Shown here: positions 1-64,000 of the stretch, piece after piece
Numbering within the stretch: the stretch's first letter is position 1
Layout: every line of letters starts with the position of its first letter
From: Sipunculus nudus
Lineage: Eukaryota; Annelida; Sipuncula; Golfingiida; Sipunculidae
Assembly (NCBI GenBank): GCA_026874595.1
Contig: CM049318.1
Coordinates: forward strand, 44,062,456 to 44,126,455
Length of the DNA: 64,000 nt
Direction: 5' to 3'
Made by a program: the position numbers and the translations under genes
Notes under the pieces: generated by a model
Database searches by the model: none
Seen by the model: only the letters and a program-made list of their open reading frames with translations
Told to the model about the DNA's origin: nothing

Positions 1-2256
1 TATATTCATGAATGCATTCATGAATACATTTTGAAAGTATTTGCACTGGTATTCATATACTTTCATTTTTACCTGAATTCCAATTCTTTATGCAAGACAT
101 TTTATAATGGAGTACATATTAATATTCGTATTTAAATACAACTGCAAAGTTTTCCCACCATTACTGGCATTTATTCAGTTTTCACTAAACAATTATGTTG
201 AGAATCCAGAATATACAAAATTCACACATTTAAATTATGATCAAAAGACCTGGTTTTATGGCTTTTATTTATATTTTAAAAAAATGTAATATATTCATTT
301 TGGACTAATTTCACATCAATGTACACACTAGACACAGTAGGAATCTAGATTAATAATATCAACTGCATCTTTGTCTATCATTAATTTCCTTCATATGATC
401 CCTAATGATTAGTAATGAATAATATGATTTACTTTTTTATCATTAAAATTGAACTGAAAAATACCATAGGTGACTGCATGGTGTTATTTGGAGTACGTGA
501 CATTCTATCCATCGATACAAGATTCTTTTATCATCAGTAACTGCAAGTTGATTTCTTGTTATTATAAACTAACAAATTCTTTTTTATTTTTCTTTAATTT
601 GTTATTAAAAAAACATTAAAATTTATTAATTTATTGTTAATTGTTATGTTGTTGGTTAAAACTACTAGATGAGTTGGGTTGGACACCTGGATCAACTGTG
701 GCTGGCCATAAGCTGCCTATCTGCAACAGTGTATGGCTCGCCTCAAGCATGCATAATTTGCTGAAAGTTCAACAAGGTCAACATACAGGTGACTCAAGAG
801 GGGCTGGAGAGAGTTAAGGTCTGACATGGTCTCATAAAAACATTAATAAAAGCTACAATTTTTGGCCAATTTCTTTCAGCTTTCTAAACTAAAAAGCTGA
901 AATCCTTGTGTGCATGATATGAAAATTATATCAACCGTGCTCACAGGAAACAAATGTGCCATGGTCAAAGTTGGGCAAAATTTAAGGTACTTATTTTATA
1001 TTTATACTAATAACATATAAAATTTGAAAAATTCAGGACTAATTTGGGGTATTCAATTGAATCTTGATTAAATAATGTTACATCCCTGGCAAAAAAACTC
1101 TAGCTTCAGCAATCCCCTTGTTAAGGGAGTAAATATATTTCTTGATTTTTTACATAGTGCATTATGTTTGGGCCCATAACTTAAAACAATTACGCAATAC
1201 TGACATCATTTCTGGCATATGCATAGAGAATGTATAGAAAAATATGTATATTATATATGATTAAAGTCACATCAGTGGTTTTGATATTAGGCAGTCTTGA
1301 AGTGTAACAATGGGTTTTTAATGGAAAAATGAAGTTTTTCATTAATATCTCAAAGGTATTAAGTCCTAGTGACCAAATTCTTGGCATGGTAGGGAATTTT
1401 GGAGACATCTAATTGTATGCCAAATTTTAGGAACTGAGAGCTGTAGCTGGGGAGCTGAGCTCTTGCAAACTGCATAACACTAGCTTGATGTAAACAATTT
1501 GTTACATGGTGCTTGAAAACTTGAATAAAATCTACAGTTTTTGATCAACTGGTTTCAAATTTTTGGTGTTAACAGAAAAAATGCTAACAAAAACATGCTG
1601 AGAAAATTAAATCCACAGTACTTACAGTAAAAAAACGTGCCATGGTCAAAGTTGGGCAAAATTTAAGGTACCAATTTTTTATTTTTGTTAATATTTTAAA
1701 AAATTTAAAAGATTTTGATCTAATTTTGGGTATACAATTTAATTTTGATAAACTAAAGTTATATTACTGGAAAAAAAGTCCATAGCTTTAACAAGTTTTG
1801 TGTTAAGTGATCAAATATCTTTCCTGATTTTTTACAAAATGCATTATGTTTGGGGCCATAACTTTTTTAAATTATATAATACAGACATAATTTCTGGCAT
1901 GTACATAGGAACTATATAGAAGAATATTTATGGTAAATATGAGGGAAAACAGATGAGTGGTTTGGATATTAGGCAGTCCTGAAGTGTGAAAATAGGTTTT
2001 TAATAAAAAATTGAGGTTTTTCCTTAATTTCTCAAAGGAACGAAGTCGCAAAGACCCAGTTTTCGGCTTGGTAGGAGATCTTGGGGACATCTAACATTAT
2101 GCTGAATTTTGGATTCCTAGGTCTTACGGTTTCAAAACGTGCCACATCTACGGACGGACGGACGGACGGACGGACGGACGGACGGACGGACAGACGGACG
2201 GACGACGGACAATGGACCACGACTATAGCTCAGATGACTTATAGTCAGCTGAGCTA
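1..2256 (+). mobile_element. Family A element (2.6-kb type), left part cut by window edge
   Basis: Collinear with 5266-7498. It holds the 24-bp internal palindrome (3-26), two diverged copies of a ~690-bp module that begin with a CGTGCCATGGTC block (near 955 and 1647), a (GGAC)n tract (2152-2205) and the terminal hairpin at 2226-2256. The hairpin has 14-base arms with one mismatch and a 3-base loop, and the right arm ends GTCAGCTGAGCTA. The small ORFs here translate repeat DNA and look like no known protein. Confidence 0.85.
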
Positions 2257-2514
2257 ATAAAAAATTGAGGTTTTTCCTTAATTTCTCAAAGGAACGAAGT
2301 TGCAAACACCCAGTTTTCGGCTTGGTAGGAGATCTTGGGGACATCTAACATTATGCCGAATTTTGGATTCCTAGGTCTTACGGTTTCAAAACGTGCCACA
2401 TCTACGGACGGACGGACGGACGGACGGACGGACAGACGGACGGACGGACAGACGGACGGACGACGGACAATGGACCACGACTATAGCTCAGATGACTTAT
2501 AGTCAGCTGAGCTA
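2257..2514 (+). repeat. Tandem second copy of the A-element right end
   Basis: The last ~250 bp of the preceding element (from the TTGAGGTTTTTCC block near 2013) is repeated here, including the (GGAC)n tract and hairpin (2484-2514). The element therefore has two right ends in tandem. The copies differ mainly in microsatellite length. Confidence 0.85.
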
Positions 2515-2845
2515 ATAATACAGATGGCACCACCAGTCTACAGGAACTGATGGAACACCTCTTGATCAATATGTATGCCAAAAATCATGACCATCAGTGT
2601 TGTAGTTATTGAGATGTTGCAATTTGTTTTTTATCAAATTTTCCATTATTCTTTGGGGTAATTAGGAGCCCAACAGCTCAAAGGATATATGTAACAGAGA
2701 CCTTATTTCAGGTTTCCATGAAGACTTTTCATAGGTCTCTCACTGTGTGAGGAATGAAGATTCTAGGTCCAGTCTTTACAATTTGTGCCCTGTTGACAGG
2801 TGTTCACAGTTTTAAAGGTCTCAAAAATAGAGAAAACAATTCGTA
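2515..2845 (+). repeat. Single A-family ~338-bp unit
   Basis: Begins CAGATGGCACCACCAGTC and ends in the TCTCAAAAATAGAG and ATTCGTAA tail typical of the A tandem unit. It lacks the microsatellite and hairpin because the next left end (AACAAGGGACC) is inserted in its A-rich tail. Confidence 0.8.
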
Positions 2846-4869
2846 AACAAGGGACCTATGGGTCACGGCACTCAGCTGTTATATATGATTAAAAAATATG
2901 ATTTAGAAATGAGGCACATGCTGGTTTTATGTGGTAAAAAAATAAGCTGTATTATGAGTTGTTGTTGTTAAGCTTATGTATGATTTTGATAGTACCTTTG
3001 GAGACAGGGAAGAGGATTGATTTCATTTATTTTATTAACAAATGGAGTGCTATTGTCACACAGATTTTGACTTGGCCATATAACTTATAAGCAGAACATA
3101 TAATATAAGAGTTTAACTATTTATTAAAAAAATTTACAAATATTGTCCCAAATATAATTTTTTATTAAAAATAATAAGAGAATCGTATGATTTTTTAAAA
3201 TAAAATATAACTGAAGTGATTATTAAAATAATATTAAAGAATATATTCATGAATGCATTCATGAATACATTTTGAAAGTATTTGCACTGATATTCATATA
3301 CTTTCATTTTTACCTGAATTCCCATTCTTATGAAGGATGAGGGGCTTGACACCCATGAAGTGATCACATGGTGCCCATGAAGTGTTCACATGTCACCCAT
3401 GAGGTGATCACATGCCATGTGCTTGGCTGCACTGATTGAACTCTTAACCTATATCTGGCTGCACTGAATGAACTCTTGATCTGTTCCTAAATCTGAAACA
3501 GTTGGCAGTTTCTCAACCTATTTAAAGATACAGATTCAATCTTGGCCTGGTATATGTGTTTACACATACTGAAAGACTTTGGTTAAAATTTCTTTTTTCA
3601 AGCCGACATATTCATAAACTTTTTATCAAAATATCTAGAATAATAAAAGGTGCAGTACTTTCATTGTTAAAGGTCCAATAGTTCTGCCAAAAATCATTCT
3701 AGTAAACTTGAACAAAGGCCACCTAAGAATAATTTTTGTGCAATGTTACAGAAGATATAATTGAAATAATAATTTTGTAGAAGAACACTATTGCAGTCCT
3801 CAGTTTGAAAAAGACATAATAATGGCCATAAGACCAACTTAAGCCTATCACGACTCAACCAAAAATCAACAAACTCAGTATATTCTGATATGATTGAAAG
3901 AACCATGTCCTAGGATAATTCTTTTAAAAAATTTGAACAAATCAACTTGACAGTTTCATCATTTAGCTGAAAGAGGCTAAAATTATGAGGTTTTTTGCCC
4001 ATAAAAAACAGGTCAATGTAGGTGGCACCACCAAATCTACAACTTCAAATATGAGTCATGTGACCACTATTTGCACAATACCTGGTAATGCTAGCTTCTG
4101 TCATTTCTGAGAGTACTATGTCAGTATGCCTACTTGGCTGAATGACTGTTCAAATTTGTGTAACTCCACTAAAAGTCATCAAATACAAACCATTTGAACA
4201 AACTTGTGAGGGCTTGCCTCTGGGATCCTTTAAGTAAAATATTTAACAATTTGGCTGGACCGTCTACAAGAAGACGACTTTTAAAATATTGTCAGCTTTT
4301 TCCTTATAAAATCTAAGTAAATGCAGATAGCAAAAAAATAAGCTGAATCCCACAAAATTTGATATGTGACAGATTATTGCATAAAATCTGGGAATGGTAG
4401 CTCCTGCTATTCCTGAGAAATTATGGATTAATGTACAGATGACCAATGAACCCCGTACAAAAATAGGTCAATTCAGGTGGCGCCACCAATACCTGAATTT
4501 CATATATGACTCATGTGACCAACACTGGCAAAAAATTTGGTGATGATAGCTCTGGCTGTTTCTGAGACTGTCATTTAAGTATGATTTTTTGGACAGATGA
4601 CTAAGTTTAACTTCCTGAACAAAATTGAGGGAGATGGTATAAAAGATTATTTCTGTGAAATATTGAACAATTTGGCTTGAGTGTTTTGGAGGAGAAGTAG
4701 TTTTATAGGTTTTTTTAGCTTTTTCTCTATAAAATTTAAGAAAATTTTCAGATGGCTAATTTTTTGCATTAAATTTCATGGTGCTAGCTCCAATCATTTT
4801 CAAAATAGTATGGGTAAACGTACAGAAGACAAACCCCACCACACCATCGCATTAGTTCACAGGTTTATT
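2846..4869 (+). mobile_element. Chimeric element: A left end, B body and right end
   Basis: 2846-3333 matches the left part of the 2.6-kb A element (AACAAGGGACCTATGGGTC, arm CTCAGCTG, 24-bp palindrome at 3244-3267). At about 3334 it switches to B-family sequence collinear with 21365-22846, starting with the GGTGATCACATG repeats. It ends with a diverged B right end (CACAGGTTTATTA). GGTGGCGCCACC lies at 4476-4487. Confidence 0.8.
3340..3415 (+). repeat. GTGATCACATG short tandem repeat
   Basis: Three units of ~22 bp (CACCCATGAAGTGATCACATG and variants). The same array has one unit at 21380, four at 26967-27062 and five or six at 39567-39676. Confidence 0.8.
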
Positions 4870-7498
4870 AACAAGGGACCTATGGGTCACGACGCTCAGC
4901 TGTTATATATGATAAAAAAATATTATTTAGAAATGAGGCACATGCTGGTTTTGTGTGGTAATAAATATAAGCTGTATTATGAGTTGTTGTTGTTTAGCTT
5001 ATGTATGATTTTGATAGTACCTTTGGAGACAGGGAAGAGGATTGATTTCATTTATTTTATTAACAATTGGAGTACTATTGTCACACAGATTTTGACTTAG
5101 CCATATAACTTATAAGCAGAACATATAATATAAGAGTTTAACTATTTATTAAAAAAAATAACAAATATTGTCCCAAATATAATTTTTATTAAAAATAATA
5201 AGAGAATCATATGATTTTTTAAAATGAAATATAACTGATATGATTATTAAAATAATATAAAAGAATATATTCATGAATGCATTCATGAATACATTTTGAA
5301 AGTATTTGCACGAGTATTCATATACTTTCATTTTTACCTGAATTCCCATTCTTTATGCAAGAAATTTTATAATGGAGTACATAATCATATTCGTATTTAA
5401 ATACAATTACAAAGTATTCGCACCATGTCTGGTATTTATTCAATTTTCACCAAACAATGATGTTGAGAATCCAGAATATACAAAATTCACACATTTAAAT
5501 AATGATCATAAGTACCTGGTTTTATGGCTTTTATTTATATTAAAAAATAACTGTAAAAAATTCATTTTGGACTAATTTCACATCAATGTACACACTAGAC
5601 ACAGTAGGAATATAGATTAATATTATCAACTGCATCTTTGTCTATCATTAATTTCCTTCATATGATCCCTAATGATTAGTAATGAATAATATGATTTACT
5701 TCTTTATCATTAAAATTGAACTGAAAAATGCCATAGGTGACTGCATGGTGTTATTTGGAATATGTGACATTCTACCCATCGATACAAGATTCTTATATCA
5801 TCAGTAACTGCAAGTTAATTTCCTGTTATTATAAACTAACAAATTCCTTTTTTATTTTTCTTTAATTTGTTATTAAAAACCAATAAAAATTTATTTATTC
5901 ATTGTTTATTGTTATGTTGTTGGTTAAAACTACTAGATGAGTTGGGTTGGACACCTGGATCAACTGTGGCTGGCCATAAGCTGCCTGGATTCCTGTATGC
6001 CTCGCCTCAAGCGTGCATAATTTGATGAAAGGTCAACAAGGTCAACATACAGGTGACTCAAGAGGGGCTGGAGAGAGCCAAAGTCTGACAGGGTCTCATA
6101 AAAAACATTAATAAAAGCTACAATTTTTGGCCAATTTCTTTCAGCTTTCTAAACTAAAAAGCTGAAATGCTTATGTGTGCATGATATGAAAATTATATCA
6201 ACAGTGCTCACGGGAAACAAACGTGCCATGGTCACAGTTGGGCAAAATTTAAGGTACTAATTTTATATTTATACTAAATAAAATTTGAAAAATTCAGAAC
6301 TAATTTTGGGTATTCAATTGAATCTTGATTAAATAATGTTACATCCCTGACAAAAAAATCTCTAGCAATGCCCTTGTTAAGGGAGTAAATATATTTCTTG
6401 ATTTTTTACAATGTGCATTATGTTTGGGCCCATAACTTAAAACAATTACGCAATACTGACATCATTCTGGGATGTGCATAGAGAATGAAAAATATGTATA
6501 TTGTTTATGATTAAAGTCAGATCAGTGGTTTTGATATTAGGCAGTCTTGAAGTGTAACAATGGGTTTTTAATGGAAAAATGAAGTTTTTCATTAATATCT
6601 CGAAGGTATTAAGTCCTAGTGACCAAATTCTTGGCATGGTAGGGGATTTTGGAGACATCTAACTGTATGCTGAATTTAAGGAACTTAGAGCTGAAGCTGG
6701 GGAGCTGAGCTTTTGCAAACTGCATAACACTAGCTTGATGTAAACAATATGTTACAAGGTGCTTGAAAACTTGATTAAAATCTACAGTTTTTGATCAACT
6801 GGTTTCAAATTTTTGGTGTTAACAGTTGAAATGCTGACAAAAACATGCTGTGAAAATTAAATCCACAGTACTTACAGGAAAAAAACGTGCCATGGTCAAA
6901 GTTGGGCAAAATTTAAGGTACCAATTTTTTATTTTTATTAATATTTTAAAAAATTTAAAAGATTTTCATCTAATTTTGCGTATACAATTTAATTTTGATT
7001 AATTAAAGTTATATTACTGGAAAAAAGGTCCACAGCTTTTACATTTTTTGTGTTAAGTGATCAAATATCTTTCCTTATTTTTTTCAAAATGCATTATGTT
7101 TGGGCCAAGAACTTTTTTAAATTAAATAATACAGACATAATTTCTGGCATGTACATAGGAACTATATAGAGGAATATTTATGGTAAATATGAGGAAAAAC
7201 AGATGAGTGGTTTTGATATTAGGCAGTCCTAAAGTGTGAAAATAGGTTTTTAATAAAAAATTGAGGTTTTTCCTTAATTTCTCAAAGGAACGAAGTTGCA
7301 AAGACCCAGTTTTCGGCTTGGTAGGAGATCTTGGGGACATCTAACATTATGCCGAATTTTGGATTCCTAGGTCTTACGGTTTCAAAACGTGCCACATCTA
7401 CGGACGGACGGACGGACGGACGGACGGACAGACAGACGGACGGACGACGGACAATGGAGCACGACTATAGCTCAGATGACTTATAGTCAGCTGAGCTA
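4870..7498 (+). mobile_element. Complete family A element, 2.6-kb type
   Basis: Left end AACAAGGGACC, with left arm GCTCAGCTG following the diverged palindrome. The right end is the (GGAC)n tract at 7401-7447 and the hairpin at 7468-7498 (right arm GTCAGCTGAGCTA). It contains the 24-bp palindrome (5268-5291) and two ~690-bp internal modules. It is near-identical by eye to 56251-58860. No Rep/helicase ORF, so non-autonomous. The structure fits a Helentron-associated element (HINE): inner left arm, terminal right arm, 3' hairpin, no target duplication. Confidence 0.85.
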
Positions 7499-8544
7499 AA
7501 AATTAATACAGATGCATATTGAATGCAAAATTATAATACAGATATATCTCACTGATGGCAAAATCTTGAATTAATTTGACTATGAATACCAATTATTTAT
7601 AATCCATGTACAGCCATCTTTATATACCATCAGAGAGCTGTATAGCTGTGATTGTAAACATTGCCTGGCATGAGGAATATCTAAAAATCATAAATCTACA
7701 TTTTTTAAAAGCTTTTAAAAAACATTCTTGTCAATATTAACCATAGATAACCTGAAATCTAAATGTCTAGAGGCATGATGTAATAAATGCTGATAAACTG
7801 ATGCCAGTCTAGATGTATCTAGATGTATCGGAGTATCTGCTTCACACAGCTAACATATATGGTAAAATGACTCAATTGAACCTTTATAATTCAGCCAAAA
7901 TTCATTCTTTGGAACCATAAAAGACAATTATTATAAGAATTATTCAGGGGATTATTCTTGTAAAATATTAAACAAATTGGCCTCAGTAGGGTCAGTCAAA
8001 AAAATTTTTACAGGTTTATAACTCATATGGGAAAATACAGCAAAATGGCTAAGTTAAGCTTCCCATAACTCAGCCAAAAGTCACTGAACTGAGACCATTT
8101 GAACAAACTTGAATTATCAACATCTAAGGATAATTAATGTGTGATATTTAAGAATTTGGCCCAGTGGTTTTTGTTGAGAAGATTTTTTTAGCCACTTAGC
8201 TAAAATGGGCTGCTATGTCATATGACTAAATTCAGCTTCCCATAACTTAGCCAAAAGTCACTGAACTGAGACCATTTGAACAAACTTCAGAAAGCACTAC
8301 CCTAGGATCATTTCTGTGCGATATTATTTTATAGCTTTTTCCCTATAAAATCTAAGAAAATGCAGTTAGCCAAAAAATAAGCAAAATCCGATAGAGTTTT
8401 TTAGATGACTAATTTTATGCATAAAATTTGATGATGCTAATTCTTGCGGTTTTCAAGATAGTATAGGTTTACGTACAGACGCAGGCCGACCGCCGACGGA
8501 TGCCGGACGACGCCACACCATCGCATAAGCTCACTGGTTTGCTA
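7499..8544 (+). mobile_element. Family B element with an alternative left boundary
   Basis: Starts directly after an A right end with TTAATACAGATGCATATTG, the same start as the B copy at 22847. It ends with CCATCGCATAAGCTCAC and TTTGCTA, a B-type right end, preceded by GACGGATGCCGGACGACG. It lacks the usual AACAAGGCCT left end. Internally it carries three diverged repeats of a ~180-bp segment marked by CAGCTTCCCATAACT. Confidence 0.75.
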
Positions 8545-9275
8545 AAAATAAATGTAATATATTCATTTTGGACTAATTTCACATCAATGTACACACTAGA
8601 CACAGTAGGAATCTAGATTATTATTATCAACTGCATCTTTGTCTATCATTAATTTCCTTCATATGATCCCTAATGATTTGTAATGAATAATATGATTTAC
8701 TTTTTTATCATTAAAATTGAACTGAAAAATACCATAGGTGACTGCATGGTGTTATTTGGAATACATGACATTCTATCCATCGATACAAGATTCTTATATC
8801 ATCAGTAACTCAAGTTAATTTCCTGTTATTATCAATTAACAAATTCCTTTTCTATTTTTCTTTAATTTGTTATTAAAAGTCAATAAAAATTTATTAATTT
8901 GATACAAGATTCTTATATCATCAGTAACTCAAGTTAATTTCCTGTTATTATCAACTAACAAGTTCCTTTTCTATTTTTCTTTAATTTGTTATCAAAAATC
9001 AATAAAAAATTATAAATTTATTGTTTATTGTTATGTTGTTGGTTAAAACTACTAGATGAGTTGGGTTGGACACCTGGATCAACTGTGGCTGGCCATAAGC
9101 TGCCTGGCTGCCCCACTTAATGCCTCGCCTCAAGCATGCATAATTTGCTGAAAGTTCAACAAGGTCAACATACAGGTGACTCAAGAGGGGCTAGAGAGAG
9201 CCAAGGCCTGACATGGTCTCATAAAAACATCAATAAAAGCTACAATTTTTGGCCAATTTCTTTCAGCTTTCTAAA
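8545..9275 (+). mobile_element. Internal fragment of a 2.6-kb A element
   Basis: Collinear with 283-890. It contains a local ~120-bp tandem duplication (about 8781-8898 and 8899-9008), marked by two copies of GATACAAGATTCTTATATC. Both ends are missing. Confidence 0.75.
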
Positions 9276-9404
9276 CTAAAAAGGTCTCTCAATGTGTCAA
9301 GAATTAAGATTCTAGGTCCAGTCTTTACGATTTGTGCCCTGTTAACAGATGTTCACATTTTTAAAGGTCTCAAAAATAGAGAAAAAAATTCGTAAAAAAT
9401 TTAA
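9276..9404 (+). repeat. Tail of an A ~338-bp unit
   Basis: Matches the end of the A tandem unit (GATTCTAGGTCCAGTC, TCTCAAAAATAGAG, ATTCGTAAAAAATT). The next left end is inserted in its A-rich tail. Confidence 0.7.
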
Positions 9405-11304
9405 AACAAGGGACCTATGGGTCTCAACGCTCAGCTGACGTTAACCTTGAAGGTAAAAATCTGAAATAATATCAAATGGAGATAAAGTGTAAGAGGAAGA
9501 GGTAATAAAGGCCATGGTTGGTTTATATGATTGGTTTGTATTGATGAGCAGGAAATTGTTGCAAAAAATATTTTGTGACCTGACCATGTGTTTCCTAATG
9601 TTGAAACTAAAGCATATGAGCAGTTTGTGAACAAATGATCTGTACTATTACCATGATCATTAATTGGTTTTTTGATTAACTGTTGACATTTCAGTAGTTT
9701 ACACATTTGTTCAATCGAATCTTTTTTTTTGTATAATATTATTAAATATATATGTATTTTTTTTATGAAATGTATACAGTTGAAATAGAGCTAATAAACA
9801 ACATAAAACAGGGCAAACAAAGCCTGATCTCAAATTCTGCTGAGGCAGGAAAATAATGAACAAATGTTTGTATTAAATCCATTTTTTTTATCACATCAAT
9901 TATTTTCTAATTTAAGTTTATATTTCTATACATTTCCAATTTAACATATATATCTGAATATAAAAGTTGATTCATAATTCTCAATTGCATCATCATAAAT
10001 CTCAATCTTGTCAGATAACACCACATCATGCATACAAATGTTTATTTATTTTTTACCACAAAAATATATCTTTCAAATCTGCAAAACAATAAATATCTAA
10101 AAATAATACTTGATTTAGATTTCACAATTTTTAATTGTGTCTTTAATTATCCATAATGTGCTTCATATTTTATAATAATTTAAGCATACTGATGGGTTCA
10201 ATTATATTTGTTAAAATCATTTAAAAGAAATTTGATTTCTTTAAAAATGTTACATTACACAACATTGCATCTTCTTGATTACACCTTGAATTATTTTTTC
10301 AAGGAAAGTTTTTGCATATCGGAGTGGAAACAGCATTACAATTAAGGAGATACAGTGAAAACAATAACAATTAGTGCATAACACTTGGTGGGTTGGGTTT
10401 GCGGGGGTTGGGGGGGGGGGTGATTGGGGTGGTGATATGAGAATAACTGTACACCTGTCACAGCAGGGGATCTCCCCCAGTGACTGTAACAAATCAGAAA
10501 CCCTGGCATAGCTGACTTCCAGTGACCTGGAGTGGGACCCTGCATCTGTAATCAAAGCAAGTGACTACAGAAAAAAAATCAATAACTAGCTTAATTTTCA
10601 AGCTTTTATTTTCAAATTTCAGATTTAGACAAACTAAATATTTATGTTTACATGCTGTGAAAATTAAATCAATGGTGCTTACAGGAAAAAAACGTGCCAT
10701 GGTCAAAGTTGGGCAAAATTTAAGGTACTGAAATTTTTTTTATGCTAATAACTTAAAAAATTTACAAAATTCAGATCTAATTTTCGGTAAACAATTGAAT
10801 CTTAATTAAACATAGTTATATACTTGAGAAAATAGACTCTAGTTTCAAAATTTTTCATGTTAAGTGAGTTATTATTTTTCCTGATTTTTTACAAAGTCCA
10901 TTATGTTTGGGCCCATAACTTAAAGAATTTATAGTTTACAGACTTAATTTCTTGCATGTACATAGGAACAATATAGAGGAATATTTATGGTAAATATGAG
11001 GAAAAACAGATGAGTGGTTTTGATATTAGGCAGTCCTGAAGTGTGAAAATAGGATTTTAATAAAAATTGAGGTTTTTCCTTAATTTCTCAAAGGAACGAA
11101 GTCGCAAAGACCCAGTTTTCGGCTTGGTAGGAGATCTTGGGGACATCTAACAATATGCTGAATTTTGGATTCCTAGGTCTTACGGTTTCAAAACGTGCCA
11201 CATCTACGGACGGACGGACGGACGGACGGACGGACGGACAGACGGACGGACGACGGACAATGGACCACGACTATAGCTCAGATGACTTATAGTCAGCTGA
11301 GCTA
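9405..11304 (+). mobile_element. Complete family A element, 1.9-kb type
   Basis: The left end is AACAAGGGACC with CGCTCAGCTGAC as arm; the right end is (GGAC)n at 11207-11258 plus the hairpin at 11274-11304. The left third (TTAACCTTGAAGGTAAAAATC onward) is shared with fragments at 20.0, 47.7 and 55.6 kb. An 11-G run at 10410-10420 sits at the same place as the 16-G and 39-G runs at 24935 and 49247. No coding potential recognised. Confidence 0.82.
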
Positions 11305-11655
11305 AAAACAGGTGGCACCACCAGTCTGCAGGAACTGATGAAACTTCTCATGATCAATATGTATGCAAAAATTCATGACCATCAGTGATGTAGTTAATGA
11401 GATATTGAAGTTTTTGTATGAAATTTTGAATATTCTGGGGGTTGCTTTGGGGCCCCATAGCTCGAAGGATATGGGTAACAGAGACCTAATTTCTGGTTTC
11501 CAAGGAGATTTTTTATGGACCTCTCAGAATGTAAAATTACAAAATTCTAGGTCCAGCGGTTACAATTTGTGCCAGGTTAATGGACAGACGGACAGACGGA
11601 CGGACGGACAAAGAGTGATCGCTATAGCTCAGATGACTTACAGTCAGCTGAACTA
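11305..11655 (+). mobile_element. Single A unit with its own right end
   Basis: One ~338-bp unit, starting CAGGTGGCACCACCAGTC, followed by a short (GGAC)n tract (11581-11610) and the terminal hairpin (11625-11655, right arm mutated to GTCAGCTGAACTA). It is the shortest right-end module in the window. Confidence 0.8.
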
Positions 11656-12014
11656 AAAACTTAAGAGCATAAAACAAGGTTGAGTCCAGTGGCAGCTGGA
11701 CTATTACGCCCCCTTGTAAGGCTGTCCTGGAATATGCCCCAAGGCTGTGTTTACTTTGCAAGCTGTATGTGGTATGCAGTAAGCAGTAAGTGAAAAAGAT
11801 TTTTTCGCTCTAATGATTTTATCATTAACCATTTACCTGGCCTGCAGTATAGGCCCGCCGTATCGATTCTGAGTGGAGAACGGGATCCACATACCGCTTG
11901 TAGGTATAGCAACTACCAGAAATGGTTACCATGTTTCACATAACCAGTCCCATACCATGTTGTTTTACCCCCCTTCAAGTAAATGCCCTACACAGTTTTA
12001 TATCACATTCTGCA
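11656..12014 (+). repeat. Spacer with 28-bp repeat remnants
   Basis: Contains one to two copies (11701-11745) of the repeat CCCCCTTGTAAGGCTGT, which forms an array on the other side of the adjacent transposon (14131-14285). The rest (11760-12014) is unrecognised and less AT-rich, with no gene seen. Confidence 0.55.
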
Positions 12015-14074
12015 TACCGTAAAATCTCCACTTAAAACCGCACTTCCGATTAAAACCGCACCCAGACTTCGCCAAAATTCCAGGTGAGACACCGCGAGGG
12101 GCTCAAATACTAAAAACCCCCCTTTAAAACCGCACCAACTTTCGCTACTGAATGATTTGACAAAAGACACAATCAAGCTATCATCTAGAAATGAACACGC
12201 GTAGGTTGCGGCTCGGCCATTCCTATCCACTTTAAAATTCCTTGGGCGTTTTATTTAAACTCATCATAAGACTTTTTATGCAGGGTCACTCAAGCATTAA
12301 GTTTGGGAAGACGCAAGGGCCGGTGAACCTCTGCCTGTTTATACAGATTTTATATTCCGTGCCATATTCTTGTTTGCTACTGATTTGTCATTATATTTTG
12401 GAAAATATATTCTGCTTATCCATTTCAAGTCACTGTATATTTTAATTCTAAAAGAATATTTTGAAATCTTAATTTCTGATGAAAATTCCATTTTCTGGAA
12501 TTACTCGGAAGATTCAAATCATTTTCATACCAGTTACTTCGGTATTATCATCGTCACATCGTACGTTGACATCGCTCCAGGTTACAATTTGCTGGTTCGT
12601 TTGAAAACATCGCTGGTCACCTTAACTAAATATCAAAGTAACTGAAGTTACCTTGTCGAGATACGCACGTATAGGAAACATGACGCTTGAAAACGAGTGA
12701 TTTTAAGGTAAAATTAAAGTGGCCAGTCGGGGGTAAGCAAGTTTTTTTCCTGAAGAAAGTTTCCGTGGGGAGCCATTTTGTCAAGGCAGTGTTCGCGCAA
12801 GGCACGCTGGGACGAAATAGGTGGCTGTTCTGTTTACCACCCACCGCGTACAGCCGTTCAAAATATTCTTAGCAGAATACCGGGGCGTTTCAGCACATGG
12901 CGGCACTCAAACTTGATATTCAAACGATCGTCTGCCATTGTGTGACTCTTTGCGATGTCAGCTTTTTATTTACTTAACGTTTTAAACAAATAATCATTCC
13001 TAAATAATGCCGCAAATGGGTTTATAGTAGGCTTTTATTTCAATTTTGCTTGACCATGTCCAACGATGTGGGCCGCTGTTAGCCCTATCGCCCGTCCTCT
13101 CTTACTACGCTACGCTGTGCGAGAGCCCTAGAAGATAATTTGAGGAAACTGGAGACATTCCACATGACAATTAAATTCTTATATTTCGTCTGAAAATGTG
13201 GTATTCGTTAAGAAATAAAGATATTCTTATCAAATACGCATATAACATTCCACTTAGACAGTGTTTGTCCACTTTTAATGATGATTAGAAGAATATGTAT
13301 TATCCTAATAAACGGTGATACACGGGGAACGATGTCTGCTCTGGGTTTTTTCTCCAGCCACGGCTGGCCGGCAGCCGCCTGTTGTAACCAGTGGTGACGG
13401 GCCTTGTTGGCTCAGCGAGCAAAGGTCACGCAGTTCATTGTTTCAGATTCTGAGACAGTTTCAAGCGCAAGGATTGCAAAGTTTTAAAAGTGAGTCTTGT
13501 TTACATACTAAAACATAATATTTAGCTGAATTTCGTGGTCATTCGAATAAAGTACTATATCTCCCTTGGATTACTTAAAGTTTCCTTGTCATAAACGCAC
13601 TATTTGATTTTACACGATTTTTTCCTACAAGGGTTTGAAATTCTCCAGTTTACTCTGAAGCTTTTTATGCGGCGGTATCCTGGGTCCTGGATCCCGCCGC
13701 ATTTAATGCAGTTAGGCCGCTGTGTGTTACAGCAGGGTTGTTGTAAACGTATTATTTGGTAACAAATACCAAGATTTTATAACAAGTTATATATCACACG
13801 AAAACTAATCAGCAATATTTTAATTTATAAATAACAAATAATCGTAAATAATACATTTACACACCGCTCCCATGCATGCGAGACTGCTGCCAAGAACGGC
13901 CTTTGAAAGTTGCAATATTATCGCTCACTCGCCGGCCAAAAAACGATAACTGTCAGGAAGATATTCAGGAAACCCTTCTAGTATAAACCGCACAGTGCTT
14001 TCAGGAAATCAACCTGATTTCAAGATTTTGAATTTCTTGATTAAACCGCAGTTTTAAGTGGAGATTTTACGGTA
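12015..14074. mobile_element. DNA transposon with perfect terminal inverted repeats
   Basis: The ends are inverted copies of TACCGTAAAATCTCCACT plus TAAAAC: 24 bp identical, at 12015-12038 and 14051-14074. If the outer TA is the target duplication, the inverted repeat is 22 bp starting CCGTAAAATC, which suits a Tc1/mariner (possibly pogo-like) element; that class is inference. Subterminal repeats of TAAAACCGCAC occur near 12034, 12050 and 12124, with ATAAACCGCAC near 13984. The interior is richer in CpG than its surroundings. No transposase motif or long ORF is seen, so it is probably non-autonomous. Confidence 0.8.
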
Positions 14075-14342
14075 GCTCCGCTGCTGCAATATGCATATCA
14101 CATACCGTGTAGTAAGTAAATGCAGCTTTAGGCTCTACTGAAATATGCCACCCTTGTAAGGCTCTACTAAATATGCCCCCTTTTAAGGCTGTACTGAAAT
14201 GTGCAACCTTGTAATTTAAAGCTGTGCTGAAATATGCCCCCTTGTAAGGCTTTCCTGGAATATGCCCCCTTGTAAGGCTGTTCTGTTCACCTCTTTGTAC
14301 AGCTGAACTACCATATGCTGAAGTGTTCCCTGGATAACTTAC
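14075..14342 (+). repeat. Array of ~28-bp repeats beside the HDAC exon
   Basis: Five units of about 28-32 bp (14131-14275), each with GAAATATGCCCCC and CTTGTAAGGCT, lie just downstream (in gene sense) of the exon's donor. The array's other flank is at 11701-11745, so the 2.06-kb transposon appears to have landed in or beside it. Confidence 0.7.
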
Positions 14343-14476
14343 TTCACATTTGTTGGAGAGTCCTGTTTCTTGTAATCTCGCCCAGATGCTTTGGAGACGA
14401 CCAGCGTGCTCTGGATGTATACTGTTACTGCCACACGTACACTGGTGTTTTAACATCATCACATCATATGCTAAAC
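14343..14476 (-). CDS. HDAC4: Class IIa histone deacetylase, exon opening the catalytic domain
   Basis: This internal exon encodes 45 residues (the first shared with the upstream exon). It reads [16 protein letters not shown], then a histidine-rich HPEHAGR segment and [18 protein letters not shown]. This is the start of the deacetylase fold of class IIa HDACs (HDAC4/5/7/9), nuclear-cytoplasmic corepressors that bind MEF2. The Cys-x-Cys pair and the following His belong to the structural-zinc subdomain known in that class. The acceptor is ATCATACAG|G at 14477 and the donor is GAA|GTAAGT at 14342, so the open frame beyond 14343 is intron. The exon is 134 bp and enters in phase 1, matching the exon at 38254-38542. 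The following catalytic exons are not in the window. HDAC4 is used as the class name; invertebrates usually have one class IIa gene, so orthology to a single vertebrate paralogue is not implied. Confidence 0.95.
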
Positions 14477-14499
14477 CTGTATGATACAAAGCAACTCTT

Positions 14500-14562
14500 G
14501 ATGTATTCAGTTACTGCCACACATACACTGGTGTTTTAGCATCATCAAATCATATGTTTAAC
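14500..14562 (-). pseudogene. Broken duplicate of the 5' half of the HDAC catalytic exon
   Basis: This is a copy, offset by 86 bp, of bases 14414-14476, still reading MMLKHQC in the exon frame. The Leu codon TTA of the exon has become TAA, and a TGA follows after the CGSN segment, so it cannot code. The copied acceptor, AAAATACAG ending at 14563, is intact. There is no donor of its own: it runs straight into the true acceptor of the functional exon. Confidence 0.85.
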
Positions 14563-15560
14563 CTGTATTTTGCAGAATTTAAGCTATTATGTATGTAATT
14601 TTAATTATCAACAGTGTACTTGCATCCAAAAAAAATTTGAATTTTTATGTCTGAAAAGTGACCCATGGGTCATGACACTAAGCTTACTAGCATGGTATTA
14701 TAGGCTAACATTCACAACAAAAATTTTATCATCTGAAAAACCAACTTCAGATGTGATCTTGACCTTCGACTTCTGACACCAAAGTTGGCAGTGTTCTTTC
14801 CTAGTGAAGGGTCACACATGTGAAGACTGAATCCAATCATGACTGGTCTATTCAGATTGTACTAGATAAGAATAAGATTTCTGAAGAAATGGTTTAAGAA
14901 CTGGATTATCTGACACCAAAGTTGACAAGATTCTTTCTTAAGTGATGGGTCACACATATGTGAAGAAGGAAACCAATTATGACTGGTCTGTACAGGTTGT
15001 ACAAAGAAAGAGTAATATCAAGGTCAAGGTAACCAGGTTTTTAACTCCTCCCAGAACTTGATAAGCAATCTGTGTCAAATATGAGGAACACGTCATACAC
15101 AATACTCCCAAAGCAAAAATGTTAAAGACCAAAGTATAATTTGGCTGATTTTGACCTTCAAGATAAAGGCCAAAGTCGCAGGTGTTCAAAGTTCTCTGAG
15201 AACTTGGTTGAAACATTTTATCTATCAAATTTGAGGTCAAAATATGCCAAGGTCAAAATCACCAATTTTAAGCTGAAAATGTTCAGTACTTTAAAAGTTA
15301 TAGTGGTGATTATTCAAGGGAGGGGTGGGAGTGTGGAGAAATAAAAACATAAAACATTTCAGGACATCAGAAGAAACCACAGTTGAGAAACATACCATTG
15401 ATATAATTTGGCAGTCTCAAAAGAGGAACAAGGTCACAGCACTCAGCTGAAATTGATTATGAAAATATTTTTTTAATCAGCTGAATTTGTCTATAAGGAT
15501 GTGTTTATGAACTTTTTTTAAAATGTGGGTCCTGTGATAGAGTTTGAAGCTAATCAATCT
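14563..15560 (+). repeat. Intron sequence with a decayed A left end
   Basis: Near 14656 is AGTGACCCATGGGTCATGAC, an A-type left palindrome, followed by a degraded arm (CACTAAGCTT). The rest has diverged dispersed sequence (ATGGGTCACACATGTGAAG repeats near 14806 and 14945). No gene recognised. Confidence 0.5.
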
Positions 15561-16300
15561 ATGCAAACTGGAGTTATCATCCGTAAACTAATTTATGAAA
15601 GGATGGGCCCTGTGACCTTGACCTTTGAGCTTGTGACCCCAAAATCCAGAAGTTTCTTCCACTATTGGAAGGGGCACAGAATGTGAAAGATGGAAGGTTT
15701 GGGATGAAAATTTGGCTTTAAAAGCATTCATAATCTTTTTAAAAAAGTGGGTCCTTTGACCTTGTCCTTTGACCTCATGACCTTAAATCAAAAGGGTTCT
15801 TACTTTAGTGGTGGGCCATATATTAGTCAAGTTTGAAACAAATATTTAAATCCAGTTATCATTTGGAAACATATATGTTGACAAATGACCCATGTGACCT
15901 TGAACTTTGACCTCGTGGCCCCAAAATATAAAGGTTTCTTACTTTATTGGTGGGCCACAGATAAGTCAAGTCTGAAACCAATATGTTGATCCAAACTGGA
16001 GTTTTTATCCGGAAACAAATATGCTTACAGATGGCTCCTGTGATCCTGACTTTTGACCTTATGACCCCAATATCAATCAGGTTCTTCCCCTATTCACAGG
16101 CCAGCTACATGTACAAGATGGAAGGTTTTGGACGAAAAGTTTGGCTTCAAATGCATCCACCATCTTTTTAAATAAGTGGGTTGGGTGAAGTTGACCTCTG
16201 TTCTCACGACCCCAAAATCGGTAGGGTTCTTGCATTAAATGTGGGCCATATGTCAATCGTAAACAAATATGTTGGACATACAGAAACCCCCCCCCCCCTA
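15561..16300 (+). repeat. TGACCT half-site array, first block
   Basis: Four to five diverged units of ~140-145 bp, each with a form of CTTGACCTTTGACC followed by ATGACCCCAAAAT and, further on, AACTGGAGTTATCATC. On the minus strand this reads as direct repeats of AGGTCA. Confidence 0.75.
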
Positions 16301-16890
16301 AAAATGACCCATGGGTCATGACACTCAGCTGCCAAGCATGACCTTCAACATCATGGGCTGAGATTCACAACTTCCAGTCACATTTTTGAAGAACTTATTT
16401 GCCAATTTGTGTTGAAACTTTCTACGATGACAGAAATATATATCACATATGTCTGGTTAAAACATAGTGTCCTGATGTTTTGAGGCAAAATGTATTGTTG
16501 TTGAGCTAACAGGAACTAATCCCATAGCTTGCTTGTTACCTGCCAGTCTCAAAAGGAACACAGGCCAAATATAATATCAACATGTATAGCAAAAAATCAA
16601 GGAAATCCATGCAAGAATTATTAAGAAACAGGTGCTTCTGTATGATTTTTATTCCATATAAACCAACCGTACTGAACTTTCATTAATGTGGTCATATTTT
16701 TAAAGAAATCCTTGACCAATTCCATTGCAATATTACATTAATATATACATCCCACTGCATTCACTTTAAGAGTTCTTAGGAAAATATGCTCAAAAGGATT
16801 TTTAAGATGGCTACCTGGTGGCCATATTGGATTTCTTACAGGTCTGAAATCTGTCAACAAATATCCTCTAAAAGGGACCAAACATTTAAA
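16301..16890 (+). mobile_element. A left-end fragment (CCAAGCATGACC subtype)
   Basis: Left palindrome TGACCCATGGGTCA and arm CACTCAGCTG, followed by GCCAAGCATGACC and a ~550-bp body shared with 41631 and 63036. It has no right end of its own; it stops at the next left end. Confidence 0.7.
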
Positions 16891-18141
16891 ACTAGGGACC
16901 CATGGGTCTCGACGCTCAGCTGCATTTCACTATGAGGATATATGTTTATGAGGTTTTCCAAAATATTGGCCCTGTGATCAGTTTGAAGCCAACCTGTCTA
17001 CCCAAACTGGAGTTATTGTCCATAAACTAATCTGTGAATGGATGGGCCCTGTGACCTTAACCTTTGACCTTGTGACCCCAAAATCAAATGGAAACTTTCC
17101 CTATTGGCAGGTGCACCACATGTTAATGATGGAAGGATTGAGATGAAAAGTTTGGCTCAAAATGCACAATCTTTCTAAAGTAATGGGTCCTGTGACCTTT
17201 GATCTCATGACCCCAGAATCAACAGTTCTTACTTTAGTGGTGGGCCATATATAAGTCAAGTTTGAAACCAATATTTCAAACCAAACTGGTGATATCATCT
17301 GGAAACTAATATGTGGATTGATGGCCCCAATGACCTTGACCTTGTGACCCCAAATCCATAAGTTACTTCCAATATTGGCAGGTGAGCAACATATGGAAGA
17401 TAGAAGGTTTGGGACAGAAATTTTGGATAAAAATACATCAACAATCTTTTTAAAGAAGTGGGTCCTTTGACCTTGACCTTTGGCCTTATGACCCCAAAAT
17501 CAAAAGGGTTCTCACATTATTGGCAGGTCATCTTCAAGTCAAAACTGAAACCAATATGTCAATCCTAACTGGAGTTAACATCCAGAAACAAATCAGGGAC
17601 AGATGGGCCCCAGTGACCATGACCTTTGACCTTGTTTCTTCCCCTATTGATTTGGGATGAAAAGTCTGGCTTCAAATGCATATGCATTCTTTTTAAAGAA
17701 ATTAGTCCTGTGACCTTGACCTTTGACCGTTGGACCCCAAAATCCACACAGTTCTTACTTTAGTGGTGAGTCATATATAGGTTAAGTTTGAAACCAATAT
17801 GTCAAACTAAACTGGAGTTATCATCTGGAAACTATTTTGTGAACAGATGGCCCCTGTGACCTTGACCTTTGACCATGTGACCCCAAATTCATTTATGCAC
17901 TCCCCAAGCTGGCAACTCAGCTTAATGTGCAAAATGGAAAGTTTGGGATTAAAAGCTTGGCTTAAAATGCAGCCATAATCTTTAAAAAAAAGTGAGTCCT
18001 GTGACCTTGACCTTTGACCTCATGACCAAAAATTCATATAGGTTCTTGCTTTAGTGGTGGGCCATAAGTAAGTTTGAAACCCATGTGTCAATACAACCTC
18101 GAGTTATTATCAGGAAACAAATTTGTTTGAATGGATGGATG

Positions 18142-18174
<33 letters not shown>

Positions 18175-18308
18175 GGTGATAACTATATGGCATCCACTTG
18201 TGATCAATAAACACACCAGGTTTTGGGACACTATATGTAATTACAGCTGAGATACTGACATGATTATTGTCATTTTATAGTAAAAAAAAAATATTTGTTA
18301 AAATAACA
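16891..18308 (+). mobile_element. A-type element carrying a half-site array
   Basis: Left end GGGACCCATGGGTCTCGACG, arm GCTCAGCTG. The body is eight or so diverged units with CTTGACCTTTGACC (about 17048 to 18025). It ends with a GGACAGACAGAC microsatellite (18131-18172) but no clear hairpin, so the right end is degraded. Confidence 0.65.
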
Positions 18309-18342
18309 AACAAGGGACCCATGGGTCACAGCGCTCAGCTGA
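18309..18342 (+). mobile_element. A left end
   Basis: AACAAGGGACCCATGGGTC followed by GCGCTCAGCTGA, a well-preserved left terminus. Confidence 0.8.
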
Positions 18343-18960
18343 TTGTGATTAGACTATAAATGTATCACCATTGTGATACTATATTTAGTCGACAAACCTT
18401 ATGAATATCATGGACATGTTAGGTTATTATAAAGGAATATAATGTAATATGTGAATAAATGATGTATGAAATAACCTAACTGATGGATTAATATGGAGCA
18501 AATATAGTGGTTTATTTTTTTATTTATTTGGGAGCTGTTGAAAATAGGGATATATTTGAGCAAATATGAATGCAATGACAGTACACTAAGCAGTGGTAGA
18601 ATGATGATAAGGCTATTTGTTGAAGGATCTATAGTGTATTGAAGTCCGCAAGATTTCAATTTGACAGATATAATATTATGATTAACTATGCTGAAGAGGA
18701 GATTTATGAATTGTGACTGTATGACATGATATCTCTCAGGTCTTGACAAGGTACATTATATTGATGCCCACCACGTCTACATATTACACAATATTGACAT
18801 AATTTCTGGTATGTATATAGGTAACAAATAGTTATACAATATATAAAAATATGAATATATCTGATTCATCTTGTTCTCGTTTACTGAGGCTGATATTGGG
18901 ATGGGGTTCGGAGAAGGAAACAGTGGCGGGCAGCAAGGACGGTTAAATGTAGAGAGAAAA
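18343..18960. other. AT-rich stretch without recognised repeats or genes
   Basis: No match to the other families in the window. The minus strand has a 113-codon open frame (18408-18749) of low complexity, rich in Ile, Leu and Asn, with no recognisable domain and no supporting splice context. I treat it as chance. A GC-richer patch with GGCGGGCAGC lies near 18928. Confidence 0.4.
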
Positions 18961-20565
18961 GGAGTTAGAGAGAGAGGGACGGAGCATTCAACAGTACTTA
19001 AACACCTGGAAGGTTAAAATCTAAAATATTATGAAATGTAGATAAAGTCTGAGAGAAAGAGGTAATCTAGGCCATAGTTGGTTGATATGACTGAAGAAAT
19101 TGTTGCAAATAATATTTTAAGATCTGACCATGTGTTTCCATTGGATACCTTTCTGACAGGCTGTTGACAGTTCAACATTTTACACATTTGTCTAATGATT
19201 TGTCTAACTTTTTTTTCTATTTAATTATATGTATACAGTTGCTATAAAGTCCCCATTCCACAGGTGGAAGGACTTAATGGGGGGGGGGGGGGTTATGATG
19301 GGAGTTACAACGCCTCTGTCTCTCTGTATATATTTTCTTCAAATTATTAAATTTTATGCTATAGCAAAAGAACTATTGTTCATAGTGCCAAGGAGCAAGG
19401 GCTTAGTGGGGTGGGGGGAGGGGATGGTGGAAGTTACAATACCCTTGCATATACGTACAGGATATGAAATTTAATTAATCAGTGCTTACAGGGAAAAAAA
19501 AATTTATTCATAATTATTAAATATTTAAAACAGGCAGAAAGCTAGAGAAACAAAGCAAATCATTTTAATTGCCATTCTTCTGAGCCAGGAAATTATGAAC
19601 AATTTTTACATAAATTCCTTTTTTTTAACATCATTTTTTCCAGGTTTGAAAATGTAACTATACATTTAGAGTATGTGAATATTTCAGTTGATTCACATTT
19701 CTTAATTGCATCAACATATATATCTAATAAATCAGGTTTATAGTACCTGTCAACAGAATGGGGTGGAGGGAGGAAGGGAGGCATAGGGGTAAGAGAGAGA
19801 GAAAGAGAGAGAGAGAAAGAGAGCTAGACTGGCAGAGAAAGAGAGAAAGGGAAAGAGAGAGAGGAGAAAGGCTCTCTGGTAATTACTGCCTGACCCAGAC
19901 ACTCAGGGAGGCAGTAGGCAAGGAGTGAAGGTGTTATGTAACAGCCTAGAACACTGTTAACCAATGACTTGATGTAAACATTCAAGACATGGTGCTATAA
20001 ATATGGGTCACTGTGCTCAGCTGAAGTTGACTTTGAAGGTAAAAATCGAAAATAATATCAAATGGAGATCAAGTCTAAGAGGAAAAGGTAATATATGTCA
20101 TGGCTGGTTGACATGATTGGTTTGTATTGATGAGCAAGAAATTGTTGCAAATAATATTTTGTGACCAAACCATGCATTCTCTAATGTCAAATTGATGCAT
20201 GTGAGCAGTTTGTGAACATAAGTTATATATTATTACCATGATCATTGGCTGGCTTTTTGATAAATTGTTGACAGTTCAGTGGTTTATACATTTGCTCAAT
20301 TGGATTTTTTTTTACATAATATATATTATTAAATATATGTATTTTTTATTTTATAAAATGTATACAGTTGAAATATAACTGATGTCCCCAGTCCCCAGAT
20401 GCAAGGACTTGGTGGTGGTGGTGGGGGGGGGGGGGGGGGGGAGGGCTGGAATGATGGGAGTTACAACATCTCTGTATTAATATAGTGTATATACATATAG
20501 GATTTCCACTTAATTCCACAATACTTACAGGATTAAATAGTTCACTCACAATTACATTATATTTA
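18961..20565 (+). mobile_element. Fragments of 1.9-kb type A elements
   Basis: Two overlapping remnants of the left part of the 1.9-kb type: AAAATCTAAAATATTATG near 19016, and AAGTTGACTTTGAAGGTAAA near 20022 with a damaged left end (ATGGGTCACTGTGCTCAGCTG, 20003-20023). G runs lie at 19279-19292 and 20423-20441. Confidence 0.65.
19786..19874 (+). repeat. GA-rich purine tract
   Basis: Nearly uninterrupted purines, mostly GAGAGAAAGAGAGA. On the sense strand of the HDAC pre-mRNA this is a long CU-rich tract deep in the 23.8-kb intron. Confidence 0.85.
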
Positions 20566-22846
20566 AACAAGGCCTACTGGCCTAATGCGAACCTGTGCAT
20601 TGGGAAATACACCAGGTATAATGCTTCAATGCTGGACAATTACTTTTCATGTATATGAACTATGCAAGTACTAAACATTTTGAATAAAAAACAATTACAC
20701 AAACATCACTGCTGAAATTCTGGCATAGGTGCACACAACACTAAAAAGATTGTAGCTGGCACCACCAGTCTTGTATACAAAGAAGCAATCAGAGATATAT
20801 ACATAAGCCCAATTTCAGACTGCTATATCAAACCCCTCCTGAGAAAAACGTGTGCAAAAGTCATGGTAGGTGGCGACACCTGTCTTGTGAGTGAGAAAGC
20901 CATCAAAGACACATAGACAGGTCAAAATATTAGGCCAATACATCAAACTACCTTGAGTCTGATGCCTGGGGCTGACCAGGCTTAGGTGAGAAAGGCTGTT
21001 GCCCCGAGTGAACTGTGACAAATTGCTTGCTCAGACTACTGCACTGAGTGAACTCATGACCTGCACCTGGCTAGACTGAGTGAACTTTTGACCTGTACCT
21101 GGCTGCACTGAGTGAACTCTTGACCTGTTGCATAATCTGACACAGTTGGCAGTCTGCCAAAGCTATAAATAGGATGCAGCTACTGCACTGAGTAAACTAC
21201 TGACCCATACCTGGCTGCACTGAATGAACTCTTGACCTGTTGCCTAATCTGATACAGTTGGCAGTTTGCCAAAGCTATAAATAGATCCAGACTGACCTCT
21301 AGCCTGTTGCCAAATCTGAAATAGTAGCCACACCATTGCATAAGCTCATGCAAGGGCCCTGCCCTGAGGGGCTTGACACCCATGAAGTGAACACATGCCA
21401 TGTGCTTGGCTGCACTGATTGAACTCTTGACCTATATCTGGCTGCACTGAATAAACTCTTGATCTGTTCCCAAATCTGAAACAGTTGGCAGTTTCTCATC
21501 CTATTTAAAGATACAGATTCAATCTTGGCCTGTTGGTATATCTGTTTACACATACTGAAAGACTTTGGTTAAAATTTCTTTTTTCAAGCCAACATATTCA
21601 TAAACTTTTTATCAAAATATCTAGAATAATAAAAGATGCAGTACTTTCATTGTTAAAGGTCCAATAGTTCGGCAATTCTAGTAAACTTGAACAAAGGCCA
21701 ACTTAGAATAATTTTTGTGCAATGTTACAGAAGATATAATTGAAATAATAATTTTGTAGAAGAACACTATTGCAGTCCTCAGTTTGAAAAAGACATAATA
21801 ATGGCCATAAGACCAACTTAAGCTTTTCACAACTCAACCAAAAATCAACAAACTCAGTATATTCTGATATGATTGAAAGAACCATGACCTAGGATAATTC
21901 TTTTGAAAAATTGAACAATTCAACTTGACAGTTTTATCATTAAGCTGAAAGAGGCTAAAATTATGAGGTTTTTTGCCCATAAAAAACAGGTCAATGTAGG
22001 TGGCACCACTAAATCTACAATTTCAAATATGAGTTATGTGACCAACATTTGCACAATACCTGGTAATGCTAGCTTCTGTCATTTCTGAGAGTACTATGTC
22101 AGTATGCTTACTTGGCCGAATGACTGTTCAAATTTGTGTAACTCCACTAAAATTCATCAAATGCAAACCATTTGAACAAACTTGAGAGGGCTTGCCTCTG
22201 GGATCATTTATGTAAAATATTTAACAATTTGGCTGGACCGTCTACAAGAAGATGACTTTTAAAATATTGTCAGCTTTTTCCTTATAAAATTTAAGTAAAT
22301 GCAGATAGCAAAAAAAATAAGCTGAATCCCACAAAATTTGATATGTGACAGATTATTGCATAAAATCTGGGAATGGTAGCTCCTGCTATTCTTGAGAAAT
22401 TATGGATTAATGTACAGATGACCAATGACCCCCGTACAAAAATAGGCCAATTCAGGTGGTGCCACCAATACCTGAATTTCATATATGACTCATGTGACCA
22501 ACACTGGCAAAAAATTTGGTGATGATAGCTCTGGCTGTTTCTGAGACTGTCATTTTAGTATGCTTTTTTGGACATGACTAAGTCCAACTTCCTGAACAAA
22601 ATTGAGGGAGATGGTATAAAAGATTATTTCTGTGAAATATTGAACAATTTGGCTTGAGTGTTTCAGAGGAGAAGATTTTTAAAGTTTTTTTTAACTTTTT
22701 CTCTATAAAATTTAAGAAAATTTTCAGATGGCTAATTTTTTGCATTAAATTTCATGATGCTAGCTCCAATCATTTTCAAAATAGTATGGGTAAACGTACA
22801 GAAGACAAATGCCGCCACACCATCACATTAGTTCACAGGTTCACTA
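20566..22846 (+). mobile_element. Complete family B element
   Basis: Left end AACAAGGCCTACTGGCCTAA, then the arm GCGAACCTGTG; right end ATTAGTTCACAGGTTCACTA (arm CACAGGTTC, one change). The interior holds ~34-bp repeats around CTGCACTGAGTGAACTC (21040-21470), one GTGAACACATG repeat, and segments shared with 3334-4869. No ORF of known kind. Like family A, it has an inner left arm and a terminal right arm. Confidence 0.82.
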
Positions 22847-24251
22847 AAAATTAATACAGATGCATATTGAATGCAAAATTATAATACAGATACATCTCAC
22901 TGATGGCAAAATCTTGAATTAATTTGACTATGGATACCAATTATTTATAATCCATGTACAGCCGTCTTTATATACCCACAGAGAGCTGTATAGCTTTGAT
23001 TGTAAACATTGCCTGGCATTAGGAATATCTAAAAATCATAAATCTACATTTTTTAAAAGCTTTTAAAATACATTCTTGTCAATATTAACCAAAGATAACC
23101 TGAAATCTAAATGTCTAGAGGCATGATGTAATAAATGTTGATAAACTGGTGCCAGTCTAGATGTATCTAGATGTATCTGTGTATCTGCTTCACACAGCTA
23201 ACATATATGGTAAAATGACTCAATTGAACCTTTATAATCAACCAAAATTCATTCTTTGGAACCATAAAAGACAATTATTATAAGAATTATTCAGGGGATT
23301 ATTCTTGTAAAATATTAAACAAATTGGCCTCAGTAGGGTCAGTCAAAAAAATTTTACAGGTTTATAACTCATATGGGAAAATACAGCAAAATGGCTAAGT
23401 TAAGCTTCCCATAACTCAGCCAAAAATCACTGAACCAAAACCATTTGAACAAACTTGAATTATCAACATCTAAGGATAATTAATGTGTGAGATTTAAGAA
23501 TTTGGCCCAGTGGCTTTTGAGGAGAAGATCTTTGTAGCCACTGTGCTAAAATGGGCTGTTAGAGCATATAACTAAATACAGCTTCCCATAACTCAGCAAA
23601 AAGTCACTGAACTTAAGACCTTTCGAACAAATTTCAGAAAGCACTACCCTAGGATCATTTCTGTGCGATATAAAAGTATTTGGCCATATGGTTTCAGAGA
23701 AGAAGTTTTTTGTAGCCGTCAGTATGATACGGGCACTGATGACCCCCGTACAAAAAAGGTCGAAGCAGGTGGCGCCACCAATACCTCAATTTCAGATTTG
23801 TCTCATGTGAACAACATTGGCATAAAATTTGGTGATGATAGCTCCAGCCGTTTCTGAGATTGTAATTTTAGTATGCTTTTTTGGACAGATGACTAAGTTC
23901 AACTTCCTGCAACTCGGCCAAAAATTACCGAACTTAAACCATTTGAACAAACTTGAGAAAGGTTGTTCCTGGAATCATTTCTGTGAAATATTGGACAATT
24001 TGGCTTAACAATTTTGGAGAAGAAGATTTTTAAAGCTTTTTAAGCTTTTTCCCTATAAAATCTAAGAAAATGCAGTTAGCCAAAAAACAAGCAAAATCCG
24101 ATAGAGTTTTTTAGATGAATAATTTTTTACATAAAATTTGGTGATGCTAACTCCTGCCGTTTTCAAGATAGTATGGGTTAATGTACAGACGACGGACGAC
24201 GGACCACGGACAGACTACGCCATACCATCGCATAAGCTCACAGGTTCGCTA
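22847..24251 (+). mobile_element. Family B element with alternative left boundary
   Basis: Starts TTAATACAGATGCATATTG immediately after a B right end, as at 7499. It ends CCATCGCATAAGCTCACAGG then TTCGCTA, a perfect B right end, preceded by GACGACGGACGACGGACC. GGTGGCGCCACC is at 23768-23779. Confidence 0.78.
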
Positions 24252-26267
24252 AAAAGAACAGACAGACTGTTAGACAAACAAAGCTGATAATATATTTTAA
24301 TATTTTAAAGTTTTTCATCAGCAATATTACACATCTGAAAATATAAGTTAATTGCTTTCAAATTTCAGACTTTAAAAGCTTAAATCCATACACATACAGC
24401 ATATGAAAGTTATTTCAACAGTGCTTAAAGGAAAAATTTCATAATTAATATATATTTAATGATAATTGAGATGATGGACAGACAGAACTGATCACTTTAT
24501 GTTCCATTCTTCAGAGGCAAGAATATGTTTCAATTAGATCTTAATATTTTCTAATCCAATTATTTTTCAAATTAAAAAAATTGTGCACATTTGCAATAAT
24601 AACTAATGTCTCAGTGAAAAGGTGATAGTGAGGTGCAAAGGATCAATGACAGCCGGGGGAGGGGGGGGGGCATGGTGGGATTAACAACACTTTTGCATAT
24701 ACATTATGGGCAAACAAAGCCTGATCTCCAATTCTGCTGAGCCTCGAAAATAATAAACACATGTTTGTATTAGATCCTCATTTTTTATTTTAAGTTTAAT
24801 TTGTATACATTTCCAATATAACATATATTTCTGAATATAAACGTTGATTCATAATTCTAAATTGCATCATCATAAATCTCAATCTTGTCATATAACACCA
24901 CATCATGCATACAAATGTATATTTATATATTCATGGGGGGGGGGGGGGGGTGTGATATGAGAACAATTGTACACCTGTCACAGCAGGGGATCTCCCCCAT
25001 TGACAGTGACAAATCAGGAACCCTGGCATAGCTGACTTCCAGTGACCTGGAGTGGGCTACCTGCATCTGAAACAAAGCAAGTGACTACAATAGAGCCTCA
25101 AGATAAAATTCAATAACTAGCCTAATTTTCAACCTTTTATTTTCAAATTTCAGATTTAAACAAATTAAATACTTATGTTTACATGCTGTGAAAATTAAAT
25201 TAACAGTACTCACAGGAAAAAAAACATGCCATGGTCAAAGTTGGGTAAAATTTAAGGTACTGATTTTATGTTTATGCTAATAACTTATAAAATTTACAAA
25301 ATACAGATCTAATTTTGGGTATACAATTGGATCTTAATTAAACAAAGTTATATACTTGAAAAAAATTCTCTAGCTTCAATAATTTTCATGTAACGTCAAT
25401 ATTTTTTCTGATTTTTTAAAAAGTCCATTATGTTTGGGCCCATAACGTAAAACACTTACGCAATACTGACATCATTTCTGGCATGTGCATAGCGAATGTA
25501 TAGAAAAATATGTATATTATATATGATCAAAGTCAGATCAGTGGTTTTGATATTAGGCAGTCTTGAAGTGTAACAATGAGTTTTTAATGGAGAAATGAAG
25601 TTTTTCATTAATATCTCGAAGGAATTAAGTCCTAGTGACCAAATTCTTGGCATGGTAGGTAATTTGGAGACATCTAACTGTTTGCCAAATTTAAGGAACT
25701 TAGAGCTGAAGCTGGGGAGCTGAGCACTAGCAAACTGCATAACACTAGCTTGATGTAAACAATATGTGACATGGTGCTTGAAAACTTGAATAAAATCTAC
25801 AGTTTTTGATCAACTGGTTTCAAATTTTTGGTTTTAACAGACAAAATGCTAACAAAAACATGCTGTGAAAATTAAATCCACAGCAGTTACAGGAAAAAAA
25901 GTGCCATGGTCAAAGTTGGACAAAATTTAAGGTACTAATTTTTTATTTTTCCTAAAATTTTAAAAATTTAAAAGATTTTTATCTAATTTTGGGTATACAA
26001 TTTAATTTTGATTAATAAAAGTTATATTACTGGAAAAAAAGTGCTTAGCTTTAACAAGTTTTGTGTTAAGTGATCAAATTTCTTTCCTGATTATTTACAA
26101 AATGCATTTTGTTTGGGCCCATAACTTTTTTAATTTATATAATACAGACCTAATTTCTGGCATGTACATATGAACTATATAGAGGATAATTTATGGTAAT
26201 ATGAGGAAAAACAGATGAGTGGTTTTGATATTAGGCAGTCCTGAAGTGTGAAAATAGGTTTATCGTA
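24252..26267 (+). mobile_element. Composite A-family fragment without ends
   Basis: Segments of the 1.9-kb type (24290-25300, with G runs near 24661 and at 24935-24950) continue into the second half of the 2.6-kb type (25440-26260). It breaks off at GAAAATAGGTTTATCGT, where the next B left end begins, so its microsatellite and hairpin are lost. Confidence 0.7.
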
Positions 26268-29027
26268 AACAAGGCCTACAGGCCTAATGCGAACCTGTGC
26301 ATATGGATATACACCAGGTATAACGCTTCAATGCTGAACCACTACTTTTCATATATATGAACAATGCAAGTACTAAACATTTTGAACAAGAAACAATACA
26401 CAAACATCACTGCTGAAATTCTGGCATGGGTGCACACAACACAAAAATTATTGTAGTCTTGTATACTACAAAGCTATTTGACATGTATAAATATGCCCAA
26501 TTTCAGGCTGATATATCAAATTCCTCTGTAGAATTAAGCAGGCACATACACTTTGAAAAAGTCATTGTAGATGGCGACACCTGTCTTGTGAACGAGAAAG
26601 CCATTAAAGACACATAGACAGGTCAGAATATCAGGCCAATACATCAAACTTACCTTAAGTCTGATGCACGGGGCTGACCAGGCTTAGGTGAGAAAGGCTG
26701 TTGCCCCGAGTGTACTGTGACAAGTAACTGGCTCAGGCTACTGCACTGAGTGAACTCTTGACCTGCACCTGGCTAGACTGAGTGAACTTTTGACCTGTAC
26801 CTGGCTGCACTGAGTGAACTCTTGACCTGTTGCATAATCTGACACAGTTGGCAGACTGCCAAAGCTATAAATAAATCCAGGCTGACCTTTTGCCTATTGC
26901 CAAATCTGAAATAGTAACCACACAATTACATAAGCTCACAGATTGGCTCCATATGCAGCCCTGAGGGGCATGACACCCATGAGGTGATCACATGATACTC
27001 ATGAGGTGATCACATGCTACCCATGAGATGAACACATGCTGCCCATGAGGTGATCACATGCCTTGTGCTTGGCTGCACTGATTGAACTCTTGACCTATAT
27101 TTGGCTGCACTGAATGAACTCCTAATCTGTTGCCAAATCTGAAACAGTTGGCAGTTTCTCAAACTATTCAAGAAACATACACAATCATGGCCTGTTATGT
27201 AACTCTGCTAATATTTATCCAGCACTAACCATTTGAAGAAACTTGAGAGGGCTTGCCTCTGGGATCATTTCTGTAAAATATTGAACAATTTGGCTGGACT
27301 GTTTACAAGAGGAAGACTTTTAAAGTTTTTTTCCCAGCTTTTTCCCTGTAAAATCTAAGTAAATGCAATAGCAAAAATAAGCTGAATCCATCAACATTTG
27401 ATATGTGACAGATAATTGAATAAAATTTGGGGATGGTAGCTCCTGTTATTCCTGAGAAATTATGAGTTAGTGTACAGATGATATGTAATATCATGAACCT
27501 ACATTTTTTTAAAAGCTTTTAAAAAACATTCTTGTCAATATTTTCCATGGATAACCTGAAATCTAAATGTCCAGAGGCATAATGTAATGGATGCTGAAAA
27601 ACTGGTGCTAGGCTCTATGTATCTGCTTCACACAGCAAACATATATGGTAAAATGACTCAAATCAATCTTTATAATTCAGCCAAAATTAATTTTTTGGAA
27701 CCATAAAAGACAATTATTATAAGAATGATTCAGGGAATTATTCTTGCAAAATATTAAACAAACTGGCCTCAGTATCATCAGTCGAAAAATTTTTTGTAGG
27801 TTTATAACTCATATGTGAAAATACAGCAAAATGGCAAAGTTCAGCTTCCCATAACTCAGCCAAAAATCATTGAACCAAAACCATTTGAACAAACTTGAAT
27901 TATCAACATCTAAGGATAATTAATGTGTGAGATTTAAGAATTTGGCCCAGTGGTTTTTGAGAAGAAGAATTTTGTAGCCACTTAGCTAACATGGGCTGTT
28001 ATGGCATATGACTAAATTCAGCTTCCCATAACTCAGCCAAAAGTCACTGAACTGAGACCATTTGAACAAATTTGAATTATCAACATCTAAGGATAATTAA
28101 TGTGTGAGATTTAAGAATTTGGCACAGCAGTTTTTGAGAAGAAGATTTTTGTAGCCACTTAGCTAACATAGGCTGTTATGGCATATGACTAAATTCAGCT
28201 TCCCATACCTCAGCCAAAAGTCAATGAACTGAGACCATTTGAACAAACTTGAATTATCAACATCTGAGGATAATTAATGTGTGAGATTCAAGAATTTGGC
28301 CCAGTGGTTTTTGAGAAGAAGATTTTTGTAGTGACTAAATTCAGCTTCCCATAACTTAGCCAAATGTCACTGAACTGAGACCATTTGAACAAAATTCAGA
28401 AAGCACTACCCTAGGATCATTTCTGTGCGATATTAAACAATTTGGCCATTTTTTTCAGAGAAGAAGTTATTTGTAGCTGTAAGTATGATACGGGCACTGA
28501 TGACCCCTGTACAAAAAACCCCCACCGATGCAGGTGGCGCCACCATTACCTCAATTTAAGATATGACTTATGTGACCAACATTGGCATAAAATTTGGTGA
28601 TGATAGCTCAAGCTATTTCTGAGACTGTATTTTTAGTATCCTTTTTTGGACAGATGACTAAGTTCAACTTCCTGTAACTCGGCCAAAAATCACCGAACTT
28701 AAACCATTCGAACAAATTTGAGATAGATTGTTCCAGGAATCATTTCTGTAAAATATTGGACAATTTGGCTGAACAGATTCGGAGAAGAAGATTTTTTAAG
28801 CTTTTTTGGCTTTTTCCCTATAAAATCTAAGAAAATGCTGTTAGCCAAAAATATGCAAAATCCGATAGAGTTTTTAAGATGACTAATTTTTTGCATAAAA
28901 TTTTGTGATGCTAATTCTTGCAGTTTTCAAGATAGTATGGGTTAACGTACGGACGGACGGACAGACGGACGGACGACGGACAATGGACCACGACTATAGC
29001 TCAGATAACTTATAGTCAGCTGAGCTA
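26268..29027 (+). mobile_element. Chimeric element: B left end and body, A right end
   Basis: Left end AACAAGGCCTACAGGCCTAA with arm GCGAACCTGTG. The B body includes four GGTGATCACATG-type repeats (26967-27062) and GGTGGCGCCACC at 28533-28544. At about 28948, after GTATGGGTTAACGTACGGAC, it continues as an A tail: (GGAC)n and the A hairpin at 28997-29027. The switch lies at or next to the microsatellite. Confidence 0.82.
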
Positions 29028-29394
29028 AAAATACAGGTTGGGCCACCACTTTTTGGGAACTGACAAAACTAGTCATGGTCAATATTCAAGGCAAGATTCA
29101 TGACAATCCATGCATTTATTGTCAAGCTATTGGAGGTTTTGTATTAAATTTTTTATTTTTCTGGGGGGGGGGGGGGTACTTTCAAGCCCTAAGGCTTGAA
29201 GGATATAGGTTGCAGTGACCTAATTTCAGGTTTCCAAGGAGATTTTTTATTGACCTCCCTGGATAGTTTCCCTTAGAAGTTTCTAGGTCCAGCAATTAAG
29301 ATTTGTGCCCTGCTAACGGACGGCCGGACGCTCGGACGGACGACGGACAAAGCACCATTCCTATACCTCATTTGACTTACAGTCAGCTGAGCTA
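29028..29394 (+). mobile_element. Single A unit with degraded right end
   Basis: One unit (CAGGTTGGGCCACCAC start, TTAGAAGTTTCTAGGTCCAG end) with a CGGACGGCCGGACG tail and a hairpin whose left arm is damaged (29364-29394); the right arm GTCAGCTGAGCTA is intact. A 14-G run lies at 29163-29176. Confidence 0.75.
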
Positions 29395-29873
29395 AAAAAT
29401 CACAGAAACTGCACTGACAAAGGGATTTCTAAGGTGGCTACCTGGCATACATAATACATTTCTGACAAGTCTGACATGTGATATCACATATCCCCAAATA
29501 AGAGACAAAACTTGGCAATTGCCCCAAAGAATGTTACAGTTATGAATGTCCAAAACAATTCAAAAGGCATGATCAGGTTGGAGAGCTCTCATATCAGATT
29601 AACGGACATGTAAATGGAAAAAGTGTAAGTCCAATATTTTTAAATTATCACCTTGCTTTTAAGTTGGGTCAGAAGGGTAGGTAAACTGCAAAACCAAAAG
29701 AAAAGAAATGCAGAAAGCATCACTAAGACCTGTAAAACAAATAACACCATCCTAAATCCAGGTACACACCTACAAATTATCAGAACAAACACTTCCTGGT
29801 ATATCTGATGATTTGCGTAAAAAGTTTTAAGATATCCAGGAAACTAAGTTTACTGCTATGATTCCATTAAATA
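29395..29873 (+). repeat. Fragment shared with 42.2-42.7 kb
   Basis: Collinear with 42230-42700 (AAACTGCACTGA, GGATTTCTAAGGTGGCTA, then TTCCATTAAATAAAC). It is part of the CCAAGCATGACC subtype of family A, without ends. Confidence 0.65.
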
Positions 29874-30047
29874 AACAAGGCCTACAGACCTTATGCGAAC
29901 CTTTGCAAAGTTTGGGAGTATGAATGAAGGTTTATTTTTCAAATTTAATATTGATCCTCTTATGTTCTGCATATCTACCTTAGTCATTATGACTTCAGCA
30001 AAATGGACGTTTCGGACCTGCAAGTTTTGAACTAAGACATTTTAAAA
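29874..30047 (+). mobile_element. B left-end fragment
   Basis: AACAAGGCCTACAGACCTTA and arm GCGAACCTTTG (one change), followed by ~140 bp that end where the D left end begins. Confidence 0.7.
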
Positions 30048-32230
30048 CTAGAATACGGGTAGTCGACAAGCAACTACGTGTATCCACCAAAATCAGAGTG
30101 GGATGGGTGAAGTGAGGCATGGATTGAATGGCAAGGGGAAATAAAGTGAGGTGTGTTGCATATTAGCATGGATGTCTGCAGCTGAAATGTGTATGTAGGT
30201 TGCACCACCTACCACAAAATTGAGAAAGCAGTCTAAGTTGTAAAAATGTGCAAAATTTTAGGCAGATAAGTCAAACCACTACTTGTATATGAGTGATTTT
30301 ATTCCACAGCAGACAAACATAAGGATGCTGTGCAAAAATGGTGGCAGGTGGCACCTCCACTTTTGGGTCTGATAAAGAGCTATGTGACATCTATATACAT
30401 GCAAAATTTCAGGAGGATACAGCAAACCACTCCTGAGTTATAAACCTGGATGTCTGCAGTGTAAACATAAATGTAGGTGGCACCACCTGCCACAAAACCC
30501 AGAAACTATCCAAGATGTATAGACTTGCAAAATTTTAGGCAGGTAAGTCAAACCACTGCAAAGATATGAATGATTTTATCCTACGGCAGACAAACAGACT
30601 GATGCTGTGCAAAAATGGTTGTAGGTGTTGCCACCATTTTTAGTGTATGTTATGAAGCTATTTGCCCCACCAGTTTCGTGTATGATAAAAAGCTATGTGA
30701 GATCTATACACATGCAAAATTTTGGCCCAATCAGTCATACAGTTTCTGAGATATAAGCTTGGATGTCTGAAGCGTTAACATGTATGTAGGTATCTCCACC
30801 TGTCATAAAATCAAGAAAGCTGTCTAGGATGTATAAACCTGCAAAATTTCAGGTGGATAGATCAAACCACTGCCGAGATATGAGTTATTTTATCCCAAGG
30901 CAGATGAACAGATGGATGCTGTGCATAAGTGATTGCAGGTGGCGCCTCCAGTTTTGCGTATGATGAAGAGCTATGTGAGATCTATGAACATGCAAAATTT
31001 TGGCCCAATCGGTCAAATGGTTCCAGAAATATAAGCTTGGAAGTCTGCAGAGTAAACGTGAATGTAGGTGGCGCCACCTTTCAGAAAATCGAGAAAACTG
31101 TCCAGGATGTATAAACCTGCAAAATTTCAGGTGGATAAGTCAAACCACTGCTGAGATATGAGTGATTTTATCCAAAGGCGGATGAACAGATGGGTGCTGT
31201 GCATAAATGGTTCCAGGTGGCGCCTCCAGTTTTGCCTATGATGAAGGGCTATATGAGATCTATACACATGCAAAATTTTGGCCAAATCGGTCAAATGGTT
31301 CGAGAAATATGAGCTTGGATGTATGCACAGTAAATGTGAATGTAGGTGGCGCCACCTGTCATAAAATCGAGAAAGCTGTCCAGGATGTATAAACCTGCAA
31401 AATATCAGGTGGATAAGTTAAACAACCACTGCTGAGATATGAGTGATTTTATCCCAAGGCAGATGAACAGATGGATGCTGTGCATAAATGTCTGCAGGTG
31501 GCGCCACCAGTTTTGCCTATGATGAAGGGCTATGTGAGATCTATACACACGCAAAATTTTGGCCAAATCGTTCAAACGATTCCCGAGATATGAGCTTGGA
31601 TGTATGCACAGTAAATGTGAATGTAGGTGGCGCCACCTGTCATAAAATGGAGAAAGTGGTCCAGGATGTATAAACCTGCAAAATATCAGGTGGATTTTAT
31701 CCCAAGGCAGATGAACAGATGGATGCTGTGCATAAATGTTTGCAGGTGGCGCCACCAGTTTTGCCTATAATGAAGAGCTATGCGAGATCTTATACACATG
31801 CAAAATTTTGGCCCAATCGGTCAAACGGTTCCAGAGATATGAGCTTGGAAGTCTGCAGAGTAAACGTGAATGTAGATGGCGCCACCTTTCAGAAAATCGA
31901 GAAAACTGCCCAGGATGTATAAACCTGCAAAATTTCAGGTAAATAAGTCAAACCACTGCTGAGATATGAGTGATTTTATCCAAAGGCAGATAAACAGATG
32001 GGTGCTGTGCATAAATGGTTGCAGGTGGCGCCACCATTTTTAGTGTATGTTATAAAGCTATCAAAGGGCTACATTTGTGCAAAATTTTTAGCCTGATCGG
32101 TCAAACGGTTTCCGAGATATGTGGGTTTATGTATGGAAACAGACGCACAAATGGACACTGGGCAGCAAGGAAAGGTCAGATGTCAACCAAAAATGAAGGC
32201 ACAGCAGTTCACATGTGACCTGATGATAAA
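30048..32230 (+). mobile_element. Family D element, right end missing
   Basis: Left end CTAGAATACGGGTAGTCGAC and arm GTATCCACCAAAATC. The body is about seven tandem units of ~280 bp; homologous points are at 30935, 31213, 31496, 31743 and 32023. Each unit carries GGTGGCGCCACC (or a variant) twice, with a Gly-Gly-Ala-rich chance translation in several frames. It breaks off after CAGTTCACATGTGACC, about 150 bp short of where the other D copy ends. Confidence 0.78.
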
Positions 32231-32530
32231 CCCGATTTGCTTTAAATGCAGCCCAAGTTTTTTCAAACAGTTGAAAGATATAGTTCCAATAATCTGGGAA
32301 TTCTGCATCTAAACATTGTATCCAGACATCTAGATTGTCTAGACACCCCCCCCCCCCCCCCCCCCCCCGCCAGGTCAGTTGCCATGGTGATGTCTGGACC
32401 CCACCTGTTTGTACTGAGTGACCTCTTGACTTGGCTGCATGAAGTCAAATCTGTTTTCAAATACAGAAAGCCTTTTTCAATTGGCTACAATGCTTTTTTA
32501 AAACTGTATTTACCCAATATATTCTTATAA
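32231..32530 (+). repeat. Spacer with a C23 run
   Basis: Unrecognised sequence with a 23-C homopolymer at 32346-32368 between TCTAGACA and GCCAGG. No gene seen. Confidence 0.5.
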
Positions 32531-32714
32531 AACAAGTGACCCATGGGTCATGACGCTCAGCTGACTGGGAAGAGATTTGCAAAAGGAAATTTTATCACCA
32601 GAATGGTAGTATATACCCATTCAACTGAAGCATCAAACAGATTAACCAACAGGCCAAGATTTAGTCTGTATTTATATATCTCAAAAATAGAGAAAAATGT
32701 GTAAACTTTTAAAA
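32531..32714 (+). mobile_element. A left-end fragment ahead of a D element
   Basis: AACAAGTGACCCATGGGTC, arm GCTCAGCTGAC, then ~150 bp identical in layout to 38672-38850, ending AATAGAGAAAAATGTGTAAAC. A D left end follows directly. Confidence 0.8.
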
Positions 32715-33885
32715 CTAGAATACGGGTAACCGACAAGTGACTACATGTATCTGCCAAAATCGGATAGTGAGGCATGGATTGAGTGGCAAGGGGAAATAGA
32801 GTGAGGTATGTTGCATATTAGCATGGATGTCTGCAGCCTAAATGTGTATGTAGGTTGTGCCACCTACCACAAATCCAGAAATCTGTCCAAGTTGTATACA
32901 CCTGCAAAATTTTAGGCAGAAAAGTCAAACCACTACATGTATATGAGCGATTTTTGCCCATGGCAGACAAACAGACAAACACTGTGCAAAAATCTTTGCA
33001 GGTAACCCCTCCAGTTTTGTGTATGATAAAGACCTATGTGAGATCTAAACACATGCACAATTTTGGCCCAATCGGTCAAATGGTTCCTGAGATATGAGCT
33101 TGGATGTGTCCAGTGTTAACTAGAATGTAGGTGGCGCCACCTGTCATAAAATCAAGAAAGCTGTCCACGATGTATAAACCTGCAAAATTTTAGGCAGTTA
33201 TGTCGAACCACTACAGAGAAATGTGTTATTTTAGGCCACGGCAGACTAACAGACAGACGCTGTGCAAACATTGTTACAGGTGGCGCCACCATTTTTTGTG
33301 TATGTTACAGAGCTATCAAAGGGCTACATTTGTATAAATTTTATTTCCTGATCGGTCAAACGGTTCCCAAGATATAAGCTTCGATGTCATCAGCGTGAAC
33401 GTGAACGTAGGTGGCGCCACCTGTCATAAAATCAAGAAAGCTATCCTGGATGTATACACATGACGAATTTCAGGTGAATTAGTCAATTCACTGCAGAGAT
33501 ATGAGTGATTTTAACCCAAGGCAGATGAACAGATGGACACTGTGCAAACATGGTTACAGGTGGCGCCACCATTTTTTGTGTATGTTATAAAGCAATCCAA
33601 GGGCTACATTTGTATCAATTTTATTTCCTGATCGGTCAAACGGTTCCCGAGATATGAGGGTTTATGAGTGGAAACAGACCCACAAATGGACACTGGATAG
33701 AGAGGAAAGGTCAGAGGTCAATGCAAATTGGTTAGGCACCAGTTCACATGTGACCCGATTATAGGTGTAAGTTTGGGAAAAATCGGTCCATTAGTCTCCG
33801 AGGAGCTCTCTGGAAACGAACGCCGCCACGGCGGAGGAACTCGGTCAAAAACATAGTATCCGCAAAACTTCGTTTTGGCGAATAC
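32715..33885 (+). mobile_element. Complete family D element, 1.17 kb
   Basis: Left end CTAGAATACGGGTAACCGAC, arm GTATCTGCCAAAATCG (32751 onward); right end CATAGTATCCGCAAAACTTC then GTTTTGGCGAATAC (33856-33885), which forms a hairpin and whose last arm pairs imperfectly with the left arm. A GC-rich block, GCCGCCACGGCGGAGG, precedes the hairpin. Two D units give GGTGGCGCCACC at about 33131, 33281, 33411 and 33561. Confidence 0.75.
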
Positions 33886-36640
33886 AAAAATACAGGTGGC
33901 TCCACCAGTCTGCAGAAACTAATAAAAACACTTAATGGTCAATATCCATGCAAAAAAATCATGGTGATCTCTGCATTAGTTGTTCAGATACTTCAGTTTT
34001 TGTATCAAATTGTCCATTATTCTGAGGGATACTTCGGAGTCCTATAGCTTGAAGGATATGGGTAACAGAGACCTAATTTCAAGTTTCCACAGGCACCTTT
34101 CATGGGCCTCCTTGCATGACAAGAATGAAGATTCTAGGTCCAGTTGTTGCGATTTGTACCCTGTTGACAGATAACCACATCTTTAAAGGTCTCAAAAAAA
34201 AGAAAAAATTCGTAAAAATTTGAAAAAAAAAAATAGAGGTGGCACACCCAGTCTGCAGAAACTGATGGAACAGCTCATGATCAATATGTATGCCGAAAAT
34301 CATGACCATCAGTGTTGTAGTTATTGAAATACTGCAGTTTTTGTATCAAATTTTCCATTATTCATGGGGGGGGGGATATTTTGGACCCATACAGCTTAAA
34401 GAATATGGGTAACAGAGACCTAATTTCAAGTTTCCATGGAGACTTTTCATGGGTCTCCCTGTGTGTCAAGAATGAAGATTCTTGGTCCAGTTTTTATGAT
34501 TTGTGCCCTGTTAACAGATGTTCATATCTTTAAAGGTCTCAAAAATACAGAAAAATTTCGTAAAAAAAACCGAACAAATACAGGTGGTGCCACCAGTCTG
34601 CAGAAACTTATGAAACACTCCATGATCAATATCCATGCAAACAATTATGGTTATCTCTGCATTAGTTGTTCAGATACTTTAGCTTTTGTATCAAATTTTC
34701 CATTATTCTGAGCTGTACTTTGGAGTGCCATAGCTCAAAGGATATGGGTAACAGAGACCAAATTTCAGGTTTCCATGGAGACTTATCATGGGTCTCCCTG
34801 TGTGTCAAGAACGAAGATTCTAGGTCCAGTCGTTACGATTTGTACCCTGTTGACAGATAACTACATCCTTAAAGGTCTCAAAAATGGAGAAAACAATTCA
34901 TGAACATTGAAAAATACAGGTGGCGCCACCAGTCTGCACAAACTGATGAAGCATCTCATGATCAATATGTATGTCGAAAATCATGACCATCAGTGATGTA
35001 GTTAATGAGATATTTAAGTTTTTGTATGAAATTTTTTACTATTCTGGGGGGTAATTTTGGGCCCCATAGCTCGAAGGATATGGGTAACAGAGACCTAATT
35101 TCTGGTTTCCATGGAGACTTTTCATAGGTCTCTCAGTGTGTCGAAAATGAAGATTCTAGGTCCAGTCGTTACGATTTGTGCCACGCTAACAGATGACAGC
35201 ATCCTCAAAGGTCCCAAAAATAGAGGAAAAAATCGTAAAAAATCAATCAGTACAGGTGGCGCCACCAGTCTGCAGGAACTGATCGAACATCTCATGATCA
35301 ATATGTATGCCAAAAATGAAGACCATCAGTGATGTAGTTATTGAGATATTGAAGTTTTTGTATGAAATTTTTTACTATTCTGGGGGGTACTTTGGGGCCC
35401 GATAGCTCAAAGGATATGGGTAACAGAGACCTAATTGGGTAACAGAGACCTAATTTCTGGTTTCCAAGGAGATTTTTCATGGGTCTCCCTGTGTGTCAAG
35501 AACGAAGATTCTAGGTCCAGTCGTTACGATTTGTACCCTGTTGACAGATAACTACATCCTTAAAGGTCTCAAAAATGGAGAAAACAATTCGTGAACATTG
35601 AAAAATACAGGTGGCGCCACCAGTCTGCACAAACTGATGAAACATCTCATGATCAATATGTATGTCGAAAATCATGACCATCAGTGATGTAGTTAATGAG
35701 ATATTGAAGTTTTTGTATGAAATTTTTGACTATTCTGGGGGGTAATTTTGGGCCCCATAGCTCAAAGGATATGGGTAACAGAGACCTAATTTCTGGTTTC
35801 CATGGAGACTTTTCATAGGTCTCTCAGTGTGTCGAAAATGAAGATTCTAGGTCCAGTCGTTACGATTTGTGCCACGCTAACAGATGACAGCATCCTCAAA
35901 GGTCTCAAAAATAGAGGAAAAAATCGTAAAAAATCAAACAGTACATGTGGCGCCACCAGTCTGCAGGAACTGATTGAACATCTCATGATCAATATGTATG
36001 CCGAAAATGAAGACCATCAGTGATGTAGTTATTGAGATATTGAAGATTTTGTATGAAATTTTTTACTATTCTGGGGGGTAATTTTGGGCCCCATAGCTCA
36101 AAGGATATGGGTAACAGAGACCTAATTTCTGGTTTCCAAGGAGATTTTTCATGGACCTCTCAGTGTGTCAAGAATTAAGATTCTAAGTCCAGTCTTTATG
36201 ATTTGTGCCTTGTTAACAGATGTTCACATTTTTAAAGGTCTCAAAAATAGAGAAAAAAATTCGTAAAAAATCGAAAAATACAGGTGGCGCCACCAGTCTG
36301 CAGGAAGTGATGTAACATCTCATGATCAATATGTATGCCAAAAATCATGACCATCAGTCAAGTAGTTAATGAGATATTGAAGTTTTTGTATGAAATTTTT
36401 GACTTTTCTAGGGGGTACTTTGGGGCCACATAGCTCGAAGGATATGGGTAACAGAGACCTAATTTCTGGTTTCCAAGGAGATTTTTTATGGACCTCTCAG
36501 AATCCCAAGTTACAAGGTTCTAGGTCCAGCGGTTACGATTTGTGCCTGGTTAACGGACGGACAGACGGACAGACAGACAGACGGACAGACGGACAAAGAG
36601 TGATCGCTATAGCTCAGATGACTTTCAGTCAGCTGAGCTA
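33886..36640 (+). repeat. Array of eight A ~338-bp units with right end
   Basis: Units start near 33895, 34233, 34581, 34919, 35256, 35609, 35946 and 36284 with GGTGGCGCCACC or a one-base variant. The same order repeats in each: CTGCAGAAACTGATG, ATGATCAATAT, ATTCTGGGGGGTAC, GATATGGGTAACAGAGACC, ATTCTAGGTCCAG, TTACGATTTGTGCC. A 16-bp local duplication (GGGTAACAGAGACCTAAT) sits at 35418. The last unit runs into a mixed GGAC/AGAC tract and the A hairpin (36610-36640). Confidence 0.88.
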
Positions 36641-37261
36641 ACTAGCAGAACCCTACCATAGAATAATTCTTGTAAAGTTTAAACCAATCAGCTGAACAGT
36701 TTCATCATAAATCAGTGTATAAGCTAGAAGAGTTTAAAATTACATTTTCGCTTGTAAAAAACACATCAATGTAGGTGGCGCCACCAATACCTCAAAATCA
36801 GATATGACATATGTGACAAACATTGGTAAAAAATTTGGTCATTATAGCTCTAGCCGTTTCTGAGATTTTAATTTTAGTGTGCTTTTTTGGACAGATGACT
36901 AAGTTCAACCTCCTGTAACTCGGCCAAAAATTTCCAAACTGGAACCATTCGAACAAACTTGAGAGAGATTGTTCCAGAGATCATTTCTGTGAAATATTGG
37001 ACAATTTGGCTGGACAGTTTCAGAGAAGAAGATTTTTTAAAGGTTTTTAAGCTTTTTCTCTATAAAATCTAAATTAATGCAGATACCCAATAATAAGCTC
37101 CAGGCCACCAAGTTTCACAAGTGACGAATTCTTACATGTAATTTGGAGCTGCTAGCTCCGACGGTTTCTGACTTACAGCCATGGACGGCGGAAAGCCAGC
37201 CCTGGACGGCGGACGGCAGACGGACGACGCTGCGCCATCGCATAAGCTCACAGGTTCGCTA
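36641..37261 (+). mobile_element. Family B fragment with right end
   Basis: Starts CTAGCAGAACCC, directly after an A right end. It carries GGTGGCGCCACC near 36776 and ends CCATCGCATAAGCTCACAGG then TTCGCTA, preceded by a GACGGCGGACGGCAGACG tract. Confidence 0.75.
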
Positions 37262-37485
37262 AAAAATTATCAACTTTATGGTAGGGTGTCCTTGAGCCAT
37301 AAAAAAATGTGTTCAATGGTGCAGCATAGATATCTAACGCAAATTCTTGGCATGGAAAATTGGATTAGGACGGCACGTTTATGGTGCGTTATGAATACAG
37401 GGCATTAGTTTTGTGACGGGCGTCCAGGGGGCGCAGCAAACAGCAATTGGTTAACAGGTGATTGGGCCCCTTTAAATGAGTAAAT
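37262..37485. other. Unrecognised block with CpG
   Basis: Between two mobile elements; contains AGGACGGCACGTTTATGG and GTGACGGGCGTCCAGGGG. No match elsewhere in the window and no ORF of note. Confidence 0.35.
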
Positions 37486-38140
37486 AACTTTCCTGATATT
37501 TTACAAAGTGCATTATATTTGGGCCTATAACTTCTATAAATTAAGTAATACTGACTTAATTTCTGTCATGTACATAGAAACTATATAGGGGAATCTTTAT
37601 GGTAAATATGAAGAAAGTCACATGAGTGGTTTTGATATTAAGCAGCCCTGAAGTGTGATATTAGTTTTTTGATGGAAAATTTAGGTTTTTCCTTAATTTC
37701 TTGAAGGAACAAGTCTAGGTGACCCAGTTTTCAATTTGGTAAGAGATCTTGGGGACATCTAACAGTATGCAAAATTTTGGATCTATCGGTTTCAAAACGT
37801 GCCAGTCTAACAGATGGCAAACAGACAAACAGACAATAAACCACGAAAATCATGGTAAATTATTCATTAATCAATGAGATACTGGGGCTTTTGCATCAAT
37901 TTTTTAATTATTCTGAGGTGCACAAACAGGCCCCAAAACTTAGAGAATATAGGTTGTTGTGACCTAATTTCAGGTTTTCAAGGAGATTTTTTAAGGACCT
38001 CAAAGGGTGTGAAGTTAGAAGTTTCTAGGTTCTACCTTTATGATCTGTGCCTAGTTAACAGACAACTTTGTGACCTGACAGAGGGATGAAGGACAAAGCA
38101 TGAGTGCTACAGCTCAGATGACTTACAGTCAGCTGAGCTA
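37486..38140 (+). mobile_element. A-family right-part fragment
   Basis: The second module of the 2.6-kb type (37490-37840) is fused to a diverged A unit (37850-38060). It ends in GGGATGAAGGACAAAGCATG and an A hairpin (38110-38140) with almost no GGAC tract. It lies 113 bp from the donor of the HDAC linker exon. Confidence 0.7.
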
Positions 38141-38253
38141 AAAACATGACAACATGTCAAGATCTTGGCAAAATGTCTGCACTCAAACAGAAATTCAAAG
38201 TAGCATGACTTGGTGAAGAGTGAGTGATACGAAAAGCAACTGCTGCTTTCTAC
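38141..38253 (-). other. Unique intron flank after the linker exon
   Basis: The first 113 bases of the 23.8-kb intron (gene sense), with no repeat recognised, beginning with the donor GTAGAAAG. Confidence 0.6.
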
Positions 38254-38542
38254 CTGTGGTGAACTGAAGTTTGCTGCATGATTCTGGAGATGATGATGAA
38301 TTCTGTTGTTGTGGAGATGCACTACGACATGTGACAAGAGGACTTGACTGTGCACGAGCTAGCGGGCGTGGTGGCTGAGTCTGGCATGTGGAAGGGATAC
38401 CACCTAAGGAGGACTGCTGGCGTAGCTTGATAAGATCTCGGGGCTGAAGAACACCTTCAGCTGTTGGGTTTATAAGAAAGGGTTCTGAGTCACCCAAGAT
38501 TATGATATCCTCTTCCTCCTTTAGAAATGGCTCTCTCATCTC
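38254..38542 (-). CDS. HDAC4: Class IIa histone deacetylase, linker exon with 14-3-3 site
   Basis: This internal exon of 289 bp encodes 96 residues plus one base. It starts with acidic sequence (KEEEDIIILGDSEPF), then LQPRDLIKLRQQSSLGGIP, then RPLARAQSSP (bases 38339-38368), then a Ser/Gln-rich stretch, and ends KLQFTT. RPL-x-R-x-QSSP is the conserved class IIa HDAC site whose first serine (RxxSxP) is phosphorylated by CaMK/PKD kinases and bound by 14-3-3, holding the protein in the cytoplasm. FTTG followed by LAYD in the next exon matches the known order linker then deacetylase domain. Acceptor: ACTAATTTTAG|GAG at 38543. Donor: CCACAG|GTAGAA at 38253. The Met at residue 2 is not taken as a start because a polypyrimidine-poor but usable acceptor precedes it and the family has a long N-terminal region upstream. 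Confidence 0.93.
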
Positions 38543-38671
38543 CTAAAATTAGTAATAAAATTGATTAGTGTCTCAGCGTAAACTTTTGTACACATCTGTA
38601 CATGAATGGTTCAATCTCGACCAATATATCATAATGTCATGACTTTTAGGAATCATATTACAATATTTAAA
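38543..38671 (-). other. Intron flank with acceptor of the linker exon
   Basis: In gene sense it ends TTTTATTACTAATTTTAG, the acceptor. CTAAT, or the upstream CACTAATCAA, could serve as branch point. The intron continues beyond the window to at least 64000. Confidence 0.6.
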
Positions 38672-38850
38672 AACAAGTGACCCATGGGTCATGATGCTCA
38701 GCTGACTGGGAAGAGATTGCAAAAGATATTTTATCATCTGAATGGAAGTATATACCCATTCAACTGAAGCATCAAACAGATTAACCAACAGGCTGAGATT
38801 GTGCCTGTATTAATATATCTAAAAAATAGAGAAAAAATGCGTAAACTTTA
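38672..38850 (+). mobile_element. A left-end fragment ahead of a B element
   Basis: AACAAGTGACCCATGGGTC, arm GCTCAGCTGAC, body as at 32531-32714. It stops at GAAAAAATGCGTAAACTTT, where a B left end starts. Confidence 0.8.
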
Positions 38851-41303
38851 AACAAGGCCTACAGGCCTAATGCAAACCTGTGCATATGGATATACACCAG
38901 GTATAAAGCTTCAGTGCTGAACCACTACTTTTCATATATATGAACAATGTAAGTACTAAACATTTTGGACAAGAAACAATACACAAACATCACTGCTGAA
39001 ATTCTGGCATGGGTGCACACAACACAAAAATGATTGTAGGTGGCACCACCAGTCTTGTATACTACAAAGCTATTTGACATGTACACATATGCCCAATTTC
39101 AGGCTGATATATCAAATTCTTCTGTAGAATTAAGCAGGCACATACACTTTGCAAAAGTCATTGTAGATGGCGACACCTGTCTTGTGAACGAGAAAGCCAT
39201 AAAACACATAGACAGGTCAGAATATCAGGCCAATACATCAAACTTACCTTGAGTCTGATGCACAGGGCTGACCAGGCTTAGGTGAGAAAGGCTGTTGCCT
39301 CGAGTGTACTGTGACAAATTACTGGCTCAGGCTACTGCACTGAGTGAACTCTTGACCTGCACCTGGCTAGACAGTGAATTTTTGACCTGTACCTGGCTCC
39401 ACTGAGTGAACTCTTGACCTGTTGCATAATCTGAAACAGTTGGCAGTCTGCCAAAGCTATAAATAAATCCAGGCTGACCTTTTGCCTATTCCCAAATCTG
39501 AAATAGTAGCCACACAATTGCATAAGCTCACAGATTGGCTCCATATGCAGCCCTGAGGGGCATGACACCCATGAGGTGATCACATGATACTCATGAGGTG
39601 ATCACATGATACTCATGAGGTGATCACATGCTACCCATGAGATGATCACATGCTGCCCATGAGGTGATCACATGCCTTGTGATCGGCTGCACTGACTGAA
39701 CTGTTGACCTATATTCGGCTGCACTGAATGAACTCTTGATCTGTTGCCAAATCTGAAACAGTTGGCAGTTTCTCAACCTATTCAAGAAACGTACACAATC
39801 TTGGCCTGTTATGTAACTCTGCTAAAATTTATCCAACACACACCATTTAAACAAACTTGAGAGGGCTCGCCTCTGGGATCATTTCTGTAAAATTTGGACA
39901 ATTTGGCTGGACTGTTTAGAAGAAGAAGACTTTTACAAGTTTTTTTCAGCTTTTTCCTTGTAAAATCTAAGTAAATGCAGATAGCAAAAATAAGATGAAT
40001 CCATCAACATTTGATATGTGACAGATAATTGCATAACATTTGGGGATGGTAGCTCCTGTTAGTGAGAAATTATGAGTTAGTGTACAGATGATATGTAATT
40101 TCATAAATCTACATTTTTTAAAAGCTTTTAAAAACATTCTTGTCAATATTTTCCATAGATAACCTGAAATCTAAATGTCTAGAGGCATGATGTAATGGAT
40201 GCTGATAAACTGGTGCTAGGCTAGATGTATCTGCTTCACACAGCTAACATATTTGGTAAAATGACTCAATTCAATCTTTATAATTCAGCCAAATTCATTT
40301 TTTGGAACCATAAAAGACAATTATTATAAAAATGATTAAGGGAATTATTCTTGCAAAATATTAAACAAACTGGCCTCAGTATCATCATCAGTCGAAAAAC
40401 TTTTGTAGGTTTATAACTCATATGGGAAAATACAACAAAATGGCAAAGTTCAGCTTCCCGTAACTCAGCCAAAAAGCACTGAACCAAAATCATTTGAACA
40501 AACTTGAATTATCAACATCTGAGGATAATTAATGTGTGAGAATTAAGATTTTGGCCCAGTGGTTTTTGAGAAGAAGATCTTTGTAGCCACTGAGCTAAAA
40601 TGGGCTGTTATGGCATATGACTAAATTCAGCTTCCCACAACTTAGCCAAAAGTCACTGAAAAGAGACCATTTGAACAAACTTCAGAAAGCACTACCCTAG
40701 GATCATTTCAGTGCAATATTAAACATTTTGGCCATATGGTTTCAGAGAAGGAGTTTTTTGTAGCCCTCAGTGTGATACAGGCACTGATGACCCTGTACAA
40801 AAAAGGCCGATGCAGGTGGCACCACCAATACCTCAATTTCAGATATGACCTATGTGACCAACATTGGAATAAAATTTGGTGAAGCTAGCTACAGCCGTTT
40901 CTGAGATTTAAATTTTAATATGCTTTTTAGCACAGTTAACAAAGTTCAACCTCCTGTATCTCAGCCAAAAATCTCTGAACTGGAACCATTCGAACAAACT
41001 TGAGAAAGATTGTTCCAGGTATCATTTCTGTGAAATATTGGACAATTTTGTTGGACAGTTTCAGAGAAGAAGATTTTTAAAGCATTTTTTAGCTTTTTCC
41101 CTATAAAATCTAAGAAAATGCGGTTAGAAAAAAAATAAACAAAATCCAATATAGTTTTTTGGATGACTGATTATTTGCCAAAAAATTGGTGATGTTAGCT
41201 CCTGCCATTTTTGAGAAAGCTATTGGTTAACGTAGAGACACCGCACGACGCACAACAGAGGTTGCATGACGCCACACCATCGCATAAGCTCACAGGTTCA
41301 CTA
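38851..41303 (+). mobile_element. Complete family B element, 2.45 kb
   Basis: Left end AACAAGGCCTACAGGCCTAA, arm GCAAACCTGTG (one change); right end CCATCGCATAAGCTCACAGG then TTCACTA. It contains five or six GAGGTGATCACATG repeats of ~23 bp (39567-39676), one or two more than the copy at 26967. Collinear with 26268-28945. No ORF of known kind. Confidence 0.85.
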
Positions 41304-41630
41304 AAAAAGCCCGAACAAATACATGTGGTGCCACCAGGCTGCAGAAACTGATGAAACACGCCATGATCAATATCCATGCAAACAATTATGGTGATCTCTG
41401 CAGTATTTGTTCAGATACTTCAGCTTTTGTATCAAATTTTCCATTATTCTGAGCTGTACTTTAGAGTGCCATAGCTCAAAGGATATGGGTAACAGTGACC
41501 TAATTTCAGGTTTCCATGGAGACTTTTCATGGGTCTCCCTGTGTGTCAAGAATGAAGATTCTAGGTCCATTCGTTACAATTTGAACCCTGTTGACAGATA
41601 ACTACATCCTTAAAGGTCTCAAAAATAGAG
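41304..41630 (+). repeat. Single A unit
   Basis: ATGTGGTGCCACCAGGCTG start and TCTCAAAAATAGAG end; truncated by the next A left end. Confidence 0.78.
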
Positions 41631-42709
41631 AACAAGTGACCCATGGGTCATGACGCTCAGATGCCAAGCATGACCTGCGACATCATGGGCTGAGATTCAC
41701 AACTTCCAGTTAAATTTTGAAGACCCAATTTGCCAATATGTTGAAATTTTCTACGACAACAGAAATATATATCACCTATGTCTGGTTAAAACACAGTGAA
41801 TTGATGGTCTGAGGAAAATGCATGATTGTTAAGGTATCCAGAACTATTCCCATAGCTTCCTTGATACCTGTCAGTCTCGAAAGGAACACCACAAAGGGCA
41901 AATATAAGATCAAAATATATAGCAAAAAATCAAGGAAATCCATGCAAGAATTATTGAGAAACAGGTGCTTCTGTATGAATTTTTATTCAATACAAGCCAA
42001 CTGTACTGCACTTTCATATATGAAGATAATATTTATTAAGAAATATTTGACCCTATCCTTTGCAAGATTACATTAATATACATCCGACTGCCTTCACTTT
42101 AACAGTTCTTGAGATAATATGATGAAAAGGAATTTAAAGATGGTTGCCTGGTGGCCATTTTGGACTTCTGACAGGTCTGAAATCAGATAACAACCATTCT
42201 CTAAATCGGACCAAAAATTGAAGGAAAATTACTGAAACTGCACTGAAAAAAGGATTTCTAAGGTGGCTAACTGGCAGACAAAATGGATTTCTGACAAGTC
42301 TGACATTTGATATCTCACATCCTCCCATAAAAGACCAAACTTGGAGCAAATTCTCCAAATGATGTTACAGTAATGAATGTCCAAAACAATTCAAAAGGAA
42401 TGTTCAGGCGCTCATATCAGATTTATAGATATGCAAATGTAAAAGTGTAGGTCCAATATTTTTTTATTATCACTCTGCTTTTCAATGGGGTCAGCAGGGT
42501 TGGTAAACTGCAAAACCTGAAAGAAAAGAAATGCAGAAAGCATGACTAGAGTCTTGTAATAAAATAAAGCCATCCAAAATCAAGTACACATCCACATATT
42601 ATGAGAACAAACACTTGCTTTTATATGTGGTGATTTATATAAAAAAATTCAGTTATCTAGGAAACTTTGTTTATTGCTATGATTCCATAAAATAAACTGC
42701 AAAATGTTC

Positions 42710-42980
42710 CCATCATTTAATAAATCAGTAGCTATACCTTAATACTATACTCTCATAGTGTTAATTCCTGGCTGAAGTATTCCAACAACAGTGTTTTGTT
42801 ATGCAGTAACGAGGTACTTATCACTCAGCCTTATCACTTAATAGCCTGATACAAAAGGGAGTCATATGTCACCAGTGTCACTCACAATTACAGCCACAGG
42901 TTGAGATGTACCAGCTGGAGTGCAAGCTTATATATACAAGAAAAATAGAGATGGTCTACAAAATAAGTTGACCTGATATA
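42710..42980. other. Interval with no recognised repeat
   Basis: AT-rich, no ORF or family match seen; probably part of the surrounding element. Confidence 0.35.
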
Positions 42981-43419
42981 TGACCTTGGCCTTTTGCCCA
43001 CATATCAACTGGATTCTCTCTGAATGATGGGTAACTACTAACCACTTACATCTGGCCGGGTGTAATTACTTAGCAACCAATGAGTGAATAACTTAGACCT
43101 GCAACCTTTAACCTCCTGACCAGCTGACCTCAAAATCAATTAGTTATTTCTTCATGCAAAAAGACCCATAAATATGAAGTTTGAATCACATTGAGTGATG
43201 CATAGATGTGGCATATGTGAAAGACTGAAGGTTTGGGTTGAACAGTTTCACTTGAAATATGTTCACAAGCATTTAGAACAATATTGTGACATTGACCTTA
43301 GACTTTTTGAACTCAAATTCAACAGGCTTCTTCCCCTATTGGTAGGTAAGCCATATATGACAGATGGAAAGTATAGATTGAAAAGTTTGCCTGAAAATGA
43401 CTCCACGCAAGAAGAGGTG

Positions 43420-43720
43420 TGAACTTGACCTTTGACCTCAAAATCAACAGGTCTTTTCCCCTGTTGGCAGAGAAGCGATATCAGTGCTGAAAGGTTTGGA
43501 ATGAAAGGTCTAGCTTGAAATGTGTCCACAACTTTTTCAAAGAAGTGGATCCTGTGACCCTGACCTTTGACCTTGTGACTTCAACATCTATAGGATTCTT
43601 CTCCCACTTAGTAGGTGAGCTATATGTGAAAGATCAAAGAATTGGGATGAAAGGTTTGGCTTAAAATGCATCCACAGGCTTTTCAAAGAAGTTGGTTCTG
43701 TGACCTTGACCTTTGACCTT
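43420..43720 (+). repeat. TGACCT half-site block
   Basis: Three units about 140 bp apart, with CTTGACCTTTGACCTC (43428), CCTGACCTTTGACCTTG (43558) and CCTTGACCTTTGACCTTG (43703), each followed by the ATTGGCAGGTGAGC type of sequence. Confidence 0.75.
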
Positions 43721-44049
43721 GTGACCTCAAAATAATTATGGTTCTTCCCCTGTTGGTAGGTGAGCTGTATGTGAAAGATGGAAGGTTTGGGATGAAAATT
43801 TTGGCTAAAAGAATTATTTCTGGGGGGTGCAAACACACCCCATAACTTCGAGAATATAGGTCACAGTGACCTAATTTCAGGTTTGCAAGGAGATCTTTTT
43901 AGAACCTCTAAGACTGCATAGGGTTCATGGCCCTAGCCCCTACGGTTACGATTTGTGCCCTGCTAACGGCCGGCCGGACGGACAGACGGAAGGACGACGG
44001 ACAAAGACCCATCGCTATAGCCCAGCATGACTGAAAGTCAGCTGAGCTA

Positions 44050-45079
44050 AAAAATTGTAAACATTTGAAAAACACAGGAGGCGCCACCAGTCTGCAGAAA
44101 CTGATGAAACATCTCATGATCAATATGTATGCCAAAAATCATGACCATCAGTGATGTAGTAAATGAGATATTGAAGTTTTTGTATGAAATTTTTCACTAT
44201 TCTGGGGGGTACTTTGGGGCCCCAAAGCTCGAAGGATATGGGTAACAGAGACCTAATTTCAGGTTTCCATGGAGACTTTTCATAGGCCTCTCAGAATGTC
44301 AAGAATGAAGATTCTAGGTCCAGTCTTTACGATTTGTGCACTGTTAACAGATGTCCACATTTTTAAAGGTTTCAAAAATAGAGAAAAAAATTCGTAAAAA
44401 ATGGAAAAAAATAGAGGTGGCGCACCCAGGCTGTAGAAACTGATGAAACACTCCATGATCAATATCCATGCAAACAATTATGGTGATCTCTGCATTAGTT
44501 GTTCAGATACTTCAGCTTTTGTATCAAATTTTCCATTATTCTGAGCTGTACTTTGGAGTGCCATAGCTCAAAGGATATGAGTAACAGAGACCTAATTCCA
44601 GGTTTCCATGGAGACTTTTCATGGGTCTTCCTGTGTGTCAAGAATGAAGATTCTAGGTCCAGTCGTTACAATTTGAACCCTGTTGACAGATAACTACATC
44701 CTTAAAAAAAAAATAGAGAAAAAAAATTGTAAAATTGCATAAACTGATGAAACATCTCATGATCAATATGTATGCCGAAAATCATGACCATCCGTGATGT
44801 AGTTAATTAGATATTGAAGGTTTTTTTAATGAAATTTTTTGCAATTCTGGGGGGTACTTTGGGGCCCCATAGTTCGAAGGATAGGGGTAACAGAGACCTA
44901 ATTTCTGGTTTCCAAGGAGATTTTTCATGGAGCTCTCAGAATGTCAAGCTACAAGATTCTATGTACAGCAGTTATGATTTGTGCCTGGTTAACGGACAGA
45001 CAGACGGACGGACAGCTAGACGGACGACAGACAAAGAGTGATCACTATAGCTCAGCATGACTGAAACTCAGCTGAGCTA
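44050..45079 (+). repeat. Array of three A units with right end
   Basis: Units start near 44078, 44416 and 44735 (the last lacks the palindrome). A GGACAGCTAGACGGACGAC tail and the hairpin 45048-45079 close it. The right end touches the following left end with no spacer. Confidence 0.8.
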
Positions 45080-45347
45080 ACAAGTGACCCAGGGGTCATG
45101 ACGCTCAGCTGACTAGGGAAACATTCAGAAAAGGAATTTTATCAATTCCCAGTTATGTAGATGGTATCCCCATTCAACTTAAGCATAGCTCCGAGGATAT
45201 GGGTAACTGAGACCTAATTTCAGGTTTCCAAGGAGATTTTTTATGGACCTCAGTGGATGTCAATTTACAAGATTCTAGGTGCAATGGTTACAATTTGTGC
45301 CCTGTTAACAGACAACCAACTCTTTCAAGGAAAGCGTAAAAATTTGA
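45080..45347 (+). mobile_element. A left-end fragment, head-to-tail
   Basis: AACAAGTGACCCAGGGGTC and arm CGCTCAGCTGAC begin at the very base where the previous hairpin ends; ~265 bp long, ending in an A-unit tail. Confidence 0.75.
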
Positions 45348-45830
45348 AACAAGGGACCCACAGCTCACGTTGCCTAGCTGAATTTTGGAAAATTTTAGCA
45401 AATGCAAAATATACTTATTTCCTTTTTAAAGCTAAGAGAAAATGGCCCTGCTAACTGATGATAATCAAATATTAAATATATGTTTGCTGAACTAATACTG
45501 AGCCATTTTTTGGATTTTATCTAAAGTGCAGGAGCCTCTCATGATCGAATATTTCTATAAGTATCATTATATCAACTATATAACAATAATATGTGCATAA
45601 AATGATTAGCTTAAGTATAATAATGCACATTAAATTAAAAACTGAAATTAAATGCTGTAAGAAATTAAAATTTTCTATATTCAAATGAGCAAAAACTAAA
45701 TCTGATAAGAATATATTGCACTGTGTAATACATGAAAATTGGGTTTGAAACTATTTAATAATGCAATAAGGAAAAAAAACAATATGTGCCTCACAGTTAT
45801 TTTAAAAGGTACCCTACATTTGACAAACAT
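45348..45830 (+). mobile_element. Decayed A left-end fragment
   Basis: AACAAGGGACCCACAGCTC and CCTAGCTGAA are a worn A left end. The body is AT-rich and resembles 58890-58970 at its start. Confidence 0.5.
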
Positions 45831-47657
45831 ACAAGGGACCCATGTGTCATGGTGCTCAGCCAAAGTTTGAAATTTTTCGCAAATGCAAAATATTCTAATG
45901 TAATGTTTTTTCATATATATAATCATATGATAAGTTAAGAGGAAAGGGGCCCTCCTTCTTGGTTTTAGTAAAGTTCTAAATATAGGATTGCAAAACTAAT
46001 ACTCTGACAAGACTTTCATGAAGATAAACAGAAAAGTTTTGAGATACTGTGATGCATATGAACAATTTACAGATGGACAGGCAAGTGGACAGAATGGATT
46101 ATACCTTTATTTCACTTTAAAGGAAATAATGCACTTAAGTTTATATTAAAACCTATTTTTCTTAGCATATCCACTTCTTCCATAAATAGTTTTTATCAGA
46201 TTCTGTTTTTTATTTTCAAGTTTTATAAATTGGTAATAAAAAACATCGGAAAATTTAAGTTAAAATATCAGAATTCTAAGTTTCAATCATTATTTATCCA
46301 GAGTGTAGTTCATATCGGGTCATATTATGCATACACATATATTTTATTATTTTAAAATCACAAATGTTTAAACTGAATTTAAAAGATAATAATGCCACAA
46401 AATGGCATCTTCAAGATTATTCCTTGAATCACTATCATAAAGTTTTGTACATTGGAGTTTTCAGTACATGCTTAATTTTATTCACCGTAATAAAAGATTC
46501 TGTAAATGTGATAAATAAAAACATCTTTCAAATTAAGTGTACACACTGTTGGTTGAATGAATGACAAACAATATCATTTTGCTGATTACTATCTCAGCTA
46601 TAATTTATTACTGGAATTAATAGTCAATTTCACACCTAGTAAAGTGTTTACTCTTCTGAAGTAAAGAATGACTTATCTGATGAACATCCACACTTTCACA
46701 GCAATACACCACTTTGATGACACAATTAAATGTGCACTTTAATCATTGTAACCCTGGTGGTACAATACAAAATCTAAAATGTAGCACAGTCTAGAATAAG
46801 AATGAATCAAATACAGAAAATTATAACATTCATTTAGTTTATGCACCAGCTGGGGTTGAGGGGAAGAGTACAGGGGGGAGAGGGGAAGTCTGCAGCTTCT
46901 AGTAGTGGCCAAGCTGAGCCAAGGCAAGCTGGCTCTAGCAGACTGCATAACACTAGCTTGATCCAAACAATTCTTTACATGGTGCTTGAAAAAACTTGAA
47001 TAAAATCTACAATTTTCGATCAACTGATTTCAAATTTCAGATGTTGACAGTTAAAATGCTTATGAAAACATGCAGTGAAAATTAAATCCACAGCAGTTAC
47101 AGGTAAAAAATGTGCAATGGTCAAATCTGGGCAAAATTTAATGTACAGATTTTATATTTATGCTAATAAATTAAAAATTTTGAAAAATTCAGATCTAATT
47201 TTGGGTATACTATTTGAATATTGATTAAATATAGTTATACCTAAAAAAAAAGTCTCTGGTTCAAGCAATTCTCAAATAAAGGGAGTAAATATATGATTTT
47301 TTTATCCTGATTTTTTTACAAAGTGCATTATGTTCCGCCCATAACTTCAAGAATTTTAAAAATATTTCTAGTATGTACATAGGAAACAGATAGGGGAATA
47401 AATATATCAGGTCAGTTGTTTTGATATTAGGCAGTCTTGAAGTGTAACAATGGGTTTTTCAAGGAAAACAGAGATTTTTCCTTAATATCTCAAAGGAATA
47501 AAGTCCTAATGACCCAAATGTGAGCAGTTTGTGAACATAAGATGTATATATTATTACCATGGTCACTGGTTGGTTTTTTGGTGATGACAGTGCCAGCCGT
47601 TTCAGAGACTGAAATTTTAATATGCATTTTTGGACAGATGACTAAAGACAAAATCAA
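45831..47657 (+). mobile_element. Composite A-family fragment
   Basis: A worn left end, ACAAGGGACCCATGTGTC with GTGCTCAGCC. The body includes parts of the 1.9-kb type (46180-46560) and of the 2.6-kb type (46920-47520). The interval 46560-46740 is unrecognised. No right end. Confidence 0.55.
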
Positions 47658-49245
47658 AACAAGGGACCCATGGGTCACTGTGCTCAGCTGAAGTTGACCT
47701 TGAAGGTAAAAATCTAAAATAATATCAAATGGAAATAAAGTGTAAGAGGAAGAGGTAATATAGGCTATTGTTTGTTTTATATGATTGGTTTATATTGATG
47801 TGCAAGAAATTGTTGCAAATAATGTTTTGTGACCTGACCATGTGTTTCCTAATGTTGAAACTGAAGCATGTGAGCAGTTTGCGAACAAATGATCTGTACT
47901 ATAACCATGATCATTAGTTGGCTTTTTGATTAACTGTTGACATTTCAGTAGTTTACACATTTGTTCATTTTAATCTATTTTTTATAATATATATTATTAA
48001 ATATATGTATTTTTTTATTTTATGAAATGTATACAGTTGAAATATAACTAATGTCCACAGTCCACAGATGAAAGGACTTGTGGTGGTGGCGGTGGTAAAG
48101 GGGGGGGGGGGGTTGTGTGGAATCGTGGGAGTTACAATATATCTGTATTATTATAGTGTAAATACATAGGATTTTCACTTAATTCAACAATGCTTACAGG
48201 ATAAAAGAGTTTATTCAAAATAACTTATTACTTAAAAAAGGACAGACAGGCTGGTAGACAAACAAAGCTGATAATATATGAAGTTTCAATTATTTCCTAA
48301 TTTTTTATGTATACCAAATTTTTTTAAAGTTTTACATCTGCAATAATACACAACTGAATATAATTTGCTTTCAAATTTCAGACTTAAATAGCTTAATTAC
48401 AAACACATACAGCATATGAAAGTTATTTCAACAGTGCTTATATGAAAAATTTTATAATTAATATATATTTAATGATAACGGAGAGATGATGGACAGAGCT
48501 GATCACTTTGTTCCATTCTCCTAAGGCAAGAATATGTTTCAATAAAATCTTAATTTTTTCTAATCCTATTATTTTTTTAATTTAATAAATTGTACACATT
48601 TGCAATAAAAACTAATGTCCCAGTGCACAGGAATCAATGGCAGCAGGGAGGGGGGGGGGAGAGATGGTGGGATAAATAATGCTCCTACATACACATACAG
48701 GGCAAACAAAGCCTGATCTCCAATTCTGCTGAGGCAGGAAAATAATTAACAGATGTTTGTATTAGATCCTCATTTTTTTGTCACATCAATTTTTTATTAT
48801 AAGTTTATATTTCTATACATTCCAATATGACATATATATCTGAATATAAAAGTTGATTCATAATTCTAAATTGCATCATCAAAAGTCTCAATCTAGTCAG
48901 ACAACCCTACATCATGCATACAAATGTTTATTTATTTTTACCACAAAAATAAATTTGCAAAACAATAAATATCTAAATATTATACTTGATTCAGATTTCA
49001 CAATTTCAAATTGTGCCTTTATTTATCCATAATTTGCTTCATATTTTATAAACTTAAGCATACTGATGGGTTTAATTATATTTGTTAAAATCATTTAAAA
49101 GAAAATAGATTTCTTTAAAAATGTTTCATTAAGACAACATGACATCTCCTGAATTACACCTCGAATTACATTTTCAAGGAAAGTTTTTGTATATTGGAGT
49201 GGAAATAGTAACAATTACTGCATAACACTTGGTGGGTTAGGTTTG

Positions 49246-49285
<40 letters not shown>
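47658..49285 (+). mobile_element. Left part of a 1.9-kb type A element
   Basis: AACAAGGGACCCATGGGTC with GTGCTCAGCTG, collinear with 9405-10420. G runs lie at 48100-48112, near 48649, and at 49247-49285 (39 G). Confidence 0.75.
49247..49285 (+). repeat. Homopolymer of 39 G
   Basis: Uninterrupted G run, flanked by GGTTTGC and TAATTGGGG. Homologous positions in other copies have 11 G (10410) and 16 G (24935). Confidence 0.95.
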
Positions 49286-49286
<1 letters not shown>

Positions 49287-49698
49287 AATTGGGGTGTTGA
49301 TTTGAGAATAACTGTACACTTGTCACAACAGGGGATCTCCCCAGTGACTGTAACAAATCAGAAACCCTTGCATAGCTGACTTCCAGTGACCTGGAGTGGG
49401 ACCCTGCATCTGGACAAAGCAACTGACTACAATAAAGCGTGCTGGTTTTGTGTGGTAATAAATATAAGCTGTATAATAAGTTGTGGTGTTGTGGTATAAT
49501 AATTGGGGTGTTGATTTGAGAATAACTGTACACTTGTCACAACAGGGGATCTCCCCAGTGACTGTAACAAATCAGAAACCCTTGCATAGCTGACTTCCAG
49601 TGACCTGGAGTGGGACCCTGCATCTGGACAAAGCAACTGACTACAATAAAGCGTGCTGGTTTTGTGTGGTAATAAATATAAGCTGTATAATAAGTTGT
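49286..49698 (+). repeat. Perfect 199-bp direct duplication
   Basis: 49286-49484 and 49500-49698 appear identical, separated by 15 bp. Each copy starts TAATTGGGGTGTTGATTTG and ends TATAATAAGTTGT. Each spans the join between 1.9-kb type and 2.6-kb type A sequence (near CAATAAAGCGTGCTGG). Confidence 0.9.
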
Positions 49699-51596
49699 TG
49701 TTGTTTAGCTTATGTATGATTTTGATAGTATCTTTGGAGACAGGGAGAAAGGATTGATTTCATTTATTTTATTAAGAAATGGAGTACTATTGTCACACAG
49801 ATTTTGACTTGGCCATATAACTTATAAGCAGAACATATAATATAAGAGTTTAACTATTAATTAAATAATTTTACAAATATTGTCCCAAATATAATTTTTA
49901 TTAAAAATAATAAGAGAATCTTATGATTTTTTTAAAAGAAATATAACTGAAATGATTATTAAAATAATATTAAAGAATATATTCATGAATGCATTCATGA
50001 ATACATTTTGAAAGTATTTGCACTGGTATTCATATACTTTCATTTTTACCTGAATTCCCGTTCTTTATGCAAGAAATTTTATAATGGAGTACATATTCAT
50101 ATTCGTATTTAAATACAATTGCAAATTAATCGCACCATGTCAGGTATTTATTCAGTTTTCACCAAACAATGATGTTGAGAATCCAGAATATACAAAATTA
50201 ACACATTTAAATAATGATCATAAGTACCTGGTTTTATGGCTTTTATTTATATTTAAAAAAAGAATGTAATATATTCATTTTGGTCTAATTTCACATCAAT
50301 GTACACACTAGACATAGTAGGAATCTAGATTAATATTATCAACTGCATCTTTGTCTATGATTAATTTCCTTCATATGATCCCCAATCATTAGTAATGAAT
50401 AAGATGATTTACTTTTTTATCATTAAAATTGAACTGAAAAATACCATAGGTGACTGCATGGTGTTATTTGGAATACATGACAATCTATCCATCGATACAA
50501 GATTCTTATATCATCAGTAACTGCAAGTTAATTTCCTGTTATTATAAACTAACAAATCCTTTTCTATTTTTCTTTAATTTGTTATTAAAAACCAACACAA
50601 ATTTATTAATTTATTGTTTATTGTTATGTTGTTGGTTAAAACTACAAGATGAGTTGGGTTGGACACCTGGATCAACTGTGGCTGGCCATTATATAATAAG
50701 CTGCCTGGAGCCCCAGTTTATGCCTCCTGTCAAGCATGCATAATTTGCTTAAAGTTCAACAAGGTCAACATACAGGTGACTCAAGAGGGGCTGGACAGGG
50801 CCAAAGTCTGACATGGTCTCATAGAAACATTAACAAAAGCTACAATTTTTGGCCAATTTCTTTCAGCTTTCTAAACTAAAAAGCTGAAATCCTTATGTGT
50901 GCATGACATGAAAATTATATCAACAGTGCTCACAGGAAACAAACGTGCCATGGTCAAAGTTGAGCAAAATATAAGGTACTAATTTTATATTTATACTAAT
51001 AACTTATAAAATCTGAAAAATTCAGAACTAATTTTGGGTATTCAATTGAATCTTGATTAAATAATGTTACATCCCTGACAAAGAAATCTCTAGCTTCAGC
51101 AATCTCCTTGTTAAGGGAGTAAATTATTTCTTGATTTTTTACAAAGTGCATTATGTTTGCGCCCATAACTTAAAAACAGTTACGCAATACTGACATCATA
51201 TCTGGCATGTGCATAGAGAATGTATAGAAAAATATGTATATTATATATGATTAAAGTCAGATCAGTTGTTTTGATATTAGGCAGTCTTGAAGTTTAACAA
51301 TGGGTTTTTAATGGAAAAATGAAGTTTTTCATTAATATCTCAAAGGTATTAAGTCCTAGTGACCAAATTCTTGGCATGGTAGGGGATTTTGGAGACATCT
51401 AATTGTATGCCAAATTTTAGGAACTTAGAGCTGAAGCTGGGGAGCTGAGCTTTTGCAAACTGCATAACACTAACTTGATGTAAACAATATGTTACATGGT
51501 GTTTGAAAACTTGAATAAAATCTACAGTTTTTGATCAACTGGTTTCAAATTTTTGGTGTTAACAGACAAAATGCTGACAAAAACATGCTGTGAAAA
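49699..51596 (+). mobile_element. 2.6-kb type A element, left portion, interrupted
   Basis: Collinear with 4990-6858, with the 24-bp palindrome at 49980-50003. It stops at ACATGCTGTGAAAA and resumes at 54403 after a nested insertion. Confidence 0.85.
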
Positions 51597-54402
51597 CTAG
51601 ACATTTCTTGGCACCGCAGGTGCCAGAGTATCCCCAGACATAGTAGGCCCCCCCTTTATAAATAGACCCCCATTTTTAGCAGCATATACTAACACTTGGC
51701 ATATTTATTGTTTCTTCCATCTAACAATCCACAATCTTGTTGAAGATGTTGGTCCTGTGACCTTGATCTTTTTAAAGATGTGTCCTGTGACCTTGACCTT
51801 TGACCTCATGACCCCAAAATCAATTCTGGTCTTGCTTTTCCAATGGGACATATGCAAGTTAAGTTTGAAATCTATACATCAATAAAGCAGGAATTATCAC
51901 CCAGAAACTAATTTTTGGACAGATGGCTCCTGTGACCTTCACCTTTGACCTTGTGACCTCAAAATTGATAGTGTTCTTCCTCTCTTGGCAGGAGAACTAT
52001 ATGTGCAAGATGAAAGATCTGAGATGAAATGTTTGGCTGAAAAATGCATCCACATCTTTTTAAAGATGTGTCCTGTGACCTTGACCTTTGACCTCATGAC
52101 CCTAAAATCAATTTGGGTCTTACTTTTCCAATGGGACATATACAAGTCAAGATTGAAATCCATACATCAATAAAAGCAGATATTATCATCCAGAAACTAA
52201 TTTTTGGACAGATGGCTCCTGTGACCTTCACCTTTGACCTTGTGACCTCAAAATTTATAGGGTCTTCCACTCTTGGCAGGTGAACTATATGTGCAAGATG
52301 AGAGATCTGAGATGAATTGTTTAGCTGAAAATGCATCCACAATCTTTTTAAAGAGGTTTCCTGTGACCTTGACCTTTGACCTCATGACCCCAAAATCAAT
52401 TCAGGTCTTGCTTTTCCAATGGGTCAAATTCAAGTCAAGTTTGAAATCCATACATCAATAAAAGAAGAAATTATCATCCAGAAACTAATTTTTGGACAGA
52501 TGGCTCCTGTGACCTTCACTTTTGACCTTGTGACCTCAAAATTGATAGGGTTCTTCCATTCTTGGCAGGTGAACTATATGTGCAAGATGAAAGATCTGAC
52601 CCAAAATCAATTCAGGTCTTGCTTTTCCAATGAGTCAAATACAAGTCAAGTTTGAAATAAATACATCAATAAAAGAAGGAATTATCATCCGGAAACTAAT
52701 TTTGGGACAGATGGCTCCTGTGACCTTCACCTTTGACCTTGTGACCTCAACATTGATAGGGTTCTTCCTCTCTTGGCAGGTGAACTATATGTCCAAGATG
52801 AAAGATCTGAGATGAAATGTTTGGCTGAAAATGCATCCACATCTTTTTAAAGATGTGTCCTGTGACCTTGACCTTTGACCTCATAACCTCAAAATCAATT
52901 TGGGTCTTGCTTTTCCAATGGGACATATATAAGTCAGGTTTGAAATCCATACATCAATAAAAGCAGATATATCATCCAGAAACTAATTTTTGGACAGATG
53001 GCTCCTGTGACCTTCACCTTTGACCTTGTGACCTCAAAATTGATAGGGGTCTTCCACTCTTGACAGGTGAACTATATGTGCAAGATGAAAGATCTGAGAT
53101 GAATTGTTTGGCTGAAAATGCATCCACAATCTTTTTAAAGAGGTTTCCTGTGACCTTGACCTTTGACCTCATGACCCCAAAATCAATTCTGGTCTTGCTT
53201 TTCCAAAGGGTCAAATACAAGTCAAGTTTGAAATCCATACATCAATAAAAGAAGGAATTATCATCAAGAAACTAATTTTTGGACAGATGGCTCCGGTGAC
53301 CTTCACCTTTGACCTTGTGACCTCAAAACTGATAGGGGTCTTCCTCTATTGGCAGATGACTTACATGTGCAAGATGAAAGGTCTGAGATGAAATGTTTGG
53401 CTGAAAATGCATCCACAATCTTTTTAAAGATGTGTCCTGTGACCTTGACCTCAGGACCCCTAAAATAAATTTGAGTCTTGCTTTTTCAATGGGACATATA
53501 TAAGTCAAGTTTGAAATCAATACATCAATAAAAGCAGGAATTATCATCCAGAAACTAATTTTTGGACAGATAGCTCCTGTGGCCTTGACCTTTGACCTTG
53601 TGACCCCAAAATTTATATGGATCATCCACTATTGGCAAGTGAGCTATATATTCAAGATGGAAGACCTAGGATGAAAGTTTGGCTTAAAATGCATCCACAG
53701 TATCTTTTAAAATGCCAGTCCAGTGACCTTGACCTTTGAACTCATGACCCTAGAACCTAAAGGGTTCTTACTTTAGTGGTGGGCCATACATAAGTCATGT
53801 TTGAAATCCATATGGCTATCAACACTGGAGATATCATAAGAGGTGTGTGATTTTCACCATATATGGCAATATTCAAGGTCAAGGCCACTATCATAGGAAA
53901 GGTCATGACCCCAATTTAAATAAACATCATCCCATAACCCATACCTATGTATATGCATAATATAAAAGAAATCTGTCCATTAGTTTTTGACTTATAATGC
54001 TCACAGTACTGTAAGGTGGGAATTTTGGGGGTATTAAACGGCACGAAAACAAGTAAAGAATAATAGGTGGCGCCACCAGTTTCTGGAACATGACAACTCT
54101 ATTTATGATCTTCCATCAAGTTGATTTTGGGATAAATCCATGCAAGATTTCTTGAGATATTAAAGAATTTGTGTGATTTTCCCCAAAATTGGACCTGTTC
54201 AAGGTCAAGGACACTCTCCTATTAAAGGTTATGACCTCATTTTAAATAGGCGTCCTCCTCTCACCCATATCTATACATATACCAAGTTTGGTAAAGTTCC
54301 GTGAAATATTTTTTGGGTTATCGCGCCAACAAGTTTTATATGCGGCGGCGGCGGCGGGACCGGTATGAAAACATAGTATCTCCCGACTTTGTCTGGGGAT
54401 AC
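51597..54402 (+). mobile_element. Complete family C element nested in an A element
   Basis: Left end CTAGACATTTCTTGG, with the palindrome GGCACCGCAGGTGCC (51610-51624) and arm GTATCCCCAGAC (51628-51639). The right end is a hairpin from GTATCTCCCGAC to GTCTGGGGATAC (54376-54402). The GC-rich GCGGCGGCGGCGGCGGG tract precedes it. The flanks GTGAAAA and AATTAAATCC restore the uninterrupted A sequence except for at most two extra A. The body is a half-site array. No ORF of known kind. Confidence 0.85.
51750..53750 (+). repeat. TGACCT half-site array inside the C element
   Basis: About fourteen sites, alternating CCTTGACCTTTGACCTCATG and CCTTCACCTTTGACCTTGTG at ~145-bp steps (~287-bp dimer; e.g. 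51788, 52076, 52362 and 52863, 53150). TGACCTTTGACCT is the reverse of AGGTCAAAGGTCA, a perfect DR1 nuclear-receptor site; TGACCTTGA includes the TCAAGGTCA type of monomer site. Confidence 0.88.
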
Positions 54403-55040
54403 AATTAAATCCACAGTACTTACAGGAAAAAAACGTGCCATGGTCAAAGATGGGCTAAATTTAAGGTACCAATTTTTTATTTTTGTTAATATTTTAAAAA
54501 AATTTAAAAGATTTTGATCTAATTTTGGGTATACAATTTAATTTTGATTAATTAAAGTTATATTACTGGAAAAAAAGTCCATAGCTTTAACATGTTTTGT
54601 GTTAAATGATCAATATCTTTCCTGATTTTTTACAAAATGCATTATGTTTGGGCTCATAACTTTTTAAAATTATATAATACAGACATAATTTCTGGCATGT
54701 ACATAGGAACTATATAGAGGAATATTTATGGTAAATATGAGGAAAAACAGATGAGTGGTTTTGATATTAGGCAGTCCTGAAGTGTGAAAATAGGTTTTTA
54801 ATAAAAAATTGAGGTTTTTCCTTAATTTCTCAAAGGAACGAAGTTTTCGGCTTGGTAGGAGATCTTGGGGACATCTAACATTATGCCGAATTTTGGATTC
54901 CTAGGTCTTACGGTTTCAAAACGTGCCACATCTACGGACAGACGGACAGACGGACGGACGGACGGACGGACGGACAGACGGACGGACGACGGACAATGGA
55001 CCACGACTATAGCTCAGATGACTTATAGTCAGCTGAGCTA
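54403..55040 (+). mobile_element. 2.6-kb type A element, right portion
   Basis: Continues the element broken at 51596 and ends in a GGAC/AGAC tract (54935-54985) and hairpin 55010-55040. Confidence 0.85.
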
Positions 55041-55043
55041 AAA

Positions 55044-55350
55044 AGGTATGGTTCTCAGGCACTTTTTTTTCAGAAATCAATGCGGGCAGGCACTTTTTTT
55101 CTTTTAAATTTTTTGGTATATTTAGATAAAAATGTCAAATGATAAGGGAAAAGCATGAAAATAACAGTTTTATTTTGCTAAATAAGTAAAAGCACTTCAA
55201 AACAAAGGAATTTGTATGGTTTTATCTTCTTGAAAGAAATTTCGGAGCGGCAGCAGCTCAAAATTGGAAAGTTTTTATTGAAAATCAAAATAAAAAGTTT
55301 TGATGCGGGGGTTTAAAATTGATACAGGCGGTGCCTGTGAACCTTACCTT
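55044..55350. mobile_element. MITE candidate
   Basis: The ends are inverted: AGGTATGGTTCTCAGGCAC at 55044 and, on the other strand from 55349, AGGTAAGGTTCACAGGCAC (two differences in 19). The interior is ~270 bp, AT-rich, with TTTTTTTTC tracts, and non-coding. The target duplication is unclear and the superfamily is not assigned. Confidence 0.55.
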
Positions 55351-55553
55351 GAATTTTTTTGGCCTAAGTTCAACCTTCTGTAATTCAGCCAAATTTCTCT
55401 GAACTGGAACCATTTGAACAAACTTGAAAGAGATTGTTGCAGGGATAATTTCTGTGAAATATGGGACAATTTGGCTGGACAGTTTTGGAAAAGAAGATTT
55501 TTAAAGCTTTCTTTAGCTTTTTCCCTATCAAATCTAAGAAAATACAGGTAGAA
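55351..55553 (+). repeat. Family B internal fragment
   Basis: Matches 40945-41130 (CTGAACTGGAACCATT, GGACAATTTGGCTGGACAG, TTCCCTATCAAATC). No ends. Confidence 0.65.
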
Positions 55554-56250
55554 AACAAGGGACCTAAGGGTCACTGTGCTCAGCTGACATTAACCTTGAA
55601 GGTATAAATCTATAATAATATCAAATGGAGATAAAGTGTAAGAGGAAGAGGTAATAAAGGCCATGGCTGGTTTATATGATTGGTTTGTATTGATGAGCAA
55701 GAAATTGTTGCAAATAATATTTTGTGACCTGACCATGTGTTTCCTAATGTTGAAACTGAAGCATGTGAGCAGTTTGTGAACAAATGATCTGTACAATTAC
55801 CATGATCATTAGTTGGCTTTTCGATTAACTGTTGACATTTCAGTAGTTTACACATTTGTTCAATCGAATCTTTTTTTTGTATAATATATATTATTAAATA
55901 TATTTTCTTTTTATGAAATGTATACAGTTGAAATATAACTAATTAACAACATAAAACATGGCAAACAAAGCCTGATCTCGAATTCTGCTGATGCAGGAAA
56001 ATAATGAACAAATGTTTGTAATAAATCCTCATTTTTTTATCACATCAATTTTTTTTTAATTTAAGTTTATATTTCTATACATTTTCAATATAACATATAT
56101 ATCTGAATATAAAAGTTGATTCATAAATCTCAATTGCATCATCATAAATCTCAATCTTGTCAGATAACACCTTATCATGCATACAAATGTTTATTTATTT
56201 TTTACCACAAAAATATATCTTTTAAATCTGCAAAACAATAAATATCTAAA
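55554..56250 (+). mobile_element. Left part of a 1.9-kb type A element
   Basis: AACAAGGGACCTAAGGGTC with GTGCTCAGCTGAC, collinear with 9405-10100, cut by the next A left end after AAATATCTAAA. Confidence 0.78.
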
Positions 56251-58860
56251 AACAAGGGACCTATGGGTCACGACGCTCAGCTGTTATATATGATAAAAAA
56301 ATATTATTTAGAAATGAGGCACATGCTGGTTTTGTGTGGTAATAAATATAAGCTGTATTATGAGTTGTTGTTGTTTAGCTTATGTATGATTTTGATAGTA
56401 CCTTTGGAGACAGGGAAGAGGATTGATTTCATTTATTTTATTAACAAATGGAGTACTATTGTCACACAGATTTTGACTTGGCCATATAACTTATAAGCAG
56501 AACATATAATATAAGAGTTTAAATATTTATTAAAAAAAATTACAAATATTGTCCCAAATATAATTTTTATAAAAAATAATTAGAGAATCATATGATTTTT
56601 TAAAATGAAATATAACTGATATGATTATTAAAATAATATTAAAGAATATATTCATGAATGCATTCATGAATACATTTTGAAAGTATTTGCACGAGTATTC
56701 ATATACTTTCATTTTTACCTGAATTCCTATTCTTTATGCAAGAAACATATAATGGAGTACATAATCATATTCGTATTTAAATACAATTACAAAGTATTCA
56801 CACCATGTCTGGTATTTATTCCGTTTCACCAACCAATGATGTTGAGAATCCAGAATATACAAAATTCACACATTTAAATAATGATCATAAGTACCTGGTT
56901 TTATGGCTTTTATTTATATTAAAAAATAACTGTAAAAAATTCATTTTGGACTAATTTCACATCAATGTACACACTAGACACAGTAGGAATCTAGATTAAT
57001 ATTATCAACTGCATCTTTGTCTATCATTAATTTCCTTCATATGATCCCTAATGATTAGTAATGAATAATATGATTTACTTCTTTATCATTAAAATTGAAC
57101 TGAAAAATGCCATAGGTGACTGCATGGTGTTATTTGGAATATGTGACATTCTACCCATCGATACAAGATTCTTATATCATTAGTAACTGCAAGTTAATTT
57201 CCTGTTATTATAAACTCACAAATTCCTTTTCTATTTCTCTTTAATTTGTTATTTAAAACCAATAAAAATTTATTAATTTATTGTTTATTGTTATGTTGTT
57301 GGTTAAAACTACTAGATGAGTTGGGTTGGACACCTGGATCAACTGTGGCTGGCCATAAGCTGCCTGGATTCCTGTATGCCTCGTCTCAAGCGTGCATAAT
57401 TTGATGAAAGGTCAACATACAGGTGACTCAAGAGGGGCTGGAGAGAGCCAAAGTCTGACAGGGTCTCATGAAAAACATTAATAAAAGCTACAATTTTTGG
57501 CCTATTTCTTTCAGCTTTCTAAACTAAAAAGCTGAAATCCTAATGTGTGCATGATATGAAAATTATATCAACAGTGCTCACAGGACACAAACGTGCCATG
57601 GTCACAGTTGGGCAAAATTTAAGGTACTAATTTTATATTTATATTAATAACTTATAAAATTTGAAAAATTCAGAACTAATTTTGGGTATTCAATTGAATC
57701 TTGATTAAATAATGTTACATCCCTGACAAAAAAATCTCTAGCTTCAGCAAGCCCCTTGTTAAGGGAGTAAATATATTTTTTGATTTTTTACAAAGTGCAT
57801 TATGTTTGGTCCCATAACTTAAAACAATTACGCAATACTGACATCATTCTGGCATGTGCATAGAAAATGAAAAATTTGTATATTATTTATGATTAAAGTC
57901 AGATCAGTGGTTTTGATATTAGGCAGTCTTGAAGTGTAACAATGGGTTTTTAATGGAAAAATGAAGTTTTTCATTAATATCTCGAAGGTATTAAGTCCTA
58001 GTGACCAAATTCTTGGCATGGTAGGGGATTTTGGAGACATCTAACTGTATGCCAAATTTAAGGAACTAAGAGCTGAAGCTGGGGAGCTGAGCTCTTGCAA
58101 ACTGCATAACACAAGCTTGATGTAAACAATATGTTACATGGTGCTTGAAAACTTATTAAAATCTACAGTTTTTGATCAACTGGTTTCAAATTTTTGGTGT
58201 TAACAGACAAAATGCTCACAAAAACATGCTGTGAAAATTAAATCCACAGTACTTACAGGAAAAAAACGTGCCATGGTCAAAGTTGGGCAAAATTTAAGAT
58301 ACCAATTTTTTATTTTTATTAATATTTTAGAAATTTTAAAAGATTTTCATCTAATTTTGGGTATACAATTTAATTTTGATTAATTAAAGTTATATTACTG
58401 GAAATAAGGTCGATAGCTTTAACATTTTTTGTGTTAAGCGATCAAATATCTTTCCTGATTTTTTACAAAATGCATTATGTTTGGGCCCATAACTTTTTTA
58501 AATTAAATAATACAGACATAATTTCTGGCATGTACATAGGAACTATATAGCAGAATATTTATGGTAAATATGAGGAAAAACAGATGAGTGGTTTTGATAT
58601 TAGGCAGTCCTGAAGTGTGAAAATAGGTTTTTAATAAAAAAATTGAGGTTTTTCCTTAATTTCTCAAAGGAACGAAGTTGCAAAGACCCAGTTTTCGGCT
58701 TGGTAGGAGATCTTGGGGACATCTAACATTATGCCGAATTTTGGATTCCTAGGTCTTACGGTTTCAAAACGTGCCACATCTACGGACGGACGGACAGACG
58801 GAGGGACGACGGACAATGGACCACGACTATGGCTCAGATGACTTATGGTCAGCTGAGCTA
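56251..58860 (+). mobile_element. Complete family A element, 2.6-kb type
   Basis: Left end AACAAGGGACCTATGGGTC, arm CGCTCAGCTG; 24-bp palindrome 56649-56672; two ~690-bp modules; short (GGAC) tract 58785-58810; hairpin 58830-58860. 2610 bp against 2629 bp for the copy at 4870. Much of the difference is microsatellite length and small indels. Confidence 0.87.
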
Positions 58861-58863
58861 AAA

Positions 58864-59016
58864 ACAAGGGGCCCATGGGTTGCGTCGCTCAGCTGAATTC
58901 TGGAAAATATTAGTAACTGCAAAATATTTTTATTTCTTATGGTTTTTCCATGTATATTACCATTTGAAAAGCTATGAGGAAATGGCCCAGCTTAAATGAA
59001 ACTCTGTAAATTATAA
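58864..59016 (+). mobile_element. A left-end fragment, head-to-tail
   Basis: ACAAGGGGCCCATGGGTTG with CGCTCAGCTGA starts three bases after the preceding right end and is cut by the next left end at 59017. Confidence 0.75.
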
Positions 59017-62000
59017 AACAAGTGACCCAGGGGTCATGACGCTCAGCTGACCAGGAAGACATTGACAAAAGTAATTTTATCATCTGAATGTCAAATTTGA
59101 ATGAAATACTTTTTCCAAACTTGACCTTTTGTATAAAATCATCCAATATTCATTGGGGTACTATGGAGCTCTGTAGCATGAAAGATATGGGTAACAGACA
59201 CCTATTTTCAAGGTTTACAAGATGACTTTTCAGGGGTCTCCCAGCATGTCAAAAAATAAAATTCTAGGTCCAGTTATTATGATTTGTGCCCTGTTAACAA
59301 ATCCAAATGTTTATTCTGGGGGGTATTTCAAAGCCGCATAGGATGAAGGATATGGGTAACAGAGATGTTATTTCAGGTGCACAAGGAGACTTTTCAGGGG
59401 CCTCCCAGCATATCAAGAAAGGAGATTCTAGGTCAAGTCATTATAATTTGTGCTCTGTTAACAGATGACCAAATCTTTATTCTGGGGAGTACTTCGGAGC
59501 CCCAGAGCATGAAGGATATGGGTAACAGGGAACTCATTTCGGGTTTCCATGTAGACCTTTTATGGGCTTCCCTGGAGGTGAGGACAGAAGATTCTAGGTC
59601 CAGTCATAATGATTTGTGCCCTGTTAATATATGACCAAATCTTTATTCTGGGGGGTACTTCAGAGCCCAATAGCTCACAGAATATGGGTAACAGGGACCT
59701 TATTTCGGGTTTCCATGTAGACACCTTTTATGGGCTTCCCTAGAGGTGAGGACAGAAGATTCTAGGTCCAGTCATTATGATTTGTGCCCTGTTTACAGAT
59801 GACCAAATGTTTAAAGATCACAAAAGTAGAGAAAAGAAATCGTAAAAAAAAAAAAAAAAATATAGGTGGCGCCACCAATCTCCAGAAATTGATGAAACAC
59901 TCCATGATCAATATCCATGCAAAGAATCATGGTGATTAATGCATTAGTTGTTCAGATACTTGAGCTTTTGTATTAAATTTTGCATTATTCTGGGGGGTAC
60001 TTCAGAACCCCATAGCTCAGAGGTTACGGGTAACAGAGACCTAATTTTGAATTTTTTAAGGAGACTTTTCATGGGCCTCTCAGCATGTCAAGAGAGAAGA
60101 TTCTAGGTCCAGTTGTTACGATTTGTGCCATGTTAACAGATGACCACATCTTATGAGGTCTCAAAAATAGAGAAAAAAATTCGTAAAAATAAAAAAAATA
60201 CAGGTGGCGCCACCAGAATGCAGAAACTGATGACACATTCCATGATCAATATCCATGCAAAGAATCATGGTGATCACTGCAATAGTTGTTTAGATACTTG
60301 AGCTTTTGTATCAAATTTTCCATTATTCTGGGGGGTACTTCGGAGCCCCATAGCTCAAAGGTTATGGGTAACAGAGACCTAATTTCAGGTTTCCAAAGAG
60401 ACTTTTTATGGGCCTCCCTTTATGTCAAGAGAGAAGATTCTAGGTGTAGTCGTTACGATTTGTGCCCTGTTAACAGATGGCCGCATCTTAAGAGGTGTAA
60501 AAAATAGAGAAAAATATTGGTAAAAATCGAAAAAATACAGGTGGCGCCACCAGTCTGCAGATACTGATGAAACACTCCATGATCAATATCCATGCAAAAA
60601 ATCATGATGATCAATGCATTAGTTGTTCAGATACTTGAGCTTTTGTATCAAATTTTCCATTATTCTGGGGGGTACTTCGGAACCCCATAGCTCGAAGAAT
60701 ATAGGTCACAGTGACCTAATTTCAGGTTTACAAGGAGAATTTCCATAGACCTCCCAGGATGTTAAGTAAGAAGATTCCAGTTCTAGGGGTTACGATTTGT
60801 GCCCTGTTAACGGACGGACGCCCGGACGGCCGGACGGACGACGGACAAAAGGTGATCCCTATAGCTCAGATGACTTACAGTCAGCTGAGCTAAAAATACA
60901 GGTGGAGCCACCAGAATGCAGAAACTGATGAAACATTTTATGATCAATATCCATGCAAAGAATCATGGTGATCAATATAATAATTGTTCAGATACTTGAG
61001 CTTTTGTATCAAATTTTCGATTATTCCGGGGGGTACTTCGGAGCCCCATAGCTCAGAGGTTATGGGTAACAGAGACCTAATTTCAAGTGTTTAAGGAGAC
61101 TTTTCATGAGCCTCTCAGCATGTCAAGAGAGAAGATTCTAGGTCCAGTTGTTACGATTTGTGCCATGTTAACAGATGACCACATCTTATGAGGTCTCAAA
61201 AATAGAGAAAAAAATTCGTAAAAATAAAAAAAATACAGGTGGCGCCACCAGACTGCAGAACCTGATGAAACATTCCATGATCAATATCCATGCAAAGAAT
61301 CATGGTGATCAATGCAATAGTTGTTCAGATACTGGAGCTTTTGTATCAAATTTTCCATTATTCTGGGGGGGTATTTCGGAGCCCCATAGCTCAGAGGTTA
61401 TGGGTAACAGAGACTTAATTTCAGGTTTCCAAAGAGACTTTTCATGGGCCTCCCGGAATTTCAAGAGAGAAGATTCTAGGTCCAGTCATTACAATTTGTG
61501 CCTTGTTAACAGATGACCACATCTCAAGAGGTCTCAAAAATAAAGAAAAAAATTCATTAAAATCGAAAAAATATAGGTGGCGCCACCAGACTGCAGAAAC
61601 TGATGAAACATTCCATGATCAATATCCATGCACAGAATCATGGTGATCAATGCAATAGTTGTTCAGATACTGGAGCTTTTGTATCAAATTTTCCATTATT
61701 CTGGGGGGGTACTTCGGAGCCCCATAGCTCAGAGGTTATGGGTAACAGAGACTTAATTTCAGGTTTCCAAAGAGACTTTTCATGGGCCTCCCGGAATTTC
61801 AAGAGAGAAGATTCTAGGTCCAGTCATTACAATTTGTGCCTTGTTAACAGATGACCACATCTCAAGAGGTCTCAAAAATAAAGAAAAAAATTCATTAAAA
61901 TCGAAAAAATATAGGTGGCGCCACCAGACTGCAGAAACTGATGAAACATTCCATGATCAATATCCATGCACAGAATCATGGTGATCAATGCAATAGTTGT

Positions 62001-62285
62001 TCAGATACTTGAGCTTTTGTATCAAATTTTCCATTTTTCGGGGGGGTACTTCGGAGCCCCATAGCTCAGAGGTTATGGGTAACAGAGACCTAATTTCAGG
62101 TTTCCAAGGAGATTTTTCATGGTACTCCCTGGATGTCAAGTTAGAAGATTCCAGGTCCAGTCATTATGATTTGTGCCTGGTTAACGGACAGACAGACGGA
62201 CAGACAAACCGACAGACAGACGGACGACGGACGACGGACCAAGAGTGATCGCTATAGCTCAGATGACTTTCAGTCAGCTGAGCTA
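59017..62285 (+). mobile_element. Complete A element built of ~338-bp units
   Basis: Left end AACAAGTGACCCAGGGGTC, arm CGCTCAGCTGAC. There are short units of ~150 bp at 59100-59800, then full units with GGTGGCGCCACC at 59865, 60203, 60540, 61238, 61576 and 61914 (GGTGGAGCCACC at 60901). An internal right end (tract 60810-60845, hairpin 60862-60892) sits in the middle; the final tract and hairpin are at 62185-62285. The units at 61238 and 61576 are almost identical, so this array expanded recently. Confidence 0.85.
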
Positions 62286-62753
62286 ATAATTGACATGAGC
62301 TAAAGTATATGGACTGTGTAATAAATGAAACCTTTGGCCTGAAACCATTTAGTGATGCACCAAGAGAAAAAATGGGCCTAGGGTAAGTGCCATATAAAAG
62401 TTCCATTTCATAAACAAATAATATCTGAAGGTAATTAAGTTTTCAAAAGTTAAATATATGGCCATATGAGTTCAAAATTAATCCCACAAAGTTTGACCAA
62501 TATTCCTAATTTTAAAAACTAAGTTTAACAGTGTTATTCACACCTAGGCCCGCCAACTTTAATATTTTATCACATTTGAAGATTAGGAAAAAATTCCTGA
62601 ACATTTTTTTCTTAAAAAAAATCAAAATTGTCCAAGTTACAACAAAAAGAATTTTTTTAACATTAAAATTATAAGCTTTTGTCTTGTTTATTAGTCCTGT
62701 GTATCGAAGGGGTGGGTGGGGGAGGGGTCTCTGTTGTTACTGTTCATCTCTGA
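62286..62753 (+). repeat. Weakly A-like spacer
   Basis: 62300-62400 resembles 45715-45830. The rest is AT-rich, with a GGGGTGGGTGGGGGAGGGG block at 62708. No gene seen. Confidence 0.4.
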
Positions 62754-63035
62754 AACAAGGGACCTATGGGTCACGGCGCTCAGCTGTTATATATGATTAA
62801 AAAATATGATATAGAAATGAGCCACATGCTGGTTTTGTGTGGAAATAAATACAAGCTGTATTAAGAGTTGTGGGTGTTTAGCTTATGTATGATTTTGATA
62901 GTACCTTTGAAGACAGGGAAGAGGATTGCTTTCATTTATTTTATTAACAAATGGAGTGCTATTGTCACACAGATTTTGACTTGGCAATATAACTTATAAG
63001 CAGAACATATAATATAAGAGTTTAACTATTTATTA
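62754..63035 (+). mobile_element. Left end of a 2.6-kb type A element
   Basis: AACAAGGGACCTATGGGTC, arm GCGCTCAGCTG, collinear with 4870-5152. Interrupted in the TATTTATTAAA run by the next left end. Confidence 0.82.
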
Positions 63036-63729
63036 AACAAGTGACCCATGGGTCATGACGCTCAGCTGCCAAGCATGACCTGCGACATCATGGGCTGAGA
63101 TTCACAACTTCCAGTCAAATTTTGAAGAACCAATTTGCCAATTTGTTGAAATTTTCTACGACAACAGAAATATATATCACCTATGTCTGGTTAAAACACA
63201 GTGAATTGATGGTCTGAGGAAAATGTATGATTGTTAAAGAATCCAAAACTATTCCCATAGCTTACTTGATACCTGTCAGTCTCAAAAGGAACACCACAAA
63301 GGGCAAATATAAGATCAAAATATAGCAAAAAAATCAAGGAAATCCATGCAAGAATTATTGAGAAACAGGTGCTTCTGTATGAATTTTTATTCAATACAAG
63401 CCAACTGTACTGCACTTTCATATATGATGATAATATTTATTAAGAAATATTTGACCCAATGGTTGGCAAGTTTACATTAATATACATCCGACTGCCTTCA
63501 CTTTAACAGTTCTTGAGATAATATGATGAAAAGGAATTTAAAGATGGTTGCCTGGTGGCCATTTTGGACTTCTGACAGGTCTGAAATCAGATAACAACCA
63601 TTCTCTAAATCGGACCAAAAATTGAAGGAAAATTACTGAAACTGCACTGGAAAAAGGATTTCTAAGGTGGCTAACTGGCAGACAAAATGGATTTCTGACA
63701 AGTCTGACATTTGATATCACACGTCCTCC
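63036..63729 (+). mobile_element. A left part, CCAAGCATGACC subtype
   Basis: AACAAGTGACCCATGGGTC, arm CGCTCAGCTG, nearly identical to 41631-42310, and cut at ACACGTCCTCC by another left end. Confidence 0.8.
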
Positions 63730-64000
63730 AACAAGTGACCCAGGGGTCATGACGCTCAGCTGACCAGGAAGACATTGACAAAAGTAATTTTATCATCTGA
63801 ATGTCAAATTTGAATGAAATACTTTTTCCAAACTTGACCTTTTGTATAAAATCATCCAATATTCATTGGGGTACTATGGAGCTCTGTAGCATGAAGGATA
63901 TGGGTAACAGACACCTATTTTCAAGGTTTACAAGATGACTTTTCAGGGGTCTCCCAGCATGTCAAAAAATTAAAAAATTCTAGGTCCAGTTATTATGATT
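63730..64000 (+). mobile_element. A left part running off the window
   Basis: AACAAGTGACCCAGGGGTC, arm CGCTCAGCTGAC, nearly identical to 59017-59285. Confidence 0.82.

Follow-up and report, generated by a model that had tools for sequence, protein, structure and literature searches.

Repeat families of the window

The window, meaning the whole 64,000-nucleotide stretch of Sipunculus nudus DNA analyzed here, carries four families of repeats, A to D, whose palindromic ends number 21, 4, 1 and 2, respectively, and a satellite-like tandem array (Table 1). It has no reading frame of at least 150 codons, and a Pfam scan of 10 of its 50 frames of at least 85 amino acids gave none above a cut-off. 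Rfam yielded nothing at gathering scores, the tRNA scan of the window returned 0, and a viral-contig scan with one A-end string returned 0 matches.

Table 1. Features of the window. Elements are named by their probable class (HINE, see below).
Feature	Position	Strand	Observations
First of 21 family A 3' ends, all on one strand	2849..2880	-	End-pattern search
Family A HINE, both ends	4870..7499	-	3' subTIR and palindrome at left, 5' subTIR hairpin and GTCC microsatellite at right; paralogous empty site 22787-22905, 93% identity across junction, 7 A vs 5 A after re-counting bases omitted from join
Family A HINE, both ends	9405..11305	-	Empty sites, e.g. 36217-36335 (93%); A-run length inexact
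Family B HINE, without 5' hairpin	20568..24250	-	Ends; empty site at 48177-48279 with 83% identity (8 A vs 6 A)
Second family D 3' end	30046..30095	-	
Composite running from D 5' end (right) past D 3' end to A 3' end (left)	32531..33885	-	A-3' to D-5' marks 1322 bp
Family D HINE, ~280-bp tandem repeats	32715..33885	-	Ends, tandem repeats; clean empty site not found
~336-bp satellite-like tandem array, units begin AAAAATACAGGTGG	33886..36554	.	HINE insertion site, repeatedly used
Double 3' end, that of A ~180 bp beyond that of B	38672..38885	-	
Family A HINE, both ends	41631..44049	-	Arms; empty sites, e.g. 35522-35640 (90%); A-run length inexact
Family C HINE, ~283-bp tandem repeats	51597..54402	-	Two A more than at five empty copies (58178, 6797, 1547, 25812, 47022; 82.5-95.8%)
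Last of 13 family A 5' ends matching the full pattern; hairpin subTIR	62252..62289	-	

The first-pass annotation had described each family by a pairing of palindrome and arm, and all four pairs are present where it had placed them. Against dinucleotide shuffles of the window, the A palindrome matched 17 times at up to 2 mismatches (0.29 in shuffles) and the A arm 38 times at up to 1 mismatch (0.31). The B palindrome gave 6 matches (0.07) at 4 places, two of which match on both strands, and the B arm 8 (0.30); the corresponding figures for C are 1 (0.00) and 2 (0.12). The D right arm by itself, with 5 matches at 2 mismatches versus 1.86 in shuffles, is not above chance in the window. We regard family D as real because its 30-base 5' hairpin is abundant genome-wide (938 + 922 copies at up to 1 mismatch, versus 0 for the reversed control). 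The genome-wide end searches covered A, B and D, with C counted in the window only. The A palindrome was found 10,844 times (3 for its reversed control), a 31-mer A end 2002 + 1992 times and a 29-mer B end 2011 + 2053 times (0 for both reversed controls). For A, B and D alike, ends that match exactly or almost exactly number about 1,900-4,100. The boundaries of copies coincide with the ends as first annotated: among 549 self-matches of at least 100 bp, the left edges of both copies coincide with a 3'-end mark in 17 cases (mean 0.03, maximum 2, for shifted marks), and the right edges of both with a 5'-end mark in 43 (mean 0.02, maximum 2, for shifted marks).

Element architecture, insertion sites and class

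In the first-pass annotation the element had been read reversed. What that annotation called the left palindrome is the 3' palindrome already known from the literature, and, seen on the minus strand, its "terminal arm" is the 5' subterminal repeat. From 5' to 3', a complete element comprises TT, a 5' subterminal repeat that folds on an inner copy (A, C and D), a GTCC microsatellite (A), often tandem repeats, a 3' subterminal repeat, the palindrome, a tail ranging from a few nt to ~13 nt, and a final TT. The end sequences had been deemed unrelated but alike in layout. The common layout stands; the ends are not wholly unrelated, as the minus-strand ends of A and B both start with TTAGC and finish with TTGTT, and those of C and D both start with TTGTAT and finish with TCTAGTTTT. 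C and D also show CTAG just before the T-run.

Short asymmetric inverted repeats, terminal at the 5' end and subterminal at the 3' end, occur in A, B and C, and in D with two arm mismatches. The 5' repeat folds on itself in A, C and D more stably than any of 200 shuffles; for four copies of the A 5' end other than that at 62252..62289, the folding energies range from -6.4 to -10.6 kcal/mol (0/200 shuffles each). The B 5' end has no hairpin, 39-150 of 200 shuffles folding as well. By sequence, a palindrome lies between the 3' repeat and the 3' end in all four families. For A and D its folding energy is no better than that of shuffles (31-115 and 44-72 of 200, respectively); these palindromes are conserved as sequence, not by folding energy. 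The GTCC microsatellite adjoins the 5' ends of family A, the family examined for it, and tandem repeats are found in the C and D elements and beside A ends.

The empty-site test took 35 joins, which gave 54 spanning matches. We discounted A_38675_45077, A_41634_45077, A_56254_58859, A_58866_60891 and A_58866_62284, which realign to neighbouring ends, as well as A_2849_11303, whose pairing is probably wrong, and the gapped D_32723_33885. Comparison with the empty sites of C, B and one A element reveals two extra A/T and no further duplication; at two more A sites the A-runs are inexact, and the test found no clean empty site for D. The A, B and C insertions lie in T-runs, and the two extra A/T could be either element bases or a 2-bp duplication.

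We conclude, with a probability of about 0.9, that A-D are non-autonomous Helentrons (HINEs, of the Helitron2 group) on the minus strand, presumably served by Rep/helicase machinery supplied in trans. The layout, insertion in A/T-runs, at most two extra A/T, the GTCC microsatellite of A, the tandem repeats and the Rep-helicase-endonuclease genes of the genome all bear out the Helentron/HINE identity proposed at first pass. A reading of A-D as MITE-like TIR transposons, or as another class, with coincidental palindromes is most improbable: both ends do carry inverted arms, but the asymmetric arm position, the T-run target, a duplication of no more than 2 nt and the match to the published HINE layout all argue against it. 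Canonical Helitron1 (5'-TC, CTRR-3', A|T target) does not fit starts of TTAGC or TTGTAT and targets inside T-runs, and the symmetric terminal repeats and fixed target duplication of a TIR (DDE) transposon are not seen.

The left palindrome had been put forward as a new feature. However, a 3' palindrome or hairpin beyond the 3' subterminal repeat is described in the portions drawn on here of Thomas 2014 (PMC4067079), of Bao and Jurka 2013 (PMC3627910) and of the oyster Cg_HINE paper (PMC7492417). The end design is already known, and A-D add families to a known group. In layout they resemble Cg_HINE of Crassostrea gigas, for which the same part of PMC7492417 gives 11-12 bp subTIRs, an inner IR on the 5' side, a GTCC-type microsatellite, satellite-like tandem repeats, a 3' subTIR followed by a palindrome, a T-rich target and no TSD. 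With Helentron/HINE and DINE-1 elements, as excerpted from PMC4067079, they share subTIRs near the 5' end, a 3' palindrome, a TT target and variable terminal Ts, although the 3' subTIR lies ~19-32 bp from the end here versus 38-60 bp in mite HINEs. The Helitron2 features excerpted from PMC3627910 (asymmetric terminal inverted repeats, a 5' hairpin, and a 3' repeat 20-30 bp from the end and upstream of a hairpin) recur as well, except that family B lacks the 5' hairpin.

Composite elements and a probable common machinery

Helitron_like_N has 143 matches in the genome (150 of 195 candidates scored). Both frames that were examined combine it with PIF1; Exo_endo_phos is clear in one (51.5 bits, cut-off 24.5) and below the cut-off in the other. 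No A-D ends were found around an autonomous copy, and scans for hairpins, inverted k-mers and microsatellites recognised no termini in two autonomous-type elements of 14-20 kb each.

On contig C1 (0-25.3 Mb), 14 of the 47 D 5' ends have an A 3' end 1282-1322 bp away; the D-start/A-stop composite is recurrent. Two places on C1 combine an A with a B 3' end, at spacings of 212 and 216 bp. The composites support the earlier proposal that a common machinery acts on different ends. They constitute natural evidence of one machinery accepting different ends, and a single enzyme set probably serves all families. A Rep/helicase supplied in trans would begin at the 5' end and peel off one strand as far as the 3' repeat/palindrome; it would then insert this single strand by joining it into a T-run.

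Orientation of copies among neighbours and in genes

All ends found in the window face one way: its self-matches are 778 direct and 0 inverted, and the A 3'-end pattern matches 21 times on the plus strand and never on the minus strand (up to 6 mismatches). Among 230 A, B and D insertions on C1, pairs lie on the same strand in 20/20 cases at 5-10 kb, 29/31 at 10-20 kb, 38/43 at 20-40 kb and 124/155 at 20-80 kb; most of the fall in agreement has occurred by 80-160 kb, and agreement is 0.47 at 0.64-1.28 Mb and about 0.5 for all distances above 640 kb. Places close to an A end were left out of this count: 15 of 47 for D (<2 kb) and 2 of 100 for B (<1 kb). A, B and D have a common local orientation on C1. 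Twenty-two A/B copies form one same-strand run over 919 kb. At one D place on C1, an A end 1.8 kb away lies on the opposite strand. Cg_HINE, by comparison, integrate "in both orientations" (PMC7492417), and the part of that paper drawn on here reports neither local orientation domains nor gene co-directionality.

Twenty-six genic loci were examined, in introns or exon flanks; the gene test was done without 11 of 30 PDZ loci, which lie on small contigs of bacterial look. Window-like HINE sequence is absent from 17 of the 26. At the remaining HINE-bearing loci, nine of nine, in 8 genes, the HINE runs with the gene (two-sided sign test on 8 genes, p=0.008, a small sample from two protein families). 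Two of these loci are weak cases, with 38 bp at L064 and 310 bp (73.5%) at L066. E-end matches were used at three loci where they had no mismatch (L041, L065 and L066); looser ones (up to 3 mismatches) fall on both strands and were not counted. An I-set exon at C1:4665768 (+) and a B end at C1:4647549 (+) would be a discordant pair if they belong together.

To our knowledge, target-strand choice is a step still open for eukaryotic rolling-circle transposons. A local orientation common to different end families, with gene agreement, would be a direct clue to it. Near-uniform pointing with neighbours and, in the few genes checked, with the gene would be new if it holds, and the pattern can be checked in any annotated HINE-rich genome.

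A skew in target runs does not set the orientation, because A-runs and T-runs are balanced in the window (801 vs 721, 302 vs 312, 127 vs 133 and 59 vs 36 at lengths of at least 4, 5, 6 and 7, respectively). We infer that insertion is strand-directed via transcription-linked ssDNA. In the reading that we tentatively put first, transcription bubbles or R-loops would expose the coding strand as single-stranded DNA, open to attack by a HUH Rep. The target strand would be chosen by local single-strandedness, most likely on the coding strand of transcribed regions, and copies would run with the gene; HINEs of different end families would be co-directional with their host genes genome-wide, a fossil map of germline transcription direction.

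Another possibility, which we consider somewhat doubtful, is that insertion occurs in both senses and selection removes gene-opposed copies, which may carry cryptic splice or polyadenylation sites. The co-directionality of all nine HINE-bearing genic loci fits this, and control repeats within 100 kb of HINEs show a lean as well (TIR transposon 2 vs 7, RT motif 2 vs 6, both sparse). However, the copies at L046 and L071, 93-94% identical to window copies, are already co-directional, and exact-end copies agree in 49/51 pairs at 5-20 kb, which is nearly total rather than partial.

Rather unlikely, in our estimation, is insertion into the lagging-strand template, as in bacterial IS200/IS605, with forks co-directional with genes. 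The 22-copy run is long for a single gene, and the IS200/IS605 precedent, as excerpted from PMC5371812, likewise unites single-strand transposition with an orientation that follows a cellular process. Yet that bacterial system is tied to replication, whereas HINEs here, as far as the tests reach, follow gene direction, with element strand and gene agreeing in the 8 genes; concordance also falls mostly by 80-160 kb.

Nested growth, in which HINEs enter other HINEs in a fixed sense through a strand-specific target and clusters extend one way, seems unlikely. A, B and D copies are indeed located in one AT-rich stretch of A bodies, and an asymmetric target is preferred by barley Helitrons (part of PMC5738225). 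This idea is hard to stretch to the same-strand pairs 20-80 kb apart or to the agreement with gene strand. Separately, a MITE-like repeat occurs in L041/L073; the control pattern from this repeat was poorly chosen and had 10 matches.

End design and insertion sites of the four families

Families A to D are non-autonomous Helentrons (HINEs, of the Helitron2 type) on the minus strand. Read on that strand, they begin with a T-run and a 5' repeat, followed by an inner inverted copy of that repeat (A, C and D), a GTCC microsatellite (A) and satellite-like tandem repeats; next come the 3' repeat and the palindrome, and a short tail leads into a closing T-run. The available sections of the published accounts give this same scheme for Helitron2 (PMC3627910), Helentrons/HINEs (PMC4067079) and fungal relatives (PMC5148889), and those on the oyster Cg_HINEs (PMC7492417) agree with A-D almost feature for feature. 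The end design is thus already known. The Helentron/HINE layout proposed in the first-pass annotation holds as a scheme, but the elements had been read backwards; the "left palindrome" that it offered as new is therefore the published 3' palindrome. As far as could be told, A-D are new HINE families.

By folding energy, strong 5' hairpins occur in A (four copies), C (one) and D (one), with 0 of 200 shuffles as good; three copies of B gave no 5' hairpin (39-150 of 200 shuffles). In A and D, the 3' palindrome is conserved as a letter sequence, while its folding energy is unexceptional.

The palindrome/arm pairs first described are all present in the window, which spans C13:44062456-44126455, A and B many times. 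Copy boundaries do fall on them: in the self-comparison, 17 of 549 match pairs begin and 43 end there, where shifted marks gave means of 0.03 and 0.02. Across the whole 1.43-Gb genome, string searches matched the A palindrome 10,844 times and its reversal 3 times. A 31-base string from the A end occurs 3,994 times, a 29-base string from the B end 4,064 times and the D hairpin, with no more than one mismatch, 1,860 times; the reversed control of each of these three gave 0. C occurs once in the window.

Empty sites were sought by comparing 35 flank joins with the window sequence. In C, B and A 4870-7499, filled sites differ from empty ones by two additional A/T residues and nothing else. These may be either the element's own bases or a 2-bp duplication, an ambiguity shared with the literature.

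Features of the window: usable empty-site cases, 5' repeats and other repeats
Feature	Family	Position	Sequence	Observation
Empty-site case	C	51597-54402		five uninterrupted copies
Empty-site case	A	4870-7499		two extra A/T, otherwise unchanged
Empty-site case	A	9405-11305		A-run difference inexact
Empty-site case	A	41631-44049		A-run difference inexact
Empty-site case	B	20568-24250		one empty copy, 83%
5' repeat (minus strand)	A		AGCTCAGCTGAC	
5' repeat (minus strand)	B		GCGAACCTGTG	
5' repeat (minus strand)	C		GTATCCCCAGAC	
5' repeat (minus strand)	D		GTATTCGCCAAAA	
TIR element, 2.06 kb		12015-14074	TACCGTAAAATCTCCACTTAAAACCGC	27-bp terminal inverted repeats; inner string at 474+459 (933) genomic places, <=2 mismatches
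Satellite-like array, ~336-338 bp		33886-36554		unit begins with A-run
Satellite-like array, ~336-338 bp		59643-62185		unit begins with A-run

Several HINE 5' ends adjoin the ~336-338-bp satellite-like sequence.

Composite elements and Rep genes

One A 3' end and one D 5' end of the window, at 32534 and 33856, are 1322 bp apart. An A 3' end recurs on the same strand, at 1282-1322 bp, at 14 of the 47 D 5' ends in the first 25.3 Mb of contig C1. Such a composite, starting as D and stopping as A, is expected if replication overran the D stop to the next 3' end. B and A 3' ends also form doublets, spaced 180-216 bp, in the window and at two places on C1; together with the composites, these doublets support the polarity assigned to the elements. 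The earlier suggestion that a common machinery acts on different ends gains support from the composites.

The genome holds 143 Rep matches among 150 scored candidates, seven of them in open frames exceeding 2,200 codons. The open, Helentron-type frame at C11:50374905-50393904 (L036, L035 and L039; 2,235 codons), scanned in two pieces, contains DUF6570, OTU, Helitron_like_N, PIF1 and Exo_endo_phos domains; a C13 frame, scanned minus its last 55 codons, contains Helitron_like_N and PIF1, its endonuclease scoring below cut-off. The termini of these two elements were not recognised; Rep is thus linked to A-D by layout, not identity. A 3.6-kb stretch of the C11 element is 99.7% identical on C7 (L007). 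The N-terminus of the C13 Rep/helicase frame (L037, C13:9105249-9113248; 2,420 codons) matches a domain model for a herpesvirus tegument protein (PF04843, 9.3e-12); domains of this type are deubiquitinase-like.

Strand agreement among neighbouring copies

The strand behaviour of these elements is the part that deserves specialist attention. Every A-D end detected in the window is on the same strand. Self-BLAST at E <= 1e-8, with simple repeats filtered out, produced 778 direct matches and no inverted one. Per-strand totals of the A, B and D end strings are nearly equal across the genome; at that scale the families resemble the oyster Cg_HINEs, which integrate in both orientations (PMC7492417, available sections).

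The counts on C1 cover the first 100 listed places of each end, all from the contig's start. There, 100 A ends and 100 B ends form 56 same-strand runs, against a minimum of 74 in 10,000 shuffles; one run spans 22 copies and 919 kb. Once neighbours of A ends had been taken out, 230 insertions from families A, B and D were compared: pairs share a strand in 9/10 cases at <5 kb, 20/20 at 5-10, 29/31 at 10-20, 38/43 at 20-40 and 86/112 at 40-80 kb; the fraction is 0.61-0.63 at 80-640 kb and 0.47 and 0.51 beyond. Pairs from different families give 11/11, 13/14, 21/23 and 50/65 across the 5-80 kb bins.

Within 25 kb, HINE families compared with each other give 64 versus 1, pairs being counted from both sides. 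As control repeats near HINEs on C1 we took a TIR transposon family, that of the window element at 12015-14074, and a reverse-transcriptase motif. The corresponding counts are 2 versus 7 within 100 kb (9 places) and 1 versus 3 within 25 kb for the former, and 2 versus 6 (12 places, one tie, three without a neighbour) and 1 versus 3 for the latter. These are too few to judge as random or biased, and an orientation effect common to all repeats is possible.

We found no report of local orientation or strand choice for Helitrons in the literature as available in part, including the accessible sections of PMC13286980, PMC5738225 and PMC13124064.

Orientation relative to genes

Animal-type multi-exon genes are present, among them same-strand PDZ exons over 140 kb on C4 and a long I-set gene on C16. 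From 108 PDZ matches, 30 loci were cut, of which 19 are host loci; 11, on small, bacterial-looking contigs, were left out. Small contigs in the range C61-C119 (L048-L053, L057-L060, L067) hold several nearly identical copies of PDZ protein frames, 465-552 codons long; contigs from a symbiont or contaminant thus seem to be part of the assembly. Seven further stretches, picked between same-strand PDZ or I-set exons on the assumption of a shared gene, brought the host genic loci compared with the window to 26.

Window-like sequence occurs in 9 of the 26, representing eight genes, and in 9/9 the element's 5'-to-3' sense is that of the gene (L042, L046, L061, L062, L064, L066, L071, L072, L077); by strand, matches in the first eight loci number 0 versus 170. 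Two of the nine are weak cases: L064, with 38 bp, and L066, with 310 bp at 73.5%. On C1, the I-set exon at 16025271 (+) has the same sense as two D ends, 28 and 41 kb from it; a counter-case, if exon and element belong to one gene, is the I-set exon at 4665768 (+), with a B end of opposite sense 18 kb away.

Rep proteins of the Helitron class work on single-stranded DNA. If a single-stranded target is required, the candidates would be the coding strand during transcription or the lagging template during replication. The agreement of HINE orientation with gene direction at the nine loci speaks for transcription as the orienting process. Replication running co-directionally could also set it, and the bacterial IS200/IS605 elements follow replication (PMC5371812, available sections). 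Purging of opposite-orientation copies is a further candidate, but two copies with 93-94% identity to copies in the window are already oriented, which argues weakly against slow selection.

A fifth HINE-like family (E) is likewise co-directional with the gene in L041, L065 and L066. It starts with TTGTCCCCCACTTC and ends with GAAGTGGGGGACATAATTTCCACAAATTTGCTTGTT; the TTGTCCCCCACTTCC start, a TTGTT tail and a CTGT/GTCC microsatellite characterise it, and one apparently whole copy of ~460 bp lies in L066.
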